A stretch of DNA of 64,000 nt, taken from positions 2,566,520-2,630,519 of the forward strand of contig NZ_LDAS01000001.1 of the NCBI RefSeq assembly GCF_001020565.1, given 5' to 3'. Of this stretch, positions 1-64,000 are shown one piece after another. Both the position numbers and the translations under genes were made by a program. Each line of letters opens with the position of its first letter. The stretch's first letter is position 1. Below the pieces are notes generated by a model, which saw only the letters and a list, made by a program, of their open reading frames with translations, did not search any database and was not told the origin of the DNA. The DNA is from Maribacter thermophilus (GTDB taxonomy: Bacteria > Bacteroidota > Bacteroidia > Flavobacteriales > Flavobacteriaceae).

Positions 1-2147
1 TTAGTGGTGCCGGAAAAAGTGATAGTTATATTGGTATCGGAGTCGGAAACCGTATCTTGCGAAAAGACCGCCGTTAGCCCCGTGGGCAAAGAAGTTACGC
101 TTAGTGTACTTTCTTCTGAAAATCCGAGATAGGTCTTATAATCAAAATCTACTACCAGATCGTCGGGTTTACAAACATCATAGCTTAAATCATCGAAGTC
201 CAATACCACTTCAGATTCCGTAATTGAAAAATCGGCCGCATTGATCGCAAAGAAAATATTACCGGAGGCCTTCACCATGAACCTACCTGTAGTTGTTTCT
301 ATTCCCCCAGGCACTACAATATCATAACTACCATCGTTCACAACATTCTCTACGATCAGCGTTGGATAGGTGAGGCCACCATCGGTAGAGAGATAGATGT
401 CGACCGTTTCAGCCGATATCGGTGCCATATCGGTATTGGCCACATCCCAATTAATTGTTGCTACCTCTCCCGCCACAAATGAACTTGCAACATCTTGACT
501 AGTAACAACGAACGGACCGGCATCATCGGTCACAAAAATCTCCAGTTCCTCAGACACCAACTGCCCTCCCCCGAGGGCATTATCACGTACGGTCAAAGAA
601 AAATTAAGATTACGCTCAACATTTGAAAGTGTTTCCCAGGCATCACCAACACTAGGACTGGTCTGTGTAAGACTCCCCTCTACAACCCTACTAATATCTG
701 GAAAATAACGTTCGGGTACGTCCTTTGGGGGTAAAGACCTAAAAAGAGCTCCGGTAGGACTATTAGGTCCAAAAGTAGCCTGTGTAACGATTCCATTGTC
801 TATTTGTTCCCATGTATAACTGAGTACGTCACCTACATCGGGGTCGGTAGCAGTTCCAGTAAGCACGAAGGGTGTACCGACCGGAATCACATAATCTTCG
901 ACTGGATCTAAGCTAGGAGGATTGTTCGTTAGGGGAATTACCTCTCCACAAGAAATAGTCTCTAAATAATCACGTATTTGAACAATACTTACATAGTGAA
1001 AATAATCATCGGAATGATAGGCCACGTTATTCGCTCCAGTGATGCCCGCATAGCCCATGATAGTTGTACCACTACCGGGCTCTACCTGAACGGTCGTACT
1101 TTCACTTATATGGGAAAATGTATGGTTAGCGCCAAATTGATGCCCCATTTCATGGGCTACCAAATCTATATCGAACTCATCTCCCTCGGGTGTGGAAAAA
1201 GTTGTGTAGGCACTTCCCTTTCTATTGTCTACACATACCGACCCTATAAAGCCCGAATTGCCATCCAACGCATTGTCTTGCTGATTGAACAAATGCCCTA
1301 TATCATAATTTTCTTCCCCAATAACACTGGTCAAGGTGCTTTGTGTCTGAGAACTTAACCCTCCCGTAAACGGATCGGTATCGGGGTCTGTATAAATAAC
1401 TTGATCAGTACTACCTATCAACTCCAAAGTAACCCCGAGATCTCTTTCAAAAACGGCATTTACCCTGGTCAAGGTTGCATTTATGGCAGCCAAGGCATCA
1501 GCTTTGGTACCACCATGAAATTCGGTATACTCTCCTGAGGCAGCGATTGCAACCCTGAACTTTCTTAAACTCTGATCATCGACCAATTTTGCCGTAGAAG
1601 TATGCCCCACCTCCAAAACCTGTGGGTTGGTCTTACATATAAAATCTATTTTACCGGACAAACGATCCTTTGCATTATAAACAATATAGGCTCCACTTTC
1701 CCCTTTTTCCATATATACGGTCCCCTCTTTCTTAGGGTCTATGACCATACTTTGTATCCCTTTGGGAGAAACACTAAAAACTATACTTCTAGATATGTCA
1801 TCAACCCCCGACCCTTTGTATGATTTTATATTTGGATATTTTTTGGCCAATTCTGGAGAAAAAACATTGGCCTCTATAACGTTATAAGCCTTTTGATCTC
1901 CATTTTCATCAGGAAAATAAACAACATTAGAACTATATTTTGATGTAGAAACAGTATTTAACCTTTGCTTAAAATCAGCTTCGTTTAGTACAAAAGCCTT
2001 GGCTTTGGCAACATCTAATTTCTTAAGAGTGACATGTTTATCGGTATTACCCAACTCGGTACTTTTCCAGTATTTGGTCTGTGCTACCCCATAAAAGGAA
2101 AGAAATGCTATGGTAATTGAGAAAACAAGGCGTAATTTAGCAGTCAT
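1..2147 (-). CDS. Secreted reprolysin-like zinc metalloprotease, C-terminus cut by window edge
   Basis: About 715 residues are visible, and the reading frame runs off the left edge without a stop. The ATG at 2145-2147 is followed by a typical signal peptide (basic TAKLR, hydrophobic core, cleavage near VAQ). A metzincin zinc site HEMGHQFGANH lies near residues 332-342, with the Met-turn TIMGYAG after it, which places the catalytic domain in the M12B/reprolysin-like group. The region after the catalytic domain is beta-rich and includes the stretches DPDVGDVLSYTWEQ and VATINWDVANTD, typical of Ig/fibronectin-like modules in secreted flavobacterial proteases. A type 9 secretion C-terminal domain is likely, but it would be outside the window. 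The gene diverges from ribF. The protease family is clear from the motifs; substrate and secretion route are inferred. Confidence 0.9.
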   Translation of the reverse strand, partial: MTAKLRLVFSITIAFLSFYGVAQTKYWKSTELGNTDKHVTLKKLDVAKAKAFVLNEADFKQRLNTVSTSKYSSNVVYFPDENGDQKAYNVIEANVFSPELAKKYPNIKSYKGSGVDDISRSIVFSVSPKGIQSMVIDPKKEGTVYMEKGESGAYIVYNAKDRLSGKIDFICKTNPQVLEVGHTSTAKLVDDQSLRKFRVAIAASGEYTEFHGGTKADALAAINATLTRVNAVFERDLGVTLELIGSTDQVIYTDPDTDPFTGGLSSQTQSTLTSVIGEENYDIGHLFNQQDNALDGNSGFIGSVCVDNRKGSAYTTFSTPEGDEFDIDLVAHEMGHQFGANHTFSHISESTTVQVEPGSGTTIMGYAGITGANNVAYHSDDYFHYVSIVQIRDYLETISCGEVIPLTNNPPSLDPVEDYVIPVGTPFVLTGTATDPDVGDVLSYTWEQIDNGIVTQATFGPNSPTGALFRSLPPKDVPERYFPDISRVVEGSLTQTSPSVGDAWETLSNVERNLNFSLTVRDNALGGGQLVSEELEIFVTDDAGPFVVTSQDVASSFVAGEVATINWDVANTDMAPISAETVDIYLSTDGGLTYPTLIVENVVNDGSYDIVVPGGIETTTGRFMVKASGNIFFAINAADFSITESEVVLDFDDLSYDVCKPDDLVVDFDYKTYLGFSEESTLSVTSLPTGLTAVFSQDTVSDSDTNITITFSGTT

Positions 2148-2169
2148 TGAGGGGCTTTTATCTCAGAAT

Positions 2170-2177
2170 CAAATATA
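2170..2177 (-). promoter_or_regulatory. Bacteroidota-type -7 promoter element for the protease gene
   Basis: On the minus strand the sequence reads TATATTTG, matching the Bacteroidota -7 consensus TAnnTTTG. It lies about 22 bases before the protease ATG. A TTG lies 15 bases further upstream, slightly closer than the usual -33 spacing. Assigned by motif and position only. Confidence 0.5.
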
Positions 2178-2201
2178 GGTCTTTTTTATTTTCAAGCATA
2201 G

Positions 2202-3137
2202 GTGATTACAGTCGAAAGCATTTCCAAATACGATGAAAAACATCCGATAGTCATAACCATTGGCACCTTTGACGGTGTTCATATTGGTCATCGTAAAATA
2301 CTTGAAAAAATCATAAACCATGCCAAAAACTCCAATCTTAAGTCGGCCGTACTGACGTTTTTTCCCCACCCAAGAATGGTCCTTCAAAAAGATGCGGACA
2401 TAAAATTGCTAAATACCATAGAGGAAAAGAAGGCCATTTTGGAAAAAATGGGCTTGGATATTTTGGTAATACACCCTTTCACAAGAGAATTCTCAAGATT
2501 ATCGGCCACTGAATTCGTGAGAGATCTTTTGGTCAATAAACTAAAATCAAAAAAAATAATCATTGGATACGACCATAGGTTCGGAAGAAACCGAAATGCG
2601 AACATTACCGACCTCATCGCTTTTGGCAACGCATTGGACTTTACCGTAGAAGAGATACCGGCACAAGAAATAGATGAAGTTTCGGTCAGTTCCACCAAAA
2701 TAAGAAAAGCCTTAAAAGAAGGTGATATCGAAACCGCCAATTCTTATCTGGGCTATGAATACATGCTTACAGGTACTATTAAAAAAGGAAAGGGTTTAGG
2801 TAGAAAATTAGGTTTTCCGACAGCCAATTTGGTTATTGCCGAATCTTATAAAATGATTCCAAAAAACGGATCCTATGTTGTAAAAAGCAATATTGCGGAA
2901 AAAGTCGTTTTTGGGATGATGAACATAGGCTACAACCCCACGGTCAACGGTACTTCTAAAACCATTGAGATACATTTTTTTGATTTTGACGGCAACTTAT
3001 ACGACACCACGCTTAGGGTAGATATTTTGGTCCGACTCAGAGACGAGCATAAATTCGAATCCGTAGAGGCCCTTAAAGAACAGTTGGAAAAAGACAAAGA
3101 AAATTCACTTAGGCTCATAGCAAAAATGCAATGTTGA
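2202..3137 (+). CDS. ribF: Bifunctional riboflavin kinase/FAD synthetase
   Basis: This enzyme phosphorylates riboflavin to FMN and adenylylates FMN to FAD in the cytoplasm. The N-terminal nucleotidyltransferase domain has the signature GTFDGVHIGH at residues 21-30. The C-terminal flavokinase domain has GKGLGRKLGFPTANL near residues 197-211. The length of 311 residues is normal for the family. A stop codon (TAG at 2199-2201) directly precedes the GTG at 2202, so GTG is the earliest possible start and no upstream ATG is available. The last 7 bases overlap the next gene, indicating co-transcription with the HTTM-domain protein. Confidence 0.96.
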   Translation: MITVESISKYDEKHPIVITIGTFDGVHIGHRKILEKIINHAKNSNLKSAVLTFFPHPRMVLQKDADIKLLNTIEEKKAILEKMGLDILVIHPFTREFSRLSATEFVRDLLVNKLKSKKIIIGYDHRFGRNRNANITDLIAFGNALDFTVEEIPAQEIDEVSVSSTKIRKALKEGDIETANSYLGYEYMLTGTIKKGKGLGRKLGFPTANLVIAESYKMIPKNGSYVVKSNIAEKVVFGMMNIGYNPTVNGTSKTIEIHFFDFDGNLYDTTLRVDILVRLRDEHKFESVEALKEQLEKDKENSLRLIAKMQC

Positions 3138-4450
3138 ACAGGTTGTTATTTAAAAAAGTTGACAACAGTCCACTGATCATCTTTCGTATATTTTTCGGAA
3201 CACTCGTTTCGTTGGAATGTTTTGGGGCCATTGCCACCGGATGGGTACGAAGAAACCTTGTGGAACCCCAATATACGTTTCCGTTCATAGACTTTGAATG
3301 GCTCGAAACACTTGCCGGGCCAGGTATGTACTTTTACTTTTTTGCCATGGGATCCTTAGGCATTTGTATTGCCCTAGGTTATAGATACAGGGCCAGCTGC
3401 ATCGCCTTCACCCTTCTCTGGGCAGGCAGTTATTTAATGCAAAAAGGAGCCTATAACAATCACTATTATCTTTTAATACTGATTTCTTTTCTTATGTGCT
3501 TCTTTCCTGCCAATGCAGATTATTCAATGGATGTCAAATATGGCAACAGACCTAAGGAAAATTCTATGTACGGCTATGTAAAATGGGCCATTGTTTTACA
3601 ACTGTTCATTGTTTACGTGTATGCCTCCGTTGCAAAGATGTATGGTGATTGGCTCGATTTTGGCATGATAAAAATCTTAATGAAATCGAAGAGCGATTAC
3701 TTTTTAGTGGGAGGATTGCTACAACAACCCTGGATACACAAAATTATAGGTTCCGTCGGCATACTTTTTGATTTATTGGTCGTGCCCGCCCTATTATGGA
3801 AACCCACAAGGAAAATTGCTTTTTTTGCCTCTATATTCTTTCACCTTTTCAATTCGGTTATTTTTCAAATAGGAATATTTCCCTATCTATCATTGGCATT
3901 TTCGGTCTTTTTCTTTGAACCGGAAACTATCAGAAAAATATTTTTCAAACACAAAAAACCTTTTACGAACGCAGAAACAGTTTTTCCCAGGCACAAAAAC
4001 GTTTTTTTAATCGGTTTTTGCTGCTATTTTATTGTCCAGCTATTGTTGCCCATCAGGCATCATTTTATAAAAGACGATGTACTTTGGACAGAGGAAGGCC
4101 ATAGAATGAGCTGGCGTATGATGCTACGCAGCAGAAAAGGTTCGGGTCAGTTTAAAGTTATTCAAAATAATGGCAAAGAGATTTATGTAAGTATCGACCA
4201 TTATCTAACCAAAAGCCAAAAAAGAAAAGTATTCTCACATCCAGATTTTGCTTGGCAATTTGCCCAATATCTAAAAAAGGAGTTTTCTACCGCCAATGAT
4301 ACGGTAGCCGTATACTTGATCAACTCAAAAGTAAGTATCAACGGCCGTCCATACGCCCCTTTTATAGACCCAAAAGTAAATTTGGCCGATACCCCTTGGA
4401 AACCTTTGGAACATAGTGAATGGATCCTACCCTCGAAATTGGAAGACTAG
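3131..4450 (+). CDS. HTTM-domain (vitamin K-dependent carboxylase-like) membrane protein
   Basis: This is a 439-residue multi-pass membrane protein. The first ~280 residues contain several hydrophobic segments and the pattern seen in HTTM/VKG-carboxylase-like bacterial proteins, for example FRIFFGTLVSLECFGA, YNNHYYLLILISFLMCFFPA, and a later membrane-adjacent region with RHHFIKDDVLWTEEGHRMSW. The C-terminal ~120 residues look soluble. Its start overlaps the end of ribF by 7 bases. Bacterial HTTM proteins have no settled substrate, and gamma-carboxylation has not been shown for this group. The family call is fairly secure; the function is unknown. Confidence 0.8.
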   Translation: MLNRLLFKKVDNSPLIIFRIFFGTLVSLECFGAIATGWVRRNLVEPQYTFPFIDFEWLETLAGPGMYFYFFAMGSLGICIALGYRYRASCIAFTLLWAGSYLMQKGAYNNHYYLLILISFLMCFFPANADYSMDVKYGNRPKENSMYGYVKWAIVLQLFIVYVYASVAKMYGDWLDFGMIKILMKSKSDYFLVGGLLQQPWIHKIIGSVGILFDLLVVPALLWKPTRKIAFFASIFFHLFNSVIFQIGIFPYLSLAFSVFFFEPETIRKIFFKHKKPFTNAETVFPRHKNVFLIGFCCYFIVQLLLPIRHHFIKDDVLWTEEGHRMSWRMMLRSRKGSGQFKVIQNNGKEIYVSIDHYLTKSQKRKVFSHPDFAWQFAQYLKKEFSTANDTVAVYLINSKVSINGRPYAPFIDPKVNLADTPWKPLEHSEWILPSKLED

Positions 4451-4570
4451 AACCTTCAAAGAGCAAATTATCGTGCATAAGAACACAAACCTTTTTCACA
4501 CAATTCTAAAAAAAACCTATTTCAGTGTTTTAGACAGCCAAAGTATCTTATTTAAGTCATAAGTTTAGCT

Positions 4571-4578
4571 TAAATTTG
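4571..4578 (+). promoter_or_regulatory. -7 promoter element for serS
   Basis: TAAATTTG matches TAnnTTTG and lies 22 bases upstream of the serS ATG. No convincing -33 TTG was seen at the expected spacing. Confidence 0.5.
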
Positions 4579-4600
4579 CAGCCAAATCAAACAAGTAGTA

Positions 4601-5872
4601 ATGCTGCAGTTACAGGTAATAAGAGAATCTAAGGATCGTTTAGTAGAAGCACTTAAAAAGCGTAATATCGATGCGGAAGGCATGTTAAACAACGTGTTGC
4701 TATTGGATGAAAAACGCCGTGCTTCCCAAACACGATTGGATGCCGTTTTAGCGGAATCCAACAAACTGTCCAAAGAAATAGGTATGCTATACAAGTCTGG
4801 CAAAGCCCAAGAAGCCAACCTATTGAAAGAAAAAACAGCTACACTAAAAGAAGAGTCGAAACAACTTGGAGAAGAGTTGAACAAGGCGGCCGAAGAGCTT
4901 CAATCTTTGTTGTACCAAATACCAAACGTTCCTAACGACCTAGTTGTGGCAGGAAACTCGGAAGATGACAATGAAGAGGTTTATAAAGAAGGTGATATAC
5001 CAAAATTGGTAGATGGAGCATTACCGCATTGGGAACTTGCCAAAAAATATGACATTATTGATTTTGAGCTGGGCGTTAAGATCGCAGGCGCCGGATTTCC
5101 TGTTTACAAGGGTAAAGGCGCACGCTTGCAACGAGCTTTGATTTCTTATTTCTTGGATAAGAATACGGCAGCGGGTTACACAGAAATGCAAGTACCACAC
5201 TTGGTCAATGAGGCTTCGGGCTATGGTACGGGCCAGTTACCCGACAAAGAAGGTCAAATGTATCATGTAACCGCAGACGATCTCTATCTGATTCCTACGG
5301 CAGAAGTTCCTGTTACCAATATTTTTAGGGATGTCATCTTGCAAGAAAATGATTTTCCCATAAAATATACGGGATACACTCCTTGTTTTAGACGTGAAGC
5401 CGGTAGTTACGGTGCCCATGTTCGAGGATTGAACAGGTTACACCAATTTGATAAAGTTGAAATTGTACGTGTAGAACACCCTTCTAATTCCTATAAGGCC
5501 CTGGACGATATGGTAGAACACGTAAAAACAATATTACGTGAACTGGAACTCCCCTACCGAGTTTTGCGATTGTGTGGCGGTGACCTGGGCTTTACATCTG
5601 CCCTTACATACGATTTTGAAGTGTTCTCTACGGCACAGGACCGTTGGTTGGAAATAAGTTCTGTATCCAATTTTGAAACCTACCAGGCAAACAGATTAAA
5701 ACTTCGTTACAAAGACGAAAACGGCAAAAATCAGCTTGCGCACACCCTAAACGGTAGTTCTTTGGCCCTACCACGTGTTTTGGCAGGTATCTTAGAGAAC
5801 TATCAAACAGAAAACGGTATCAGGATACCAAAGGTTTTGGTACCTTATTGCGGGTTTGAGGTGATCGACTAA
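4601..5872 (+). CDS. serS: Seryl-tRNA synthetase (class II)
   Basis: This enzyme charges tRNA-Ser with serine and also provides Ser-tRNA-Sec-type substrates where used. It starts MLQLQVIRESKDRLVEALKK. The N-terminal ~110 residues form the long helical tRNA-binding arm, rich in Lys and Glu. The catalytic core shows motif 2 (CFRREAGSYGAHVRGLNRLH), the serine site around LIPTAEVPVTN, and motif 3 (NGSSLALPRVLAGILENYQ). Its 423 residues are standard for the family. It is a single gene with its own promoter, convergent with the metallo-beta-lactamase gene, and only six bases separate the two stops. Confidence 0.98.
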   Translation: MLQLQVIRESKDRLVEALKKRNIDAEGMLNNVLLLDEKRRASQTRLDAVLAESNKLSKEIGMLYKSGKAQEANLLKEKTATLKEESKQLGEELNKAAEELQSLLYQIPNVPNDLVVAGNSEDDNEEVYKEGDIPKLVDGALPHWELAKKYDIIDFELGVKIAGAGFPVYKGKGARLQRALISYFLDKNTAAGYTEMQVPHLVNEASGYGTGQLPDKEGQMYHVTADDLYLIPTAEVPVTNIFRDVILQENDFPIKYTGYTPCFRREAGSYGAHVRGLNRLHQFDKVEIVRVEHPSNSYKALDDMVEHVKTILRELELPYRVLRLCGGDLGFTSALTYDFEVFSTAQDRWLEISSVSNFETYQANRLKLRYKDENGKNQLAHTLNGSSLALPRVLAGILENYQTENGIRIPKVLVPYCGFEVID

Positions 5873-5878
5873 TGGATT

Positions 5879-7186
5879 TTAAACATCGTTGTATTTAAAT
5901 TCATATGACTCCCATTGGTATCCCATTTGGACCCGTCTGAAAGCAAATATTTTTTCCCCGTCGGTACGAACATTTATGATTCCCGGCAACACTTTTTTGA
6001 ATCGTTGACGTGCCTCTGAGTTAGACAACGAGCTAGAAAAATCTAGATCGCTCAAGGTGGTAACATTGGACCCGGCATGTATTTGGGCCTCCACATCGCC
6101 TGCATCTATGAACAATGCCGAAAGTTCTGTAGAAAATATCAGGGGCATGCGGCCCCTACCTGCCAAGCCAAGACCTCCGAGAAATACAGCTCTCGGATGA
6201 CCATGATCGGGAGTCTCTCCGGACGAAACCACAGAGACCATAGGATTTACATAATTTAACAGCTCTTGCGAAAATTCATGACTACCATGGTGAGGAGCCT
6301 TAAATATCTGGGCATTCACCTTTAATGTGTTTCCCGGAACCGACAACAATTGCTCACTGCCCTCAACATTTAGGTCGCCCGAGAAAAATGTTCTAACGTG
6401 GTCGTAATCGAGCCTAAAGATCAAAGAATGTCCGTTAATGGTATGCGATTTTCCCCCAAACCATTTCAACGTATGGTCCGTTTCTAAAATAGGCCCCAAA
6501 ATTTCCAATTTTACACTAGCATCGCCAAGAGGTAAAAAACCATGGGACGCATCTACCCTTTTATAATTGGCACCAGAGGCCGATACCGCTTCTGTCCATT
6601 CTTTAAAATCATCTTTTAAAACCTCACCGGAAAGGTCTTGAAGGGTATCGTGCAATGTCTTTAACCGATTGTTTTCCATAGTTCCCAATGCGGTATTATG
6701 ACCTTCTTCGTACAAACCGATCCCATTGTGATAGATATTCTTTACCTGAATCTTAGGGTGGTTCAGAAGAGGAATCAACCCAACTACGTGATCTTTGTCG
6801 GCATGACTCAGGAAAAGATGATCGATCACCACTTTATTATTAGGCTGGTCCAATCTATACTTCCATATCAAAAAACCCAGGGCTCTGTCCTTTAAACCTC
6901 CATCGACCAATATTTTTACATTGTCGGGGGTAACAACGAAAGAGGCATCGCCCTGACCAATATCTAAAAAGTACAGTTCTAAACTTCTTTTGTTCAGCAA
7001 CAAAGTATTAGATGCAATCTTACCTGTTCTGCCCCTATAAACGGCCACCCTATAATCTTGTGCGGTACCGTCCTCGGCCGGGTCTACTTCCAATTCGTCC
7101 CCATATATGGCAACATAGCTCACGTCTTCTATACCATTATTAAAATAAAAACGCTTGGTCTTAACACCTAAAAATCTCTTTTCCAT
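5879..7186 (-). CDS. ComEC/Rec2-like metallo-beta-lactamase-fold hydrolase, stand-alone
   Basis: This 435-residue soluble protein has the metallo-beta-lactamase fold of the ComEC C-terminal domain but no membrane channel domain. Seen in sequence: LDIGQGDASFVV near residue 74, the metal site SHADKDHVVGL (H128, D130, D132, H133), a later SGDLN, and the ComEC-type KAPHHGSHE. About 70 N-terminal residues precede the fold and ~90 follow HHGS. There is no signal peptide. ComEC C-terminal domains are thought to act on DNA, but stand-alone members have diverse or unknown roles. It has no operon partner; its neighbours are serS (convergent) and a TPR gene (divergent). Confidence 0.85.
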   Translation of the reverse strand: MEKRFLGVKTKRFYFNNGIEDVSYVAIYGDELEVDPAEDGTAQDYRVAVYRGRTGKIASNTLLLNKRSLELYFLDIGQGDASFVVTPDNVKILVDGGLKDRALGFLIWKYRLDQPNNKVVIDHLFLSHADKDHVVGLIPLLNHPKIQVKNIYHNGIGLYEEGHNTALGTMENNRLKTLHDTLQDLSGEVLKDDFKEWTEAVSASGANYKRVDASHGFLPLGDASVKLEILGPILETDHTLKWFGGKSHTINGHSLIFRLDYDHVRTFFSGDLNVEGSEQLLSVPGNTLKVNAQIFKAPHHGSHEFSQELLNYVNPMVSVVSSGETPDHGHPRAVFLGGLGLAGRGRMPLIFSTELSALFIDAGDVEAQIHAGSNVTTLSDLDFSSSLSNSEARQRFKKVLPGIINVRTDGEKIFAFRRVQMGYQWESYEFKYNDV

Positions 7187-7380
7187 TTAAACCTTATTAT
7201 CGATTACAAGTAAACAGACTAGTATTAAAACTATACCATAAATCTGGTAGTTGAACCATAAGGTTTGTAATCGGAAGAAAAAACTGTATATCTTACAGTA
7301 AGCGGCCCAATTTTTGCGGGTCAAACAAAACATCTGATGTAATTTGCGCACACTTAACAAATTCTTTTCTATAGCTTACG

Positions 7381-7388
7381 TAAATTTG
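7381..7388 (+). promoter_or_regulatory. -7 promoter element for the TPR gene
   Basis: TAAATTTG matches TAnnTTTG and lies 13 bases before the ATG at 7402. This implies a very short leader. Confidence 0.45.
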
Positions 7389-7401
7389 ATAAATTTCCTA
7401 T

Positions 7402-9186
7402 ATGAAGTTTTTCCACTTTTTAACATTCTTACTATTCACATGTACGGTAATTGCCCAAGAAGATTTTTTGGCCAAGCAATACTATGCTGATGGTGATTTT
7501 GAGAAAGCGGTCGTTTTTTACGAAAAACTGACGGAGAAGAGCCCAAGAAGAACAGATTACCTACAAGGGTTGATTTCTTGTTACCAGCAATTGGAACGTT
7601 ACAAAGATGCAGAGAACTATTTATCCAAACAATTAAAGGCACGAAACCCCCACCCCACCCTACTTATTGAAATGGGTTACAATTACACCCTTCAGAATTT
7701 AACGGAAAAAGCCAATATTTACTATGACAAAGCTTTGGCCGTAATTGACAAAAACCCGAATTACGGTTACGCATTGGGCTATCAATTTCAGAAATACACC
7801 TTATTGGACCGGGCCTTAACAGCATATAAAAAGGCCATGGAACTAAACCCAGAACTGGACTATAATTACCAATTGGCACGCATTTATGGCGAACAGGGAG
7901 ATATAGAAAAAATGTATGGTTCTTACCTAGATTTGCTTCAAAATGGCAAAACCTCAAAGTCTAACATTCTAAGAAGTATTGATGACTTTGTGAGCGCGGA
8001 CCCCGAAAACACCAACAATCTTATTCTTAAAAAGATTTTATTGGAACGTGCCCAAAAAACGCCCGATGTCATCTGGAACGAATTTCTTAGTTGGTTATTT
8101 GTAAAGCAGAAGCAATACAACAGTGCCTTTAGACAAGAAAAGGCTATCTACAAAAGAATGGAAAACAGTTCTGTTCAAAGATTGGAAAATTTGGGAGCCA
8201 TGGCTTTTGAAGAGGGAGAAACAGCTATCGCCAAAGATATTTTTGAATATATAAAGGACCAAACAACCGACGATATCACCATATTGGATGCAGAGCTGAA
8301 CCTGATAAAAATAGACTTATTGGATGCCGACAAGAACCGACTGGAAGCCATAAAAAAAAGATATCAAAACCTCATCGACGAATATGGGTATCGACCTCAA
8401 ACACTACAATTACAAATAGCGTACTCCAATTTTCTGACATTTAAACAAGATAACCCAGCCCCTGCCATAGAGTTATTAAAAAACAGCCTGGAACTGCCTT
8501 TGAACCAAAGAGGAAAAGCCTATATAAAATTAGCTCTTGGCGATATCTTGGTATATGACAAAAGATTTAACGAAGCCTTGATTTATTTCTCTCAGATACA
8601 AGAAAAACTTAAGAACGACGTATTGGGGCAAAATGCCAGGTACAAAGTTGCAGAGACGAGTTTTTACAAAGGTGATTTTGATTGGGCCTTAACGCAATTA
8701 AAGGTTTTAAGGGGCTCTACCTCACAACTAATTGCCAACGACGCCATGCAATTGAGCCTTTTAATATCTGACAACTCCCTAGAAGACTCCACACAAACGG
8801 CATTAAAAAAATATGCACGTGCAGATTTTTTGGCATACCAGAACAAAACCGATGAGGCCATTAATGCTTTAGACGACATATTGGAAAACCACAAAGGTGA
8901 AAAAATAGAAGACGAGGCACTTTTAAAACAAGCACAACTATATGAATTGCAAAAAAAATATGAAAAGGCCCAATACAACTACCAAAAAATAATAGAGTTC
9001 TATGGCAATGGCATTCTTGCCGACGACGCCCATTTTGCATTGGCAGAACTATACAGAACTATTTTTAACGAACCGGAAAACGCAAAACAACATTACGAGA
9101 AAATAATTTATAATTATCAAGATAGCTATTATTTCCCCCAGGCCAGAAAGAATTTTAGAATATTACGGGGAGACGCCATTAATTAA
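7402..9186 (+). CDS. Exported tetratricopeptide-repeat protein
   Basis: This 594-residue protein begins with a Sec signal peptide (MKFFHFLTFLLFTCTVIAQ). The rest is almost entirely helical TPR-like repeats, such as ADGDFEKAVVFYEKLTEKSP, YKDAENYLSKQL, NLTEKANIYYDKALAV and, near the end, YEKAQYNYQKIIEFYGN and NAKQHYEKIIYNYQDS. There is no enzymatic domain. It is predicted to be a periplasmic or envelope scaffold protein; proteins of this layout are common in Flavobacteriaceae. It stands upstream of the DUF4286-GGCT gene with a 70-base gap and may be co-transcribed with it. The partner is unknown. Confidence 0.85.
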   Translation: MKFFHFLTFLLFTCTVIAQEDFLAKQYYADGDFEKAVVFYEKLTEKSPRRTDYLQGLISCYQQLERYKDAENYLSKQLKARNPHPTLLIEMGYNYTLQNLTEKANIYYDKALAVIDKNPNYGYALGYQFQKYTLLDRALTAYKKAMELNPELDYNYQLARIYGEQGDIEKMYGSYLDLLQNGKTSKSNILRSIDDFVSADPENTNNLILKKILLERAQKTPDVIWNEFLSWLFVKQKQYNSAFRQEKAIYKRMENSSVQRLENLGAMAFEEGETAIAKDIFEYIKDQTTDDITILDAELNLIKIDLLDADKNRLEAIKKRYQNLIDEYGYRPQTLQLQIAYSNFLTFKQDNPAPAIELLKNSLELPLNQRGKAYIKLALGDILVYDKRFNEALIYFSQIQEKLKNDVLGQNARYKVAETSFYKGDFDWALTQLKVLRGSTSQLIANDAMQLSLLISDNSLEDSTQTALKKYARADFLAYQNKTDEAINALDDILENHKGEKIEDEALLKQAQLYELQKKYEKAQYNYQKIIEFYGNGILADDAHFALAELYRTIFNEPENAKQHYEKIIYNYQDSYYFPQARKNFRILRGDAIN

Positions 9187-9256
9187 CCCTGTTTCCATTT
9201 AAACAGCACACCAATATCCGATTCTCACACAAATACACTAAACAGATTATTACAAC

Positions 9257-9889
9257 ATGTATATTTATAACGTTACGACCAACATTGAAGATACTGCACA
9301 CGGCGAGTGGTTACATTGGATGAAGACCGTTCATATTCCACAAGTACTATCAACAGGTAAATTTTTGAGTGCAAAAATGACCAAAGTCCTGGTAGAGGAA
9401 GAAAGCGGGGGCCATACCTATTCTGTGCAATATACCGTGCCGGATAAAGAAACTTTGGATCGCTATTACGAAGAAGATGCCTCTAGGCTTAGAGAAGATG
9501 CCATGAAACTTTTTGCAGGAAAACTAGTTTCCTTTAGAACGGAATTAGAGGTAGTGGACGAGTTTTTTGTGCATCGAAATACTGCTACCCATCAATTGTT
9601 CACCTATGGCACTCTACAAGAAAAAGAAGTACAAATGGGTGTTTTTTCACGGGTTTTAGGAGGAAGTGACGACACTTTGCACCATCATAGAATATCTAAC
9701 GACAAAGTAGCAGGTTTATACCCCACCATTGAGCCAACGGGCGATTCTAAAGACCACATCAAAGGGAAGGTATACACAATAACCGAAGAAGAATTAAAAA
9801 AGGCGGATTTTTATGAAGGAGAAGCTTATAAACGTGAGGTGGTAGTTTTAAGCTCCGGAAAAAAGGCGTGGGTATATCTGGCCAGATAA
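9257..9889 (+). CDS. DUF4286 domain fused to a gamma-glutamylcyclotransferase-like domain
   Basis: The 210 residues divide into two parts. Residues 1 to ~103 match the short DUF4286 family ([22 protein letters not shown] ... [11 protein letters not shown], a ferredoxin-like fold). From ~110 there is an AIG2/gamma-glutamylcyclotransferase-like fold with the glycine-rich substrate loop YGTLQ and the expected acidic residue in [15 protein letters not shown]4286 is usually a free-standing ~100-residue gene next to rsmA in Bacteroidota, and rsmA is indeed the next gene here, 17 bases downstream. The second domain could hydrolyse or cyclise gamma-glutamyl amines, but no substrate is known. Confidence 0.85.
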
Positions 9890-9906
9890 TCGCAATATAT
9901 AATGAC

Positions 9907-10776
9907 ATGGGACAGAAGAGAAAGAAACAAAAAAAAGAGCGCTACTCGCAAAAAGCCGAAAATAATAACGAAAGCCCCGTAAAGGCCAAAAAACATCTTG
10001 GCCAACATTTTTTAAAAGATGAAGGCATTGCCCAAAAAATAGGGGAAACACTGTCTCTAAAAAATTATAGAAACGTATTGGAGATCGGTCCGGGAACGGG
10101 TGTTTTGACCAAATATCTCTTGCTTCAAGATATCGATTTGGTTGCGATGGACCTTGACGAGGATTCTATCGTATACCTAAACCACAGTTTTTCTTTAGAA
10201 CACCCAGAGGTAATGGGCGGCAAAGGTTCGTTCAAGGTCGTAGAGGCAGATTTTCTTAATTACGATCTGTCTTCTTTGTTCGGCAATGAGCAGTTCGCCA
10301 TCACAGGCAATTTCCCCTACAACATTTCAACACAAATTGTTTTTAAGATGTTGGAAATGCGCGATCAGGTACCAGAGTTTTCCGGAATGTTCCAAAAAGA
10401 GGTCGCCCAACGAATCTGTGCCCAGGAAGGCAACAAAACTTACGGCATTCTATCGGTCTTAACACAGGCATTTTATGACGCCGAATATCTGTTTACGGTG
10501 AGTCCGCAGGTATTTAACCCTCCCCCAAAAGTACAATCGGGCGTACTTCGCCTTACGAGAAAAAAGAACTTTAAATTGGATTGCGACGAAAAATTGCTTT
10601 TCAATGTGGTAAAAACAGCTTTTAACCAAAGACGAAAGACCATTCGTAACAGTTTAAAAACATTCGCCCTATCAGATATTCTCAAAGAAGATACTATATT
10701 TGACCAGCGCCCAGAACAACTTTCCGTTCAAGAATTTATCGCGTTGACGAAGAAAATTGCAGATGACACCGTTTAA
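9907..10776 (+). CDS. rsmA: 16S rRNA dimethyladenosine transferase
   Basis: RsmA (KsgA) dimethylates two adjacent adenosines in helix 45 of 16S rRNA during small-subunit maturation. The SAM-binding motif [14 protein letters not shown] and the catalytic N-F-P-Y motif (TGNFPYNIS) are present, preceded by [11 protein letters not shown], which marks the usual N-terminus. The ATG at 9907 is preferred; an in-frame GTG at 9868 would overlap the upstream gene and add 13 residues. The Lys/Glu-rich extension before KKHLGQHF is common in this phylum. Its end overlaps mgtE. Confidence 0.97.
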
Positions 10777-12115
10777 ATTAACAGACGAACTAATTGCTCA
10801 GATAGAAGAGCTAATAGAAAACCAAAGGGACTCAAAGCTTACCTCCTTATTGGAAGAGGTGCACTATGCCGATGTTGCAGAAATAATCAACGAACTAAGC
10901 AAGGAGGACGCCACCTATCTGATCAAGTTACTGGATACCGACAAAACCTCGGATGTTCTGACCGAACTGGACGAAGATGTTCGTGAAGCCATTCTTAGAA
11001 ATCTTTCCTCCAAAGAAATTGCGGATGAGCTAGGAGAGCTCGATACCGATGATGCCGCCGATATTATTGCAGAACTTCCTCAAGAAATTGTCCAGGAAGT
11101 TATTTCTGAAATAGAGGACCGTGAGCATGCCAAGGACATTGTAGACCTTTTACGCTATGACGAGAACTCCGCCGGGGGTCTTATGGCGAAAGAATTGGTC
11201 AAGGTGCGGGAGAATTGGGATGTACTCAAATGTGTCAAGGAGATGCGTGCACAGGCAGAAAATGTTACCAGGGTACATTCTATATACGTAGTGGACGATG
11301 AAGACAAGCTAAAGGGCCGTCTCTCATTAAAAGATTTGCTGACCACATCTACCAGAACACAGATCAGCGATGTTTACATTCCGAAAGTAGATTCGGTAAA
11401 CGTGAATGAAAAGCCCGAAGAAGTTGCCAAGATCATGTCCAAATACGATTTGGAGGCCATACCCGTAGTAGATGAAATAGGTCGCCTGGTAGGTCGTATT
11501 ACTATTGACGACATTGTTGATGTAATCAGGGAAGAAGCCGATAAAGATTATCAAATGGCGGCAGGTATATCGCAAGATGTTGAGGCCGATGACAGTATTT
11601 GGGTACTAACCCGGGCGCGTCTGCCTTGGCTATTTTTAGGACTCATTGGTGGTGTCAGCGCCGCTGCTATCATGGGTGGGTTCGAAGAGTTGATAAGTAA
11701 ACATGCCGTACTTTTTTTCTTTACTCCCCTTATTGCGGCCATGGCCGGTAACGTAGGGGTACAATCCAGCGCCATTATTGTTCAAGGTCTTGCCAATGAC
11801 GACCTAAAGGGCAGTGTAAGCAATCGCCTTATTAAAGAAATGCTTTTGGCCTTGCTAAACGGTTTTATATTGGCGGTCATCCTATTAATGTTCACATGGT
11901 CTTGGAAAGGAGAGTTTTTAACTTCTTTGGCCATATCCATATCGTTGGTCACTGTTATACTCGTTGCCGGTTTTATAGGAACGTTTACCCCTCTTTTCTT
12001 ACACAAAAGAGGTATAGATCCAGCTATTGCTACCGGTCCGTTTATAACCACCAGTAATGACATCTTTGGAATTCTTATTTATTTTTGGATAGCTAAGGTT
12101 ATACTGGGCATATAG
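10763..12115 (+). CDS. mgtE: Magnesium transporter MgtE
   Basis: This is a dimeric inner-membrane Mg2+ channel gated by cytosolic magnesium. In order it has an acidic MgtE N-terminal superhelical domain (residues ~1-130, rich in [13 protein letters not shown]-type repeats), two CBS motifs (~135-255), and five hydrophobic helices at the C-terminus, including [18 protein letters not shown] and the terminal [18 protein letters not shown]. Its 450 residues are typical. The ATG at 10763 overlaps the end of rsmA by 14 bases, so translation is probably coupled; a TTG two codons earlier is less likely. Confidence 0.96.
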
Positions 12116-12313
12116 GCCATATAAAATTCCGCCCCACCCTTAAGCTACGCCCATCATCATCTCATCATTGTTGGTACCCGGCAGGTATTTTTATAAAAGA
12201 AACCTTATTTTTAGGATGCTAAGACCATTCTCGAAAAAGGAAACCATTCTTTTAAGAATAATCCACGGCACCACAAAAAAGTCTGTCTTCTATTGAACAA
12301 ACCATTATAAAAC

Positions 12314-13060
12314 ATGCGATCGGCCAGTATCATCTTATTATTTATGATCGGATCAATGGGCATACACAATATACAATGCCAAGAAATCGGAAATAAGGCC
12401 GAAAAGGTTTTTTCCAAAATAAAGTACAGGCCGAACAAAGTGCAGGACATTACCCTTACGAACGATTATGGAAAAAGGTACAAGGCAAGGGTAAGTTTCC
12501 CCGAAAACTTACACGATAAACCCCCATTGATCGTAGCACTTCACTATGCTGGAAACTATGGCACTTATAAGGATTTTCATGATTGCCTTGTGGCTCCCGG
12601 GTTTAAGACGCTCAATGCCATTATTATATCTCCCGAAGGAGAAGAACAGTTATGGACTACCGAAAACAATATAGAAAAGGTACGATCAATTGTTCACATG
12701 GCCTCCAAATACTGGAACATAGACCAGAACAAAGTAGTTATTATGGGGTATAGCAATGGTGGAAATGGAAGTTGGTTTTTCGCGGAACATTACCCCGAAC
12801 TATTTTCCGCGGCCATACCTATGGCAAGCTCATACCCGCTTAAATCAAAAATTATAATTCCAGTTTATGCCATACATGGAGCTAAAGATGAATTATTTTT
12901 GGTTTCCAAAACAGAAAAACACATCAACAATAGTATAAAAAAAGGTAGTAATATTACTTTTATAAAAAACGAGCGACTTTCACATTTCGAGGCTTGTGCC
13001 TATTCGAAAGAATTAAAAAAATCAACAAAGTGGCTCCAAAATATATGGAATATAAAATGA
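12314..13060 (+). CDS. Secreted alpha/beta-hydrolase (esterase/feruloyl-esterase-like)
   Basis: This 248-residue protein has an N-terminal signal peptide (MRSASIILLFMIGSMGIHNIQC; the Cys-containing end could also be read as a weak lipobox). It has an alpha/beta-hydrolase core: PPLIVALHYAG for the oxyanion strand, the nucleophile elbow MGYSNGGNGSWFF, an acidic residue in HGAKDELF, and a late His in LSHFEACAY. This resembles serine esterases of the PHB-depolymerase/dienelactone hydrolase type. The natural substrate is not predictable. Its stop overlaps the next start in an ATGA arrangement, so it is co-translated with the 2-hydroxyacid dehydrogenase. Confidence 0.75.
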   Translation: MRSASIILLFMIGSMGIHNIQCQEIGNKAEKVFSKIKYRPNKVQDITLTNDYGKRYKARVSFPENLHDKPPLIVALHYAGNYGTYKDFHDCLVAPGFKTLNAIIISPEGEEQLWTTENNIEKVRSIVHMASKYWNIDQNKVVIMGYSNGGNGSWFFAEHYPELFSAAIPMASSYPLKSKIIIPVYAIHGAKDELFLVSKTEKHINNSIKKGSNITFIKNERLSHFEACAYSKELKKSTKWLQNIWNIK

Positions 13061-14001
13061 AAGTACTTCACGTAGATAAAAACCACCCTTTAATCATAGA
13101 ACAATTTAACGAACTGGGGTTTCAGAACGATGAGGACTACACCTCGTCCAAACAAGAAATCGAAAATAAAATTGGGCAATACGACGGCCTTATCATAAGA
13201 AGTAGATTCACTATAGATGCCTCTTTTTTGAACAAGGCAAAAAACCTAAAGTTCATTGGCCGATTGGGTGCCGGACTAGAAAATATAGACACCGAACATG
13301 CGAAGTCATTAGGTATCTTCTTGGCATCTGCCCCAGAAGGCAACAGAAATGCCGTAGGAGAACATGCATTGGGCATGCTTCTCTCCTTATTTAACAACCT
13401 GAACAAAGCAGATCGCGAAGTTAGGTCCGGAATTTGGGACCGAGAAGGCAACAGGGGCATTGAACTCGAAGGAAAAACGGTAGGCATCATCGGCTACGGA
13501 AATATGGGCAAAGCGTTTGCAAAAAAACTAAAAGGGTTCGATGTAAACGAAGTTATCTGTTATGACATACTAGGAGGTGTCGAAGACGAAAATGCTCGCC
13601 AAGTGGGCATTATGGAGCTACAGCAGAAAACAGATATATTAAGCTTGCACGTACCTCAGACAGAGACAACGATAGGTATGATAGATTCCGATTTTCTCAA
13701 CAAGTTCCAAAAACCGATCTGGATCGTAAATACCGCTCGTGGCAAGTGTATTAAAACCGCCGACCTCGTAAAGGCGCTGCAAGAGCAAAAGGTACTGGGT
13801 GCCGCATTGGACGTATTGGAATATGAAAAATCATCTTTTGAAAACATGTTCACTGGAAATGAGCTTCCGGATGCCTTTAAATACTTGATCAATGCCGATA
13901 ACGTAATTCTTTCCCCGCATGTTGCCGGTTGGACAGTGGAGAGCAAAATAAAATTGGCACAGACCGTAGTGGACAAAATCAAAAATAATTTTGTAGCTTA
14001 A
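13057..14001 (+). CDS. D-isomer-specific 2-hydroxyacid dehydrogenase
   Basis: This NAD-dependent dehydrogenase has 314 residues. The Rossmann nucleotide site GIIGYGNMGKAF is in the middle. The family catalytic triad is visible as Arg in VNTARGKCI, Glu in the following helix region, and His in ILSPHVAGW. The N-terminal substrate domain includes GRLGAGLENID and APEGNRNAVGEHALG. It could act as 3-phosphoglycerate dehydrogenase (serA-like) or on another 2-oxoacid; there is no ACT domain and no serC neighbour, so the substrate is left open. The ATG at 13057 was chosen because it forms an ATGA overlap with the upstream esterase. Confidence 0.9.
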   Translation: MKVLHVDKNHPLIIEQFNELGFQNDEDYTSSKQEIENKIGQYDGLIIRSRFTIDASFLNKAKNLKFIGRLGAGLENIDTEHAKSLGIFLASAPEGNRNAVGEHALGMLLSLFNNLNKADREVRSGIWDREGNRGIELEGKTVGIIGYGNMGKAFAKKLKGFDVNEVICYDILGGVEDENARQVGIMELQQKTDILSLHVPQTETTIGMIDSDFLNKFQKPIWIVNTARGKCIKTADLVKALQEQKVLGAALDVLEYEKSSFENMFTGNELPDAFKYLINADNVILSPHVAGWTVESKIKLAQTVVDKIKNNFVA

Positions 14002-14092
14002 AACAAACTCTTTAAAAAATGGGCCAATAGCCTAAAAAAACATCATAACAGCTCATATAGGCGCTGCCTTTAAGGGAAACAAAACATTCAAT

Positions 14093-14551
14093 ATGCAATA
14101 CAAAGCCGATTCACCAAAACAGTATATTGAACAACTTCCGTTAGAAAGGCAAAAAGCCATTTCAAGATTAAGGACCACCATACTAAACAATCTACCACAA
14201 GGTTTTGAAGAACAAATTAGCTATGGTATGATAGGATATGTTGTACCCCATACCATATACCCGTCCGGTTATCACGTAAACCCCGAACTACCTTTACCCT
14301 TCATTAATCTAGCATCGCAAAAAAACTATATAGCCCTATACCATTCCGGTCTTTATGCCGATAAGAAACTAATGGATTGGTTTGTTGCCGAATACCCTAA
14401 AAACTGCAAATACAAGTTGGATATGGGCAAGAGCTGCGTGCGATTTAAGAAGCTGAACGACATACCTTACGAACTGATCGGCGAACTATGTAAAAAAATA
14501 TCGGTAGAGGAATGGATCCATATATATCAAAAACAAATAAACAAAATATGA
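14093..14551 (+). CDS. DUF1801 family protein
   Basis: This 152-residue cytoplasmic protein belongs to the DUF1801/YdhG-like group. Visible features are an N-terminal helix ending in LPLERQKAISRLRTTI, the segment QISYGMIGYVVPHTIYPSGYHV, and FINLASQKNYIALYHSGLY, followed by YKLDMGKSCVRFKKLNDIP. The fold is related to SRPBCC-adjacent iron-chaperone-like proteins, but the biochemical role is not established. It overlaps the downstream VOC gene by four bases (ATGA), indicating translational coupling. Confidence 0.8.
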   Translation: MQYKADSPKQYIEQLPLERQKAISRLRTTILNNLPQGFEEQISYGMIGYVVPHTIYPSGYHVNPELPLPFINLASQKNYIALYHSGLYADKKLMDWFVAEYPKNCKYKLDMGKSCVRFKKLNDIPYELIGELCKKISVEEWIHIYQKQINKI

Positions 14552-14934
14552 AAAAAAGGGTAACTGGACTAGGAGGATTCTTTTTTAAAACAAAAGACCC
14601 GGACAAAACAAAAGAGTGGTACCAAAAGCATTTAGGTCTGGACACGGACCAGTATGGATGTACTTTTTGGTGGAAAGACAAAGAGGGCAATGATTGTTCT
14701 ACACAATGGAGCCCCATGAAAGAGGACACCCCTTATTTTAACCCGAGCAAATCATCTTTTATGATGAACTTTAGGGTAGAGAATTTAGTTGAATTGCTCC
14801 AAACATTAAAAAAAGAAGGAGTTACAGTCGTAGGGGAAATAGAAGAATATGATTACGGTAAATTTGGGTGGATCCTAGACGCCGACGGCAACAAAATAGA
14901 ATTATGGGAACCTATTGATAAAGCATTTCTGTAA
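14548..14934 (+). CDS. VOC superfamily protein (glyoxalase/bleomycin-resistance fold)
   Basis: This protein has 128 residues in two beta-alpha-beta-beta-beta modules. Motifs include GGFFFKTKDPDKTKEWYQKHLGLD at the N-terminus (metal and substrate region), SSFMMNFRVENLVELLQTLKKEG, and the C-terminal FGWILDADGNKIELWEP, whose Glu is the usual metal ligand. VOC proteins act as dioxygenases, isomerases or resistance proteins; no substrate can be assigned. The ATG at 14548 gives an ATGA overlap with the DUF1801 gene and is better than an in-frame ATG 36 bases upstream. Confidence 0.85.
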   Translation: MKKRVTGLGGFFFKTKDPDKTKEWYQKHLGLDTDQYGCTFWWKDKEGNDCSTQWSPMKEDTPYFNPSKSSFMMNFRVENLVELLQTLKKEGVTVVGEIEEYDYGKFGWILDADGNKIELWEPIDKAFL

Positions 14935-14988
14935 TGATGTTTAATTCTTTAATTTTAATCCATATTTAACCACCAAAAAACAATAGAA

Positions 14989-15429
14989 ATGTCGGACGAA
15001 AAAAAAGATTTCGAAGATAAAGCCGAAGACGCCTTTGACAAAGTCAAAGAAGAAGCAAAAGAATTTGGAAAAAAAGCAGAAGAAGCCGCCAAAGACTTTA
15101 AAGAGGATGTAAAAAGCACCTTTGACCCCAACAATCCCGGGAGCGGGAAAACAGTGGCCATTATAGCCCATATTACCGTCATCGGTTGGATTATTGCTTT
15201 AATAATGAACAGCCAAAACAAAACCGAGTTCGGCAGTTATTACATAAGGCAAACATTGGGTATTTGGATACTTGGGTTCTTATTGGGGATCATACCCATT
15301 ATTGGTTGTTTTGCGTTTATCATCTGTGTGGTACTTATCATCATAAGCTTGGTAAATGCTGCTAACGGTAAAATGGTACCGATAGTAGGTCTCGGTCAAC
15401 AATTCCAAGATTGGTTTAAAAGCTTATAA
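14989..15429 (+). CDS. DUF4870-like small membrane protein with charged N-terminal helix
   Basis: This 146-residue protein has two halves. Residues 1-48 are extremely rich in Lys, Glu, Asp and Ala in heptad-like arrangement, predicted to be an amphipathic or coiled helix. Residues ~55-135 contain three hydrophobic segments (VAIIAHITVIGWIIALIM; TLGIWILGFLLGIIPIIG; FAFIICVVLIIISLVNA) resembling DUF4870/Tic20-like proteins. The function is unknown. The gene is followed immediately by a strong rho-independent terminator. Confidence 0.75.
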   Translation: MSDEKKDFEDKAEDAFDKVKEEAKEFGKKAEEAAKDFKEDVKSTFDPNNPGSGKTVAIIAHITVIGWIIALIMNSQNKTEFGSYYIRQTLGIWILGFLLGIIPIIGCFAFIICVVLIIISLVNAANGKMVPIVGLGQQFQDWFKSL

Positions 15430-15430
15430 T

Positions 15431-15465
15431 AAAAAAGGTTGAATCTTCGATTCAACCTTTTTTTT
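15431..15465 (+). terminator. Rho-independent terminator after the DUF4870-like gene
   Basis: A nine-base-pair stem (GGTTGAATC / GATTCAACC) with loop TTC is flanked by an A-run before and a T8-run after. It is symmetrical and could work in both directions. Confidence 0.85.
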
Positions 15466-15551
15466 ACACCTTTCATTATCGCAATATTACGATAATACGG
15501 TATGCAACAAACGAAAGAATCAAAATAACACCAAAATAAAAACGATACCCA

Positions 15552-16046
15552 ATGATCATAATAAGAAAGATGCTACCAGAAGACTGGGAACAAATCGCAA
15601 AAATATATAAAGAAGGAATAGCAACCGGATTTGCCACTTTTGAAACCAATGTTCCGCATTATGAAGATTGGGACAAAGCCCATCTAAAAAACTGTCGGTT
15701 TACAGCGTTGTACAAAGGTGACATCGCCGGATGGGCCGCCCTATCGCCCGTCTCTAGCAGATGTGTGTACGGTGGTGTGGCAGAAGTAAGTGTTTATATA
15801 GGAGAAAAATACCGAGGGCTGGGTATTGGAAAGACCTTAATGAACCATCTGATATTGGAAAGCGAAAAAGAAAATATATGGACATTACAATCGGGAATCT
15901 TCCCGACCAATACAGGTAGTATAAAACTCCATGAGGTCTCTGGATTCAGGTATATCGGTAAACGAGAAAAGGTAGGTAAACTACACGGGGTATGGGTAGA
16001 CAACCTATTGTACGAAAGAAGAAGCAAAATAGTAGGAACAGATTGA
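15552..16046 (+). CDS. GNAT N-acetyltransferase, phosphinothricin-acetyltransferase-like
   Basis: This 164-residue acetyltransferase transfers acetyl from acetyl-CoA to an amine. The acetyl-CoA binding region AEVSVYIGEKYRGLGIGKTLM (motif A) and the downstream FPTNTGSIKLHEVSGFRYIG (motif B) are typical of the PAT/YncA subgroup, as is the N-terminal GIATGFATFETNVP. Such enzymes act on phosphinothricin, methionine sulfone or other small molecules; the specificity here is open. It converges with the acyltransferase fusion gene, with a single base between the two stops. A near-palindrome lies upstream at 15475-15496. Confidence 0.88.
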   Translation: MIIIRKMLPEDWEQIAKIYKEGIATGFATFETNVPHYEDWDKAHLKNCRFTALYKGDIAGWAALSPVSSRCVYGGVAEVSVYIGEKYRGLGIGKTLMNHLILESEKENIWTLQSGIFPTNTGSIKLHEVSGFRYIGKREKVGKLHGVWVDNLLYERRSKIVGTD

Positions 16047-16047
16047 T

Positions 16048-17865
16048 CTATTCTTGGTGTTGATGGGCCGCTTCGTTCATTTTACGCTCCAGTTCTGCCT
16101 GAAACTCTTCCATAACGGGCTTTACCGTGCTTTCCGGCAAATCTGCAATCTTAATATACATTAATCCGTCTACTGAGTTATTGAACAGGGGATCAACGTT
16201 AAATGCCACGACCTTCGCATTTTGCTTAATATACTTTTTGATAAGAACAGGCAGGCGCAAACTGCCGGGTTCCACCTCGTCTATCATACGGTCGAACTTG
16301 TTTAGATCCGCCTGTGTCTCATCAAAGACGAACTCTTTATCGGCATCTTTTAGTTTTACCTTAAACTCTTTTTTAGGCCTTATATACTGTGCTACGTAAG
16401 GATCCCAATAATGTGATTTCATAAACTCTATCATCAGCGATTTAGAGAAGTTAGAAAACTGGTTACTGATACTAACACCGCCAATAAGGTATTTATGCTC
16501 TGGATGTCTTAAAGTGGTATGTACAATTCCTTTCCACAATAAAAAGAGAGGCATTGGTTTTTGTTGATATTCTTTGGTGATATAGGCGCGCCCCATTTCT
16601 ATGGAGTTTCTCATCATCCCATACAACTCAGGTTCTACCCTGAACAGGTCTTGCAAGTAAAAGCCATCAATACCATACTTGGGGAAAATTTCGGATCCCA
16701 TTCCCATTCTATACGCACCTACAACGCATTGTTCGGCATCGTCCCAAAGAAAAAGATGGTAATAATATGAGTCGAACTTATCAAGATCTATAGCGTTATT
16801 GGTACCTTCTCCAATAGCTCTAAAAGTTACTTCGCGCTGTCTACCTATCTCTTTAAGAATAAAAGGCATGTCTTTTTCCTTGGCCAAGAATACCTCATAA
16901 TTCTTACTTTGTAAAAGACGACAGTCTTTTTCCCTTAGTTTTTCTATTTCTCCCAACATTACCTCTTTGCGCATGGCCGAGGCTATTTTTTTTGGCGCCT
17001 TGGGTATTTTCAAAGAGGTCGGGATCTGATCTATTAAGCGTTCTTTCTCATAAGCGTTTGAAAGTATGTAGGTCTTTTTCCTTAACAGCTCAGCAAAATC
17101 TTCCAAGTTCTCTTGTTCTTTTTGGGCCTGAACAGAAATAGGCTGCCCAATACGAACCTTTATAGGTCTATTTCTTTGCGAAAAGACCTGAGAGGGTATC
17201 ATGGCTGTTCTAAAAATATCGTTAAGCCTAGAGAGTCTATAAAAAAGTTTGCTGTTTCTAGCATGAAAATATATGGGTACCACTGGCACCTGTGCCTTTT
17301 GTATCAATTTTAAGGCAGCCTCTTCCCATGGTTTGTCCACGATTAATTTTCCTTCCTTGGAAGTAGATACTTCCCCCGCCGGAAAAATACCAAGGGGATG
17401 ACCATCCTTTAAATGTTGTAATGCCATTTTAAAGCCCGCAATACTACTTTTAGCATCTTTATGTTCTTCAAAAGGGTTTACGGGAAGAATATATGGTTTT
17501 AAGGGCAGCATTCGCTGTAAAAGAAAATTGGCCATAATTTTATAGTCGCTTTTCTTCTTCAACATCAGATCCATCAACAACACACCATCTATTGCCCCCA
17601 ATGGATGATTGCTTACGGTTATAAACGCCCCTTCTTTAGGTAATCTTTTAAAATCTTCCTCTGGAATTTCAAAGTCAATTTCAAAATGTTCTAAAATAGC
17701 TTTCGTAAAGTTTTCTCCTTCTAAATGGGAAATACTATCGTAATATTTATTGATATCCGAAATTCTGGTGACCTTCATCAACACCCAACCAATAAAAGTA
17801 CCTACGAAGCCATATCTAGATAAATTGATAGCCTTGGCTACTTCCTTTGCGGTCACTAAACCCAT
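16048..17865 (-). CDS. Bifunctional acyltransferase (OlsA/PlsC-like plus OlsB/GNAT-like), amino-acid lipid synthesis
   Basis: This protein of 605 residues has two acyltransferase domains. The N-terminal half is a PlsC/OlsA-type O-acyltransferase with the NHPLGAIDG (HX4D) motif and GIFPAGEVS. The C-terminal half, from ~300, is an OlsB/hemolysin-type GNAT N-acyltransferase (region around VVGAYRMGMGSEIFPKYGIDGFY). Fused proteins of this type (OlsF) make ornithine lipids and related amino-acid lipids in Bacteroidota by N- then O-acylation. The ATG at 17865 is preferred over the in-frame TTG at 17871. It acts at the inner membrane. Whether the head group is ornithine, glycine or another amino acid cannot be told from sequence. 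Confidence 0.88.
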   Translation of the reverse strand: MGLVTAKEVAKAINLSRYGFVGTFIGWVLMKVTRISDINKYYDSISHLEGENFTKAILEHFEIDFEIPEEDFKRLPKEGAFITVSNHPLGAIDGVLLMDLMLKKKSDYKIMANFLLQRMLPLKPYILPVNPFEEHKDAKSSIAGFKMALQHLKDGHPLGIFPAGEVSTSKEGKLIVDKPWEEAALKLIQKAQVPVVPIYFHARNSKLFYRLSRLNDIFRTAMIPSQVFSQRNRPIKVRIGQPISVQAQKEQENLEDFAELLRKKTYILSNAYEKERLIDQIPTSLKIPKAPKKIASAMRKEVMLGEIEKLREKDCRLLQSKNYEVFLAKEKDMPFILKEIGRQREVTFRAIGEGTNNAIDLDKFDSYYYHLFLWDDAEQCVVGAYRMGMGSEIFPKYGIDGFYLQDLFRVEPELYGMMRNSIEMGRAYITKEYQQKPMPLFLLWKGIVHTTLRHPEHKYLIGGVSISNQFSNFSKSLMIEFMKSHYWDPYVAQYIRPKKEFKVKLKDADKEFVFDETQADLNKFDRMIDEVEPGSLRLPVLIKKYIKQNAKVVAFNVDPLFNNSVDGLMYIKIADLPESTVKPVMEEFQAELERKMNEAAHQHQE

Positions 17866-17898
17866 ATTCAATATCTCTTAAAGAATTCATAAATATAG

Positions 17899-17927
17899 GA
17901 AAATGCGCTTTTGAAGCGCATTTTTTT
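17899..17927. terminator. Inverted repeat with flanking A/T runs between lysC-like and acyltransferase genes
   Basis: A ten-base-pair stem (AAATGCGCTT / AAGCGCATTT) with loop TTG. Both flanking genes are on the minus strand, where the trailing T-run is short (ATTTTCC). On the plus strand the T-run is seven bases. It probably terminates the upstream aspartate kinase transcript or antisense reads. Confidence 0.6.
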
Positions 17928-17951
17928 AACATTTCTGAAGAAATACCTTTT

Positions 17952-19199
17952 CTATTTTACTACTAACTGCACCGTTTCCTTACCTCGTTGCTCCAATAGT
18001 ATTTCATAACCGTTCTGTAAGGTTTCCAAGGCTTTACTGTTAAAATGCCTTACGGTGTACAGCGATACATTTTCTTGATGCACCACCTTAAACTTGCTTT
18101 TTAATTGTTTTAACAAATCGTCCAATCCTCCAAATTTGTTATCTACACATACCGAAAAACTGATCGCCGAATTCTGGATAAGGTCTACCTTTATTTTAAA
18201 CTCATGAAAAAGCTTAAAGATCTCGCTAATATTATCTTCTAGCATAAAGGAAAAATCCAACGAAGAAAGTTTCATCAACACTTGGTCCTTTTTAACGATA
18301 AAACATGGCACTTTTGGTTCTATCCCCATTCCTTTGCCCACTGTAGTTCCTTTTCCTTTTGGGTTTAAGAACGATTTTACATGTAGCGGTATTTCTTTGC
18401 GCTGTAATGGCTGCAATGTTTTCGGGTGTATTACCGAAGCTCCATAAAAAGCCAGCTCAATAGCTTCTCGGTACGAGATATTGTTCAATAACTGTGTTTC
18501 TTTGAAATATCTAGGATCGGCGTTCAATACCCCTGGTACATCTTTCCAGATAGTTACAGACTCGGCATTGAGGCAATATGCGAAAATGGCCGCCGTATAA
18601 TCAGACCCTTCCCTACCCAATGTCGTGGTAAAGTTATTATCGTCGCTCCCTAAAAACCCTTGTGTTATATTCAGCACCTCTGTATTGATGTTCGCCATAT
18701 TTTTCTGGGTGGCATCCCAATTAACGGTTGTGTCGCGGTAAGCATTATTGGTTTTTATATAATGGCGAACATCCAACCAATTATTAGGAATACCGACCTC
18801 TTTCAGATAGGCACTGATTATGGTCGTGGATATCAACTCTCCATAACCCACAACTTGGTCATAGACGAAATTATAGTTCGGCGATTTGTTCCATACCAAA
18901 AAACCATTGATCTCATCAATCAATATTTTAAAATCTTTATATATGCTATGTTGTTTATTCTCAAAAAGATCAGACAATATATCATTATGATACTCTACGA
19001 TATCAGAAATTTTGGAAGGTATCTCTTCTTTGTTCTTAAAGTAAGCGTTTACTATTTCTTCCATGGCATTAGTGGTCTTCCCCATTGCGGAAACCACCAA
19101 TAAAGTATTATCGTAGCCTACTTGCTGCAATACATTTACCACATTCCTTACCGCATCTGCATCTTTAACGGATGCTCCCCCGAATTTAAATACTCTCAT
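17952..19199 (-). CDS. lysC: Aspartate kinase, monofunctional
   Basis: This enzyme phosphorylates aspartate at the head of the Lys/Thr/Met/diaminopimelate pathway. The N-terminal kinase fold shows KFGGASVKDADAV, GYGELIS, GREGSDYTAAIFA and WKDVPGVLNADPR. The C-terminal ~130 residues form ACT-type regulatory modules (VLMKLSSLDFSFML and following). Its 415 residues fit a stand-alone kinase without homoserine dehydrogenase. It is 29 bases downstream of a GNAT gene on the same strand and probably shares its promoter. Feedback control by lysine or threonine is likely from the family, but the ligand is not readable here. Confidence 0.94.
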   Translation of the reverse strand: MRVFKFGGASVKDADAVRNVVNVLQQVGYDNTLLVVSAMGKTTNAMEEIVNAYFKNKEEIPSKISDIVEYHNDILSDLFENKQHSIYKDFKILIDEINGFLVWNKSPNYNFVYDQVVGYGELISTTIISAYLKEVGIPNNWLDVRHYIKTNNAYRDTTVNWDATQKNMANINTEVLNITQGFLGSDDNNFTTTLGREGSDYTAAIFAYCLNAESVTIWKDVPGVLNADPRYFKETQLLNNISYREAIELAFYGASVIHPKTLQPLQRKEIPLHVKSFLNPKGKGTTVGKGMGIEPKVPCFIVKKDQVLMKLSSLDFSFMLEDNISEIFKLFHEFKIKVDLIQNSAISFSVCVDNKFGGLDDLLKQLKSKFKVVHQENVSLYTVRHFNSKALETLQNGYEILLEQRGKETVQLVVK

Positions 19200-19228
19200 A
19201 TCTATACTACTACAATCTATTTTTCTAT

Positions 19229-19708
19229 TTATATTTTTGACAGGTAGTTCGAAATACCTTTTTCATCTAGGTGTACAACATCCCAATCTCTTTTTACATC
19301 CGCACCCTTACTTTCATAAAAGTCAATAGCAGGTTTGTTCCAGTCCAAAACCTCCCAGCTTATCCTTTTTACTCCTAGACTATTTCCATATTTGACCACC
19401 TCGTTCAATAGAGCGGTACCTAATCCACTACCCCTCATGCGTTCTGTAACAATAAGATCTTCCAAATGAATAACAGGGCCCTTCCATGTAGAATACCTGG
19501 GATATACCAATGCCATGCCCACAATTTGGCCTTCTTTATCGGCTACAAAACAATGAAATAGCTTTTGGTCACCAAACCCACTTTCCTCTAAATCGGCAAC
19601 GGTTACCTCCACCGCATCATCCTCTTTTTCAAAAACGGCGAGCTCGGTTATAAGCTTCAGGACCTGAGCCATATCCTTTCTTTTAGCCTCTCTTATTATA
19701 TAGTCCAT
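19229..19708 (-). CDS. GNAT N-acetyltransferase (diamine-acetyltransferase-like)
   Basis: This 159-residue protein has the acetyl-CoA site VTERMRGSGLGTALLNEV and the following ISWEVLDWNKPAIDFYESKGA, which resembles the SSAT-like (spermidine/diamine or thialysine acetyltransferase) branch. The N-terminus, YIIREAKRKDMAQVLKLITELA, is typical. The substrate is not certain. It precedes the aspartate kinase on the same strand and diverges from fbp. Confidence 0.88.
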   Translation of the reverse strand: MDYIIREAKRKDMAQVLKLITELAVFEKEDDAVEVTVADLEESGFGDQKLFHCFVADKEGQIVGMALVYPRYSTWKGPVIHLEDLIVTERMRGSGLGTALLNEVVKYGNSLGVKRISWEVLDWNKPAIDFYESKGADVKRDWDVVHLDEKGISNYLSKI

Positions 19709-19727
19709 ATTTGTTACAAATAAAACA

Positions 19728-19735
19728 CAAAGTTA
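19728..19735 (-). promoter_or_regulatory. -7 promoter element for the GNAT-aspartate kinase unit
   Basis: The minus strand reads TAACTTTG, matching TAnnTTTG, 20 bases before the GNAT start codon. Confidence 0.45.
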
Positions 19736-19817
19736 TAAATTTAAAAAAACATATACACCCAAAATAAGAGAGTTTCACAAAATACCCGATATTTGTATAT
19801 AGAATAACCAATAAAAT

Positions 19818-20828
19818 ATGGCAGCAACAAGAAAACAGACCTTAGGGGAGTTTATTATCGAGAACCAAAACTCGTTTCAATATTCTTCGGGCGAATTATC
19901 AAAACTTATAAATGCAATAAGGCTTGCGGCAAAAGTAGTGAACCACGAAGTAAACAAAGCAGGACTTGTAGATATCATAGGTGCTGCGGGCGAAACGAAC
20001 ATTCAAGGTGAAAATCAACAAAAACTCGATGTCTTTGCCAACGAAAAGTTTATTCAGACATTAACAAACCGCGAAATAGTCTGTGGTATTGCCTCTGAAG
20101 AAGAAGACAGCTTTATATCTATAAACAGTAGTGACGAAAACCACCAGAATAAATATGTGGTTTTGATCGATCCTTTGGATGGTTCTTCCAATATAGACGT
20201 GAACGTATCGGTAGGTACTATCTTTTCTATCTACAGAAGAATCACACCTGTAGGGACACCCGTTACCCTGGAGGATTTTCTTCAACCCGGAAACCAACAA
20301 GTAGCCGCCGGCTATGTTGTATACGGCACATCTACCATGATCGTTTATACCACCGGACACGGAGTTAACGGGTTTACCCTTAACCCTGCCCTAGGTACTT
20401 TTTATTTATCGCACCCTAACATGCAATTTCCGGAAACTGGGAAAATTTACTCTGTAAACGAAGGCAATTACGTTCACTTTCATCAAGGGGTTAAAGATTA
20501 TATCAAATATTGCCAAATGGAAGAAGGCGACAGGCCTTACACCTCCAGATATATTGGCTCGTTGGTTTCAGATTTTCATAGAAACATGATCAAGGGAGGC
20601 ATTTACATGTATCCTAAAAGCAGTGTAACACAAAGTGGAAAACTAAGGCTCTTGTACGAATGCAACCCTATGGCCTTTATTGCGGAACAAGCGAACGGTA
20701 TGGCGATAGGAGGCAAAACACGTATTCTGGACATTCAACCGACCGAGCTGCACCAACGTGTACCCTTTTTCTGTGGAAGCAGAAAAATGGTAGAAAAACT
20801 GAAAGAATTTCTAGAAAAATATCAATAA
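19818..20828 (+). CDS. fbp: Fructose-1,6-bisphosphatase, class I
   Basis: This enzyme hydrolyses fructose-1,6-bisphosphate to fructose-6-phosphate in gluconeogenesis. The class I metal signature [20 protein letters not shown] is present, as are the upstream acidic residues ASEEED and the C-terminal region [28 protein letters not shown] with the catalytic-site Lys and Glu. Its 336 residues are normal. It is transcribed alone and ends in a symmetrical terminator shared with the convergent TerB gene. A GATATTTG, one mismatch from the -7 consensus, lies about 30 bases upstream. Confidence 0.97.
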
Positions 20829-20857
20829 AAAAGGGAGCATTTAGCTCCCTTTTTTTA
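20827..20857. terminator. Bidirectional terminator between fbp and the TerB gene
   Basis: The stem AAAAGGGAGC / GCTCCCTTTT with loop ATTTA is flanked by A and T runs on both sides. It can serve fbp on the plus strand and the convergent TerB gene on the minus strand. Confidence 0.85.
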
Positions 20858-20878
20858 TTTTATGGTTGACTGTACTTA

Positions 20879-21301
20879 TTACTTTTTAACCAAGTATAAA
20901 TAATCTTCAAAGTCTATTTTACCACCAAAAATAGCAACAGACCTTTTAATTACCTTATCGGCTGTTTCGTTGGTAAAGCCCATGCCAATGGCATATCTCT
21001 TTAACATGACCATTTCTTCGTCATCTATTTTGTGATCGGAATACACAATTCGCAACAGATCGAACAACCGCTCTAAACGCTTTTCAGAATCGTTGGTCGC
21101 ATCGATAGGATATTTGTTTTCCTTTTTTAACACCTCTTCGTATTCTGACTTTGTGATATCCAGCTTTACAGCAAAACGATCCAACAATTCTTTTTCCTCG
21201 GCACTAATCTCCCCATCTACGGATGCCAAAGTAGCCAAGGCCGCAAAATGAGCTAGATTCTTTCTGTGTTCTCCACTAGTATATAAATCTGCAAAAGACA
21301 T
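20879..21301 (-). CDS. TerB-domain protein
   Basis: This 140-residue all-helical cytoplasmic protein matches the TerB/tellurite-resistance-like domain. The conserved acidic metal-binding patterns are ASVDGEISAEEKELLDRFA and YSDHKIDDEEMVMLKRYA, two pseudo-repeats each with a D-G/K-x-I-x-x-E-E core. TerB domains bind calcium or other metals and work in membrane-linked stress complexes; no other ter genes are nearby, so tellurite resistance should not be inferred. A second TerB-like gene sits on the other side of mfd. Confidence 0.85.
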   Translation of the reverse strand: MSFADLYTSGEHRKNLAHFAALATLASVDGEISAEEKELLDRFAVKLDITKSEYEEVLKKENKYPIDATNDSEKRLERLFDLLRIVYSDHKIDDEEMVMLKRYAIGMGFTNETADKVIKRSVAIFGGKIDFEDYLYLVKK

Positions 21302-21323
21302 ATCTTAATTTTTAGTTATTCGG

Positions 21324-21331
21324 CAAATATA
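21324..21331 (-). promoter_or_regulatory. -7 promoter element for the TerB gene
   Basis: The minus strand reads TATATTTG, matching TAnnTTTG, 23 bases before the ATG. Confidence 0.5.
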
Positions 21332-21648
21332 AATTTTTTAAAGTTCATTATTTATTTTGTTTCAAACTTTGTTGAAATGCAAAATTCAAGACCCAAAAAC
21401 TCCCGTAACTCTCTATTTCAAAAGTTTATAGACAACAGAATCTATCAAATAAGAATCGATCCTATTTTAGTAGTAAGACGACAGATATAGAAAGTCTTTA
21501 TTCCTTTAAAAAACAGTGCCTCGAAAATTTTCAATTAAAATACCGACACAATAATTACTCCATCCCACATAAAAATCGAACCCATTTTTTTGTTTAAACT
21601 GTATTTCATATTCTACAAAAGAGATATCATCTATAGATCATGGATGCT

Positions 21649-21656
21649 TATATTTG
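21649..21656 (+). promoter_or_regulatory. -7 promoter element for mfd
   Basis: TATATTTG matches TAnnTTTG and lies 14 bases before the TTG at 21670. It supports transcription starting very close to the proposed start codon. Confidence 0.5.
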
Positions 21657-21669
21657 CACAAATTTTTAA

Positions 21670-24600
21670 TTGTTGAGCCATTTTTCTATCCAACAACAGT
21701 ACCTACAGTCTCCCCAAACAGGGAAACTATTGGATGCTATTGCCCATTCTGAAAATACTTCAAATAAGAACATTCAAATAAAAGGCCTTACAGGGTCATC
21801 GGTATCTTTTACACTGTCCAATGTTTTTACAAATGCCGAACGCCCCCTTCTTGCCATTTTTAACGATAAGGAAGAGGCCGCCTATTACCTGAACGACTTA
21901 GAGCGGTTAATAAACGAAGATGATGTTCTCTTTTACCCAGGCAGTTACAGAAGACCCTACCAGATAGAGGAAACCGATAATGCCAATGTGCTATTGCGGG
22001 CCGAAGTTTTAAACCGGATAAACTCCAGAAAAAAACCGGCGCTCATAGTTACCTATCCGGATGCGCTTTTCGAAAAGGTAATTACCAGAAAAGAACTGGA
22101 CAAGAACACTTTAAAAATAAAGTTGGGAGACACCCTCTCTTTAGATTTTTTAAACGAAGTACTTTTCGAATACCAGTTTAAAAGAGTCGATTTTGTTACG
22201 GAACCGGGCGAATTTTCTGTTCGCGGGGGTATTGTGGACGTATACTCCTTTTCACATGACGAGCCCTACCGTATAGAGTTTTTTGGAGATGAGATAGATA
22301 GTATCAGAACCTTTGACGTAGAAACACAGCTTTCTAAAGAAAAGGTAAAATCGATCACTATTGTGCCCAATATGGCCGATAAGTTCTTAATAGAAAAAAG
22401 ACAGAGTTTTTTAAGCTATGTAGCATCTAAAACCTTGGTTTTTGCCAAAAACACAGACCTTTTATATGGTCGTTTGGACGATTTTTTCGAAAAGGCAAAA
22501 GAAGCTTTTTTAAAGTTATCAAAAGATATAAAGCACGCCGAACCCGAGGAACTGTTTATGGGCGGTACTGCATTCAAAAACCATTTATCCGATTTTACGT
22601 TGCTCACCATGGATTCGCAGCGTGAGGCATCGGAAGTAGTGGAATTCCATACCAAACCCCAACCCTCTTTCAACAAAAAGTTTGATCTATTGATCGATAA
22701 CCTAAACGGTCACAGAGAACAAGGTTATACCAATTATATTTTTTGCGCCAGCGAGCAACAAGCAAATCGTTTTCACGCAATTTTCGAAGAGGTAAACAAA
22801 CAGGTTCATTATCAGATTATAGTTTTTCCCTTGTTTCAGGGCTTTGTGGACGACGACAACAAGCTGGTGTGCTATACCGATCATCAAATATTTGAACGTT
22901 ACCACAAATTCCACCTTAAAAATGGCTATGCAAAAAAACAGGCCATTACCCTAAAAGAGCTCAATAAACTTGAAATTGGGGATTATGTTACCCATATAGA
23001 CCATGGTATCGGCAAGTTTGGCGGATTAAAGAAAATAGATGTAGATGGCAAAAAACAAGAGGCCATTAAATTAATGTACGGAGAACGAGACATTTTGTAC
23101 GTGAGCATACATTCTTTACATAAGATCTCTAAATTCAATGGAAAGGATGGAGCTGTTCCAAAAATATACAAACTGGGTTCTGGGGCATGGAAAAAAATAA
23201 AGGATAAGACCAAGACCCGTGTCAAAAAAATTGCGTTCGACCTAATAAAGGTGTATGCCAAAAGAAGACTGGAAAAAGGATTCCAGTACAGTCCTGACAG
23301 TTACTTGCAAAACGAACTGGAGGCTTCCTTTATATACGAGGATACTCCCGACCAAAGTACCGCCACCGAAGCCGTAAAGAAAGACATGGAAAGCGAACGC
23401 CCCATGGACCGTTTAATTTGCGGAGACGTTGGTTTTGGCAAAACAGAAGTTGCAATTAGGGCCGCGTTCAAAGCGGTGGACAACGGCAAGCAGGTAGCCG
23501 TACTGGTACCTACCACTATATTGGCTTTTCAGCACCATCGCACTTTTTCCGAAAGATTAAAGGAAATGCCCGTTACGGTAGACTATTTAAATAGATTTAG
23601 AACTGCAAAAGAAAAAAAACAAACCCTCGAAAATTTAGCGGCGGGCAAAGTAGATATCATTATCGGCACGCACCAGTTGGTAAACAAAAATGTAAAATTC
23701 CATGATCTTGGGCTTTTGATCGTGGACGAGGAACAAAAGTTCGGAGTATCGGTAAAGGATAAATTAAAATCCATAAAAGAAAATGTAGACGTACTTACAT
23801 TAACGGCTACCCCTATTCCCCGAACACTTCAGTTCAGTTTAATGGCCGCAAGGGACCTTTCTACGATTACCACTCCCCCACCAAACAGATACCCTATAGA
23901 AAGTCAGGTAATTCGTTTTAACGAAGAAACCATCAGAGATGCCGTTAGTTATGAAATTGAACGGGGCGGACAGGTTTTCTTTATTCACAACCGCATAGAA
24001 AATATCAAAGAGGTAGCCGGAATGATCCAACGTCTCGTACCCGATGCCAAAGTAGGGATCGGCCATGGACAAATGGATGGTAAAAAACTGGAGGCCCTAA
24101 TGCTAGGCTTTATCAATGGTGAATTTGATGTTCTGGTTTCCACCACAATTGTAGAAAGTGGCCTGGACGTAACCAATGCCAACACCATTTTTATAAACAA
24201 TGCCAATAACTTTGGCCTTAGCGACCTACACCAGATGCGGGGCCGTGTAGGACGTGGAAACAAAAAAGCGTTCTGCTATTTTATTACGCCCCCCTATGAG
24301 GTGATGACCACCGATGCCCGTAAACGTATAGAGGCACTGGAACAATTTACAGAATTGGGCAGTGGCTTTAACATTGCTATGAAAGACCTGGAAATTAGAG
24401 GTGCTGGAGACCTTCTGGGCGGTGAACAAAGTGGCTTTATCAACGAAATAGGTTTTGAGACCTATCAAAAGATCTTGGCCGAAGCCATAGAAGAACTCAA
24501 AGAAAATGAATTTAAGGATTTATACGATGAAGTAGAAGGTGATCACAAAAAAATATTTGTCAAGGAAACACAGATCGATTCGGATTTTGAGTTGTTGTTC

Positions 24601-25041
24601 CCGGATGATTACATCAATAACATCACAGAAAGGCTTACCTTGTACACAGACCTTAACCAAGTAAAGGATGAGGAAGCACTTCAAAAATTTGAAGCACAAT
24701 TGGTAGACCGTTTTGGCGAACTACCGGACCAGGCCCAAGACCTATTAAATTCTGTTCGTATCAAATGGATCGCCAACAGCATAGGGTTAGAAAAAATAGT
24801 GATGAAACAAGGTAAGATGATCGGTTATTTCTTAAGCGACCAACAATCCGAATTTTATCAAACCAGCACATTTACCAGAGTTTTACAATATGTGCAATCA
24901 CATGTAAAGGAATGCAAGATCAAAGAAAAACAGACCCGTAAAGGGTTGCGTTTATTATTGGTCTTTGACAACATTAGGTCTGTAGACAGGGCTTTATTGG
25001 CACTACAACCTTTTGAAACAAAAGAAAAACAAACAGCATAA
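21670..25041 (+). CDS. mfd: Transcription-repair coupling factor
   Basis: Mfd displaces RNA polymerase stalled at DNA lesions and recruits UvrA. It is 1123 residues. In order it has UvrB-like N-terminal domains, a CarD-like RNA polymerase interaction domain (EIGDYVTHIDHGIGKFGGLKK), a RecG-like helicase core with Walker A GDVGFGKTEVA, DEEQ box and QMRGRVGRGNKKAF, and a C-terminal TRCF domain (from DSDFELLFPDDYI). No ATG precedes the N-terminal homology; the start is a TTG at 21670 or the next codon, TTG at 21673. The 3' end is followed immediately by, or overlaps, a small TerB-like gene. Confidence 0.97.
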   Translation: MLSHFSIQQQYLQSPQTGKLLDAIAHSENTSNKNIQIKGLTGSSVSFTLSNVFTNAERPLLAIFNDKEEAAYYLNDLERLINEDDVLFYPGSYRRPYQIEETDNANVLLRAEVLNRINSRKKPALIVTYPDALFEKVITRKELDKNTLKIKLGDTLSLDFLNEVLFEYQFKRVDFVTEPGEFSVRGGIVDVYSFSHDEPYRIEFFGDEIDSIRTFDVETQLSKEKVKSITIVPNMADKFLIEKRQSFLSYVASKTLVFAKNTDLLYGRLDDFFEKAKEAFLKLSKDIKHAEPEELFMGGTAFKNHLSDFTLLTMDSQREASEVVEFHTKPQPSFNKKFDLLIDNLNGHREQGYTNYIFCASEQQANRFHAIFEEVNKQVHYQIIVFPLFQGFVDDDNKLVCYTDHQIFERYHKFHLKNGYAKKQAITLKELNKLEIGDYVTHIDHGIGKFGGLKKIDVDGKKQEAIKLMYGERDILYVSIHSLHKISKFNGKDGAVPKIYKLGSGAWKKIKDKTKTRVKKIAFDLIKVYAKRRLEKGFQYSPDSYLQNELEASFIYEDTPDQSTATEAVKKDMESERPMDRLICGDVGFGKTEVAIRAAFKAVDNGKQVAVLVPTTILAFQHHRTFSERLKEMPVTVDYLNRFRTAKEKKQTLENLAAGKVDIIIGTHQLVNKNVKFHDLGLLIVDEEQKFGVSVKDKLKSIKENVDVLTLTATPIPRTLQFSLMAARDLSTITTPPPNRYPIESQVIRFNEETIRDAVSYEIERGGQVFFIHNRIENIKEVAGMIQRLVPDAKVGIGHGQMDGKKLEALMLGFINGEFDVLVSTTIVESGLDVTNANTIFINNANNFGLSDLHQMRGRVGRGNKKAFCYFITPPYEVMTTDARKRIEALEQFTELGSGFNIAMKDLEIRGAGDLLGGEQSGFINEIGFETYQKILAEAIEELKENEFKDLYDEVEGDHKKIFVKETQIDSDFELLFPDDYINNITERLTLYTDLNQVKDEEALQKFEAQLVDRFGELPDQAQDLLNSVRIKWIANSIGLEKIVMKQGKMIGYFLSDQQSEFYQTSTFTRVLQYVQSHVKECKIKEKQTRKGLRLLLVFDNIRSVDRALLALQPFETKEKQTA

Positions 25042-25042
25042 A

Positions 25043-25351
25043 GTGGAATTTGATATATCGGAAAAACTAGCTATTGTAAATGTTATCGATGCTGTAATCT
25101 ATGCGGACGGACACGTACACAAGGGAGAGATAAATGCTTTTGGCCAACTTATGAAAGTGTTGGATTTTGATACAAATTTTCTTATTCAGGCCAGAAATTT
25201 GGATAGGGAACAAAGTATTGAATTACTTAAAAAATTATCTTTCGAAAAAAAAGAATTTCTTTCTACACGTATGAAAGAAGTAGCACAATCTGATGGGTTT
25301 GTGCACCACAAAGAAATAGAGATAATAGAACATGTTTTAGGGGCTATTTAA
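25043..25351 (+). CDS. Small TerB-like helical protein
   Basis: This protein of about 102 residues from GTG 25043 begins one base after the mfd stop; an in-frame TTG at 25013 inside mfd would add ten Lys/Gln-rich residues. The sequence is helical with the TerB-type acidic patterns VIYADGHVHKGEINAFGQL and VAQSDGFVHHKEIEIIEHV, each with D-G followed by a hydrophobic residue and an acidic helix. It is shorter than the 140-residue TerB gene upstream of mfd. The function is unknown. Its position suggests co-transcription with mfd. Confidence 0.7.
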   Translation: MEFDISEKLAIVNVIDAVIYADGHVHKGEINAFGQLMKVLDFDTNFLIQARNLDREQSIELLKKLSFEKKEFLSTRMKEVAQSDGFVHHKEIEIIEHVLGAI

Positions 25352-25427
25352 AAAATGGCATCTAAATACAACACCTACCTTAAGTTCCTTTAATTTTGAT
25401 GGGGCTATTTCTTTTGGCCATAAGAGA

Positions 25428-25435
25428 TAATTTTG
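25428..25435 (+). promoter_or_regulatory. -7 promoter element for the APC permease gene
   Basis: TAATTTTG matches TAnnTTTG and lies 42 bases upstream of the ATG. A second copy at 25391-25398 is also possible. Confidence 0.4.
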
Positions 25436-25477
25436 TGCAATGCGGGAAACGCCCATTATTTTAAATACCAGTTTTAA

Positions 25478-26758
25478 ATGAGCAATAAAATAGGGCTTAA
25501 AGAAGCTATGTCCATTGGTATCGGTGGTATGGTCGGAGGCGGCATCTTCGCCGTTTTAGGACTGGCTGTCTCTTTGGCCCAAGGTGGCACGCCCATTGCT
25601 TTTGTAATAGCCGGTTCTCTAGCACTTATTACCTCTTATAGTTATGTAAAACTATCTTTGGTGTATCCGGACAGTGGAGGTACCGTAAAATTTTTGAACC
25701 AAGCCCTTGGCAAAAACATATGTAGCGGTGGTCTTAATAATTTACTATGGGTAAGCTATATTATTATGCTCGGGCTCTATGCCTCCGCTTTTGGCTCGTA
25801 TGCCCCAAATTTGCTTTCTATTACAGGCGACACCAGTATCGATAGTCACCTATACTCCAGTATGATCGTTGTTTTTGCTACGGCCATAAATTACTACAGT
25901 ATAACGGTCGTGAGCAAAATAGAATCGTATGCCGTTATTATAAAACTTATAATCTTATTGGTCTTTGTAGGAATTGGCGCCTATGGCCTGATCGGCAACC
26001 CTAACCTCAACCAATTAACACCTGAGCATTGGGAAAGCCCCTTGAATTTATTGACCGGTGGTATGGTGATTTTTGTGGCCTATGAAGGTTTTGAGCTTAT
26101 TGCCAATTCAGCTTCCAATATTGTAGATCCAGAAAAGAATATTCCAAGAGCCTATTATTGGTCGGTACTTTTTGTAATCGCCCTTTATATGGTCATCGCA
26201 ACGGTTACCATTGGTTCCATATCCTTTTCGGAAATATCCGGTGCACAAGACTATGTATTGGCCGAAGCCGCCAAACCTATGCTTGGCGAACTGGGTTTTA
26301 CGGTTATGACGATAGCTGCCCTTATATCCACCTTTTCCGCGATTAATGCCTCTTTGTACGGTGGCAGCAGAGTAAGCTATGAAATAGCCGAAGATGATGA
26401 ATTGCCCCACGAGTTAACAAGTAGGTTATGGAACCAACCCATAGGTCTGCTTATTACAGCCATATTAACCCTGGTTCTGGTAAACACCCTGAACCTTGAA
26501 AGTATTTCCACATCGGGCAGCGTGGGTTTTCTCCTCATCTTTGCTATGGTAAATTATAGTGCTTTCAAACTTTTTAAAAAGATAAATGCCAATAAAACCA
26601 TTACATTTCTAGGTTTTATACTATGTATTATAGCGACGATAGTCCTTATCGCACAGCAATATTCCGACAATAGATTGGGGGTAATCGTTTCAATTTCAGT
26701 TATCTTTAGCTGCTTCTTAATGGAATTTATTTACAAAAAGAGAAAAGACGTGTATTGA
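25478..26758 (+). CDS. APC-family amino acid permease
   Basis: This inner-membrane protein of 426 residues has about 12 hydrophobic segments. The family signature is near the N-terminus (EAMSIGIGGMVGGGIFAVLGLAV, the unwound TM1 G-rich motif), followed by YPDSGGTVKFLNQALG. Mid-protein VAYEGFELIANSASNIVDPEKNIPRA corresponds to the conserved TM6 region and loop of amino-acid/polyamine/organocation transporters. The substrate cannot be read from sequence. It is a single gene with its own promoter candidates. Confidence 0.9.
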   Translation: MSNKIGLKEAMSIGIGGMVGGGIFAVLGLAVSLAQGGTPIAFVIAGSLALITSYSYVKLSLVYPDSGGTVKFLNQALGKNICSGGLNNLLWVSYIIMLGLYASAFGSYAPNLLSITGDTSIDSHLYSSMIVVFATAINYYSITVVSKIESYAVIIKLIILLVFVGIGAYGLIGNPNLNQLTPEHWESPLNLLTGGMVIFVAYEGFELIANSASNIVDPEKNIPRAYYWSVLFVIALYMVIATVTIGSISFSEISGAQDYVLAEAAKPMLGELGFTVMTIAALISTFSAINASLYGGSRVSYEIAEDDELPHELTSRLWNQPIGLLITAILTLVLVNTLNLESISTSGSVGFLLIFAMVNYSAFKLFKKINANKTITFLGFILCIIATIVLIAQQYSDNRLGVIVSISVIFSCFLMEFIYKKRKDVY

Positions 26759-26829
26759 ATGTTTGGATAAGAACCACATTTAACAACCCATAAAAAGGAC
26801 ACCAAGACATAAAATTGAAATCTGATATT

Positions 26830-28155
26830 ATGAGATTATTTGCCTTTATATTTTTACTGCTCATTAGCACTGGAGCCAAATCGCAACATACCGTATCGGG
26901 CAACCTATCGCCTGCAAAATCCTTTAAATGGCTTATGGTATACCATTTAAATTCAAATGGACAAAGTTATGTAACCGATACGGCCGTAAAAGATGGGCAT
27001 TTCGAATTCACCTTATCAAATTCGGTATCGCCAGGAATGTACAGAGTGGTCTATGCCGTACCACAAGACACCTATTATATAGATTTTATATACAATTGTG
27101 AAGAAGATATCGTGTTTAATTTTGATCTGGAATCGGGACTAAATTTTGTGAGTTCGATAGAAAACAAGCTTTACAATAGTTACTTTTCGGAAATTGACAT
27201 GTTAAAAAACAGGTTAATGGATTTTTATCAGAAAGAAAACCCTTCAGAGAAAGAGTACAAGCAGATCACGGACAACCTTAAAAAGGCCCAGACCAAATAT
27301 GAAGAGGCATCCAAAGGAACGATCGCCAACCATTTTATAAAAGCCAACAAACATTATCTGCCAGAAAAATTTCTTCCTTTGAACGATTTCCTTAAAGAAA
27401 AAAAGGAACATTATTTTGATGCTATAGACTTTACGGACGGCACCTTACAATCTTCAGATTTCTTCTCGGACAAAATACTTAGTTATATTTTTTGGGCCAT
27501 ACCCCCAGATGCTACCGAAAGAGACGTTTTGGTAAAGGCCATTAACGAAAATGTGACAGATGTAGCTTCTAAATTAGGAGACATTCCCCTAAACCTTAAA
27601 GTACAGATTTTAGACCAAGCTTGGACAAAAGCAAGTAACGACGGTGTATATGAGGTTTCCGATTATATTTTTGACAACTACTTAAAAGGGTTTGCCCTAG
27701 AAGCCGGCAACAATGATTTGGTAGCCGAAATAGAGACAAATATCAGGTTACGAATAGGTGCCGTTTCACCCGAAATAACCTGGAAAGAAAATGGTGCCAC
27801 AAAATCACTTTCAGCGCTAAACGGAGCATCTAAATACGTACTTGTATTTTGGAGCAGCACCTGTTCTCACTGTCTGAACGAATTGCCTGGGCTTCACAAA
27901 GAACTACAAAAATTTGACGGAGTAAAAGTAGTGGCCGTGGGCCTAGAGGACAGCACTGAAAACTGGCAAGCCACCATACCAAGGTTATCCGATTTTCACC
28001 ATGCCATCGCTTTGGGTAAATGGGAAAGCGAATACGCCAAAACTTTTGCCATACAAAAGACCCCGACTTATTTTATTCTGGACAACAATAAAAGATTTAT
28101 TGCCAAACCCGAATCTGCAGAAGAGGTAATAGACTTTCTTAAAAAGAAAAGTTAG
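26830..28155 (+). CDS. TlpA-like thiol-disulfide oxidoreductase with DUF4369-type N-terminus
   Basis: This exported protein of ~441 residues starts at ATG 26830 with a signal peptide (MRLFAFIFLLLISTGAKSQ). The first ~110 residues form a beta-rich DUF4369-like domain (TVSGNLSPAKSFKWLMVYH). A charged helical middle region follows. The C-terminal ~140 residues are a TlpA/AhpC-type thioredoxin fold with the CxxC active site in WSSTCSHCLNELPG and the cis-Pro region IQKTPTYFIL. It is likely a periplasmic reductase, tethered or free. The in-frame TTG at 26815 is a less likely start because the signal peptide begins at the ATG. It converges with the next gene, with one base between the stops. Confidence 0.88.
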   Translation: MRLFAFIFLLLISTGAKSQHTVSGNLSPAKSFKWLMVYHLNSNGQSYVTDTAVKDGHFEFTLSNSVSPGMYRVVYAVPQDTYYIDFIYNCEEDIVFNFDLESGLNFVSSIENKLYNSYFSEIDMLKNRLMDFYQKENPSEKEYKQITDNLKKAQTKYEEASKGTIANHFIKANKHYLPEKFLPLNDFLKEKKEHYFDAIDFTDGTLQSSDFFSDKILSYIFWAIPPDATERDVLVKAINENVTDVASKLGDIPLNLKVQILDQAWTKASNDGVYEVSDYIFDNYLKGFALEAGNNDLVAEIETNIRLRIGAVSPEITWKENGATKSLSALNGASKYVLVFWSSTCSHCLNELPGLHKELQKFDGVKVVAVGLEDSTENWQATIPRLSDFHHAIALGKWESEYAKTFAIQKTPTYFILDNNKRFIAKPESAEEVIDFLKKKS

Positions 28156-28156
28156 T

Positions 28157-28816
28157 TTATAAAGATTTAAGGTCTTTAATAGTCTTAAAGGCGATATCTA
28201 CCTGCTCATCGTTTACTAGAATAGTAAACTCGTTGGTGGTAGAAATAACTTCGTAAAGCACAATACCTTCCCAAGCCAAGCGCTGAAAAATAAAGTAATA
28301 AATTCCCGGTACGGAAACATTCTCTGCCGGGAGCTTTACCGTTATAGAGGATAGATCCTCAGCCTTTTGAGTACATTTCTCGTTCTTAAAAAGCTGTTCT
28401 ACGGTTTTGTCCATTATATTACTAATAACAATATTGATCTCATTTACACCTCTGCTCGAAGTGTAAAAAACATCTTGATTGTCATTTATCTCCTCTAACA
28501 ATTTGGCCTGTTGTACCAAAATATGGTCCGAGGCCAAAAAGGTATAATCAGTAAGCGATGACCGCACCGTAATTTCACCAATATTCTTTAGAACCTTTAA
28601 AATCTTATGGGTTGCCCTAAACTCTAGATCGTCCGATAGTCTTTTTAACGCCATTACAATGGCGCCATTTCGAATTTCCTTTCCTAATTCGGACTCGATC
28701 TCAGGTTTTACGATTCTAGACAACGAAGTCAAATTTATAATACCTTGAGCCAAAGCACTTTGCAAAAAAGGCTTTTTCTTAATGTATTGTTCTACAACAG
28801 ACGATATTGTTTTCAT
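28157..28816 (-). CDS. Conserved flavobacterial protein, possible aspartokinase-like/ACT regulatory protein
   Basis: This 219-residue soluble protein has a helical N-terminal half (MKTISSVVEQYIKKKPFLQSALAQGIINLTSLSRIVKPEIE), which resembles a winged-helix or short regulatory domain. Its C-terminal half is beta-alpha-beta and resembles ACT modules (PGIYYFIFQRLAWEGIVLYEVISTTNEFTILV). Homologues in Flavobacteriaceae are sometimes labelled aspartate kinase, but no kinase motif is present, so that name is not supported. ACT domains bind small ligands such as amino acids. The start could be the ATG at 28822, two codons earlier. Confidence 0.65.
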   Translation of the reverse strand: MKTISSVVEQYIKKKPFLQSALAQGIINLTSLSRIVKPEIESELGKEIRNGAIVMALKRLSDDLEFRATHKILKVLKNIGEITVRSSLTDYTFLASDHILVQQAKLLEEINDNQDVFYTSSRGVNEINIVISNIMDKTVEQLFKNEKCTQKAEDLSSITVKLPAENVSVPGIYYFIFQRLAWEGIVLYEVISTTNEFTILVNDEQVDIAFKTIKDLKSL

Positions 28817-28834
28817 AAGCATTTAGTTGTTATG

Positions 28835-28842
28835 CAAATATA
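28835..28842 (-). promoter_or_regulatory. Promoter for the ACT-like gene
   Basis: The minus strand reads TATATTTG, matching the -7 consensus, 18 bases before the chosen ATG. A TTG lies 20 bases further upstream, so both consensus elements are present. Confidence 0.55.
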
Positions 28843-28903
28843 ACAACTTGTTACAAATAAAACAAAATGTTTTTAAAATTTATCCTATAAATATACTAGA
28901 GTA

Positions 28904-29263
28904 TTAAAAATGGTAGAAAGCCGACTCCAAATGTTCTATTTTAAAGACGCTTTTATTCTTTAAAATAGTAATAACATCAAATCGTATTTCCACATCCAAA
29001 TCTTTGGAAGTAACATAATGATCGGCAGCCATCACCAATAACTTAATTTTTTTGGGGGTAATGGTCTCTGCAATGTTCTCTATAAATTCAGAACTTCTAG
29101 AACGCACCTCTACAATAGCCAACACGTTGTCTTTAAGCGCTATTATATCTATTTCCGCCTGTAAGTACCTATAATTTCTATAACGTATGGAGTATCCTTT
29201 TTTTTCTAAGAAATTCTTTGCGATTTCTTCCCCTTCCTTCCCAAACTCGTTATGTCTCCCCAT
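28904..29263 (-). CDS. YraN/UPF0102 family endonuclease-like protein
   Basis: This 119-residue protein has a restriction-endonuclease-like fold. The motifs are GKEGEEIAKNFLEKKGYSIRYRNYR with the conserved acidic residues, AEIDIIALKDNVLAIVEVRSRS (the E-x-D ... E-V-[KR] catalytic core), and ITPKKIKLLVMAADHYV. The family is Holliday-junction-resolvase related; activity has not been proven for most members. It is a lone gene upstream of the ACT-like gene on the same strand. Confidence 0.9.
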   Translation of the reverse strand: MGRHNEFGKEGEEIAKNFLEKKGYSIRYRNYRYLQAEIDIIALKDNVLAIVEVRSRSSEFIENIAETITPKKIKLLVMAADHYVTSKDLDVEIRFDVITILKNKSVFKIEHLESAFYHF

Positions 29264-29449
29264 AATATTAAGTTAAAACATGTATTTCGTCGAAAAAATA
29301 TGTTATTTGACGGTTTTTTTGAATTAAGAAGCTAATTTCGACTGCCGGTCAACGAAAATATACGGATTTATATACTATCCAAAATTTCGTATCGTTAAAT
29401 AGAAGCCCCAACTCTATAGAACGTAATTTATTAACGCCTTACTAAGACT

Positions 29450-30943
29450 ATGGAATATTTCATTAATTGTAATACTTCTACTCTTGCACCCTATAACGCT
29501 CCCTTAGACCAGCTAAGAGCTTCGCATTTGTACAGAAGGTTAGGATTTAGTGCATCTGTACAAACAATAAAACAAGCGATAGGACAAAATTCCGGAACAT
29601 TGGTAGACACACTTGTAGACCAAGCAATTAGCATGCCTCCATTACCGGCCCCTACGTGGGCGGACTGGAACAATGCCGATTACCCAGCTGACGTCGATGC
29701 TAGAAATCAACTTATAAACGAACAGCGGTCACAGTTTACATTGGACTATGCCAATAGTCTTTTAAACAACAATCTAAGAGATCGTTTAAGCTTTTTTTGG
29801 AGCAATCACTTTGTTACCCAAATAGAAGTATACAATTGTAACTCATTTCTATACCATTATATCAACTGCCTACAAACTTATGCCATTGGCAATTTTAAAA
29901 CATTTGTAAGGGAAGTAGGCCTCACCAGTGCTATGTTGTACTATTTGGATGGTGCCTATAACAATGGTAACAATCCAAATGAAAATTATGCCCGAGAATT
30001 GTATGAACTTTTTACGCTAGGTGAAGGTAACGGATATACGGAAGAAGATATAGTAGAAACCGCCAAAGCCTTAAGTGGTTATGTAGAACGTGGCGAAGAA
30101 GGCTGTACCCAAGTGACCTTTGACCCTACAAAACATGATGACGGCACCAAAACCATTTTAGGCCAGACCGGTAACTGGGGCTACGATGATGTAATTGATA
30201 TTCTTTTTGAACAAAGAGGCAGCCAAGTTGCCGAATTCATTTGCAGAAAACTCTACGAGTTCTTTGTACATCCAGACTCACAAGATGAGATGAACAATGC
30301 CCAAACCATCATAGATGGTATGGCAGCGACCTTTGTTTCCAACGATTTTGAAATAGCACCGGTACTAAGGCAGCTTTTTAAAAGTGAACACTTTTTTGAC
30401 GATGAAGCTATAGGGGTTATTATAAAAAGTCCGTTCGATTTTTACTTTAACACCCTAAAGGAAACCAGTTTTGCATATGACGATACCACTGTAAGCGGAA
30501 TGGTCTATTACAGTGAATTGTTGAGTCAAAAACTGTTCAACCCATTTGACGTTAACGGCTGGCAACGAGATAGAACCTGGATAAACACAAACTTTTTAAT
30601 AGGTAGATGGCTTACCATAGAAAGCATATTACAAAGTTTTTACCAGGACGATAATGAGCAATTTAGAACTTTTGGATTAGAAATTACCGAAACCTCTGGA
30701 ATGACCAGTGCCAACCCGGATGTTATTGCTCGGCAAATTATAGATTTTGTGTTACCTAAAGGCCTTCTTAACGAAGCCGAATACGAAAAAGCTTTCGCTA
30801 TTTTTAGAAGCGATGTAGAAGACGTTTACTACGAAGGTGGCAACCAAGAGTCTTGGACATTAAGTACTTGGCCCCAAGCGCCGTACCAAGTATACTTATT
30901 ACTTCAATATTTAGCAAGGCAACCAGAATTTCAATTAAAATAA
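29450..30943 (+). CDS. DUF1800 family protein
   Basis: This 497-residue protein matches DUF1800, recognised by ASHLYRRLGFSASVQTIKQA near the N-terminus, RDRLSFFWSNHFVTQ, ENYARELYELFTLGEGNGYTEEDI, and YEFFVHPD. There is no cleavable signal peptide at the start, which is unusual if it acts outside the cell. DUF1800 genes are regularly paired with a downstream DUF1501 gene, as here (14 bases). The function of the pair is unknown; it occurs in many Bacteroidota and Planctomycetes. The two proteins are probably partners. Confidence 0.88.
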   Translation: MEYFINCNTSTLAPYNAPLDQLRASHLYRRLGFSASVQTIKQAIGQNSGTLVDTLVDQAISMPPLPAPTWADWNNADYPADVDARNQLINEQRSQFTLDYANSLLNNNLRDRLSFFWSNHFVTQIEVYNCNSFLYHYINCLQTYAIGNFKTFVREVGLTSAMLYYLDGAYNNGNNPNENYARELYELFTLGEGNGYTEEDIVETAKALSGYVERGEEGCTQVTFDPTKHDDGTKTILGQTGNWGYDDVIDILFEQRGSQVAEFICRKLYEFFVHPDSQDEMNNAQTIIDGMAATFVSNDFEIAPVLRQLFKSEHFFDDEAIGVIIKSPFDFYFNTLKETSFAYDDTTVSGMVYYSELLSQKLFNPFDVNGWQRDRTWINTNFLIGRWLTIESILQSFYQDDNEQFRTFGLEITETSGMTSANPDVIARQIIDFVLPKGLLNEAEYEKAFAIFRSDVEDVYYEGGNQESWTLSTWPQAPYQVYLLLQYLARQPEFQLK

Positions 30944-30957
30944 CAACACCTACTACT

Positions 30958-32667
30958 ATGTGCAATAAACCTCATTCACCCCACAAAGGACTAGAACACG
31001 ATGGTCATGATCACGAACACCAGTATTGGAGTCGCCGTTCTTTTTTACAAGCACTCGGAATAGCCGGATCAGGCTCTATGATGTTAGGTGCCAATATGCT
31101 TACCGCTTCCGCCCCTTCTCCATTATCTGCCGGAATTGCGGCTGCCGAAACGGACAACATTCTAATACTAATTAGACTTGCAGGTGGCAACGATGGCTTA
31201 AGTACCGTTATCCCCATAGAACAGTACGACAGTTATGCCAACGCAAGGCCTAATATCTATATTCCAGAAAGTAAGGTATTAAAACTTACGGACGAATTTG
31301 GCGTTCCATCCTACATGAGTGCATTGGAACCTATGTGGGGAAATGGGCAATTTAAAGCGGTACACGGGGTAGGATATGAAGGGCAAAGCCTTTCCCACTT
31401 TACGGGATCCGACATATTTGCCAATACAGACCTTACCACAACCGGTTTTAGTGGCCTTAATACCGGATGGATGGGAAGGCACTTCGAAAACATTTATCCA
31501 GATTATTTGGTAAACCCACCAGCAGCACCTGCGGCCATTCAAATAGGCCAATTTGGTAGTTTGGTTTTTCAAGGGGAGGAAACCAACTATGCCTTTGTGA
31601 CCTCTAATGTCGACCAACTTGAGGAAATAGCGGAATCGGGTGTTGTTTACGGTTTAGACGATACGCTTTTTAACGATTGTATGTATGGTGACCAATTAAA
31701 ATTTTTGCGTGGTGTTGCAAACACTACCTATGAATACTCTGGTATGATACATGAAGCATATGAAAGAGGAGAAGCCCTAGGTTGTGGTGTTGAATACCAA
31801 GACAATTCTTTCGCCAGACAGTTATCCGTTATCTCAAAATTAATAAAGGGCAACTTAGGCACCAAAGTATATATGATTTCTATGTCGGGCTTCGATACTC
31901 ACGGCAACCAACCTTTGGTACATGAAAGATTAATGACCAACCTTTCTATTGCAATTAACAACTTTTATGAAGATTTGGCCTGTACACAACAAGACAGCAA
32001 GGTTTTAAGCATGACCTTCTCTGAATTCGGTCGTAGAATCTTTGAAAATGGTTCTAACGGAACCGACCACGGTAAAGCGGCCCCTACCCTATTCTTTGGG
32101 TCAGGATTAAATGGTAGCGCCTTTGTTGGCGACCACCCAACATTGGATAACCCCGACGGACGAGGAAACCTCGAATACACAATGGATTTTAGGGATCTGT
32201 ACGCCACCGTTTTGGCAGAATGGCTGTGTGTAGATATTCCGTTGGTGGAACAACATTTATTGAACCACCCCTATGCACCGGTCAACCTAGGCTTTAATTG
32301 TAGTGGCACCGATTTCCCCGATATTGTATATAGTGATGGTGAGGTAACCCCACCTACACAACCAGGGGAAGAAAGCACAGATCCGTTTAACCCCGATCTG
32401 TTAAACGCTATAGTACATAAACCTTTTTACCCTACGGATAGCACTCCACATATTTATTTGGAAATGCCCTTTACGGCACAAGTAGATATTCAACTTTATA
32501 ACATTCTCGGACAACATATAGGCACCGTCTTTAACGAAATGATGCTAGAGGGCTCCACAGAGATCAACATACGAGAGCGCATACCAAAGCACCTATCTAC
32601 CGGCAAGTACATTTATAGAATAAGTGTACAGAATCAGAAAATGAGTAAGTCGGTAATGGTGGCTTAA
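30958..32667 (+). CDS. DUF1501 family protein with Tat signal and T9SS-type C-terminal domain
   Basis: This 569-residue protein has a His-rich N-terminus followed by a twin-arginine signal (SRRSFLQALGIAG, Arg26-Arg27) and hydrophobic stretch. The DUF1501 alkaline-phosphatase-like core includes RLAGGNDGLSTVIP, HFTGSDIFANTD, DTHGNQP and DHGKAAPTLFFG. The C-terminal ~80 residues carry a T9SS type A-like sorting domain (VDIQLYNILGQHIG ... GKYIYRISVQNQ ... KSVMVA). Tat export of a folded, probably metal-loaded protein followed by T9SS surface delivery is the natural reading. The ATG at 30958 is preferred over upstream in-frame alternatives. Confidence 0.88.
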   Translation: MCNKPHSPHKGLEHDGHDHEHQYWSRRSFLQALGIAGSGSMMLGANMLTASAPSPLSAGIAAAETDNILILIRLAGGNDGLSTVIPIEQYDSYANARPNIYIPESKVLKLTDEFGVPSYMSALEPMWGNGQFKAVHGVGYEGQSLSHFTGSDIFANTDLTTTGFSGLNTGWMGRHFENIYPDYLVNPPAAPAAIQIGQFGSLVFQGEETNYAFVTSNVDQLEEIAESGVVYGLDDTLFNDCMYGDQLKFLRGVANTTYEYSGMIHEAYERGEALGCGVEYQDNSFARQLSVISKLIKGNLGTKVYMISMSGFDTHGNQPLVHERLMTNLSIAINNFYEDLACTQQDSKVLSMTFSEFGRRIFENGSNGTDHGKAAPTLFFGSGLNGSAFVGDHPTLDNPDGRGNLEYTMDFRDLYATVLAEWLCVDIPLVEQHLLNHPYAPVNLGFNCSGTDFPDIVYSDGEVTPPTQPGEESTDPFNPDLLNAIVHKPFYPTDSTPHIYLEMPFTAQVDIQLYNILGQHIGTVFNEMMLEGSTEINIRERIPKHLSTGKYIYRISVQNQKMSKSVMVA

Positions 32668-32691
32668 TCTGTTTCCCCACTATGCAACTTG

Positions 32692-32738
32692 ACCTTCGGC
32701 AGTATCTTAACTGGTACACCGAAGGTTTTCTCTTTTTT
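32692..32738 (+). terminator. Terminator after the DUF1800-DUF1501 pair
   Basis: The stem ACCTTCGG / CCGAAGGT encloses a 19-base loop and is followed by TTTCTCTTTTTT. Confidence 0.65.
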
Positions 32739-32771
32739 GAAAAACAGGCATTGCCCCGCCTTAAAAATCTT

Positions 32772-32779
32772 TATTTTTG
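32772..32779 (+). promoter_or_regulatory. Promoter for metG
   Basis: TATTTTTG matches the -7 consensus and a TTG at 32751-32753 lies 18 bases upstream of it, the expected -33/-7 spacing. The ATG of metG is 19 bases downstream. Confidence 0.6.
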
Positions 32780-32798
32780 TGCCCTAATAAAAATTTAG

Positions 32799-34868
32799 AT
32801 GTCCACAATAAAAACACCCAAAAGATATACGATTACCGCAGCACTGCCCTATACCAATGGCCCTATACATATTGGACATTTGGCAGGTGTATATGTGCCT
32901 GCAGATATTTATGTGCGCTATTTGAGATTAACAGGTAAAGATGTTGTCTTTGTTTGTGGCAGTGACGAACATGGTGTAGCCATATCAATGAAGGCCAAAA
33001 AAGAAGGTATTTCCCCGAAAGATGTCATAGACAAATACCATGGCATTATAAAACAGTCTTTTTCCGACTTCGGTATCGCTTTTGACAATTACTCCAGAAC
33101 ATCGGCTCAAATTCATCACGATACAGCCTCCGCTTTCTTTAAAAAGCTTTATGAGCAAGGTGATTTTATAGAGGAGACCACCGCACAGTTGTATGATGAG
33201 GAAGCAAAGCAGTTTTTAGCGGACCGTTTTGTGGTAGGCACATGCCCCAAATGTGGAAACGAAGAAGCATATGGCGACCAATGTGAAAATTGTGGTTCGT
33301 CTTTAAATGCTACCGACCTTATAAACCCAAAATCTACCATCACAGGTACCGTACCTACGACCAAAGAAACCACCCATTGGTTTTTACCCCTGAACAGGTA
33401 TGAAGATTTTTTAAGGGAATGGATATTAAAAGGACATAAAGACGACTGGAAACCCAACGTTTACGGCCAATGCAAATCATGGATAGACGGTGGGTTAGAA
33501 CCCAGGGCCGTGACCAGAGATCTAGATTGGGGCATACCGGTACCCGTAAAAGGTGGGGAAGGCAAAGTTTTATATGTTTGGTTCGATGCCCCAATCGGGT
33601 ACATTTCCTCAACTAAGGAATGGGCCGAGCAAAATAACAAGGATTGGGAACCTTACTGGAAGGACAAAGAGACCAAACTGGTACACTTTATAGGTAAAGA
33701 CAATATAGTTTTTCACTGTATTATCTTCCCTTCCATATTAAAGGCGCACGGCAATTATATACTTCCGGACAATGTTCCTGCGAACGAATTCTTGAATTTG
33801 GAAGGGAACAAACTGTCCACTTCCAAAAACTGGGCGGTTTGGTTACATGAATATCTTGTAGATTTTCCAGACATGCAAGATGTATTAAGATACACCCTCA
33901 CGGCAAATGCACCGGAAACAAAGGACAACGATTTTACTTGGAAAGATTTTCAGGCAAGAAATAACAATGAATTGGTAGCCATCTTCGGTAATTTCATTAA
34001 TCGTGTCGTAGTGCTCACCAATAAGTATTATGATGGATCCGTACCTGCTGCGAATACTTTTTCCGATGTGGATCGCGAAACCTTGGAAGAACTAACTAAA
34101 TTCCCGGAGATAATCTCTAGTTCTTTGGAACGCTATCGCTTTAGGGAAGCGGGACAAGAATTAATGAACCTGGCCCGTCTTGGCAACAAGTACTTGGCGG
34201 ACGAAGAACCATGGAAAGTTATAAAACAAGATGAGGAAAGGGTAAAAACAATTATGTACGTAGCTTTACAAATTGCTACGGGCCTTGCTATTTTAAGTGA
34301 GCCTTTTTTACCGTTTACCTCTAAAAAACTAAAGAACATTCTAGCAATTTCAGACCAAGACCTAACATGGGACAGTGTGTCCAATGAAGGGCCATTACTA
34401 CCCGCCGACCATAAAATAAACAAAGCCGAGCTATTGTTCAGAAAAATTGAAGATTCTGAAATACAGGCCCAATTAGACAAACTAGAAGCTACAAAAAAAG
34501 TGAACGAGCAAGAAAACAAGGTGGTTACACCACAAAAAGACACCATTACTTTCGATGATTTTTCAAAACTGGACATGCGTGTTGGCACCATAGTGGAGGC
34601 TGAAAAAATGGCGAAAGCCAAGAAATTGCTTGTACTGAAGGTAGACACCGGTCTAGATACCAGAACCATTGTCTCGGGCATTGCAGAGAGCTTTAAGCCA
34701 GAAGAAATAGTAGGAAAAAAAGTTACCGTACTTGTAAATTTGGCCCCAAGGGCTTTACGAGGTGTTGAAAGTGAAGGTATGATCTTAATGACCGAAAACC
34801 CAGAAGGCAAATTGGTGTTTGTTAATCCTGATGAAGACGGGGTAAACAATGGATCAACGATAAGCTAA
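32799..34868 (+). CDS. metG: Methionyl-tRNA synthetase with C-terminal tRNA-binding domain
   Basis: This enzyme charges both initiator and elongator tRNA-Met. Its 689 residues hold, in order, a Rossmann core with [11 protein letters not shown] (HIGH motif), two zinc knuckles (CPKCG ... CENCG), the KMSKS equivalent NKLSTSKNW, a helical anticodon-binding domain, and a C-terminal EMAP/Trbp111-type OB domain from ~585 ([15 protein letters not shown] ... [18 protein letters not shown]) that aids dimerisation and tRNA binding. It is typical of Bacteroidota MetG. It is followed 25 bases later by tex. Confidence 0.98.
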
Positions 34869-34893
34869 ACAAATAGCTTTTAATTTTTTTTAG

Positions 34894-37035
34894 ATGACGA
34901 TTACCAAAAAAAACACTTTGGTCAAGTATGTTGTACAACGTACCGAACTTGCGGAAAAGAACATACAAAACACCATAGAACTTTTAGACCAAGATTGTAC
35001 AGTACCTTTTATAGCCCGTTACAGAAAGGAAAAAACAGGCGGCCTGGACGAGGTACAGATCGGGGCAATCGTACAATACAAAGAGCTGTTCGAAGCTATT
35101 GAAAAAAGAAGGAAAGCTATTCTCAAAGCGGTTGAGGAACAAGGCCTATTAACCAACGAATTAAGGTCTAAATTTGAAGCGGCCGATGACCTGACCAAAT
35201 TGGAAGACCTATATCTTCCATTCAAAAAAAGCAAAAAAACAAAAGCCGAAATTGCCAGAAAACAAGGTTTAGAACCCTTGGCGAAAATTATCATGGCCCA
35301 ACGTTCGGATGAAATAGAGTTTATTGCTTCCAAATATCTAGGTCCCCAAATCGAAAATGAAGACGATGCCTTGGAAGGCGCCAGGCATATTATTGCCGAG
35401 TGGATCAATGAAAGAACCGATATCCGCGACCAAATACGTACGCAACTAGAACGCTTTGCTTTGATAACCACCAAGGTAATCTCCACGAAAAAAGAAGATG
35501 AAAAAGCACAGAAATTTCGTGATTATTTTGATTGGAGCGAACCTTTGAACAGGTGTCCGTCGCATCGTTTATTGGCAATTTTAAGAGCCGAATCCGAAAA
35601 ATTCATAAGAGTAAAGATCGAACTCGACGAAGAAAGACTGTTAGATCGCATTGAACGTAGAATTATCAAAACGAACAATGAATGTGCCAGTCATATCAAA
35701 ATAGCCATTGCCGACGCATATAAAAGATTGTTGTTTCCCTCTTTGTCAAATGAACTGCTAAAGAAAGCCAAGGAAAAAGCCGATGACGATGCCATTGCCG
35801 TTTTCTCTAAAAATCTAAGGCAGTTATTATTAGGGGCTCCCCTAGGAGAAAAACGTATTTTGGCCATTGACCCCGGATTTAGAACTGGTTGTAAAATAGT
35901 GTGTTTAGACGCTCAAGGCAACTTGGCACATAACGAAACCATTTATCCCCACGCACCGCAAAACGATGTATCGGGGGCCATCAAAAAATTAAGCTCTTTA
36001 GCCGATGCCTATAAGATAGAAGCCATTGCGATAGGTAATGGAACAGCCTCTAGGGAAACGGAAAGGTTAGTAAAAAAAGTATCCTTTAAGCAGCCCATAG
36101 AAGTTTTTGTGGTCAGTGAAGCAGGTGCATCTATCTACTCGGCCTCAAAAATCGCCCGAGAAGAATTCCCCAATTACGACGTAACCGTTAGGGGAGCCGT
36201 ATCTATCGGTAGACGGTTGGCAGACCCATTGGCCGAGCTGGTAAAAATAGACCCCAAATCTATAGGTGTGGGGCAATATCAGCATGATGTGGACCAGACC
36301 AAACTAAAAAAATCTTTGGATATGGTCGTAGAAAGCTGTGTAAACTCTGTTGGGGTAAATATCAACACTGCCAGCGTTTCTTTATTAAGCTATGTCTCTG
36401 GCATTGGCCCCAAACTTGCAGAAAACATTGTATCTTACAGAAAAGAAATTGGAGCTTATACCAGCAGAAAAGAAATTTTAGAAGTGCCCCGATTGGGAGG
36501 AAAAGCTTTTGAACAGGGGGCCGGGTTTCTACGCATCAAAGATGCTAAAAACCCCTTAGACGACTCTGCGGTTCACCCAGAAAGTTATGCCATAGTAAAT
36601 AAAATGGCTTCGGACAAAAACAAACAAGTACCTGAACTTATAGGAAACAAGGCCTTGTTAAAAGAAATTGAACTAACCCGTTATTGTACCGACACCATTG
36701 GCATACCTACCTTAGAGGATATTATTTCAGAATTGGAAAAACCAGGATTGGACCGTAGGGAAAAAGCAAAAGTTTTCTCTTTTGACCAAAACATAAAATC
36801 GATTACCGATTTAAGGGAAGGTCAATTGTTACCTGGCATTGTAAACAACATTACCAATTTTGGGTGCTTTGTGGACATTGGTATAAAGGAAAGTGGACTT
36901 ATACACGTATCCAATCTCTCCGACGGGTTTGTAAAAGATGTAAACGCACACGTAAGCCTACACCAACAGGTAATTGTAAAAGTATTGGCGGTAGATATCT
37001 CTAGGAAACGAATTCAGTTAAAATTGCACAAATAA
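34894..37035 (+). CDS. tex: Tex family S1 RNA-binding transcription accessory protein
   Basis: This 713-residue cytoplasmic nucleic-acid-binding protein has the Tex layout: N-terminal helical domain (VPFIARYRKEKTGGLDE), YqgF/RuvC-like domain (ILAIDPGFRTGCKIVCLD), helix-hairpin-helix (NTASVSLLSYVSGIGPKLAENIVSYR), and a C-terminal S1 domain (GQLLPGIVNNITNFGCFVDIGIKESGLIHVS). It is probably co-transcribed with metG. Related proteins affect transcription and RNA metabolism under stress. Confidence 0.95.
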   Translation: MTITKKNTLVKYVVQRTELAEKNIQNTIELLDQDCTVPFIARYRKEKTGGLDEVQIGAIVQYKELFEAIEKRRKAILKAVEEQGLLTNELRSKFEAADDLTKLEDLYLPFKKSKKTKAEIARKQGLEPLAKIIMAQRSDEIEFIASKYLGPQIENEDDALEGARHIIAEWINERTDIRDQIRTQLERFALITTKVISTKKEDEKAQKFRDYFDWSEPLNRCPSHRLLAILRAESEKFIRVKIELDEERLLDRIERRIIKTNNECASHIKIAIADAYKRLLFPSLSNELLKKAKEKADDDAIAVFSKNLRQLLLGAPLGEKRILAIDPGFRTGCKIVCLDAQGNLAHNETIYPHAPQNDVSGAIKKLSSLADAYKIEAIAIGNGTASRETERLVKKVSFKQPIEVFVVSEAGASIYSASKIAREEFPNYDVTVRGAVSIGRRLADPLAELVKIDPKSIGVGQYQHDVDQTKLKKSLDMVVESCVNSVGVNINTASVSLLSYVSGIGPKLAENIVSYRKEIGAYTSRKEILEVPRLGGKAFEQGAGFLRIKDAKNPLDDSAVHPESYAIVNKMASDKNKQVPELIGNKALLKEIELTRYCTDTIGIPTLEDIISELEKPGLDRREKAKVFSFDQNIKSITDLREGQLLPGIVNNITNFGCFVDIGIKESGLIHVSNLSDGFVKDVNAHVSLHQQVIVKVLAVDISRKRIQLKLHK

Positions 37036-37193
37036 TTTTCCTGAAATATGTAACCCTTCAACTTATAAACCATTAAGATTTTTAAAAAACAAGATTATGG
37101 ATAAAACAATAAATATATTATGTAATCTTGCCCCCATTTAGTTTTTAGATAACTAAAACACCCTACACAAATGAACCCTTTTAAATAAAACCA

Positions 37194-38027
37194 TTGAAAC
37201 ATCTTATCATTTTCTTACTTCTTATTTCATTTTATACGCAAGGTCAAAGTGTAATAAATGACAGTATTGATACCCGTTGGGAAATGTTCACTTACGATAT
37301 GGGAAGTATTTTTAAAGGCATTGGACATTCTTATACCAGACCCCTGCACTGGCAGGGTAAAGATTGGGGCAATCTTGGCTACACTATGGGGGGCACAGCT
37401 ATCATCTATCTTGTAGATACCCCGGTAAGCGACTATTTTGTAGGTATCAAACAAGATGTACCCGAGGTAATACGTGATTATGGATTTGAATATGGAAGCC
37501 CTACATACAATTATATGGTAACCGGAGGTGTCTACGTAACAGGACTTGTCATTAAAAACGAAAAACTCAGAAGAACGGGAGTCTTATTGATCGCTTCTGC
37601 CTCATCTGCCGGATTATTGCAGCAAATACTAAAATCTGCCGTAGGTCGTGCAAGACCCCTGAGCGGCAAGAGCAAAGACACTTTTAATCCATTTTGGTCA
37701 GGAGACAAAAATTATCATTCGTTCCCTTCGGGCCATGCGATATTAGCAATGACCAATGCACATGCAATTGCCAAACAATTTAGCAATGTCTGGGTAAAGA
37801 CAGGCATATATACCTTGGGCTCCATACCAGCCATATCAAGACTTTGGGAAGGCAAGCACTGGCTGTCAGATGTAGCACTTGGTGTTGCCATAAGCATTTT
37901 TACGGTAGAATCCATAGACCGCTATCTAGACAGCAGATACGACGAAAAATACAATGATCACAACAAAAAATTGGCTTGGAACCTCAGTTTCGGACCTGGA
38001 CAGGTAGGTCTTCAAATTCAGTTTTGA
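37194..38027 (+). CDS. PAP2-family phosphatase, exported
   Basis: This 277-residue protein starts at a TTG (37194) with a clear signal peptide (MKHLIIFLLLISFYTQGQ); no in-frame ATG precedes it. All three motifs of the phosphatidic-acid phosphatase type 2 superfamily are present: KSAVGRARP, SFPSGHA and SRLWEGKHWLSDVALG, with the catalytic His residues in motifs 2 and 3. It is likely periplasmic or envelope-associated and acts on a lipid phosphate or pyrophosphate. It converges with the sodium:solute symporter gene. Confidence 0.9.
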   Translation: MKHLIIFLLLISFYTQGQSVINDSIDTRWEMFTYDMGSIFKGIGHSYTRPLHWQGKDWGNLGYTMGGTAIIYLVDTPVSDYFVGIKQDVPEVIRDYGFEYGSPTYNYMVTGGVYVTGLVIKNEKLRRTGVLLIASASSAGLLQQILKSAVGRARPLSGKSKDTFNPFWSGDKNYHSFPSGHAILAMTNAHAIAKQFSNVWVKTGIYTLGSIPAISRLWEGKHWLSDVALGVAISIFTVESIDRYLDSRYDEKYNDHNKKLAWNLSFGPGQVGLQIQF

Positions 38028-38036
38028 CCTCTAAAT

Positions 38037-39695
38037 CTACTTAGCAAAGTAAATGTAGATACCCACAACAATAAGCACAATGGCGATACCTACCTCTTTT
38101 ACATATTTGTAAGGAGAAATATCGACTTGCTCTGTATACTTTAACTCAAAAGCTTCTTTTCTTGGACAAAACTTACCAATCACGAGCATTATGATGCAAT
38201 TCATTACAAATAAAATAGCCATAACATGTAAATAGTGCGGATACGCATCCGCCTCTACCAAATTTAATTGGGCCGGATCGGTAATACCCGCATTTTTAGC
38301 TTCTTCCAAAGCTTTGTCAACGAAATGAGGTTTCATTATGAACTGACTTAGAATATACAGGGCAGAACCTGAAAAAATTCCAATTTTAGCTGCTATGGCA
38401 GGTACTCTTTTTGTTAAATAACCAATGACGATAATTGTAAAAATAGGGATACTGTAAATACCGTTAATTTCTTGCAGGTAATTAAAAAGGCTTCCCGCAT
38501 TCGCAATCAAAGGAGCTATGAACATTGCCGCCAAGGCCAAACATATACCAAATATTTTACCGTATTTTACCACGGTTACCTCAGAGGCATCTTTATTTAT
38601 ATGTTGTTTATAGATATCTATACCAAAAAGGGTTACAGAGCTGTTTAGAACACTATTAAAAGAACTCAATATTGCACCGAACAAAACAGCCGCAAAAAAC
38701 CCGACCAAGGTTTTTGGTAGAACGGCACGTACCAATTCTGGATATGCCAAATCACTCGATGACAACCCACCATCAAAATAGTAATAGGCTATCATACCCG
38801 GCAATACTAGAATAATAGGTCCTAAAATCTTTAAAAAGGCGGCCAACAACAATCCTTTCTGCCCCTCTGCCAAGTTTTTGGCTCCTAGAGCCCTTTGTAT
38901 GATCTGTTGGTTGGTTCCCCAGTAAAAAAGTTGAACCAACATCATTCCTGTAAAAATGGTTACAAACGGTACTTCTTGCCCTTTCTCCCCTGTAGAATCA
39001 AACCTTTCGGGATTGGCGCTCATCAAAACATCCAAACCATGGGTAACACTACCGTCGCCAATAGCCATAAGACCAAAAATAGGAATCAGAATACCTCCTA
39101 TTATCAAACCTACAGCATTAATACTATCCGATACGGCTACCGCCTTTAAACCTCCAAAGACAGCATAAATAGAACCTATAACCCCAATACCCCATATACA
39201 ATAGATAAGGGCGGAAGATTCTGATATTCCGAACATACCCGGCACATCGAACATTCCACTGATAGCCACAGAACCAGAGTATAATATTACCGGAAGCAAT
39301 ACTACTACATACCCTGTTAAGAACAATCCGGAGGTTATTGTTTTTGTAGATACATCAAACCTATCCGCCAAAAATTGGGGCACTGTTGTTAATCCTCCTT
39401 TTAAATACCTGGGTAATAGAAAAATTGCGGTGACCACCATAGCCATAGCGGCCAAGGTCTCCCAAGCCATAACAGATAGTCCGTCTTTATATGCACTACC
39501 GTTTAATCCTACAATCTGCTCGGTAGAAAGGTTGGTCAACAACAAAGAACCTGCGATTACACCCGCTGTTAGACTCCTACCCCCTAAAAAATATCCATCA
39601 GATGATTTCTCATTGGTAGAACGTGTTGCATACCATGCAATGACAGCCACTAGTAAAGTAAAGCCCAAAAAAGAAAATATTGAGAGAAAATCCAT
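38037..39695 (-). CDS. Sodium:solute symporter (SSS family, vSGLT-like)
   Basis: This 552-residue integral membrane protein has about 13-14 hydrophobic segments. The signature starts at the N-terminus (SSDGYFLGGRSLTAGVIAGSLLLTNLSTEQIVGLNGSAY) and continues with CIWGIGVIGSIYAVFGGLKAVAVSDSINAVGL and a later FFAAVLFGAILSSFNSVLNSSVTLFGIDIYK. The family couples solute uptake to Na+ entry. The pattern is close to sugar (galactose/glucose) symporters such as vSGLT. The exact solute is open. It is alone on the minus strand. Confidence 0.92.
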   Translation of the reverse strand: MDFLSIFSFLGFTLLVAVIAWYATRSTNEKSSDGYFLGGRSLTAGVIAGSLLLTNLSTEQIVGLNGSAYKDGLSVMAWETLAAMAMVVTAIFLLPRYLKGGLTTVPQFLADRFDVSTKTITSGLFLTGYVVVLLPVILYSGSVAISGMFDVPGMFGISESSALIYCIWGIGVIGSIYAVFGGLKAVAVSDSINAVGLIIGGILIPIFGLMAIGDGSVTHGLDVLMSANPERFDSTGEKGQEVPFVTIFTGMMLVQLFYWGTNQQIIQRALGAKNLAEGQKGLLLAAFLKILGPIILVLPGMIAYYYFDGGLSSSDLAYPELVRAVLPKTLVGFFAAVLFGAILSSFNSVLNSSVTLFGIDIYKQHINKDASEVTVVKYGKIFGICLALAAMFIAPLIANAGSLFNYLQEINGIYSIPIFTIIVIGYLTKRVPAIAAKIGIFSGSALYILSQFIMKPHFVDKALEEAKNAGITDPAQLNLVEADAYPHYLHVMAILFVMNCIIMLVIGKFCPRKEAFELKYTEQVDISPYKYVKEVGIAIVLIVVGIYIYFAK

Positions 39696-40143
39696 ATTAG
39701 AAATTATATTCTTGGTTAATTGAAATCACAATAATATTTATATCGCCCATATAACAAACAGCACGCCTAAATATTCGACGTAGAACAAAAAATTATGAAA
39801 ACAATATAAAATGACGGCCTCTAATATAATACATACAGAATTACTGTTCACATATTACAGATTAAATAAAAAAAACTTTTGTTACATTTATACAAAACTA
39901 CTTTTAAATGAGGCATTTATTATTTTACCTTAAGTTCTGCCCACTTTGCTTTTATTTAAAAGTCAATATCGATATCGATACCACATGGAAATTTAGGCAA
40001 ATGATTTTTGCCGCAATAGATGCCCAAATAGAACATTTAGAATAAAAACCATTTAAATACGTTCAGTCTTGGGATTGCTGAACAAAAAAACAAGCCTATA
40101 TCCTGTATACATAAAAATCAAATACATAATTAAACACAAAATC
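39696..40143. other. Intergenic region of about 450 bases between divergent symporter and secreted-protein genes
   Basis: The region is AT-rich. It holds one small plus-strand ORF (39908-40045, listed separately) and a perfect 14-base palindrome, TATCGATATCGATA, at 39967-39980. No RNA gene or strong terminator was recognised. An in-frame ATG at 40069 upstream of the next gene is not favoured as its start, because the signal peptide begins at 40144. Confidence 0.5.
39908..40045 (+). CDS. Possible 45-residue small protein
   Basis: An ORF of 45 codons lies in the gap between the symporter and the secreted-protein gene. The first 18 residues are hydrophobic and cysteine-containing; the rest includes DTTWKFRQMIFAAIDAQIEHLE. 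There is no recognisable family and no consensus promoter just upstream. It may be a chance ORF. Confidence 0.2.
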   Translation: MRHLLFYLKFCPLCFYLKVNIDIDTTWKFRQMIFAAIDAQIEHLE

Positions 40144-40746
40144 ATGAAAAAACAATTGCTATCATTCTTTGCCATGTTGGTCATCGTAAGCGCATCTGCC
40201 CAAAAATTAAAAATACAGGAAGGTGATTATAAAAATTTAAAAGGGATAGACACCTATAGTTTGGTATTTGACTATACCGATGTACAAATTCCGAAATTTG
40301 ACAATGAAGAAGCGTTCTTGAAAGATAAAATGGACAAAAGGGAAGAGAAAAAAGCTGGAGATGGCGAGCGTTTTAAAAATGATTGGTTTAGTGATCGTCC
40401 CAATCGTTACCATCCTAAATTCATTGAATCGTTCAACAAAAGGTTTGATGACGGGGTTGTTTCGGTCACCGAAGATGCCGCCGATTACACCATGAAAATA
40501 CATACTTCAAAAATTTACCCTGGATATAATGTTGGTATTGTAAGACACAATGCCGAAATCGACGCTACGTTCACTATTTATAAGACGAACGACCCATCAA
40601 ACATACTTTTCGAAGGTAAATATAAAGATGTACAAGGCTATGGTTCAATGGGATATGATTACAATTCTGGCGACAGAATTGCCGAATGCTATGCCAAACT
40701 GGCCAAGAACATTGCCAGTGTAATTAAGAAAAAGGTTTTAAAATAA
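40144..40746 (+). CDS. Secreted protein of unknown function
   Basis: This 200-residue protein begins at ATG 40144 with a signal peptide (MKKQLLSFFAMLVIVSASAQ). The mature part is mixed charged and beta-rich with YSLVFDYTDVQIPKF, a strongly charged segment KDKMDKREEKKAGDGERFKNDWF, and IDATFTIYKTNDPSNILFEGKYKDVQG. There is no lipobox and no enzymatic motif. I do not recognise a family. It is probably periplasmic or outer-membrane associated. It converges with the halogenase-like gene and shares a hairpin terminator with it. Confidence 0.7.
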   Translation: MKKQLLSFFAMLVIVSASAQKLKIQEGDYKNLKGIDTYSLVFDYTDVQIPKFDNEEAFLKDKMDKREEKKAGDGERFKNDWFSDRPNRYHPKFIESFNKRFDDGVVSVTEDAADYTMKIHTSKIYPGYNVGIVRHNAEIDATFTIYKTNDPSNILFEGKYKDVQGYGSMGYDYNSGDRIAECYAKLAKNIASVIKKKVLK

Positions 40747-40771
40747 AGACCGAAAATAATTGAATTACCTG

Positions 40772-40805
40772 AACGCCAACAGTTAACTGTTGGCGTTTTC
40801 TTTTT
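40772..40805. terminator. Perfect-palindrome bidirectional terminator
   Basis: The 26-base perfect palindrome at 40772-40797 (arms AACGCCAACAG / CTGTTGGCGTT) is followed by TTCTTTTT on the plus strand. It terminates the secreted-protein gene and, on the minus strand, includes the last four codons and the stop of the halogenase-like gene. Confidence 0.85.
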
Positions 40806-42030
40806 CCATATCGGTTATATGCGCCACTGTTTTCACCAACCTGTGATGGTTTTTAACGAACGGATTCGTTTTGTCCCACACATAACCTGCAAGCACTGCA
40901 CATATCTGTGACTTGATAACAGGATTTTCAGAATCGGCAAAGAAAATTTTCTGCAAATTCCCCGTATACCATTCTTTCACATAGGTAGAAAAAACACGCA
41001 CCCCTTCTAATATATACTCCGAATATTCGGTTTCCCAATCAACCGATTGCCCTCTTAGTTCTTTTGCTATCAGTTTTGCCGACAAATGTGCAGATTCCGT
41101 GGCAAAAGCCACCCCTGACGAAAATACCGGATCTAAAAACTCGGCACTGTTACCCGTAAGTACATATCCATCCCCATATAACTGTTTAACAGATTTGGCT
41201 ATATTCTTTACCACCCTAGGCTCAAACTCGTAAGGTAAGTCTTTAAACCTTTCATAATAATGGTCGGACAGCTTCATCATTTCTTGAAGTTTCTCTGTAT
41301 TGGTACCTTTAAAAGATGCCAAATATTCGGTTGGCCCTACGTACCCAATGCTGGTATAACCGTTAGAAAAAGGAATCACCCAAAGCCAAGTTTCCTTACT
41401 TACGATATCAAAGGTAATTCTATGTCCCTCCCAACCTTCCGGTCTATTTACATCCTTTACATGGGTAAATATAGAAGAGTGCTTGGGTATTTCCGAAGGT
41501 TTGTCCAGATCTAACAATCTGGGCAATACCCTACCAAAACCACTGGAATCTATTATAAACCTAGCTTCGATTTTTGATGTGTTCCCCTCTTTGTCCAGAA
41601 TAGTGGTAATGGAACTACCGTCAACAAAATCGACCTCAGTAACCTCTTTTTCAAAATCGATATCAACACCCCTATTTGTTAGTTCGTCTGTCAAGGTTTT
41701 ATCAAAATCGGCACGCGGCACCTGCCAAGTCCAGCTCCAACCATCGGTATGTTTTTTGCTAAAATCAAATTCACAGGCTTTGGCTCCCTGTAAGAATCGG
41801 GCTCCAGTCTTAATTTCAAAACCTTTTTCCTTTAGGCAATCCAATAGCCCTACAGCCTCAAAATGATCCATACACCTGGGAATAAGGCTTTCACCGATAA
41901 CAAATCTAGGAAACTTGTTCTTCTCGACTACTTTAACCGAAAAGCCCTCATTAAACAGATAAGAAGCCGCTACCGAACCAGAAGGTCCGGCTCCTATAAT
42001 CAACACATCTACTTTTTCTTTTTTCTCCAT
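40783..42030 (-). CDS. FAD-dependent halogenase/monooxygenase-like oxidoreductase
   Basis: This 415-residue flavoprotein has an N-terminal FAD site GAGPSG (residues 13-18), GESLIP at 46-51, the W-x-W-x-I-P motif as WLWVIP at 215-220, and a second FAD region GDGYVLTGNSAEFLDPVFSSG. W-x-W-x-I-P marks flavin-dependent halogenases, and Lys74 sits where a catalytic Lys could lie. Close relatives without that activity include phenol hydroxylases and geranylgeranyl-reductase-like proteins. It diverges from the flexirubin operon, so the aryl ring of the pigment is the likely target, as a halogenase or hydroxylase. Chlorinated flexirubins are known from other Bacteroidota. Confidence 0.8.
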   Translation of the reverse strand: MEKKEKVDVLIIGAGPSGSVAASYLFNEGFSVKVVEKNKFPRFVIGESLIPRCMDHFEAVGLLDCLKEKGFEIKTGARFLQGAKACEFDFSKKHTDGWSWTWQVPRADFDKTLTDELTNRGVDIDFEKEVTEVDFVDGSSITTILDKEGNTSKIEARFIIDSSGFGRVLPRLLDLDKPSEIPKHSSIFTHVKDVNRPEGWEGHRITFDIVSKETWLWVIPFSNGYTSIGYVGPTEYLASFKGTNTEKLQEMMKLSDHYYERFKDLPYEFEPRVVKNIAKSVKQLYGDGYVLTGNSAEFLDPVFSSGVAFATESAHLSAKLIAKELRGQSVDWETEYSEYILEGVRVFSTYVKEWYTGNLQKIFFADSENPVIKSQICAVLAGYVWDKTNPFVKNHHRLVKTVAHITDMEKENANS

Positions 42031-42075
42031 TGGATTATTTCCCTGACAATAAGTACCCTAATTCGCTAATTATTT

Positions 42076-42083
42076 TAAATTTG
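42076..42083 (+). promoter_or_regulatory. -7 promoter element of the flexirubin operon
   Basis: TAAATTTG matches TAnnTTTG. It lies 65 bases before the tyrosine ammonia-lyase ATG and overlaps the 8-base palindrome TTGCGCAA. It is the only good plus-strand promoter in the divergent gap. Confidence 0.5.
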
Positions 42084-42147
42084 CGCAACAAAAATCTTTT
42101 TTTATCAAGACTAAGGTATTATATAAACCTTACAGAATCAACCATAC

Positions 42148-43683
42148 ATGCCAGAAATTACAGGAAGCTTAGGAATTAAGGAATTTTACGATGTCATATT
42201 TGACAAAAAAGACATTCAACTTTCGGACAAACTTCTAAGCACGGTAGAAGAAAGCCATAACTTCTTAAAAGAATTTTCAAAAAATAAAGTCATTTACGGT
42301 GTAAATACCGGATTTGGCCCTATGGCCCAATACAAGATAAAAGACTCCGAAACATTGGAGCTACAGTACAACCTTATCCGCAGCCATGCCTCCGGAACGG
42401 GAAACCCCATTCCACCCAAATATGTAAAGGCGGCCATGCTGGCAAGGTTAAACACTTTAAGCTTGGGCAATTCTGGAGTTCATGTATCGGTCATCAAGGT
42501 AATGGCAGAATTGCTGAACAAAGACATCACCCCTTTAATTTATGAACATGGAGGTGTTGGGGCTAGCGGAGACCTGGTCCAATTGGCGCACTTGGCGCTT
42601 GTACTTATCGGTGAAGGCGAAGTTTTCTACAAAGGAGAAAGAAGACCTACATCAGAAGTATTTAAAATAGAAGGCATACAACCTATAAAAGTAGAATTGC
42701 GAGAAGGGCTGGGGCTAATAAACGGTACTTCGGTAATGACCGGTATAGGTATCGTAAACATCATCTATACCCGTAGATTGTTAGAATGGGCCATTGCCTG
42801 CTCTTCTGCCATCAATGAAATTATGCAGGCCTATGACGACCACCTCTCTTTTGAACTCAACCAAACCAAAAGACACAAAGGCCAACGAGAGATCGCACGA
42901 TCAATGCGCAGCCATTTAGAGGATAGTACTTTAACCAGAAAAAGAGAACATCATTTATACAATGCCAACAATGATGTTGCCGTATTCGAAGAAAAAGTAC
43001 AAGAATACTACTCTATTCGTTGTGTACCTCAAATTTTAGGGCCCGTGTTGGACACCTTGAACGAGGTTGAACGAATTTTGATAGAGGAAGTAAATTCTGC
43101 CAACGACAACCCTATCGTAAATATCGAAAAACAAAATGTATACCATGGCGGTAATTTTCATGGCGATTACGTCTCATTGGAAATGGACAAACTTAAAATA
43201 GTCGTTACAAAAATGAGTATGTTGGCCGAAAGGCAACTTAATTACCTTCTTAACTCTAAGTTAAACGATATCTTGCCTCCTTTCGTTAATTTAGGTACAT
43301 TAGGATTAAATTTCGGAATGCAAGGTGTACAGTTCACGGCTACATCGACAGCAGCAGAAAACCAAATGCTGTCCAACCCCATGTACGTGCATAGCATACC
43401 AAACAACAATGACAATCAAGACATTGTAAGTATGGGTACCAATGCGGCCCTAATTACAAAAAAAGTAATTGAAAACGCGTTCGAGATAGTTGCCATAGAA
43501 ATGATAACTATTGTACAGGCGATAGAATACTTGGAAGTAAAGGACAAAGTTTCCTCGAAAACCAAAAAAATGTACGATGCTGTTCGTAAAATAGTTCCCC
43601 CATTCAAAAAAGATAAGGTAATGTACCCTTATGTAAATGAAGTAAAGAACTATATTATAAACCATCAAAATAAAAAGTCATGA
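42148..43683 (+). CDS. Tyrosine ammonia-lyase (MIO-dependent aromatic amino acid lyase)
   Basis: This enzyme deaminates tyrosine to p-coumarate, the aryl starter of the polyene. It is 511 residues and closely resembles, from memory, the characterised F. johnsoniae enzyme. The MIO-forming triad Ala-Ser-Gly is at 139-141 in GGVGASGDLVQLAHL, the catalytic loop Tyr is at 50 in YGVNTGFGPMA, and His80 in IRSHASGTG is the selectivity residue that favours tyrosine. Automatic annotation would call it histidine ammonia-lyase, but no hut genes are nearby. It is the first gene of the pigment operon, with an ATGA overlap into the WG-repeat gene. Confidence 0.93.
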   Translation: MPEITGSLGIKEFYDVIFDKKDIQLSDKLLSTVEESHNFLKEFSKNKVIYGVNTGFGPMAQYKIKDSETLELQYNLIRSHASGTGNPIPPKYVKAAMLARLNTLSLGNSGVHVSVIKVMAELLNKDITPLIYEHGGVGASGDLVQLAHLALVLIGEGEVFYKGERRPTSEVFKIEGIQPIKVELREGLGLINGTSVMTGIGIVNIIYTRRLLEWAIACSSAINEIMQAYDDHLSFELNQTKRHKGQREIARSMRSHLEDSTLTRKREHHLYNANNDVAVFEEKVQEYYSIRCVPQILGPVLDTLNEVERILIEEVNSANDNPIVNIEKQNVYHGGNFHGDYVSLEMDKLKIVVTKMSMLAERQLNYLLNSKLNDILPPFVNLGTLGLNFGMQGVQFTATSTAAENQMLSNPMYVHSIPNNNDNQDIVSMGTNAALITKKVIENAFEIVAIEMITIVQAIEYLEVKDKVSSKTKKMYDAVRKIVPPFKKDKVMYPYVNEVKNYIINHQNKKS

Positions 43684-44801
43684 AAAAAGCTTTCTCGTTA
43701 TTACTGGTATTATGCGTCACAATGTCCTTTGCCCAAGAATTGGCCTTGGTACGTGAAGACGGTCTGTTCGGATACATCAACAAGTCCGGGGAATATGTTA
43801 TAAAGCCCCAATACAAGGTAGCCAAAAGCTTCTCTGAAGGTTTGGCCGCAGCAGAGAAAGATAAAGCCTGGGGTTTTATCAACACAAAAGGGGAATGGGT
43901 CATTGAACCCACGTACGATAAGGTAAAATACTACAATTCGGGCTATGCATTGGTTCTTAAAGATGATCAATGGAAATACATAGACAAGAACGGGAAAGAA
44001 CTGAACACCCCTGCAGCGGACAAATATTACGATTTTGAGGAGGGTGTGGCCCTAATTCGACAAAACGACAAAATAGGCCTTATGGGTACCGATGGCAAGA
44101 CCATTCTAGAACCCACCTATGATGAGATAAAAAAATTTAGGGATGGCTACGCCAAAGCCAGAAAAGGAGAGCTATGGGGCATGATCAACAATAAAGGAGA
44201 AATAATCATCCCCTTTGAATATGAAGAGATTGGAAACACCTATAACGCCTCTGGTGTGTACGGTAAAAAAGGAAATGATTTTGGCATTATACACAATGGA
44301 TCTTTCAACATCATCGATGGAGCCGACAAAGTATGGAACTTCCATGGCGATTCTGGTCTCACTTATGCCAGAAAAGATAAAAAAACGGGTTTCGTCAACT
44401 CAAAGGGAGAATGGGTTATACCACCTACATATAGCAAAGCCAGGGCATTCTCAAATGGACTGGCACCCGTTGCCAAAGACAAAGAATGGGGATATATAGA
44501 TACAGAAGGTAAAACGGTCATAGATTTTCAATATAAGGATGCAGAGGTATTTTCTGCGAATGGATTTGCCCCGGTAAAAGAAAAAAATTGGGGATTTATT
44601 GATACTTCGGGTAACATGATAATTCCGACAGATTACAGTATTACGGCAGGATTGGCATTTTTAGCAGGTAATAACGACAAAGGTTTTTTAGGCGACTATG
44701 CCAGATTAAAATCCAAAAAAGGATGGGGCTTCTTTAATACAAAAGGAGAGCTTTTAGGTAACAAATGGTTTCAAAATGCGGAACCGTTCGTAAAGAATTA
44801 A
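43680..44801 (+). CDS. Exported WG-repeat protein
   Basis: This 373-residue protein has a signal peptide (MKKAFSLLLVLCVTMSFAQ) and about eight tandem WG repeats, each of the type W-G-[FY]-I-[ND]-x-x-G-x-x-[VI]-I-x-P-x-Y. Clear units include KAWGFINTKGEWVIEPTY, ELWGMINNKGEIIIPFEY, EWGYIDTEGKTVIDFQY and NWGFIDTSGNMIIPTDY. There is no catalytic domain. Such beta-repeat proteins are exported and may bind proteins or surfaces. It overlaps the lyase gene by four bases and is followed 20 bases later by fabG, so it is a full member of the operon. No role in pigment synthesis is established. Confidence 0.85.
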   Translation: MKKAFSLLLVLCVTMSFAQELALVREDGLFGYINKSGEYVIKPQYKVAKSFSEGLAAAEKDKAWGFINTKGEWVIEPTYDKVKYYNSGYALVLKDDQWKYIDKNGKELNTPAADKYYDFEEGVALIRQNDKIGLMGTDGKTILEPTYDEIKKFRDGYAKARKGELWGMINNKGEIIIPFEYEEIGNTYNASGVYGKKGNDFGIIHNGSFNIIDGADKVWNFHGDSGLTYARKDKKTGFVNSKGEWVIPPTYSKARAFSNGLAPVAKDKEWGYIDTEGKTVIDFQYKDAEVFSANGFAPVKEKNWGFIDTSGNMIIPTDYSITAGLAFLAGNNDKGFLGDYARLKSKKGWGFFNTKGELLGNKWFQNAEPFVKN

Positions 44802-44821
44802 AAAGGAACTTAAAAAATTAC

Positions 44822-45568
44822 ATGGGAAAGGAAAAGACCAAGTACGCACTGGTAACAGGCGGATCTAGAGGAATTGGAAGAGCTGTTTGCATACAATTGG
44901 CCAAAGACCTCGATTATAAATTACTGATAAATTACAACACTAATAAGACAGCCGCCGAAGAAACACTTTCCTTAGTGGAAGCGGCGGGCGGATCTGGAGA
45001 AATACTGCAATTCAACGTTACCGATAACGAAAGTGTCAAATACAGCCTAGACAATTGGCATAAAGAAAACGAAAATGCGGTCATCGAAGTGTTGGTAAAC
45101 AATGCGGGAATAAAAAAAGATGGTCTTTTTATGTGGATGAGCCCAGAAGATTGGTCTTCTGTCATCAACACCAGCCTTAACGGCTTCTACCATGTAACCA
45201 ATGCCTTGATACAAAAATTATTGGTTAATAAATACGGAAGAATAATTAACATAGTTTCCGTATCCGGATTAAAAGGCACTCCGGGACAGACCAACTATTC
45301 TGCAGCGAAAAGCGCCGTAATCGGTGCCACCAAAGCCTTGGCGCAAGAAGTAGCCAAAAGAAATGTAACCGTAAACGCAGTGGCACCGGGGTTTATAGAA
45401 ACCGACATGACCGAAGAATTAGACGAGTCGGAACTTAAAAAAATGATACCCGCAAACAGGTTTGGCAAACCAGAAGAGGTGGCCGCGGTAGTCTCATTTT
45501 TAGCCTCTAAAAAGGCGTCTTATATTACAGGAGAGGTAATAAATATTAACGGAGGTATTTATTCATAG
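44822..45568 (+). CDS. fabG: 3-oxoacyl-ACP reductase (FabG-like)
   Basis: This short-chain dehydrogenase of 248 residues has the NADPH site VTGGSRGIGRAV and the catalytic Ser-Tyr-Lys in VSVSGLKG and TNYSAAKSAV, plus NNAG. It would reduce beta-ketoacyl-ACP intermediates during polyene extension. The ATG at 44822 starts MGKEKTKYALVTGG; in-frame upstream codons would lie inside the WG-repeat gene. It is followed 11 bases later by a ketosynthase. Confidence 0.93.
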   Translation: MGKEKTKYALVTGGSRGIGRAVCIQLAKDLDYKLLINYNTNKTAAEETLSLVEAAGGSGEILQFNVTDNESVKYSLDNWHKENENAVIEVLVNNAGIKKDGLFMWMSPEDWSSVINTSLNGFYHVTNALIQKLLVNKYGRIINIVSVSGLKGTPGQTNYSAAKSAVIGATKALAQEVAKRNVTVNAVAPGFIETDMTEELDESELKKMIPANRFGKPEEVAAVVSFLASKKASYITGEVININGGIYS

Positions 45569-45579
45569 AAAAGAAGAGG

Positions 45580-46806
45580 ATGATGAAGCGAGTAGTAATT
45601 ACCGGCATGGGCATCTATTCTTGTATAGGCAAGAATCTAGACGAAGTAAAAAAATCTCTTTATGAAGGAAAGTCCGGAATATCCATTGACCCAGTTCGTA
45701 CCGAATTCGGCTATAGATCTCCATTAACGGGTATTGTTCAAGACCCTGACCTCAAAAAATTACTTTCCCGCAGACAACGTATAAGCATGGGAGAGGAAAG
45801 CAGATATGCTTATGTAGCATCTCTCGAAGCAATGCAAAATGCCCGAATAGACCAGGCTTTTTTTGATAAAAACGAAGTGGGCATTATCTACGGTAACGAT
45901 AGTACGGCCCTATCCGTTGTAGAATCCATAGATACCATCAAAGAAAAAAAAGACACAACACTGGTGGGCTCAGGAGCCATTTTCAAGGGCATGAACTCTA
46001 CGGTGACCATGAACCTTTCAACCATTTTTAAACTAAAGGGCATTAACCTCACCTTAAGTGCCGCATGCGCCAGTGGATCACATTCAATAGGGCTAGCCTA
46101 CCAACTAATAAAAAGTGGCCTACAGGACTGTATTATTACAGGTGGCGCGCAAGAAACCAATCATATATCCATGGCCAGTTTTGACGGTTTGGGCGTATTC
46201 GCCATTAGACCCGACGAACCCACTAAGGCATCTAGGCCTTTTGACAAGGACCGAAACGGACTAATACCCAGTGGCGGCGCGGCCACCGTCATCTTAGAAA
46301 GTTATGAATCTGCGGTAAAACGCGGGGCACCCATCTTGGCAGAAGTAGTTGGGTATGGCTTCTCTTCCAACGGCGACCATATTTCTACACCTAATGTTGA
46401 CGGTCCAGCAAGAGCCATGAAAAAAGCACTAGCGGACGCTACCCTTAAAACCTCTGATGTAGATTATGTGAACGCCCATGCAACCTCTACGACCGTTGGC
46501 GATGCCAATGAAGCAAAGGCCATTCATGAAGTTTTCGGAGAGAATAAACCATTTGTAAGTTCTACAAAATCAATGACAGGCCACGAGTGCTGGATGGCAG
46601 GGGCCAGCGAAGTGGTCTATTCAATGTTAATGATGCAAAACAGTTTTATAGCTCCGAATATTAACTTGGAAAATCCAGACGAAGATTCTGCCAAACTAAA
46701 CATTGCCCGTAAAACGATAGATAAAAAAATTGACGTATTTTTGTCCAATTCATTTGGATTTGGCGGAACAAATTCCGCTTTGATCGTAAAAAGTGTTGAC
46801 CAATAA
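45580..46806 (+). CDS. Beta-ketoacyl-ACP synthase (FabB/FabF type)
   Basis: This protein is 408 residues. The catalytic triad is intact: Cys163 in LSAACASGSHSI, His300 in NAHATSTT and His335 in TGHECWMAG. The start could be either of two adjacent ATGs. It stands directly upstream of an acyl carrier protein (one-base overlap), so it probably condenses on that carrier. It could serve the dialkylresorcinol acyl chain or the polyene. It is one of three active-looking ketosynthases of this type in the operon. Confidence 0.93.
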   Translation: MMKRVVITGMGIYSCIGKNLDEVKKSLYEGKSGISIDPVRTEFGYRSPLTGIVQDPDLKKLLSRRQRISMGEESRYAYVASLEAMQNARIDQAFFDKNEVGIIYGNDSTALSVVESIDTIKEKKDTTLVGSGAIFKGMNSTVTMNLSTIFKLKGINLTLSAACASGSHSIGLAYQLIKSGLQDCIITGGAQETNHISMASFDGLGVFAIRPDEPTKASRPFDKDRNGLIPSGGAATVILESYESAVKRGAPILAEVVGYGFSSNGDHISTPNVDGPARAMKKALADATLKTSDVDYVNAHATSTTVGDANEAKAIHEVFGENKPFVSSTKSMTGHECWMAGASEVVYSMLMMQNSFIAPNINLENPDEDSAKLNIARKTIDKKIDVFLSNSFGFGGTNSALIVKSVDQ

Positions 46807-47051
46807 TGATGACCAAACAAACCATAATCGAAAAAATTAACGACTTTCTCATAGATGACTTTGAGGTAGAGGAAGAAGCATTGGAGCCTAGTGCCAACCT
46901 TAAAGAGGCCATTGGCCTTGACAGCCTTGATTTTGTGGATTTAGTGGTCGCCGTAGAAAGTAATTTTGGGGTCAAGTTGGTAGGTGAGGATTTTGTCAAC
47001 ATCGTAACACTGCAAGATTTCTATGACCTAATAGAAAGAAAACTGGACTAA
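46806..47051 (+). CDS. Acyl carrier protein 1
   Basis: This 81-residue acidic protein has the phosphopantetheine site GLDSLDFVDLVVA (Ser in D-S-L). It carries growing acyl intermediates. It follows a ketosynthase and precedes the LpxL-like acyltransferase. A second, different carrier lies at 57646-57900, so the two halves of the pigment may use separate carriers. Confidence 0.95.
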   Translation: MMTKQTIIEKINDFLIDDFEVEEEALEPSANLKEAIGLDSLDFVDLVVAVESNFGVKLVGEDFVNIVTLQDFYDLIERKLD

Positions 47052-47076
47052 GCAAAATTCCAAGAACCAAAATTCA

Positions 47077-47964
47077 ATGGCAACCGAGTGGAAAGGAAAA
47101 TCAAAAGGTACTCTCCTAGGATATAAACTGTACATTTTTTTCCTTAAAACTTTTGGAATAGGTACCGCCTATTTTATACTTAGGTTTATTGTCCTTTACT
47201 ATTTTCTGTTTTCTTTCGAAAGCTCAAAGGCCATCTACTATTACTTTAAAAAACGATTAAAGTATTCTACATCAAAAAGTATCTTGTGCATATATAAGAA
47301 CTATTATATGTTGGGCAAAGTACTCACCGACCGGTTTGCCATATCCACCGCATTTAAGGATAAGTTCACCTACACACATGACGGAATTGAACATATAGAC
47401 CATTTGTTAAAACAAAATAAAGGAGGCATTCTTATTAGTGGCCACATAGGCAACTTTGAAGTGTCTCATTATTTTTTGGAAAGTCGATACTCCATTTCAA
47501 AAATACATATGGTAACCACCCATGCCGAAAGGGAAAACATCAAAGAGTACATGGAAAGCCAAGTGTCGGAATCATCTATGGAGTTCATAGTTGTCAAAGA
47601 CGACATGTCACATATTTTTGAAATTCATGCGGCATTGGACAAAGGAGGATTAGTAGTTTTTACAGGAGATCGCTATCTTCCCGGAACCAAAACCTTAAAG
47701 CAAGAATTTTTGGGAAGCGAAGCGGAATTCCCTATGGGACCTTATGTTTTGGCGTCTCGCTTAAAAGTTCCGGTACTTTTCGTATATGTTATGAAAGGAC
47801 CGAAAAGAGAGTACCACTTATATGCTAGAAAGGCGGTAGCAAAGGCCAGGGACCCCCAGGCGCTGCTAAAAGAATATACCCTTAGCATGGAATGGATATT
47901 GAAAAAATACCCCCTACAATGGTTTAATTATTTTGATTTTTGGAAAGACAGCCTAAAAAAATGA
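47077..47964 (+). CDS. LpxL/HtrB-type lysophospholipid acyltransferase
   Basis: This 295-residue membrane-associated protein has a hydrophobic N-terminal region (residues ~20-55) and the H-x4-E catalytic motif in SGHIGNFEVSHYFL, plus GDRYLPG and PVLFVYVMKGPKREYHLYA. Relatives transfer acyl chains to lipid A. In flexirubin clusters this family is thought to join the aryl polyene acid to the dialkylresorcinol hydroxyl. It overlaps darA by four bases (ATGA), consistent with that role. Confidence 0.85.
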   Translation: MATEWKGKSKGTLLGYKLYIFFLKTFGIGTAYFILRFIVLYYFLFSFESSKAIYYYFKKRLKYSTSKSILCIYKNYYMLGKVLTDRFAISTAFKDKFTYTHDGIEHIDHLLKQNKGGILISGHIGNFEVSHYFLESRYSISKIHMVTTHAERENIKEYMESQVSESSMEFIVVKDDMSHIFEIHAALDKGGLVVFTGDRYLPGTKTLKQEFLGSEAEFPMGPYVLASRLKVPVLFVYVMKGPKREYHLYARKAVAKARDPQALLKEYTLSMEWILKKYPLQWFNYFDFWKDSLKK

Positions 47965-48887
47965 AAGAAGTACTAATTGTTTACTACACCCAAACAGGTC
48001 AACTCTTGACCATATTGGAAAATATGGCCAAAGAAATACATGGAGAAGGTATAAACATTAATTACTTCGAAATAATCCCCGACCCCATCTTCGAATTTCC
48101 GTGGGAAAACAAGAAATTCTATGATGTCTTTCCTGAGTCATTTTTACAAATACCCCGTAATTACCAGCTTCCGCCCCAAGAGGTATTGGATAAGAAATAT
48201 GACCTTGTATTGCTGGGCTATCAGGTTTGGTACCTGACGCCGTCCATTCCGGTAAACTCATTTTTAAAATCGGAAGCCGCGAAAAAAATATTAAAGGACA
48301 CCCCAGTAATTACGGCAGTCGCCTGCAGAAATATGTGGCTCATGGCCCAAGAAAAGATGAAACGTCTGTTACGTGATGTTGGAGCAAATTTAGTAGGCCA
48401 TGTAGCCCTAGTGGACAGAAACATGAATAACATCAGTGTAATTACCATTGCACACTGGATGCTATCGGGAAAAAAAGACCGCTATTTAGGTATTTTTCCA
48501 AAACCAGGGGTGTCCGACAAAGACATACAAGAGGCCTCACGGTTTGGAACCCCGATAAAAGAAGCATTGCTTTCCAATGATTTTACCCACCTACAAGACA
48601 AATTGGTTAAAATGGGAGGAGTGGTCGTTAATCCTTTTTTAATAAAGACCGACGAGCGCGGCAATATACTCTTTAACAAATGGGCCAATCTAATTATAAA
48701 GAAAGGTGCGCCAGGAACCCCTAAACGCCTGAAATGGATTGGTTTGTTCAAAATTTATTTGTTATTTGCCATATGGGTCATAGCCCCTATAGTTTTTATC
48801 GTATTTTTGATAGCTTATTTACCGAGCTATAAACGAAGAAAAAAAGACATAGCTTATTTTTCATCGGTTGAGTTAAAAGAGAATTAA
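47961..48887 (+). CDS. darA: Dialkylresorcinol condensing enzyme DarA
   Basis: This 308-residue protein has the DarA-type N-terminus (EVLIVYYTQTGQLLTILENM, flavodoxin-like phosphate loop) and YDLVLLGYQVWYLTPSIPVN, as well as a C-terminal membrane segment (IYLLFAIWVIAPIVFIVFLIA). In characterised systems DarA aromatises the ring formed by DarB and releases the 2,5-dialkylresorcinol. The ATG at 47961 forms an ATGA overlap with the acyltransferase gene. The adjoining darB begins at the last base of darA. Together they define the resorcinol half of the pigment. Confidence 0.93.
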   Translation: MKEVLIVYYTQTGQLLTILENMAKEIHGEGININYFEIIPDPIFEFPWENKKFYDVFPESFLQIPRNYQLPPQEVLDKKYDLVLLGYQVWYLTPSIPVNSFLKSEAAKKILKDTPVITAVACRNMWLMAQEKMKRLLRDVGANLVGHVALVDRNMNNISVITIAHWMLSGKKDRYLGIFPKPGVSDKDIQEASRFGTPIKEALLSNDFTHLQDKLVKMGGVVVNPFLIKTDERGNILFNKWANLIIKKGAPGTPKRLKWIGLFKIYLLFAIWVIAPIVFIVFLIAYLPSYKRRKKDIAYFSSVELKEN

Positions 48888-50020
48888 TGAAAGACGTATT
48901 TATAACAAAAATTGCCAAATTTTTACCAAACAAGCCTGTCTCCAATGAAGAAATGGAGAAAAAACTAGGGGTTATCAACGGAAAGGCCTCCAAAGCCCGT
49001 CGTATAGTTCTCAGAAACAACCAGATTAAACAACGCTATTACGCAATCGACGAAAATGGCAATCCAACACACAACAATGCCCAATTGACCAAAGAAGTGG
49101 TAGAAAAATTGTGCGACGACGATTTTACGACAAAAGACATTCAGCTATTGTCATGTGGCACCTCTAGCCCCGATCAGATTTTACCATCACATACCGCTAT
49201 GGTACATGGGTATTTAAAAAACACCAACATGGAAATCAATTCTCCGTCAGGTGCTTGTTGTTCTGGAATGAACGCCTTAAAATATGGATATCTATCGGTT
49301 ATGACCGACCAAGTGGAGAACGCAGTGTGCGCAGGATCCGAAAGAACCTCATCTTGGATGAAGAACGATGTGTTCGAAAACGAAGTGGAGCATTTAAAAA
49401 GCTTGGAAGACAACCCCATGCTGGCCTTCAATAAAGAATTTTTAAGATGGATGTTGTCCGATGGTGCAGGAGCGGTGCTTTTAGAAAGTAAGCCCAACGG
49501 GCCCACACCTTTGAAAATAGAGTGGATGGACGGTTATTCATATGCCTTTGAAATGGATGCATGTATGTACGCCGGGGCAGAAAAAAACGAAGACGGCAAT
49601 TTAAAACCTTGGAGCGAGTTTCCTGCCTCTGAATGGGGCAAAATGTCCCTCTTCGCCATGAAACAAGACACTAGGCTATTAGGCAACAACATACTTGTCA
49701 AAGGTGTGGACAGTTTAAAGCAGACTTACGAAAAACACGGCATTGGCCCTGATGACGTAGATTATTACCTACCCCATATTTCTTCTTACTATTTTAAAGA
49801 AGGCCTTTATGAGGAAATGGAAAAACAAGGAATTCCAATGCCTTGGGAAAAATGGTTTCTTAACCTGGAACATATTGGAAATATCGGAGCCGCATCCATA
49901 TACGTAATGTTAGAAGAATTAGTAGCTTCGGGTAAATTAAAAAAAGGAGACAGAATACTTTTACATGTTCCCGAAAGTGCCCGTTTTTCGTATATGTATG
50001 CGTATTTAACCGTTTGTTAA
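48887..50020 (+). CDS. darB: Dialkylresorcinol-forming ketosynthase DarB (FabH-like)
   Basis: This 377-residue thiolase-fold enzyme condenses two beta-ketoacyl intermediates in a head-to-head manner to form the cyclohexanedione precursor. The catalytic Cys lies in SGACCSGMNAL (Cys125 most likely, with Cys124 adjacent), the His in YYLPHISS, and the Asn in HIGNIGAAS. It overlaps darA by one base and leads directly into two hotdog genes. Confidence 0.94.
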   Translation: MKDVFITKIAKFLPNKPVSNEEMEKKLGVINGKASKARRIVLRNNQIKQRYYAIDENGNPTHNNAQLTKEVVEKLCDDDFTTKDIQLLSCGTSSPDQILPSHTAMVHGYLKNTNMEINSPSGACCSGMNALKYGYLSVMTDQVENAVCAGSERTSSWMKNDVFENEVEHLKSLEDNPMLAFNKEFLRWMLSDGAGAVLLESKPNGPTPLKIEWMDGYSYAFEMDACMYAGAEKNEDGNLKPWSEFPASEWGKMSLFAMKQDTRLLGNNILVKGVDSLKQTYEKHGIGPDDVDYYLPHISSYYFKEGLYEEMEKQGIPMPWEKWFLNLEHIGNIGAASIYVMLEELVASGKLKKGDRILLHVPESARFSYMYAYLTVC

Positions 50021-50455
50021 ATGAGCCTATTAAAACCACCCATTGTAAATTTCGATTTCATAATCGACCTAATACCCCAGAAATGGCCCTTTATAATGGT
50101 GGATAAATTGCATCATTTTAGCGAAGAGCAAATCACCTCTGGCTTTACCATCAAAGAAGATAATCTATTTTGCAAAGACAATGTCTTTAACGAACCCGGA
50201 CTAATTGAAAATATGGCACAAACAGTGGCCATGCATACAGGTTATAAATATTATCTAAAAAACGAACCAGCTCCCATTGGCTATATCGGGGCAATAAAAA
50301 AGGCGGAGATTTTTATACTGCCCAAACTAGGGGATGAATTGGTGACCACCGTCGATATTCTGCATGATATTATGGGAGTAACACTGGTAAAAGCCAAGAT
50401 AGAGTGCAACCAAAAACTAGTAGCGAACAGCGAAATTAAAACAGTTTTAGCCTAA
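50021..50455 (+). CDS. FabZ-like hotdog protein lacking the catalytic His
   Basis: This 144-residue hotdog-fold protein follows darB without a gap. It has the FabZ-like PQKWPFIMVDKL and the helix LIENMAQ, whose Glu63 aligns with the FabZ catalytic Glu. The HFPG loop carrying the catalytic His is absent; the equivalent stretch reads DNVFNEPG. It is therefore a half-site subunit that probably pairs with a His-bearing partner (the 62223 gene is a candidate). This resembles ApeP-type subunits of aryl polyene systems. Confidence 0.8.
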   Translation: MSLLKPPIVNFDFIIDLIPQKWPFIMVDKLHHFSEEQITSGFTIKEDNLFCKDNVFNEPGLIENMAQTVAMHTGYKYYLKNEPAPIGYIGAIKKAEIFILPKLGDELVTTVDILHDIMGVTLVKAKIECNQKLVANSEIKTVLA

Positions 50456-50460
50456 CTACT

Positions 50461-50916
50461 ATGGAAGAAGGCCGTTATAAAATAGACATCAAAAAGTTCT
50501 TGCCGCACAGACCTCCTATGCTTTTGGTAAGCAACATGCCTTTTATAGGTCCAGAATCCGTAATCACCGAATTCGATATCACCTCCGATTGTATTTTTAT
50601 TGACAACAACTATTTTGTTGAAGCCGGCCTTATAGAAAATGCCGCACAAACTTGTTCTGCCATTGTAGGCCAAAGTTATTTTGACAAGGAGGATTTAGAA
50701 GGCACCAGCAACAAGCTTGTAGGCTATATAAGTGCCATAAAAAAAGTAGAAATCTTTGGCTTGCCCCAAGTCAACGACACCATAGTTACGAAAGCAAGAC
50801 TTATTTCTAGATACGATACAGAAGGTTTAAGTATCTGCACCATGAGTTCCAGTACTTTTAGAAATGATGATTTAATCGTAGATTGTACTTTAAATTGTCT
50901 GATCCAAGAAGTGTAA
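50461..50916 (+). CDS. Second FabZ-like hotdog protein lacking the catalytic His
   Basis: This 151-residue paralogue of the previous gene, five bases downstream, has LPHRPPMLLVSNM and LIENAAQ, with Glu59 in the FabZ catalytic Glu position. The HFPG His is again absent (DNNYFVEAG). It resembles ApeP. It may form a heterodimer with the upstream paralogue or with the His-bearing hotdog at 62223, to dehydrate 3-hydroxyacyl-ACP. Confidence 0.8.
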   Translation: MEEGRYKIDIKKFLPHRPPMLLVSNMPFIGPESVITEFDITSDCIFIDNNYFVEAGLIENAAQTCSAIVGQSYFDKEDLEGTSNKLVGYISAIKKVEIFGLPQVNDTIVTKARLISRYDTEGLSICTMSSSTFRNDDLIVDCTLNCLIQEV

Positions 50917-50918
50917 CT

Positions 50919-51329
50919 ATGAAAAAAGAGGAAGTACCTCAAGACAAAAGTAACCTTGCGTCCGCCAACATTCGTGAAATGATGTATGCCGTTGATGAGA
51001 ATGGCAAATACACTACCTCGTTAAGCACGGGTTGGGACCCCAAGACCATTGCGCTTGACAATGCCATCAAGGAAATAGAAGAACGTATTGCCCTGGCCAA
51101 AGAACGTGTAGCCAACAACCAGACCAGCCCCATAGAATACTATATGGAACTGCACAAAATGGATCTTACCGTACTTGCAAGTTATGTAGGACTGTGGAAA
51201 TGGAGAGTCAAAAGACACTTTAAACCATCTGTCTTTAATAAACTGAGCGACAAAACGTTACAAAAATATGCGGATGTGTTCGACATCAGTATCAATCAAC
51301 TAAAAACATTTAATGGCGGAGCATCTTAA
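50919..51329 (+). CDS. Small protein with HTH-like C-terminus, partner of BtrH-like gene
   Basis: This 136-residue soluble protein begins MKKEEVPQDKSNLASAN (ATG 50919, two bases after the hotdog stop). Residues ~45-65 form a charged helix. The C-terminal ~50 residues (MDLTVLASYVGLWKWRVKRHFKP ... LSDKTLQKYADVFDISINQLKTF) look like an XRE/lambda-repressor-type helix-turn-helix with unusual Trp and Arg/Lys content. It overlaps the BtrH-like gene by 17 bases. It could be a DNA-binding regulator or a protein-protein adaptor. I know no named family. Confidence 0.65.
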   Translation: MKKEEVPQDKSNLASANIREMMYAVDENGKYTTSLSTGWDPKTIALDNAIKEIEERIALAKERVANNQTSPIEYYMELHKMDLTVLASYVGLWKWRVKRHFKPSVFNKLSDKTLQKYADVFDISINQLKTFNGGAS

Positions 51330-52320
51330 AATAGACTTTACCCATAATCAGGCTGCCCATTGCGAAAATGGCGTGGTATCTAACTTAATGAGACATAATG
51401 GCTTTGAAATAAGCGAACCAATGGTCTTTGGCATTGGGTCGGGACTGCTGTTCAGCTACCTCCCTTTTTTAAAAGTTAATTATGCCCCGGTCTTTACATA
51501 CCGATCCATGCCTGGTTTTATCTTTAATAAATTCGCTAAGCGTACGGGCATTAAAATGAAACGAGAAAAGTTCACCAACCCAGAACTTGCTAAAAAAAGA
51601 TTGGACCAAAACCTGGCCAACAACAACCCTGTGGGGTTACAGGTGGGGGTATACAACTTAATCTATTTCCCCGACGAATACCGCTTTCATTTCAATGCCC
51701 ATAATATGGTGGTATACGGCAAAGAGGGTGATCGCTATTTAATAAGCGATCCCGTTATGGAAGATGTCACCAGTCTCACAAGCAAAGAACTAGAGAAAGT
51801 ACGCTTCGCCAAGGGAGCTTTTGCTCCAAAGGGGCATATGTACTACCCCACGGCATTTCCCGAAGAGCTAGAACTTAAAAGTGCTATTGTAAAAGGTATT
51901 AAACAAACCTCGCGCGATATGACCGCCCCCGTACCTATTGTTGGTGTTAAGGCCATGAAATGGGTAGCTAAGAACATTAGAAAATGGCCAAAAAAACTGG
52001 GCACAAAGAAAGCCAACCACTACCTAGGTCAAATTGTTAGAATGCAAGAGGAAATAGGAACCGGCGGCGGTGGTTTTAGATATATTTATGGTGCCTTTTT
52101 GCAGGAGGCCAGTGAAATTCTGAAAAACGATCAGTTGATGGAACTGTCAAAAGAAATGACCTCTATTGGCGATGCTTGGCGCGATTTTGCCGTAGATGCA
52201 TCTAGAATTTACAAAAACAGGAACGCAGAGAGCAGTGGCTACGATGATGTTGCCGCCCAATTAGAAGCATTGGCCGCTAGGGAGGAATCTTTTTTTAAGA
52301 CCTTAAAGAAATCGGTATAA
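51313..52320 (+). CDS. BtrH-like acyltransferase (BtrH N-terminal/DUF4872)
   Basis: This 335-residue cytoplasmic protein matches the butirosin biosynthesis protein H family. A cysteine-protease-like triad is visible: Cys17 in AAHCENGV, His130 in NAHNMVVYG and Asp146 in LISDPVMED. In butirosin biosynthesis BtrH moves an aminoacyl group from an acyl carrier protein to the aminoglycoside. The C-terminal ~150 residues are helical, with KGIKQTSRDM and IGTGGGGFRYIYGAFLQEA. In this cluster it may transfer an acyl-ACP intermediate; the acceptor is unknown. Confidence 0.82.
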   Translation: MAEHLKIDFTHNQAAHCENGVVSNLMRHNGFEISEPMVFGIGSGLLFSYLPFLKVNYAPVFTYRSMPGFIFNKFAKRTGIKMKREKFTNPELAKKRLDQNLANNNPVGLQVGVYNLIYFPDEYRFHFNAHNMVVYGKEGDRYLISDPVMEDVTSLTSKELEKVRFAKGAFAPKGHMYYPTAFPEELELKSAIVKGIKQTSRDMTAPVPIVGVKAMKWVAKNIRKWPKKLGTKKANHYLGQIVRMQEEIGTGGGGFRYIYGAFLQEASEILKNDQLMELSKEMTSIGDAWRDFAVDASRIYKNRNAESSGYDDVAAQLEALAAREESFFKTLKKSV

Positions 52321-52346
52321 AACATTCTTAAATTGATTTTTATTCC

Positions 52347-53090
52347 ATGATCCAAATCGACCAACTTTCAAAAAAGTATAAGGATGCAGTACATTTTTCT
52401 GTCTCCAATCTGGACTTGAAAATTGGCGAAGGGGAAATTTTTGGTCTCTTAGGTCCCAATGGCGCCGGTAAAACTACCCTTATCTCTATGTTATGTGGTC
52501 TTTTAAAACCGTCATCTGGCAATTTTAGCATCCATAACCTAAATTTTAGTTCCAATAAAAATGAATTACAACACCTTATAGGTATCGTTCCACAAGAGTA
52601 TGCCCTATACCCTAACCTAACAGCTTACGAAAATCTATATTATTTTGGAAGCATGTACGGGTTAAAAGGAAATTCCCTAAAAGAAAGCATACGCTCTCAT
52701 CTTAAAATATTGGGCCTTCATGAATTTGCACATAAAAAGGTAAAGGCATTTTCCGGTGGCATGAAACGTCGCGTGAATCTTATTGCCGGTGTGTTGCACC
52801 AGCCCAAAGTACTGTTTCTTGACGAGCCTACCGTTGGGGTAGATGTGCAATCGAAAACCGTAATCATAGCATTTTTGCGAACTCTGAACAAGGCTGGGGC
52901 TACTATAATCTACACCTCGCACCATTTAAATGAAGCAGAACAATTTTGCACTACCGTGGGCATCATAGACCATGGCAAACTTGTTTGTATGGGAACTCCC
53001 CAAGAATTAATACAAAAAGAGGAAGGCATTACCGACCTAGAAGGTGTTTTCTTATCATTAACAGGTAAAGCTCTACGTGATCATGCATAA
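52347..53090 (+). CDS. ABC transporter ATP-binding protein
   Basis: This 247-residue ATPase has Walker A (GPNGAGKTTL), signature motif (FSGGMKRRVNL), Walker B (VLFLDEPTVGVD) and the H-loop (YTSHHLNEAEQF). It is of the ABC-2 exporter subfamily. It overlaps its permease gene by eight bases. Within the pigment operon it may export a lipid or precursor across the inner membrane. Confidence 0.95.
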   Translation: MIQIDQLSKKYKDAVHFSVSNLDLKIGEGEIFGLLGPNGAGKTTLISMLCGLLKPSSGNFSIHNLNFSSNKNELQHLIGIVPQEYALYPNLTAYENLYYFGSMYGLKGNSLKESIRSHLKILGLHEFAHKKVKAFSGGMKRRVNLIAGVLHQPKVLFLDEPTVGVDVQSKTVIIAFLRTLNKAGATIIYTSHHLNEAEQFCTTVGIIDHGKLVCMGTPQELIQKEEGITDLEGVFLSLTGKALRDHA

Positions 53091-54351
53091 GCTGTTGGTG
53101 TCCGCACATAAAGAGCTATTGTTGCTCACCCGAGATCTTGGAGGCTTGGCCGTATTGTTTTTAATGCCGTTGCTATTGGTAATTACCATTACCATTATAC
53201 AAGACAATACTTTTAAGATCATACAGGAAAATAAAATACCTGTGCTTTTGGTAGATATGGACAAGGGAGATGTTTCAAACCAGGTAAAGCAAAGCTTAAA
53301 GAACTCTAATCTTTTTGAAATAGTTCAGGAACAAGAAGAATCCATAGCTCAAGACCTGGTCCAAAAAGGAGCCTATCAATTGGCCATCATACTACCCAAT
53401 GACCTCACCAAAGACCTTAATTTAAAAATTAGGCAAAATGTAACGGACATTCTGGCCAAATTTGGGGTAGAAGAGGAAAATGCCCCTATCACCGATAGCC
53501 CCATATCCCAAAAAGAAATCAGGCTATATTTTGACCCTGCCGCACAACAAACCTTCAAAAGCTCGGTAAGAAACAATGTGGACAAGATGATCGCGCAAAT
53601 AGAAAGCCAATCCATATATCAGGCTTTTCAAGAAGAATTGGGCGAAGACCCAAGCGAGCCCTTATTTGATACTAAAAGTTTTATCTCTTTCAAGGAAATA
53701 ATACCCAACGAACACAAAAAAGAAACAATACCCAACTCAACACAGCACAATATACCCGCCTGGACCTTGTTTGCCATATTCTTTATCATATTACCATTGT
53801 CGATCAACATGGTGAACGAAAAAAACCAGGGTACCTTTGTACGTTTAAGAACACTGCCGGTAAAGTATGCTACGGTACTGGGAGGAAAAGCCTTGGTTTT
53901 TTTGACCGTATCGATACTACAGTTTGTATTGATGTTGTTGTTAGGAATATACCTATTTCCCTTATTAGGACTTCCTAAGCTAGATGTTTCGGGAAGAATA
54001 CCGCTTCTCATGCTCGTGGCCCTTTTTGCAGGCTTGGCCGCCGTGGGATTAGGCTTATTATTAGGTACCATTGCCAAATCTCAAGAACAATCCGCCCCTT
54101 TCGGAGCTACATTTGTAGTAATTTTAGCAGCTATCGGAGGAGTCTGGGTTCCTGTTTTTGCCATGCCTCCCTTTATGCAGACAATTTCTAAGCTATCTCC
54201 TATGAATTGGGGTCTAAATGCCTTTTATGACGTATTTTTACGCAATGTAGGATTCAAAGAAATTGTTCCGGAGCTGTCATTACTTCTACTGTTTTTTATA
54301 GCCACAACTGTAATCGCAATTCTATATAACGAAAGAAAAAATGCAGTCTAG
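53083..54351 (+). CDS. ABC-2 type transporter permease
   Basis: This 422-residue membrane protein has one N-terminal hydrophobic segment (LGGLAVLFLMPLLLVITITIIQ), a periplasmic domain of ~200 residues, and five C-terminal segments including FATFFI-like IPAWTLFAIFFIILPLSINMV and LLLLFFIATTVIAILY. The layout is that of DrrB/YhgE-type ABC-2 permeases. The ATG at 53083 is taken; a GTG at 53077 is possible. It partners with the upstream ATPase and overlaps the thioesterase gene. Confidence 0.92.
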   Translation: MHKLLVSAHKELLLLTRDLGGLAVLFLMPLLLVITITIIQDNTFKIIQENKIPVLLVDMDKGDVSNQVKQSLKNSNLFEIVQEQEESIAQDLVQKGAYQLAIILPNDLTKDLNLKIRQNVTDILAKFGVEEENAPITDSPISQKEIRLYFDPAAQQTFKSSVRNNVDKMIAQIESQSIYQAFQEELGEDPSEPLFDTKSFISFKEIIPNEHKKETIPNSTQHNIPAWTLFAIFFIILPLSINMVNEKNQGTFVRLRTLPVKYATVLGGKALVFLTVSILQFVLMLLLGIYLFPLLGLPKLDVSGRIPLLMLVALFAGLAAVGLGLLLGTIAKSQEQSAPFGATFVVILAAIGGVWVPVFAMPPFMQTISKLSPMNWGLNAFYDVFLRNVGFKEIVPELSLLLLFFIATTVIAILYNERKNAV

Positions 54352-54778
54352 CAACCAAAAAGAAATTAGCCATCTTAGTAAGATACGGGTTCGTTTTACC
54401 GAAACAGATCCCCTAGGTATCGTATGGCACGGTAATTATATCCAATATTTTGAGGATGGAAGGGAAGCCTTTGGGCGGCACCATGGAATTTCATATCTAG
54501 ACCAAAAAAAACATAATTTTTCTACCCCTATCGTAAAATCTACCTGCGAACACAAGCTTCCGTTACGATATGGTGATGTAGCAGAAATAAAAACGACCTA
54601 TATAGACTCCCCGGCCGCCAAAATGATATTTAAATACGAAATATACAATCCTGATGGCGAGGTAGTATGCATCGGGGAAACGGTTCAGGTATTTGTAGAA
54701 TTAGAAGGGGAACTATCTTTGGTCATCCCAGAGTTCTTTTTAAAATGGAAGAAAAAAGTAGGTTTAATTAATGAGTAA
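54341..54778 (+). CDS. Acyl-CoA/ACP thioesterase (4-hydroxybenzoyl-CoA thioesterase-like)
   Basis: This 145-residue hotdog protein has RFTETDPLGIVWHGNYIQYFEDGREAF, the active-site Asp-containing motif of the 4HBT family. It could release the polyene acid or proofread stalled carriers, as ApeK is proposed to do in aryl polyene systems. It overlaps both neighbours by short stretches (11 and 8 bases), so translation is coupled. Confidence 0.9.
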   Translation: MQSSNQKEISHLSKIRVRFTETDPLGIVWHGNYIQYFEDGREAFGRHHGISYLDQKKHNFSTPIVKSTCEHKLPLRYGDVAEIKTTYIDSPAAKMIFKYEIYNPDGEVVCIGETVQVFVELEGELSLVIPEFFLKWKKKVGLINE

Positions 54779-55919
54779 AATTTATTTGTCACATAACAAC
54801 ATTGTTTCTTCCTTTGGTTTTAACAGTATTTCTGCAATAGAGGGTATTCGCAACCAGGTTAGTGGGCTTTCGCTCTACGAGGACAAAAAGATTCTTGGCA
54901 CTCCTTTTTGTTCGTCAAGGATACATCAAGAAAAACTACAGGAACATTACAGTGCATTGTCCCCGAACGAAGAGCATACACGTTTAGAACAAATGATGTT
55001 GGTCTCCCTGTCCGATTGCCTAAAGAAGGCTAATATAAAATTGACAGAAAAAACCGGGTTGATCATTTCGACCACCAAGGGCAATATCGATGTTCTGGAA
55101 AACGAAAGTAAGTATCCTGAAAGTAGGGCCTATTTGCCCGTTCTTGGAGAAAAAATACGGCAATTCCTTGGTTTTGGCAACAAGCCCATTATCATATCCA
55201 ATGCATGTGTTTCGGGCATACTGGCAATAGCAGCCGCTAAACGCTTTATAAAACAGGGTTTATACGATGATGTGTTTATTGTAGCTGGCGACTTGGTAAC
55301 ACCATTTATACTCTCTGGCTTTAATGCTTTTCAGGCACTGAGCACAGAGCCATGTAGGCCTTATTGCAAGACCAGAACCGGAATAAACATTGGTGAAGTA
55401 GCAAGCAGTGTTTTGGTAACCAACGACCCATCTAAAACAACCGATGAGTCGGTAATAGTGCTTGGGGAAGGTTCTTGTAACGATGCCAATCATATTTCGG
55501 GTCCATCGCGAACAGGCGAGGGATTACTAAGAAGTGTAGAGGCAGCCATAAAACAATCGGAACTACAATCTGGCGATATCGATTACATTTCGGCCCATGG
55601 CACAGCAACCATGTACAATGATGAAATGGAATCCATTGCTTTTGAAAGAGCAAACCTATCAAACACGCCATTGAACAGTTTAAAAGGATATTTTGGACAC
55701 ACTTTAGGGGCTTCCGGCCTATTGGAAACGATTATTGGCATGCATTCGCTGCATCAAAACACTTTATTTGCATCCTTGGGTTTTCAAGAATTGGGGGTGT
55801 CACGACCATTGAACATAATTAAAGAGACCACCTCTAAAAATATAAACACTTTTTTAAAAACGGCTTCCGGTTTTGGAGGCTCTAATACCGCCGTCGTTTT
55901 TCAAAAAGCCCAAGTATAG
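54771..55919 (+). CDS. Beta-ketoacyl synthase (FabB-like)
   Basis: This ketosynthase of 382 residues has an intact triad: Cys146 in SNACVSGILAIAAA, His276 in SAHGTATMYND and His310 in YFGHTLGASG. It is shorter at the N-terminus than FabF and resembles ApeR/FabB-type enzymes. Whether it primes the first condensation or extends the chain is not clear. It is followed by a 56-base gap with an internal promoter, the largest gap in the operon apart from one of similar size at 57901-57957. Confidence 0.9.
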   Translation: MSKIYLSHNNIVSSFGFNSISAIEGIRNQVSGLSLYEDKKILGTPFCSSRIHQEKLQEHYSALSPNEEHTRLEQMMLVSLSDCLKKANIKLTEKTGLIISTTKGNIDVLENESKYPESRAYLPVLGEKIRQFLGFGNKPIIISNACVSGILAIAAAKRFIKQGLYDDVFIVAGDLVTPFILSGFNAFQALSTEPCRPYCKTRTGINIGEVASSVLVTNDPSKTTDESVIVLGEGSCNDANHISGPSRTGEGLLRSVEAAIKQSELQSGDIDYISAHGTATMYNDEMESIAFERANLSNTPLNSLKGYFGHTLGASGLLETIIGMHSLHQNTLFASLGFQELGVSRPLNIIKETTSKNINTFLKTASGFGGSNTAVVFQKAQV

Positions 55920-55955
55920 TTGATAATAAATGGGATAGTATTAAATTCGCCATTT

Positions 55956-55963
55956 TAATTTTG
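55956..55963 (+). promoter_or_regulatory. Candidate internal promoter of the flexirubin operon
   Basis: TAATTTTG matches TAnnTTTG and lies 13 bases before the methyltransferase ATG, in one of the few real gaps of the operon. No TTG at good -33 spacing was found. Confidence 0.4.
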
Positions 55964-55975
55964 TGAAAGAACGTA

Positions 55976-57037
55976 ATGTCAAAAAAGAACATCAAAGCTA
56001 TTGATGCATTACAAGAGGCTCAAAAAATAGCTTTTGCCCCTTTTGTTTTTCAAACAACAGTTTCCCTAAAAAACCTTGGTATCTTCGATTATATTTTTGC
56101 GAACAATGCCAAAGGTGGCGTTACGCTCAAAGAAATCTCCCAAGCCCTTTCTATAAGCGAATATGGCCTTAGCGTACTATTAGAAATCGCCGAAAGTGCC
56201 GATATTGTTTATGTAGACGAAAACGGAAAATACGAACTTAGTAAAATCGGATACTTCTTGAGCTACAACCCTATGACCGAGGTAAACCTAAATTTCACCC
56301 AAGATGTCTGCTACCAAGGGTTGTTTCATTTACAAGAAGCCATAGAAGAACAAAAACCGGCGGGTCTAAAAGAATTGGGCAATTGGAAAACCATCTACGA
56401 GGGGCTTTCTCAATTAAACCCCAAAATTCAAAAATCTTGGTTCGATTTCGACCATTTTTATTCCGATGGTATTTTCGATGAAGCCCTGAAGATTGTTTTT
56501 AAGCACAAACCAAAGCTCCTATTTGACATTGGAGGCAACACTGGTAAATTCGCCATTCAATGTTGTTCTTACAATGATGACATAAATGTGCGCATTTTTG
56601 ATTTACCGGGCCAATTAAAAAAGGCATTAAAGAATACAGCTGACAAAGGTTTTGGCGATAGGGTAAGTGGCACCGAAATAGATTGGCTTTCGGAAAAACC
56701 CTCTATTCCCCATGGTGCGGACACCATTTGGATGAGCCAGTTTTTGGATTGCTTTTCAAAAGAGGAAATTTTAAAAATTCTCAAAACCACTGTAAAGGCA
56801 ATGGATACTGAAACCGAGCTTATCATCATAGAAACCTTTACGGACCGCCAAAAATTCGACAACGCGAAATTCACATTAGAAGCAACCTCTTTATATTTTA
56901 CCGCCCTTGCCAATGGCAACAGTAAAATGTACAAGGCCACCGAGCTTATTGAACTAGCCGACCAAGCAGGATTGAGTGTTAAAGAAGATGTTAATTTAGG
57001 GGAATTCCATACCTTGTTCGTCTGTAAAAAGAAATAG
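55976..57037 (+). CDS. SAM-dependent methyltransferase
   Basis: This 353-residue protein has a winged-helix dimerisation N-terminus (TLKEISQALSISEYGLSVLLEIAESADIV) and a Rossmann methyltransferase core with LLFDIGGNTGKFAIQCC, then FDLPGQLKKAL. The layout is that of plant-type O-methyltransferases, but the catalytic His of that family (V-L-H-D-W) is replaced here (F-L-D-C-F), so methyl transfer to carbon is a reasonable alternative. In aryl polyenes the ring carries a C-methyl group added by ApeB-type enzymes. Confidence 0.85.
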   Translation: MSKKNIKAIDALQEAQKIAFAPFVFQTTVSLKNLGIFDYIFANNAKGGVTLKEISQALSISEYGLSVLLEIAESADIVYVDENGKYELSKIGYFLSYNPMTEVNLNFTQDVCYQGLFHLQEAIEEQKPAGLKELGNWKTIYEGLSQLNPKIQKSWFDFDHFYSDGIFDEALKIVFKHKPKLLFDIGGNTGKFAIQCCSYNDDINVRIFDLPGQLKKALKNTADKGFGDRVSGTEIDWLSEKPSIPHGADTIWMSQFLDCFSKEEILKILKTTVKAMDTETELIIIETFTDRQKFDNAKFTLEATSLYFTALANGNSKMYKATELIELADQAGLSVKEDVNLGEFHTLFVCKKK

Positions 57038-57042
57038 AATTT

Positions 57043-57639
57043 TTGAAAAACGATTTCTACATACAAAGCTATAGCCATGTTAAAAACGGGGAAGTGTCCG
57101 TAAACGGAAAAACCGTTTTTAAAACATCGGAAACCGATTTTAAGTTGGTCATGAAAGCGGCCTACAAAAAATTGATCATAGACCACCCCAAGTTCTTTAA
57201 AATGGACAATCTTAGCAAACTGGGGTTCTTGGCCGCGCATGTACTATTAGAAAACGAAAAAGAAAAGAACATAGCCCTGATCCTATCTAACAAAGCATCG
57301 AGTTTAGACACGGATCGTACGTATCAAGAATCCATAAAAAATGTCGAGCAGTACTATCCAAGTCCTGCAGTGTTCGTATACACGCTGCCCAACATATGCA
57401 TGGGGGAAATAAGTATAAAGCATAAATTGTACTCGGAGAATTGCTTTTTTGTAACGGACGAGTTTACACCAAAAACCTTAAGCACTTATGCAAACGAATT
57501 ATTGGAGAGCAATAAGGCGAGAAAAGCATTATGTGGTTGGGTAGATGTGGATAATGGAAAATATAATGCATTTTTGTATGTTGTGGCAAAGAAGGGTACT
57601 TTTGTGCACTCCGAAGCCGAAATAAACCGATTATACTAG
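57043..57639 (+). CDS. Half-size ketosynthase-like protein
   Basis: This 198-residue protein starts at a TTG (57043) because no in-frame ATG lies upstream. Parts resemble the N-terminal layer of beta-ketoacyl synthases (FFKMDNLSKLGFLAAHVLLEN; ALILSNKASSLDTDRTYQESI; YPSPAVFVYTLPNICMGEISIKHKLY), where NICMGE falls in the nucleophile region but the C-terminal half with the two catalytic His residues is absent. It stands next to an acyl carrier protein. It may be a non-catalytic partner that docks on another ketosynthase. Confidence 0.7.
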   Translation: MKNDFYIQSYSHVKNGEVSVNGKTVFKTSETDFKLVMKAAYKKLIIDHPKFFKMDNLSKLGFLAAHVLLENEKEKNIALILSNKASSLDTDRTYQESIKNVEQYYPSPAVFVYTLPNICMGEISIKHKLYSENCFFVTDEFTPKTLSTYANELLESNKARKALCGWVDVDNGKYNAFLYVVAKKGTFVHSEAEINRLY

Positions 57640-57645
57640 AGACCA

Positions 57646-57900
57646 ATGAGTAATTTGAAATTAGAATTAAAAGAAAAGATCATAGAGCAATTAAACTTAG
57701 AGGATGTATCCGTTGATGAAATTGCGGACAATGATCCACTTTTCGGCGACGGTCTAGGGCTAGACTCGATCGATGCCTTAGAACTTATCGTAATGCTGGA
57801 TAAAGATTATGGTATAAAATTGGCCGACCCTAAAGAGGGACGAAAAATTTTTGAGTCCATAGATACTATGGCCGCTTACATTTCTGCCAACAAAGCATAA
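57646..57900 (+). CDS. Acyl carrier protein 2
   Basis: This 84-residue acidic carrier has the phosphopantetheine site GDGLGLDSIDALELIVML. It lies between the half-size ketosynthase and the KS-alpha gene and is probably the carrier for polyene extension. It differs from the first carrier (GLDSLDFVDL) in its recognition helix. Confidence 0.95.
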   Translation: MSNLKLELKEKIIEQLNLEDVSVDEIADNDPLFGDGLGLDSIDALELIVMLDKDYGIKLADPKEGRKIFESIDTMAAYISANKA

Positions 57901-57957
57901 GGACAGTTATATCTGATCTCATTTAAAAGCGATCAGCAGTAATTTTAATTACTTTCA

Positions 57958-59157
57958 ATGAACCGAGGAATTGCTATTACCGGGATGGGTTTAATTTCTT
58001 CCATTGGAAACAATGTAGAAGAAAATTTGGCTTCTTTAACATCCAACAAAACGGGTATTTCGCGTATTACCCAAATAAACACGGTTCATAAGAACGATAT
58101 TATGGTAGGGGAAATATCCCAAACCAACGATATGCTCGAAAAAAAGTTGGGCCTGGCCCCCAATTCCTATTCAAGAACACCGCTTTTGGGTATTGTTGCC
58201 GCCAAAGAAGCTATTGCCCAAGCCGGCATCAGCAATATAAAGGATTGTAAGACGGGCCTTATATCGGGCACCACTGTCGGAGGTATGGACAAGTCCGAAC
58301 AATACTTCTATGATTATTTTGAAAGTGACGATCATTGGAACCATATCAATGGCCTACATGCTGGCGACTCCACCCAAAAAATAGCCGATGCCCTTGGGCT
58401 TACCGAGAGTTTTGTGACTACCATAAGCACGGCCTGTTCTTCATCGGCCAATGCAATTATGTTAGGGGCAAGAATGATAAAAGCCGGCGAACTTGACCGT
58501 GTCATTGTAGGGGGATCCGATTGTTTATCAAAATTCACGATAAACGGTTTTAAAACCCTTATGATACTTTCCGACACCTACAACACGCCTTTCGACGAAA
58601 ACAGAAAGGGATTAAATTTAGGGGAAGCGGCAGCCTTTTTGGTATTGGAATCGGACGAAATTGTCTTAAGGGAGAACAAAAAAGTACTGGCCTATGTAAA
58701 AGGGTACGGCAATGCCAACGATGCCTTTCACCAAACGGCATCTTCAGAAAATGGTGACGGTGCTGTTTTGGCAATGGAAAAGGCTTTTCAGACCGCAGGG
58801 ATAGAACCTTCGGATATAGATTATATAAATGCCCATGGGACCGCAACCCCAAACAACGACCTTTCTGAAGGAAGATCCCTAATACGCATTTTCAACGGCA
58901 ACGTTCCTGAATTTAGTTCTACCAAGGCTTTTACGGGACACACCTTGGCCGCAGCCGGCAGTGTTGAGGCCATCTATTCGGTCTTGGCACTTCAAAACAA
59001 TATAATATATCCCAACCTTGGTTTTAAAACTCCCATGAGCGAGTTTGATCTTGTACCTGAAACAATATTAAAGCATAAAGAAATTAATACGGTACTTTCT
59101 AATTCTTTTGGTTTTGGAGGTAATTGTTCTACCCTTATTTTTACCAAAGAGGCATGA
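57958..59157 (+). CDS. Beta-ketoacyl synthase, KS-alpha of the polyene extender
   Basis: This protein is 399 residues with an intact triad: Cys160 in ISTACSSSANAIM, His293 in NAHGTATPNN and His328 in TGHTLAAAG. Its stop overlaps the next gene, a degenerate ketosynthase, by four bases (ATGA). This KS-alpha/KS-beta arrangement matches the ApeO/ApeC pair of aryl polyene systems and type II polyketide synthases. Confidence 0.93.
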   Translation: MNRGIAITGMGLISSIGNNVEENLASLTSNKTGISRITQINTVHKNDIMVGEISQTNDMLEKKLGLAPNSYSRTPLLGIVAAKEAIAQAGISNIKDCKTGLISGTTVGGMDKSEQYFYDYFESDDHWNHINGLHAGDSTQKIADALGLTESFVTTISTACSSSANAIMLGARMIKAGELDRVIVGGSDCLSKFTINGFKTLMILSDTYNTPFDENRKGLNLGEAAAFLVLESDEIVLRENKKVLAYVKGYGNANDAFHQTASSENGDGAVLAMEKAFQTAGIEPSDIDYINAHGTATPNNDLSEGRSLIRIFNGNVPEFSSTKAFTGHTLAAAGSVEAIYSVLALQNNIIYPNLGFKTPMSEFDLVPETILKHKEINTVLSNSFGFGGNCSTLIFTKEA

Positions 59158-60221
59158 AAAAGGAAGTTTACATCAATAGTATAGGTTCTGTATCTGTTCA
59201 AAAAACATTTGACAGCACTCAATTTTTGGAAGATATCGTCACTTATAACGACACTACGTTAAAAGTAGTGGACCCTAACTATAAGGAATATATTCCGCCT
59301 GCGGCGGCTCGCAGAATGGCCAAAGGCATTAAAATGAGTGCTGTAAGCTCAAAAAATGCCATGAAAGAGGCAGGGTTACAAAATGTAGACGCCATTATTG
59401 TTGGCACGGGGTTGGGCTGCCTTGGGGATTCTGAAAAATTCGTAAGCGACATCATCAAAAACGATGAACAGTATTTGACCCCTACGAGATTTATACAGTC
59501 CTCACATAATACGGTCGCCGGTTCCATAGCATTGGATATGGGCTGTAAAGGGTACAATTTCACATACGTTAATACCTCTATTTCCTTTGAGTCTAGCCTA
59601 TGGGATGCAAAATTGCAGTTACAGGCAAATGAAGCTACCCATATTTTGGTTGGCGGTGTAGATGAAATGGTGGACCATCATGTAGATACACATAGGTTCA
59701 TAGGTCACGTAAAAGATAAGCCCGTGGCCATGGAAGAGGTGCTTTCTTCGCATACAAAAGGTGCCGTCATCGGTGAAGGCTCTCATTTTTTTGTACTGTC
59801 GAATAAAAAAGGGAAATCTACCTATTCCAAATTAACGGCCCTAAATATTTACAACACACTGAAAAAAGAAAACATCGCAGAAGTAATTACCGGTTTTCTA
59901 AAAGACAACCACCTTCTGTTAAAAGATATCGACGGCGTTATTTTGGGCAATAATGGCGATATTGAGTACGACCACTTTTACACCGACCTGTGCTCTTCGA
60001 TTTTTGAGAATACACCTCAACTAGTTTTTAAACATCTTTCGGGCGAATTTGATACCGCTACCGGTTTTGGCTTCTGGCTGGCCAACAAAATATTCAAAAC
60101 TGGTATTGTACCGGAAATAGTAAAATTAAACGATAAAAACATAACCGAACCGAAAAGGTTATTATTATATAATCAATACCGAGGACGAAACCATAGCCTG
60201 GTGTTGCTGGAAAAATGCTAA
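59154..60221 (+). CDS. Degenerate ketosynthase, chain-length-factor-like (KS-beta)
   Basis: This 355-residue thiolase-fold protein pairs with the upstream KS-alpha. The nucleophile region reads YVNTSISFESSL near residues 138-148, with Ile or Ser where the Cys should be, and neither H-G-T-A nor G-H-T motifs are present (instead GNNGDIEYD and KHLSGEFDT). Loss of all three catalytic residues fits a chain length factor. The ATG at 59154 is chosen for the ATGA overlap. Confidence 0.88.
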   Translation: MKKEVYINSIGSVSVQKTFDSTQFLEDIVTYNDTTLKVVDPNYKEYIPPAAARRMAKGIKMSAVSSKNAMKEAGLQNVDAIIVGTGLGCLGDSEKFVSDIIKNDEQYLTPTRFIQSSHNTVAGSIALDMGCKGYNFTYVNTSISFESSLWDAKLQLQANEATHILVGGVDEMVDHHVDTHRFIGHVKDKPVAMEEVLSSHTKGAVIGEGSHFFVLSNKKGKSTYSKLTALNIYNTLKKENIAEVITGFLKDNHLLLKDIDGVILGNNGDIEYDHFYTDLCSSIFENTPQLVFKHLSGEFDTATGFGFWLANKIFKTGIVPEIVKLNDKNITEPKRLLLYNQYRGRNHSLVLLEKC

Positions 60222-60991
60222 GGCGAAAGACCGTAAATACTGTTTTCATACTTCTAACGGTATTGTTGTTAGGGCTCTCTTTTTTTACTGTTGTTCCCCT
60301 AATAGTATATTTCCTTTTTTTCTTCTTTTGGTTATTGATTACCATATGCGGTTCTTTTTTCATACGATGGAACTATCACTACAAATCGCTACACAGCAAT
60401 AAAAACATTACAAACAATTTTGTCGCCATAACCTTTGACGATGGCCCTCACCCACAATACACGCCCCAAGTATTGAACCTATTAAAAAAACACAACGCCA
60501 AGGCCACTTTTTTTTGCATTGGCCAAAATGTCGAGCAACACCCCAATCTTTTTAAGGCAATCATCGACGACGGCCACACCGTCGGAAACCACACCTTTTC
60601 ACACGCCAGATCCTTTGGTTTTTTTAACGAGGAAGAAGTAAGTAAAGAACTCTATAAGACCATCGATTTGATAAAAAGTATCAGTGGTTTACAAATGAAA
60701 CTGTATCGCCCTGCTTTTGGGGTAACCAACCCCAGCATAGCAAAAAGTGTAAAAAAATTGAACCTTACCTCTATTGGCTGGAACGTACGTTCTTTGGATA
60801 CTACCCCGAGAAACGAAAGTATGGTCCTAAAGAGAATTACTTCGAAAATTTCAAAAGGCGACATTGTTCTATTACATGATACCAGTGAAAAAAGTGTGCG
60901 TGTTTTGGAACGGTTATTGTTATTTTTGGAAGAGAAAAAACTAAAATCGGTTACAGTAGACCAAATACTACAGATCAAAGCCTATGAATAA
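60215..60991 (+). CDS. Polysaccharide deacetylase (NodB) family protein
   Basis: This 258-residue protein has two N-terminal membrane segments (residues ~7-50) and a NodB domain with TFDDGPHP (motif 1), VGNHTFSHA (H-x3-H motif 2), RPAFG (motif 3), and LLHD (motif 5). The metal-binding Asp and both His residues are present, so it should be active on a carbohydrate or other amide at the inner membrane periplasmic face. NodB proteins are unexpected in a pigment operon. It overlaps both neighbours by 7-8 bases. Confidence 0.9.
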   Translation: MLRRKTVNTVFILLTVLLLGLSFFTVVPLIVYFLFFFFWLLITICGSFFIRWNYHYKSLHSNKNITNNFVAITFDDGPHPQYTPQVLNLLKKHNAKATFFCIGQNVEQHPNLFKAIIDDGHTVGNHTFSHARSFGFFNEEEVSKELYKTIDLIKSISGLQMKLYRPAFGVTNPSIAKSVKKLNLTSIGWNVRSLDTTPRNESMVLKRITSKISKGDIVLLHDTSEKSVRVLERLLLFLEEKKLKSVTVDQILQIKAYE

Positions 60992-61601
60992 ATTTTTGGT
61001 AATAATGCTCTTTCTCGTAAAAGCGGTTACGGCACAAACAGAGATGACATCTGCCGAAGCACAGGCTCTACGGACCTTGGTTAAAGAAAAGGCCGCTCTC
61101 ACCAAAACCATTTTGAGCGATTTTACCCAGTACAAACATTTAGATTTTCTTTCCAACGACATCGAATCTAACGGTAAACTTGCTTTTCAGGCACCCGACA
61201 AGGTATTGTGGCAATACTCCGCCCCTTTTTCGTATTCGATACTTTTTAAGAACGAAAAGCTTTACATAAACGACAATGGAAACAAGAGCGATCTTAACGT
61301 TGGCTCCAACAAACTGTTTAAACAATTAAATCAGCTAATTACCGCTAGTATTAACGGAGATATGTTTATTTCGGACGAGTTTGAGATCGATTATTTTAAG
61401 ACAGATGATTCCAACATTGTCCATTTTACCCCGAAAGACGCACAGTTTGCTGAGTTTATAAAGACATTTCATATTTCCTTTTCCAAGACCGGGGAAGTTA
61501 CCAGGGTAAAAATGATAGAACCCAGTAACGATTATACCTTGATCATTTTTTACAACAGAATAGAAAATAAAGCAATACCAGATGCGGTTTTTTCTCAGTA
61601 G
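60984..61601 (+). CDS. LolA-like outer membrane lipoprotein carrier
   Basis: This 205-residue periplasmic protein has a signal peptide (MNKFLVIMLFLVKAVTAQ) and a LolA-type half-barrel: ILSDFTQYKHLDFLSND, SNGKLAFQAPDKVLWQYSAPFSYSILF. LolA homologues in aryl polyene clusters (ApeL-type) are thought to carry the lipid-like pigment across the periplasm. It overlaps the upstream NodB gene and the downstream lipoprotein gene. Confidence 0.88.
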   Translation: MNKFLVIMLFLVKAVTAQTEMTSAEAQALRTLVKEKAALTKTILSDFTQYKHLDFLSNDIESNGKLAFQAPDKVLWQYSAPFSYSILFKNEKLYINDNGNKSDLNVGSNKLFKQLNQLITASINGDMFISDEFEIDYFKTDDSNIVHFTPKDAQFAEFIKTFHISFSKTGEVTRVKMIEPSNDYTLIIFYNRIENKAIPDAVFSQ

Positions 61602-62187
61602 TACTTTCATAATACTCATAGGCTGTACCCCATATCCAAAAAAAATGGGTTACGACCAGTCGACCTCTACATCTGTTCAAATTACCAATCCTTATTTTTC
61701 CGATGCAGACCATGATTATGTCTATAAAGCCGGCATTACTTTTTTTGACAAACAATTTGGCGGTATTCTAGTAATTAAAAAAATAAAGGAAAACAATCAC
61801 CGGGTAGTCTTCACCACCGAATTTGGCAATACTATTTTCGATTTTTCTTTTAAAGACGATGATTTTAAGGTAAACCGAATTCTTAAAGAAATGGACCGTA
61901 AGTTATTGCTAAATATTTTAGAAAAGGATTTTAGAAGTCTTATAAAAGAACATATAACCCCTATAGACATCTATAAAAACGAAAACAAAAGTTTGATCAA
62001 GACCCAAAACAGATCTAAAAAATACTACTATCTATATGAATCGGATACTTTGACCCAAATTGCACGCATTGCAAATCAAAAAGAAAAAGTAGTTATCAAA
62101 TTCTCGAAAATAAGTAATAACATTGTAGATTATATACAAATCACACATAGTAACATAAAACTCCAAATTAGATTAACTGCCATTTAA
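61582..62187 (+). CDS. Putative lipoprotein of the flexirubin cluster
   Basis: This 201-residue protein has a lipobox-like N-terminus (STFIILIGCTPYPKK, Cys near residue 15). The mature part is beta-rich and charged, with FDKQFGGILVIKKIKENNHRVVFTTEFGNTIFDF and LLLNILEKDFRSLIKEHITP. Small lipoproteins of similar position exist in aryl polyene clusters. It could be an outer-membrane partner that receives pigment from the LolA-like protein upstream. No family name is certain. Confidence 0.7.
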   Translation: MRFFLSSTFIILIGCTPYPKKMGYDQSTSTSVQITNPYFSDADHDYVYKAGITFFDKQFGGILVIKKIKENNHRVVFTTEFGNTIFDFSFKDDDFKVNRILKEMDRKLLLNILEKDFRSLIKEHITPIDIYKNENKSLIKTQNRSKKYYYLYESDTLTQIARIANQKEKVVIKFSKISNNIVDYIQITHSNIKLQIRLTAI

Positions 62188-62222
62188 AAACAGCTTCTTT
62201 TGGGGAATACAAAACAACTAAT

Positions 62223-62594
62223 ATGTTAATTGACGGTCTTTACGAAATATTGGAATATGAGCATGAACAGCAACGGGTCGAGGCCACAATCAAATTGAAC
62301 AAAGACCATAATATTTTTAAAGGCCATTTTCCTGGACACCCAGTTATGCCAGGCGTCTGTATTATTCAAATTATAAAGGAGCTCACCGAAAAATCATTGA
62401 ACAAAAGCCTATCGCTCTCCGTTGCCTCCAACGTAAAGTTCATGGCCATTATCAATCCTCAAAAAAACGAAGTCATAAAGGTAGATTTGGCGCTTTCAGA
62501 AAATGATGGCGACATTAAAGTGAAAAATACGGTCAGTTTTGACGATACCTTGGCATTAAAGTTGAATGCTACGTTTAAAATAAAAAACGTATGA
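62223..62594 (+). CDS. 3-hydroxyacyl-ACP dehydratase subunit (ApeI-like) with HFPG motif
   Basis: This 123-residue hotdog protein has the catalytic loop FKGHFPGHPVMPG with His35. The residue aligned with the catalytic Glu of FabZ is Gln49 (VCIIQIIKEL), so the protein by itself seems to lack half of the site. The two hotdog genes at 50021 and 50461 have the Glu but not the His. A heterodimer is the simplest way to complete the site, as proposed for ApeI-ApeP. Confidence 0.85.
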   Translation: MLIDGLYEILEYEHEQQRVEATIKLNKDHNIFKGHFPGHPVMPGVCIIQIIKELTEKSLNKSLSLSVASNVKFMAIINPQKNEVIKVDLALSENDGDIKVKNTVSFDDTLALKLNATFKIKNV

Positions 62595-63076
62595 AATCAT
62601 TACTCTTCGGTTCTTTGTTTTTTTTGCTTCTTTTCTCGACAAACTTAAAAGAGGTACGTAAGATGTACCCCTTGGCCATGGAAGATTCGGGTATTACAGA
62701 TGAACTTTACAAAGATCTATCAAATGTCTCCGAAGCGGATAATATTATCCTCTACGGGTATAAAGGTGCCATTTTGACCTTAAAGGCCAAACACGCAAAG
62801 AGCATCAAGGAAAAGAAAAATTTCTTTAAAGAAGGTGTTGGCATTATAGAGTCTGCCTTGGCATCGAACCCCGACAATATAGAACTTCGTTTTATTAGGT
62901 TAAGCGTTCAAGAAAACGCCCCAAAAATAGTTAAGTACAATACCAAGACCGAAGAGGACAAAAATTTCATTTTAAAGAACCTGGATAAATTGGATAACAA
63001 TTCGGTAAAAACATTGATCCGAGATTATATTCGCACATCAAAACTTTTTACCGAAGTAGAAAAGGCCACTTTTTAG
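62591..63076 (+). CDS. Exported helical protein of unknown function
   Basis: This 161-residue protein has a short hydrophobic N-terminus (MKSLLFGSLFFLLLFSTNL) followed by a mainly helical region: YGYKGAILTLKAKHAKSIKEKKNFFKEGVGII and ESALASNPDNIELRFIRLSVQ, which resembles a TPR-type helical pair. No enzymatic motif is seen. It has an ATGA overlap with the dehydratase subunit. It is the last gene before the 69-base gap and candidate promoter of the glycosyltransferase. Confidence 0.7.
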   Translation: MKSLLFGSLFFLLLFSTNLKEVRKMYPLAMEDSGITDELYKDLSNVSEADNIILYGYKGAILTLKAKHAKSIKEKKNFFKEGVGIIESALASNPDNIELRFIRLSVQENAPKIVKYNTKTEEDKNFILKNLDKLDNNSVKTLIRDYIRTSKLFTEVEKATF

Positions 63077-63090
63077 CTCTTTCTAATGTG

Positions 63091-63098
63091 TATCTTTG
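63091..63098 (+). promoter_or_regulatory. -7 promoter element for the glycosyltransferase gene
   Basis: TATCTTTG matches TAnnTTTG, in the gap between the helical-protein stop and the next coding frame. No clear -33 element was found. Confidence 0.35.
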
Positions 63099-63145
63099 TC
63101 CAAATCAACACCCACTAATCAAAAAACAACACCTATCTTAGAAAC

Positions 63146-64000
63146 GTGCCTGCCATCACCACCATACAAGAGCGAATGCAACAACATCGTTGCTGTGTCA
63201 TAATACCCACATACAACAATGAAAAGACCTTGGCAAAGGTCTTGAACAGTGTCTTAGGGTACACCTGCAATATTATTGTCGTGAACGATGGGGCCACCGA
63301 TAGCACCCCCGAAATACTAAAAACCTTTTCACAGGTAGAACAGGTGCACCTAAAAAAAAATGAAGGTAAGGGCAACGCTTTAAAAATTGGTTTTAAGACG
63401 GCACTTGAGCAAGGATATGAATTTGCGATCACCATAGACTCCGACGGGCAACATTTTGCAGAGGATATCGCTGTTTTTTTAGATGCACTTGAAGCAGAGA
63501 AAACTAAGAATGTGTTATACATCGGTGCCCGCAACATGTCGCAATCGGACGTACCCGGAAAAAGCAGCTTCGGTAACAAGTTCTCTAATTTTTGGTTCTG
63601 GTTCGAAACAGGAACTTGGCTTACCGACACGCAGTGCGGCTATCGTTTGTACCCATTAAAAGAAATACAAAAACTTAAACTGTACACCCCTAAGTTCGAG
63701 TTTGAAATAGAGGTTATCGTAAAGGCTTCTTGGAACGGAACATTGGTAAAAAACGTACCGGTTAAAATATTATATGACGATAAAGATCGCGTATCACATT
63801 TTAGGACCGTACCCGATTTTACACGTATAAGCATTTTGAACACTTGGTTTGTTCTGGTAACCATTTTCTATATTAAGCCTCGTAATTTTTTCAGGAAGCT
63901 TAAAAAAAAAGGGTTTAAAAAATTTCTTTTGGAAGATGTAATGGGAAGCACCGACTCTCCTTTAAAAAAAGCACTTTCCATTGCTTTGGGCGTGTTTATT
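63146..64000 (+). CDS. Family 2 glycosyltransferase, C-terminus cut by window edge (probable DUF2062 fusion)
   Basis: The frame is open to the right edge, so only the first ~285 residues are visible. A GTG at 63146 and an ATG at 63176 are possible starts; no ATG lies upstream before the stop at 63116-63118. Motifs are VIIPTYNNEKTL, IIVVNDGATDST, NEGKGNALKIGFKTALEQG, and ITIDSDGQH (D-x-D metal site), as in dolichol-phosphate-mannose-synthase-like GT2 enzymes. The terminal stretch KKALSIALGVFI resembles the start of a DUF2062 membrane domain, a fusion known in this pigment family. It may glycosylate the pigment or a lipid carrier. Confidence 0.82.
   Translation, partial: MPAITTIQERMQQHRCCVIIPTYNNEKTLAKVLNSVLGYTCNIIVVNDGATDSTPEILKTFSQVEQVHLKKNEGKGNALKIGFKTALEQGYEFAITIDSDGQHFAEDIAVFLDALEAEKTKNVLYIGARNMSQSDVPGKSSFGNKFSNFWFWFETGTWLTDTQCGYRLYPLKEIQKLKLYTPKFEFEIEVIVKASWNGTLVKNVPVKILYDDKDRVSHFRTVPDFTRISILNTWFVLVTIFYIKPRNFFRKLKKKGFKKFLLEDVMGSTDSPLKKALSIALGVFI

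Follow-up and report, generated by a model that had tools for sequence, protein, structure and literature searches.

Flexirubins are well-known orange pigments of bacteria and serve as a chemotaxonomic marker in the Bacteroidota. In the descriptions available to us, the Flavobacterium johnsoniae UW101 genes form one large flexirubin cluster that includes darA and darB (PMC3992019, PMC11885536), while in Chitinophaga pinensis the cluster runs from flxA to flxY and darA/darB are separate (PMC3992019). For the arcuflavin genes of Azoarcus sp. BH72, the halogenase arcA is listed beside the starter enzyme arcB in the available account (PMC3949708). The Maribacter thermophilus locus resembles the UW101 cluster, as described, in the inclusion of darA/darB, an aromatic amino acid lyase and lolA2/lolB2 (PMC3992019, PMC11885536), and resembles that of C. 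pinensis, again by description, in its TAL-initiated type II aryl polyene pathway with LolA, an exporter, a deacetylase and a glycosyltransferase (PMC3992019). It differs in that the dar genes are inside the cluster and FlxY is missing, whereas in the C. pinensis description the dar genes are apart and FlxY comes last (PMC3992019); FlxY is also kept in Flavobacterium-like relatives (G030, G060 and the tails of G136 and G160), in contrast to M. thermophilus. With the arcuflavin genes it shares the aryl polyene-dialkylresorcinol hybrid architecture, but the arcuflavin starter is reported to come from chorismate (XanB2 type) rather than from tyrosine (PMC3949708).

The locus begins in the window, that is, the 64,000-nucleotide stretch of DNA that was analysed, and extends past its end. 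The original prediction described an almost gapless operon starting at 40783; the 30 spacings among the 31 operon genes (-37 to +69 bp, with start codons assigned mechanically) agree with this, but the gene at 40783-42030 is on the minus strand and therefore lies outside the operon, which spans 42148-72107 and continues 8.1 kb beyond the window end at 64000. All 31 operon reading frames are open in the M. thermophilus genome. The features are:

40783-42030, minus strand: flavin-halogenase homologue transcribed away from flxA, a candidate for chlorination of the ring (PF04820, 91 bits)
42148-43683, plus strand: FlxA tyrosine ammonia-lyase (NF053541, 896 bits, cut-off 700; ASG motif at residue 139)
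43680-44801, plus strand: WG-repeat protein with no assigned role (PF14903; same place in relatives)
44765-45568, plus strand: FlxB ketoreductase, FabG-type (NF053542, 419 bits, cut-off 340)
45580-46806, plus strand: ketosynthase KS1 (PF00109/PF02801; active-site context of Cys163 assigned by reading the motif)
46806-47051, plus strand: acyl carrier protein ACP1 (PF00550)
47077-47964, plus strand: LpxL-type acyltransferase (PF03279)
47940-48887, plus strand: DarA candidate, dialkylresorcinol aromatase (place and predicted flavodoxin-like N half; no sequence profile)
48887-50020, plus strand: DarB ketosynthase/cyclase (NF053539, 653 bits, cut-off 550)
50021-50455 and 50461-50916, plus strand: two dehydratase-like subunits (weak FabZ matches, below cut-off)
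50883-51329, plus strand: DarG (NF053545, 213 bits, cut-off 170)
51313-52320, plus strand: DarH, BtrH-related acyltransferase, ester-bond candidate (NF053550, 515 bits, cut-off 300)
52347-54351, plus strand: ABC transporter ATPase and permease (PF00005, PF12698)
54341-54778, plus strand: thioesterase, 4HBT (PF13279)
54771-55919, plus strand: ketosynthase KS2 (PF02801/PF00109; Cys146, context by motif as for KS1)
55976-57037, plus strand: FlxJ-like methyltransferase (NF053543, 459 bits, below cut-off 560)
57043-57639, plus strand: small KS-like protein, 198 aa (weak FabF match, E=7e-4; no Pfam)
57646-57900, plus strand: acyl carrier protein ACP2 (PF00550)
57958-59157, plus strand: ketosynthase KS3 (PF02801/PF00109; Cys160, context by motif as for KS1)
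59124-60221, plus strand: KS-beta/chain-length-factor-like protein (Ser aligned at the position of the FabF active-site Cys)
60215-60991, plus strand: polysaccharide deacetylase family protein (PF01522)
60984-61601, plus strand: LolA (PF03548)
61582-62187, plus strand: LolB2 (NF053540, 243 bits, cut-off 60)
62223-62594, plus strand: FabA/ApeI-like dehydratase (PF07977)
62591-63076, plus strand: conserved protein with no assigned role (no Pfam at E 0.1)
63146-64345, plus strand: glycosyltransferase 2 with DUF2062 (gene cut by the window end at 64000)
64338-68021, plus strand, outside the window: MMPL exporter with fused acyltransferase domain
68018-69568, plus strand, outside the window: CrtI-like protein
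69568-70446, plus strand, outside the window: Cupin_8 protein
70443-72107, plus strand, outside the window: C45 acyltransferase

Altogether, this gene content supports the view that the locus very probably encodes a flexirubin-type pathway in which aryl polyene and dialkylresorcinol genes are joined. The original prediction was right in kind on this point. Six genes (FlxA, FlxB, DarB, DarG, DarH and LolB2) score above the curated cut-offs of NCBIfam models for proteins of flexirubin or dialkylresorcinol synthesis. Among the hallmarks of such a cluster, FlxA and FlxB both score above their cut-offs, as do DarB, DarG and DarH, DarA being recognised by place and predicted fold only; a type II set of KS/KS-beta, ACP, KR and dehydratase genes is present, and so are LolA2/LolB2 and an MMPL exporter. 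The TAL, two carriers, three ketosynthases plus KS-beta, DarB, FabG, dehydratases, LpxL-type acyltransferase and LolA named beforehand were all recovered, with DarA as a candidate. The 198-aa KS-like protein at 57043 was absent from that earlier list. Of the two functions suggested to lie past the window, the MMPL exporter is encoded at 64338-68021, but no CoA/ACP ligase was found in the operon through 72107. Because FlxY was not found in the locus, we file the cluster as flexirubin-type and not as FlxY-initiated (C. pinensis-type).

In our model of the pathway, p-coumarate would be produced by FlxA and, FlxY being missing, may be activated by a ligase encoded outside the cluster, for which a feruloyl-CoA-synthase-type (Fcs) gene is the best candidate. 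Aryl polyene assembly would fall to the KS/KR/DH/ACP set and decoration of the phenol ring to the flavin-halogenase homologue and the FlxJ-like methyltransferase, and DarB and DarA would make the dialkylresorcinol. Polyene and dialkylresorcinol might then be esterified by DarH or the C45 enzyme, and the pigment would reach the outer membrane through MMPL, LolA and LolB2. The direct route proposed earlier, from tyrosine through p-coumarate and the polyene to the dialkylresorcinol ester, thus fits the genes except at p-coumarate activation, for which the cluster lacks FlxY.

The particular gene order had been thought worth comparing. The gene set and its order recur in Maribacter loci and, slightly altered, in other Flavobacteriaceae, so that an unusual order was rejected and neither the order nor the interleaving of the dar genes is novel. 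A recent joining of the dar genes was rejected as well, since the position of the dar block is unchanged between the Maribacter clusters read and relatives such as G145, G099, G060, G175 and G030. Cluster type, gene order and product class are already known, and the finding is therefore modest.

The M. thermophilus cluster is under strong purifying selection. For 21 genes, the window compared with Maribacter sp. MMG018 gave dN 0.022, dS 0.55 and omega 0.040; this closer pair was used because synonymous sites are saturated against G004, G006 and G622, leaving dN/dS mostly undefined. DarB scores above cut-off in only 4 of the 13 Maribacter genomes in which it was scored (out of 36 searched for FlxY), and FlxY lies by the cluster in one of the five cluster-bearing Maribacter read (G000, G004, G006, G009 and G622) and is absent from the other four. 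Together with a C-terminal FlxY relic in the cluster-less G011 and several frameshifted genes in the M. litopenaei copy (G009, a genome only 81% complete that may hold assembly errors), this could indicate a decaying cluster that lost FlxY first, leaving the pathway blocked and no pigment made. We consider such decay highly improbable in M. thermophilus, given its open reading frames and low omega, and given that G004 and G006 are likewise without FlxY while their remaining cluster genes are intact. The downstream flank is common to all five Maribacter clusters, and the G011 relic sits at this same flank; a recent gain is therefore doubtful as the reason for the patchy presence in Maribacter, and this one scar points to loss in G011.

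To our knowledge, FlxY, a 4-coumarate ligase, is the sole characterised activation enzyme of the pathway, and it adjoins the cluster in 14 of the 16 non-Maribacter genomes read. The only match found across the M. thermophilus genome is partial and 26% identical, in a 448-codon frame. Possibly, judging from sequence and distribution, FlxY is replaced by the Fcs-type gene at genome positions 327320-329179 (NF009232, 704 bits, under the cut-off of 777), our best candidate if still a tentative one. Fcs-type ligases, encoded outside the cluster, were found in 4/4 FlxY-less cluster genomes versus 0/7 other Maribacter searched (absence being decided partly by length and score), and are the only PF00501 class with this distribution, a pattern noticed after the fact among related genomes. 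Evenly balanced is the alternative that the Fcs-type ligase is catabolic only and that p-coumarate is activated by another AMP-forming ligase or loaded directly on a carrier: the G006 copy lies in an apparent catabolic operon with genes for an acyl-CoA dehydrogenase, an enoyl-CoA hydratase and an aromatic-acid transporter, and the M. thermophilus genome holds seven further PF00501 genes besides the FlxY-like frame. Against this alternative stand the distribution of the Fcs class and the lack of any counterpart of the 448-codon frame at E 0.001 in G004, G006 or G009. Among plasmid relatives of the Fcs-type gene (25 listed of 30), nine are annotated as feruloyl-CoA synthase, seven as AMP-binding protein and nine carry no annotation.

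Chlorine occurs on some flexirubins, and the flavoenzyme divergent from flxA, a gene unmentioned in the original prediction, is a good and reasonably probable candidate for the chlorinase. The homologue and FlxA were identical in distribution (37/196 genomes); it was matched in 56 of the 63 FlxA-bearing genomes sampled, with no strong match in any sampled genome without FlxA. Its GxGxxG motif, catalytic Lys and WxWxIP, positions shared with CmlS and PltA, are kept in all 47 copies read from these 56 genomes, the Lys aligning with that of solved halogenases, whereas none of seven distant homologues has the aligned Lys and full WxWxIP. Its best PDB match is 3nix (E=4e-148), followed by CmlS, PltA and other halogenases, and it is far nearer 3nix than any of these flavin-dependent halogenases. 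Because 3nix is named a flavoprotein/dehydrogenase, and the product has further matches to the FAD-binding monooxygenase and geranylgeranyl-reductase families, it might instead be a pathway monooxygenase or dehydrogenase; consistent with this, the gene is in most sampled flexirubin genomes, yet the C. pinensis pigment is given as chlorine-free C43H54O4 in the description available (PMC3992019). We regard this reading as the less probable one, since the halogenase residues are kept, the gene appears dispensable as expected of a tailoring gene (no match in 7/63 FlxA genomes), and its neighbour in G431, G445 and G223 is the FlxJ methyltransferase.

Combining a chlorinase with a substitute ligase, we speculate, with considerable doubt, that Fcs enzymes of catabolic origin, acquired separately and encoded outside the cluster, displaced FlxY in one lineage of Maribacter, so that activation is shared with hydroxycinnamate breakdown, and that the flxA-divergent flavoenzyme chlorinates the flexirubin phenol ring. 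Two questions become testable: what enzyme is responsible for chlorination in those flexirubins that carry chlorine, and how strong purifying selection can persist on a pathway that lacks its only characterised activation enzyme. Should activation be carried out by an unlinked ligase, this dependence would be invisible to cluster-completeness scoring.

Within the dialkylresorcinol block, the DarA-candidate family has an intact ORF in 78 of 80 DarB loci, and the N half of its predicted structure is flavodoxin-like. By sequence, its plasmid matches are "hypothetical protein" at 30% and its best PDB match, at E=0.1, is a flavoprotein. A Foldseek search with the DarA model ranked receptor constructs first and flavodoxins next; the receptor constructs were discounted, since they probably reflect fusion or size artefacts. 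The family of the conserved protein at 62591-63076 adjoins DarA in G431 and G296.

Our results place the cluster as a Maribacter member of a well-known flexirubin cluster type with one real deviation, the absence of the 4-coumarate ligase FlxY, and with an under-described conserved neighbour, a putative halogenase. The window comprises bases 2,566,520-2,630,519 of the M. thermophilus genome G000 (4.05 Mb), and the features discussed here, in window coordinates unless stated otherwise, are as follows.

40783-42030, minus strand: divergent flavoenzyme gene, outside the operon
42148-72107, plus strand: operon of 31 genes, from flxA (tyrosine ammonia-lyase) to a C45/AAT-type acyltransferase gene (C45), ending 8.1 kb beyond the window edge
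62187-62223: gap between the LolB2 and dehydratase genes
69568-70446 (L004:11088-11966): Cupin_8 (JmjC-like) gene
327320-329179 of the G000 genome: feruloyl-CoA-synthase-type (Fcs-type) ligase gene, outside the cluster

The original prediction of an almost gapless operon is borne out by its 30 spacings, which range from -37 to +69 bp, and the MMPL exporter sought past the window is present, fused to an acyltransferase domain. Six proteins (FlxA, the ketoreductase FlxB, DarB, DarG, DarH, and LolB2) score above the curated thresholds of their NCBIfam models for flexirubin or dialkylresorcinol proteins, while the FlxJ-like methyltransferase scores under its own (459 versus 560). A Cys in active-site context is present in three ketosynthases; the fourth, aligned to FabF, has a Ser at that place, matching the expectation for a KS-beta. 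The 117-bp gap upstream of flxA holds one plus-strand TANNTTTG box, which we take to be the -7 element of Bacteroidota promoters. Downstream of C45 lie a 110-aa minus-strand ORF and then sugar-catabolism-type genes. The Cupin_8 gene, between the CrtI-like and C45 genes, has the same placement in five Maribacter clusters and in genome G145 and adjoins C45 in G107, and at E 1e-15 the remaining regions read gave no hit. Between LolB2 and the dehydratase, a gene for an outer-membrane beta-barrel protein (PF13568; L038:6606-7196) is found in G004 (Maribacter flavus KCTC 42508), G006, G009 (Maribacter litopenaei HL-LV01), and G145, with more distant copies in G175, G030, and G060; no match was found in the window's cluster, and in the Maribacter genome G622 LolB2 directly adjoins the dehydratase.

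Comparison of gene order used one DarB alignment against named genome contigs, which found 93 relatives, 80 of which were kept. DarB of Maribacter sp. MMG018 is 99% identical to that of the window. The exact order from the divergent gene through KS-beta recurs in six loci, including the five named Maribacter; three further loci have this order minus the methyltransferase, and the Planktosalinus locus resembles those three. In Chryseobacterium loci the order begins exporter-DarA-DarB, and in G016, the only such locus read completely, flxA is ~25 kb off on the opposite strand. An unusual layout is ruled out by the identical or near-identical order in related loci. LolA2 and LolB2 have been placed in flexirubin loci (PMC11885536), and such clusters are common, with 1,234 in 2,680 genomes surveyed (PMC10734526). 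DarB is patchy within Maribacter (4 of 13 genomes), consistent with the use of Maribacter dokdonensis as a flexirubin-negative control (supplement legend of PMC9606717). Six ORFs (~8 kb, G622:C1:2698924-2706919) are inserted between the DarH and ABC genes of the G622 cluster, and in G445 and G223 (L235-L238) the flexirubin genes are scattered, with flxA 560-730 kb from a block of methyltransferase, halogenase homologue, and KS-like genes.

An intact DarA ORF lies directly upstream of DarB in 78 of the 80 loci. This candidate, for which there is no sequence profile, was identified by its place and predicted fold; the N half of its structure model (pLDDT 85) is flavodoxin-like, a prediction that suits the label 'DAR-aromatase' printed in a table of PMC3949708. 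Near-full-length relatives, 30% identical and annotated as hypothetical proteins, are present on the Streptomyces plasmids NZ_CP109562.1, NZ_CP108465.1, and NZ_CP108315.1.

The divergent flavoenzyme tracks FlxA closely. Sampling 196 genomes from the order gave 92 with a lyase match at E<=1e-100, and 37 of these pass the FlxA cut-off; the flavoenzyme (E<=1e-20) occurs in the identical set of 37, and in 33 of them it and flxA are divergent neighbours at most 250 bp apart, the exceptions being G155 (1.4 kb), G128 and G195 (~6 kb), and G175 (32 kb). It is present in 23 of 25 FlxA genomes in a phylum sample (296 genomes), in 16 of 22 in one other family (151 genomes), and, counting each genome once, in 56 of 63 overall, while sampled genomes without FlxA gave no strong match. 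In G431, G445, and G223 it adjoins the FlxJ-like methyltransferase. A gene this conserved yet dispensable fits a tailoring enzyme. The closest PDB match is 3nix ('flavoprotein/dehydrogenase', E=4e-148), presumably from Cytophaga hutchinsonii; CmlS, PltA, and other flavin halogenases come next. Across the 47 copies, out of 56, for which a locus was available (the window's among them), Lys74, W215/W217/I219/P220, and an FLDP-x-FSSG stretch never vary; the phylum sample also held eight weak matches (24-28% identity), and none of the seven weak homologues with a locus keeps the Lys or the full WxWxIP. 5-Chlorflexirubin is a minor pigment of Flexibacter elegans; we found no paper on this pigment in the open-access literature, nor anything there joining flexirubin, chlorinated, and polyene. 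Against reading the flavoenzyme as a flexirubin chlorinase, the pigment of Chitinophaga pinensis, which may or may not carry the gene, is without chlorine (PMC3992019). That article, the only open-access one found joining flexirubin, tyrosine ammonia-lyase, and coumarate, mentions chlorinated flexirubins in its introduction, and its main text has no word beginning 'halogen'. A halogenase is listed among the Azoarcus arcuflavin genes in a table of PMC3949708; that article and PMC11187115 were the open-access papers found to combine flexirubin with halogenase. The homologue may already be annotated in subscription papers or supplements, e.g. Tables S4 and S5 of PMC3992019.

In C. pinensis, FlxY activates 4-coumarate (PMC3992019). 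Judged by size, place, and family, a ~430-aa FlxY adjoins the cluster in 14 of 16 non-Maribacter genomes read, the other two being G445 and G223, read in 20-kb pieces; all seven of these FlxY proteins scanned exceed the PF00501 cut-off by 31-44 bits. The ligase sought past the window alongside the exporter is missing: in G000, G004, G006, and G009, which all have the cluster, the interval from C45 to the shared flank is without FlxY. Among 36 Maribacter genomes only G622 has a full FlxY, as the last gene of its cluster (read from the WG-repeat gene onward, flxA being outside the stretch fetched); 11, the window's included, have weak partial matches (25-31% identity), and 23 have none. G011 carries a 93-residue C-terminal relic, probably a deletion scar, at the flank common to Maribacter clusters, with no cluster within the 40 kb read (L262:19458-19754, G011:C1:2119458-2119754; 59% identity over FlxY residues 336-428). 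Decay of the window's cluster does not follow: omega is 0.040 (dN 0.022, dS 0.55) over the 21 genes compared with MMG018, which may itself still have FlxY. The G009 cluster has frameshifts, and that genome was scored 81% complete.

A ligase acting in trans is likely. A PF00501 search of 11 Maribacter genomes listed 67 matches. One class among these, scoring 170-179 bits, has open frames of 622-653 codons in G000, G004, and G006; in G009 it is broken into two frame-shifted pieces. The 30 of 63 remaining matches with a locus reach at most 29% identity to the G000 protein, and absence of the class from the other 33 was judged by length and score. This Fcs-type class is thus found in 4 of 4 cluster genomes lacking FlxY versus 0 of 7 others (Fisher p 0.003, post hoc and among related genomes). 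The protein matches NF009232 under its cut-off; its best plasmid relative is 46% identical and annotated feruloyl-CoA synthase, and among the 25 listed of 30 plasmid relatives, nine carry that annotation, seven are annotated AMP-binding protein, and nine are without annotation there. Such a ligase would activate the starter for flexirubin in place of FlxY. The copies in G000, G004, and G006 share only 59-67% identity, versus 91-95% for the Acs control. Genes for ribonucleotide reductase are nearby in G000 and G004, whereas the G006 copy keeps company with acyl-CoA dehydrogenase, enoyl-CoA hydratase, and aromatic-acid transporter genes; from this low identity and these differing surroundings we read them as acquired separately. 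The enzyme may instead be purely catabolic, its co-occurrence with FlxY-less clusters speaking for the putative flexirubin role. In G006 (L298:4935-13131) the gene sits in an apparent aromatic-acid uptake/breakdown operon with a DUF3237 protein, a neighbour also found beside Fcs-type relatives on two Variovorax plasmids.
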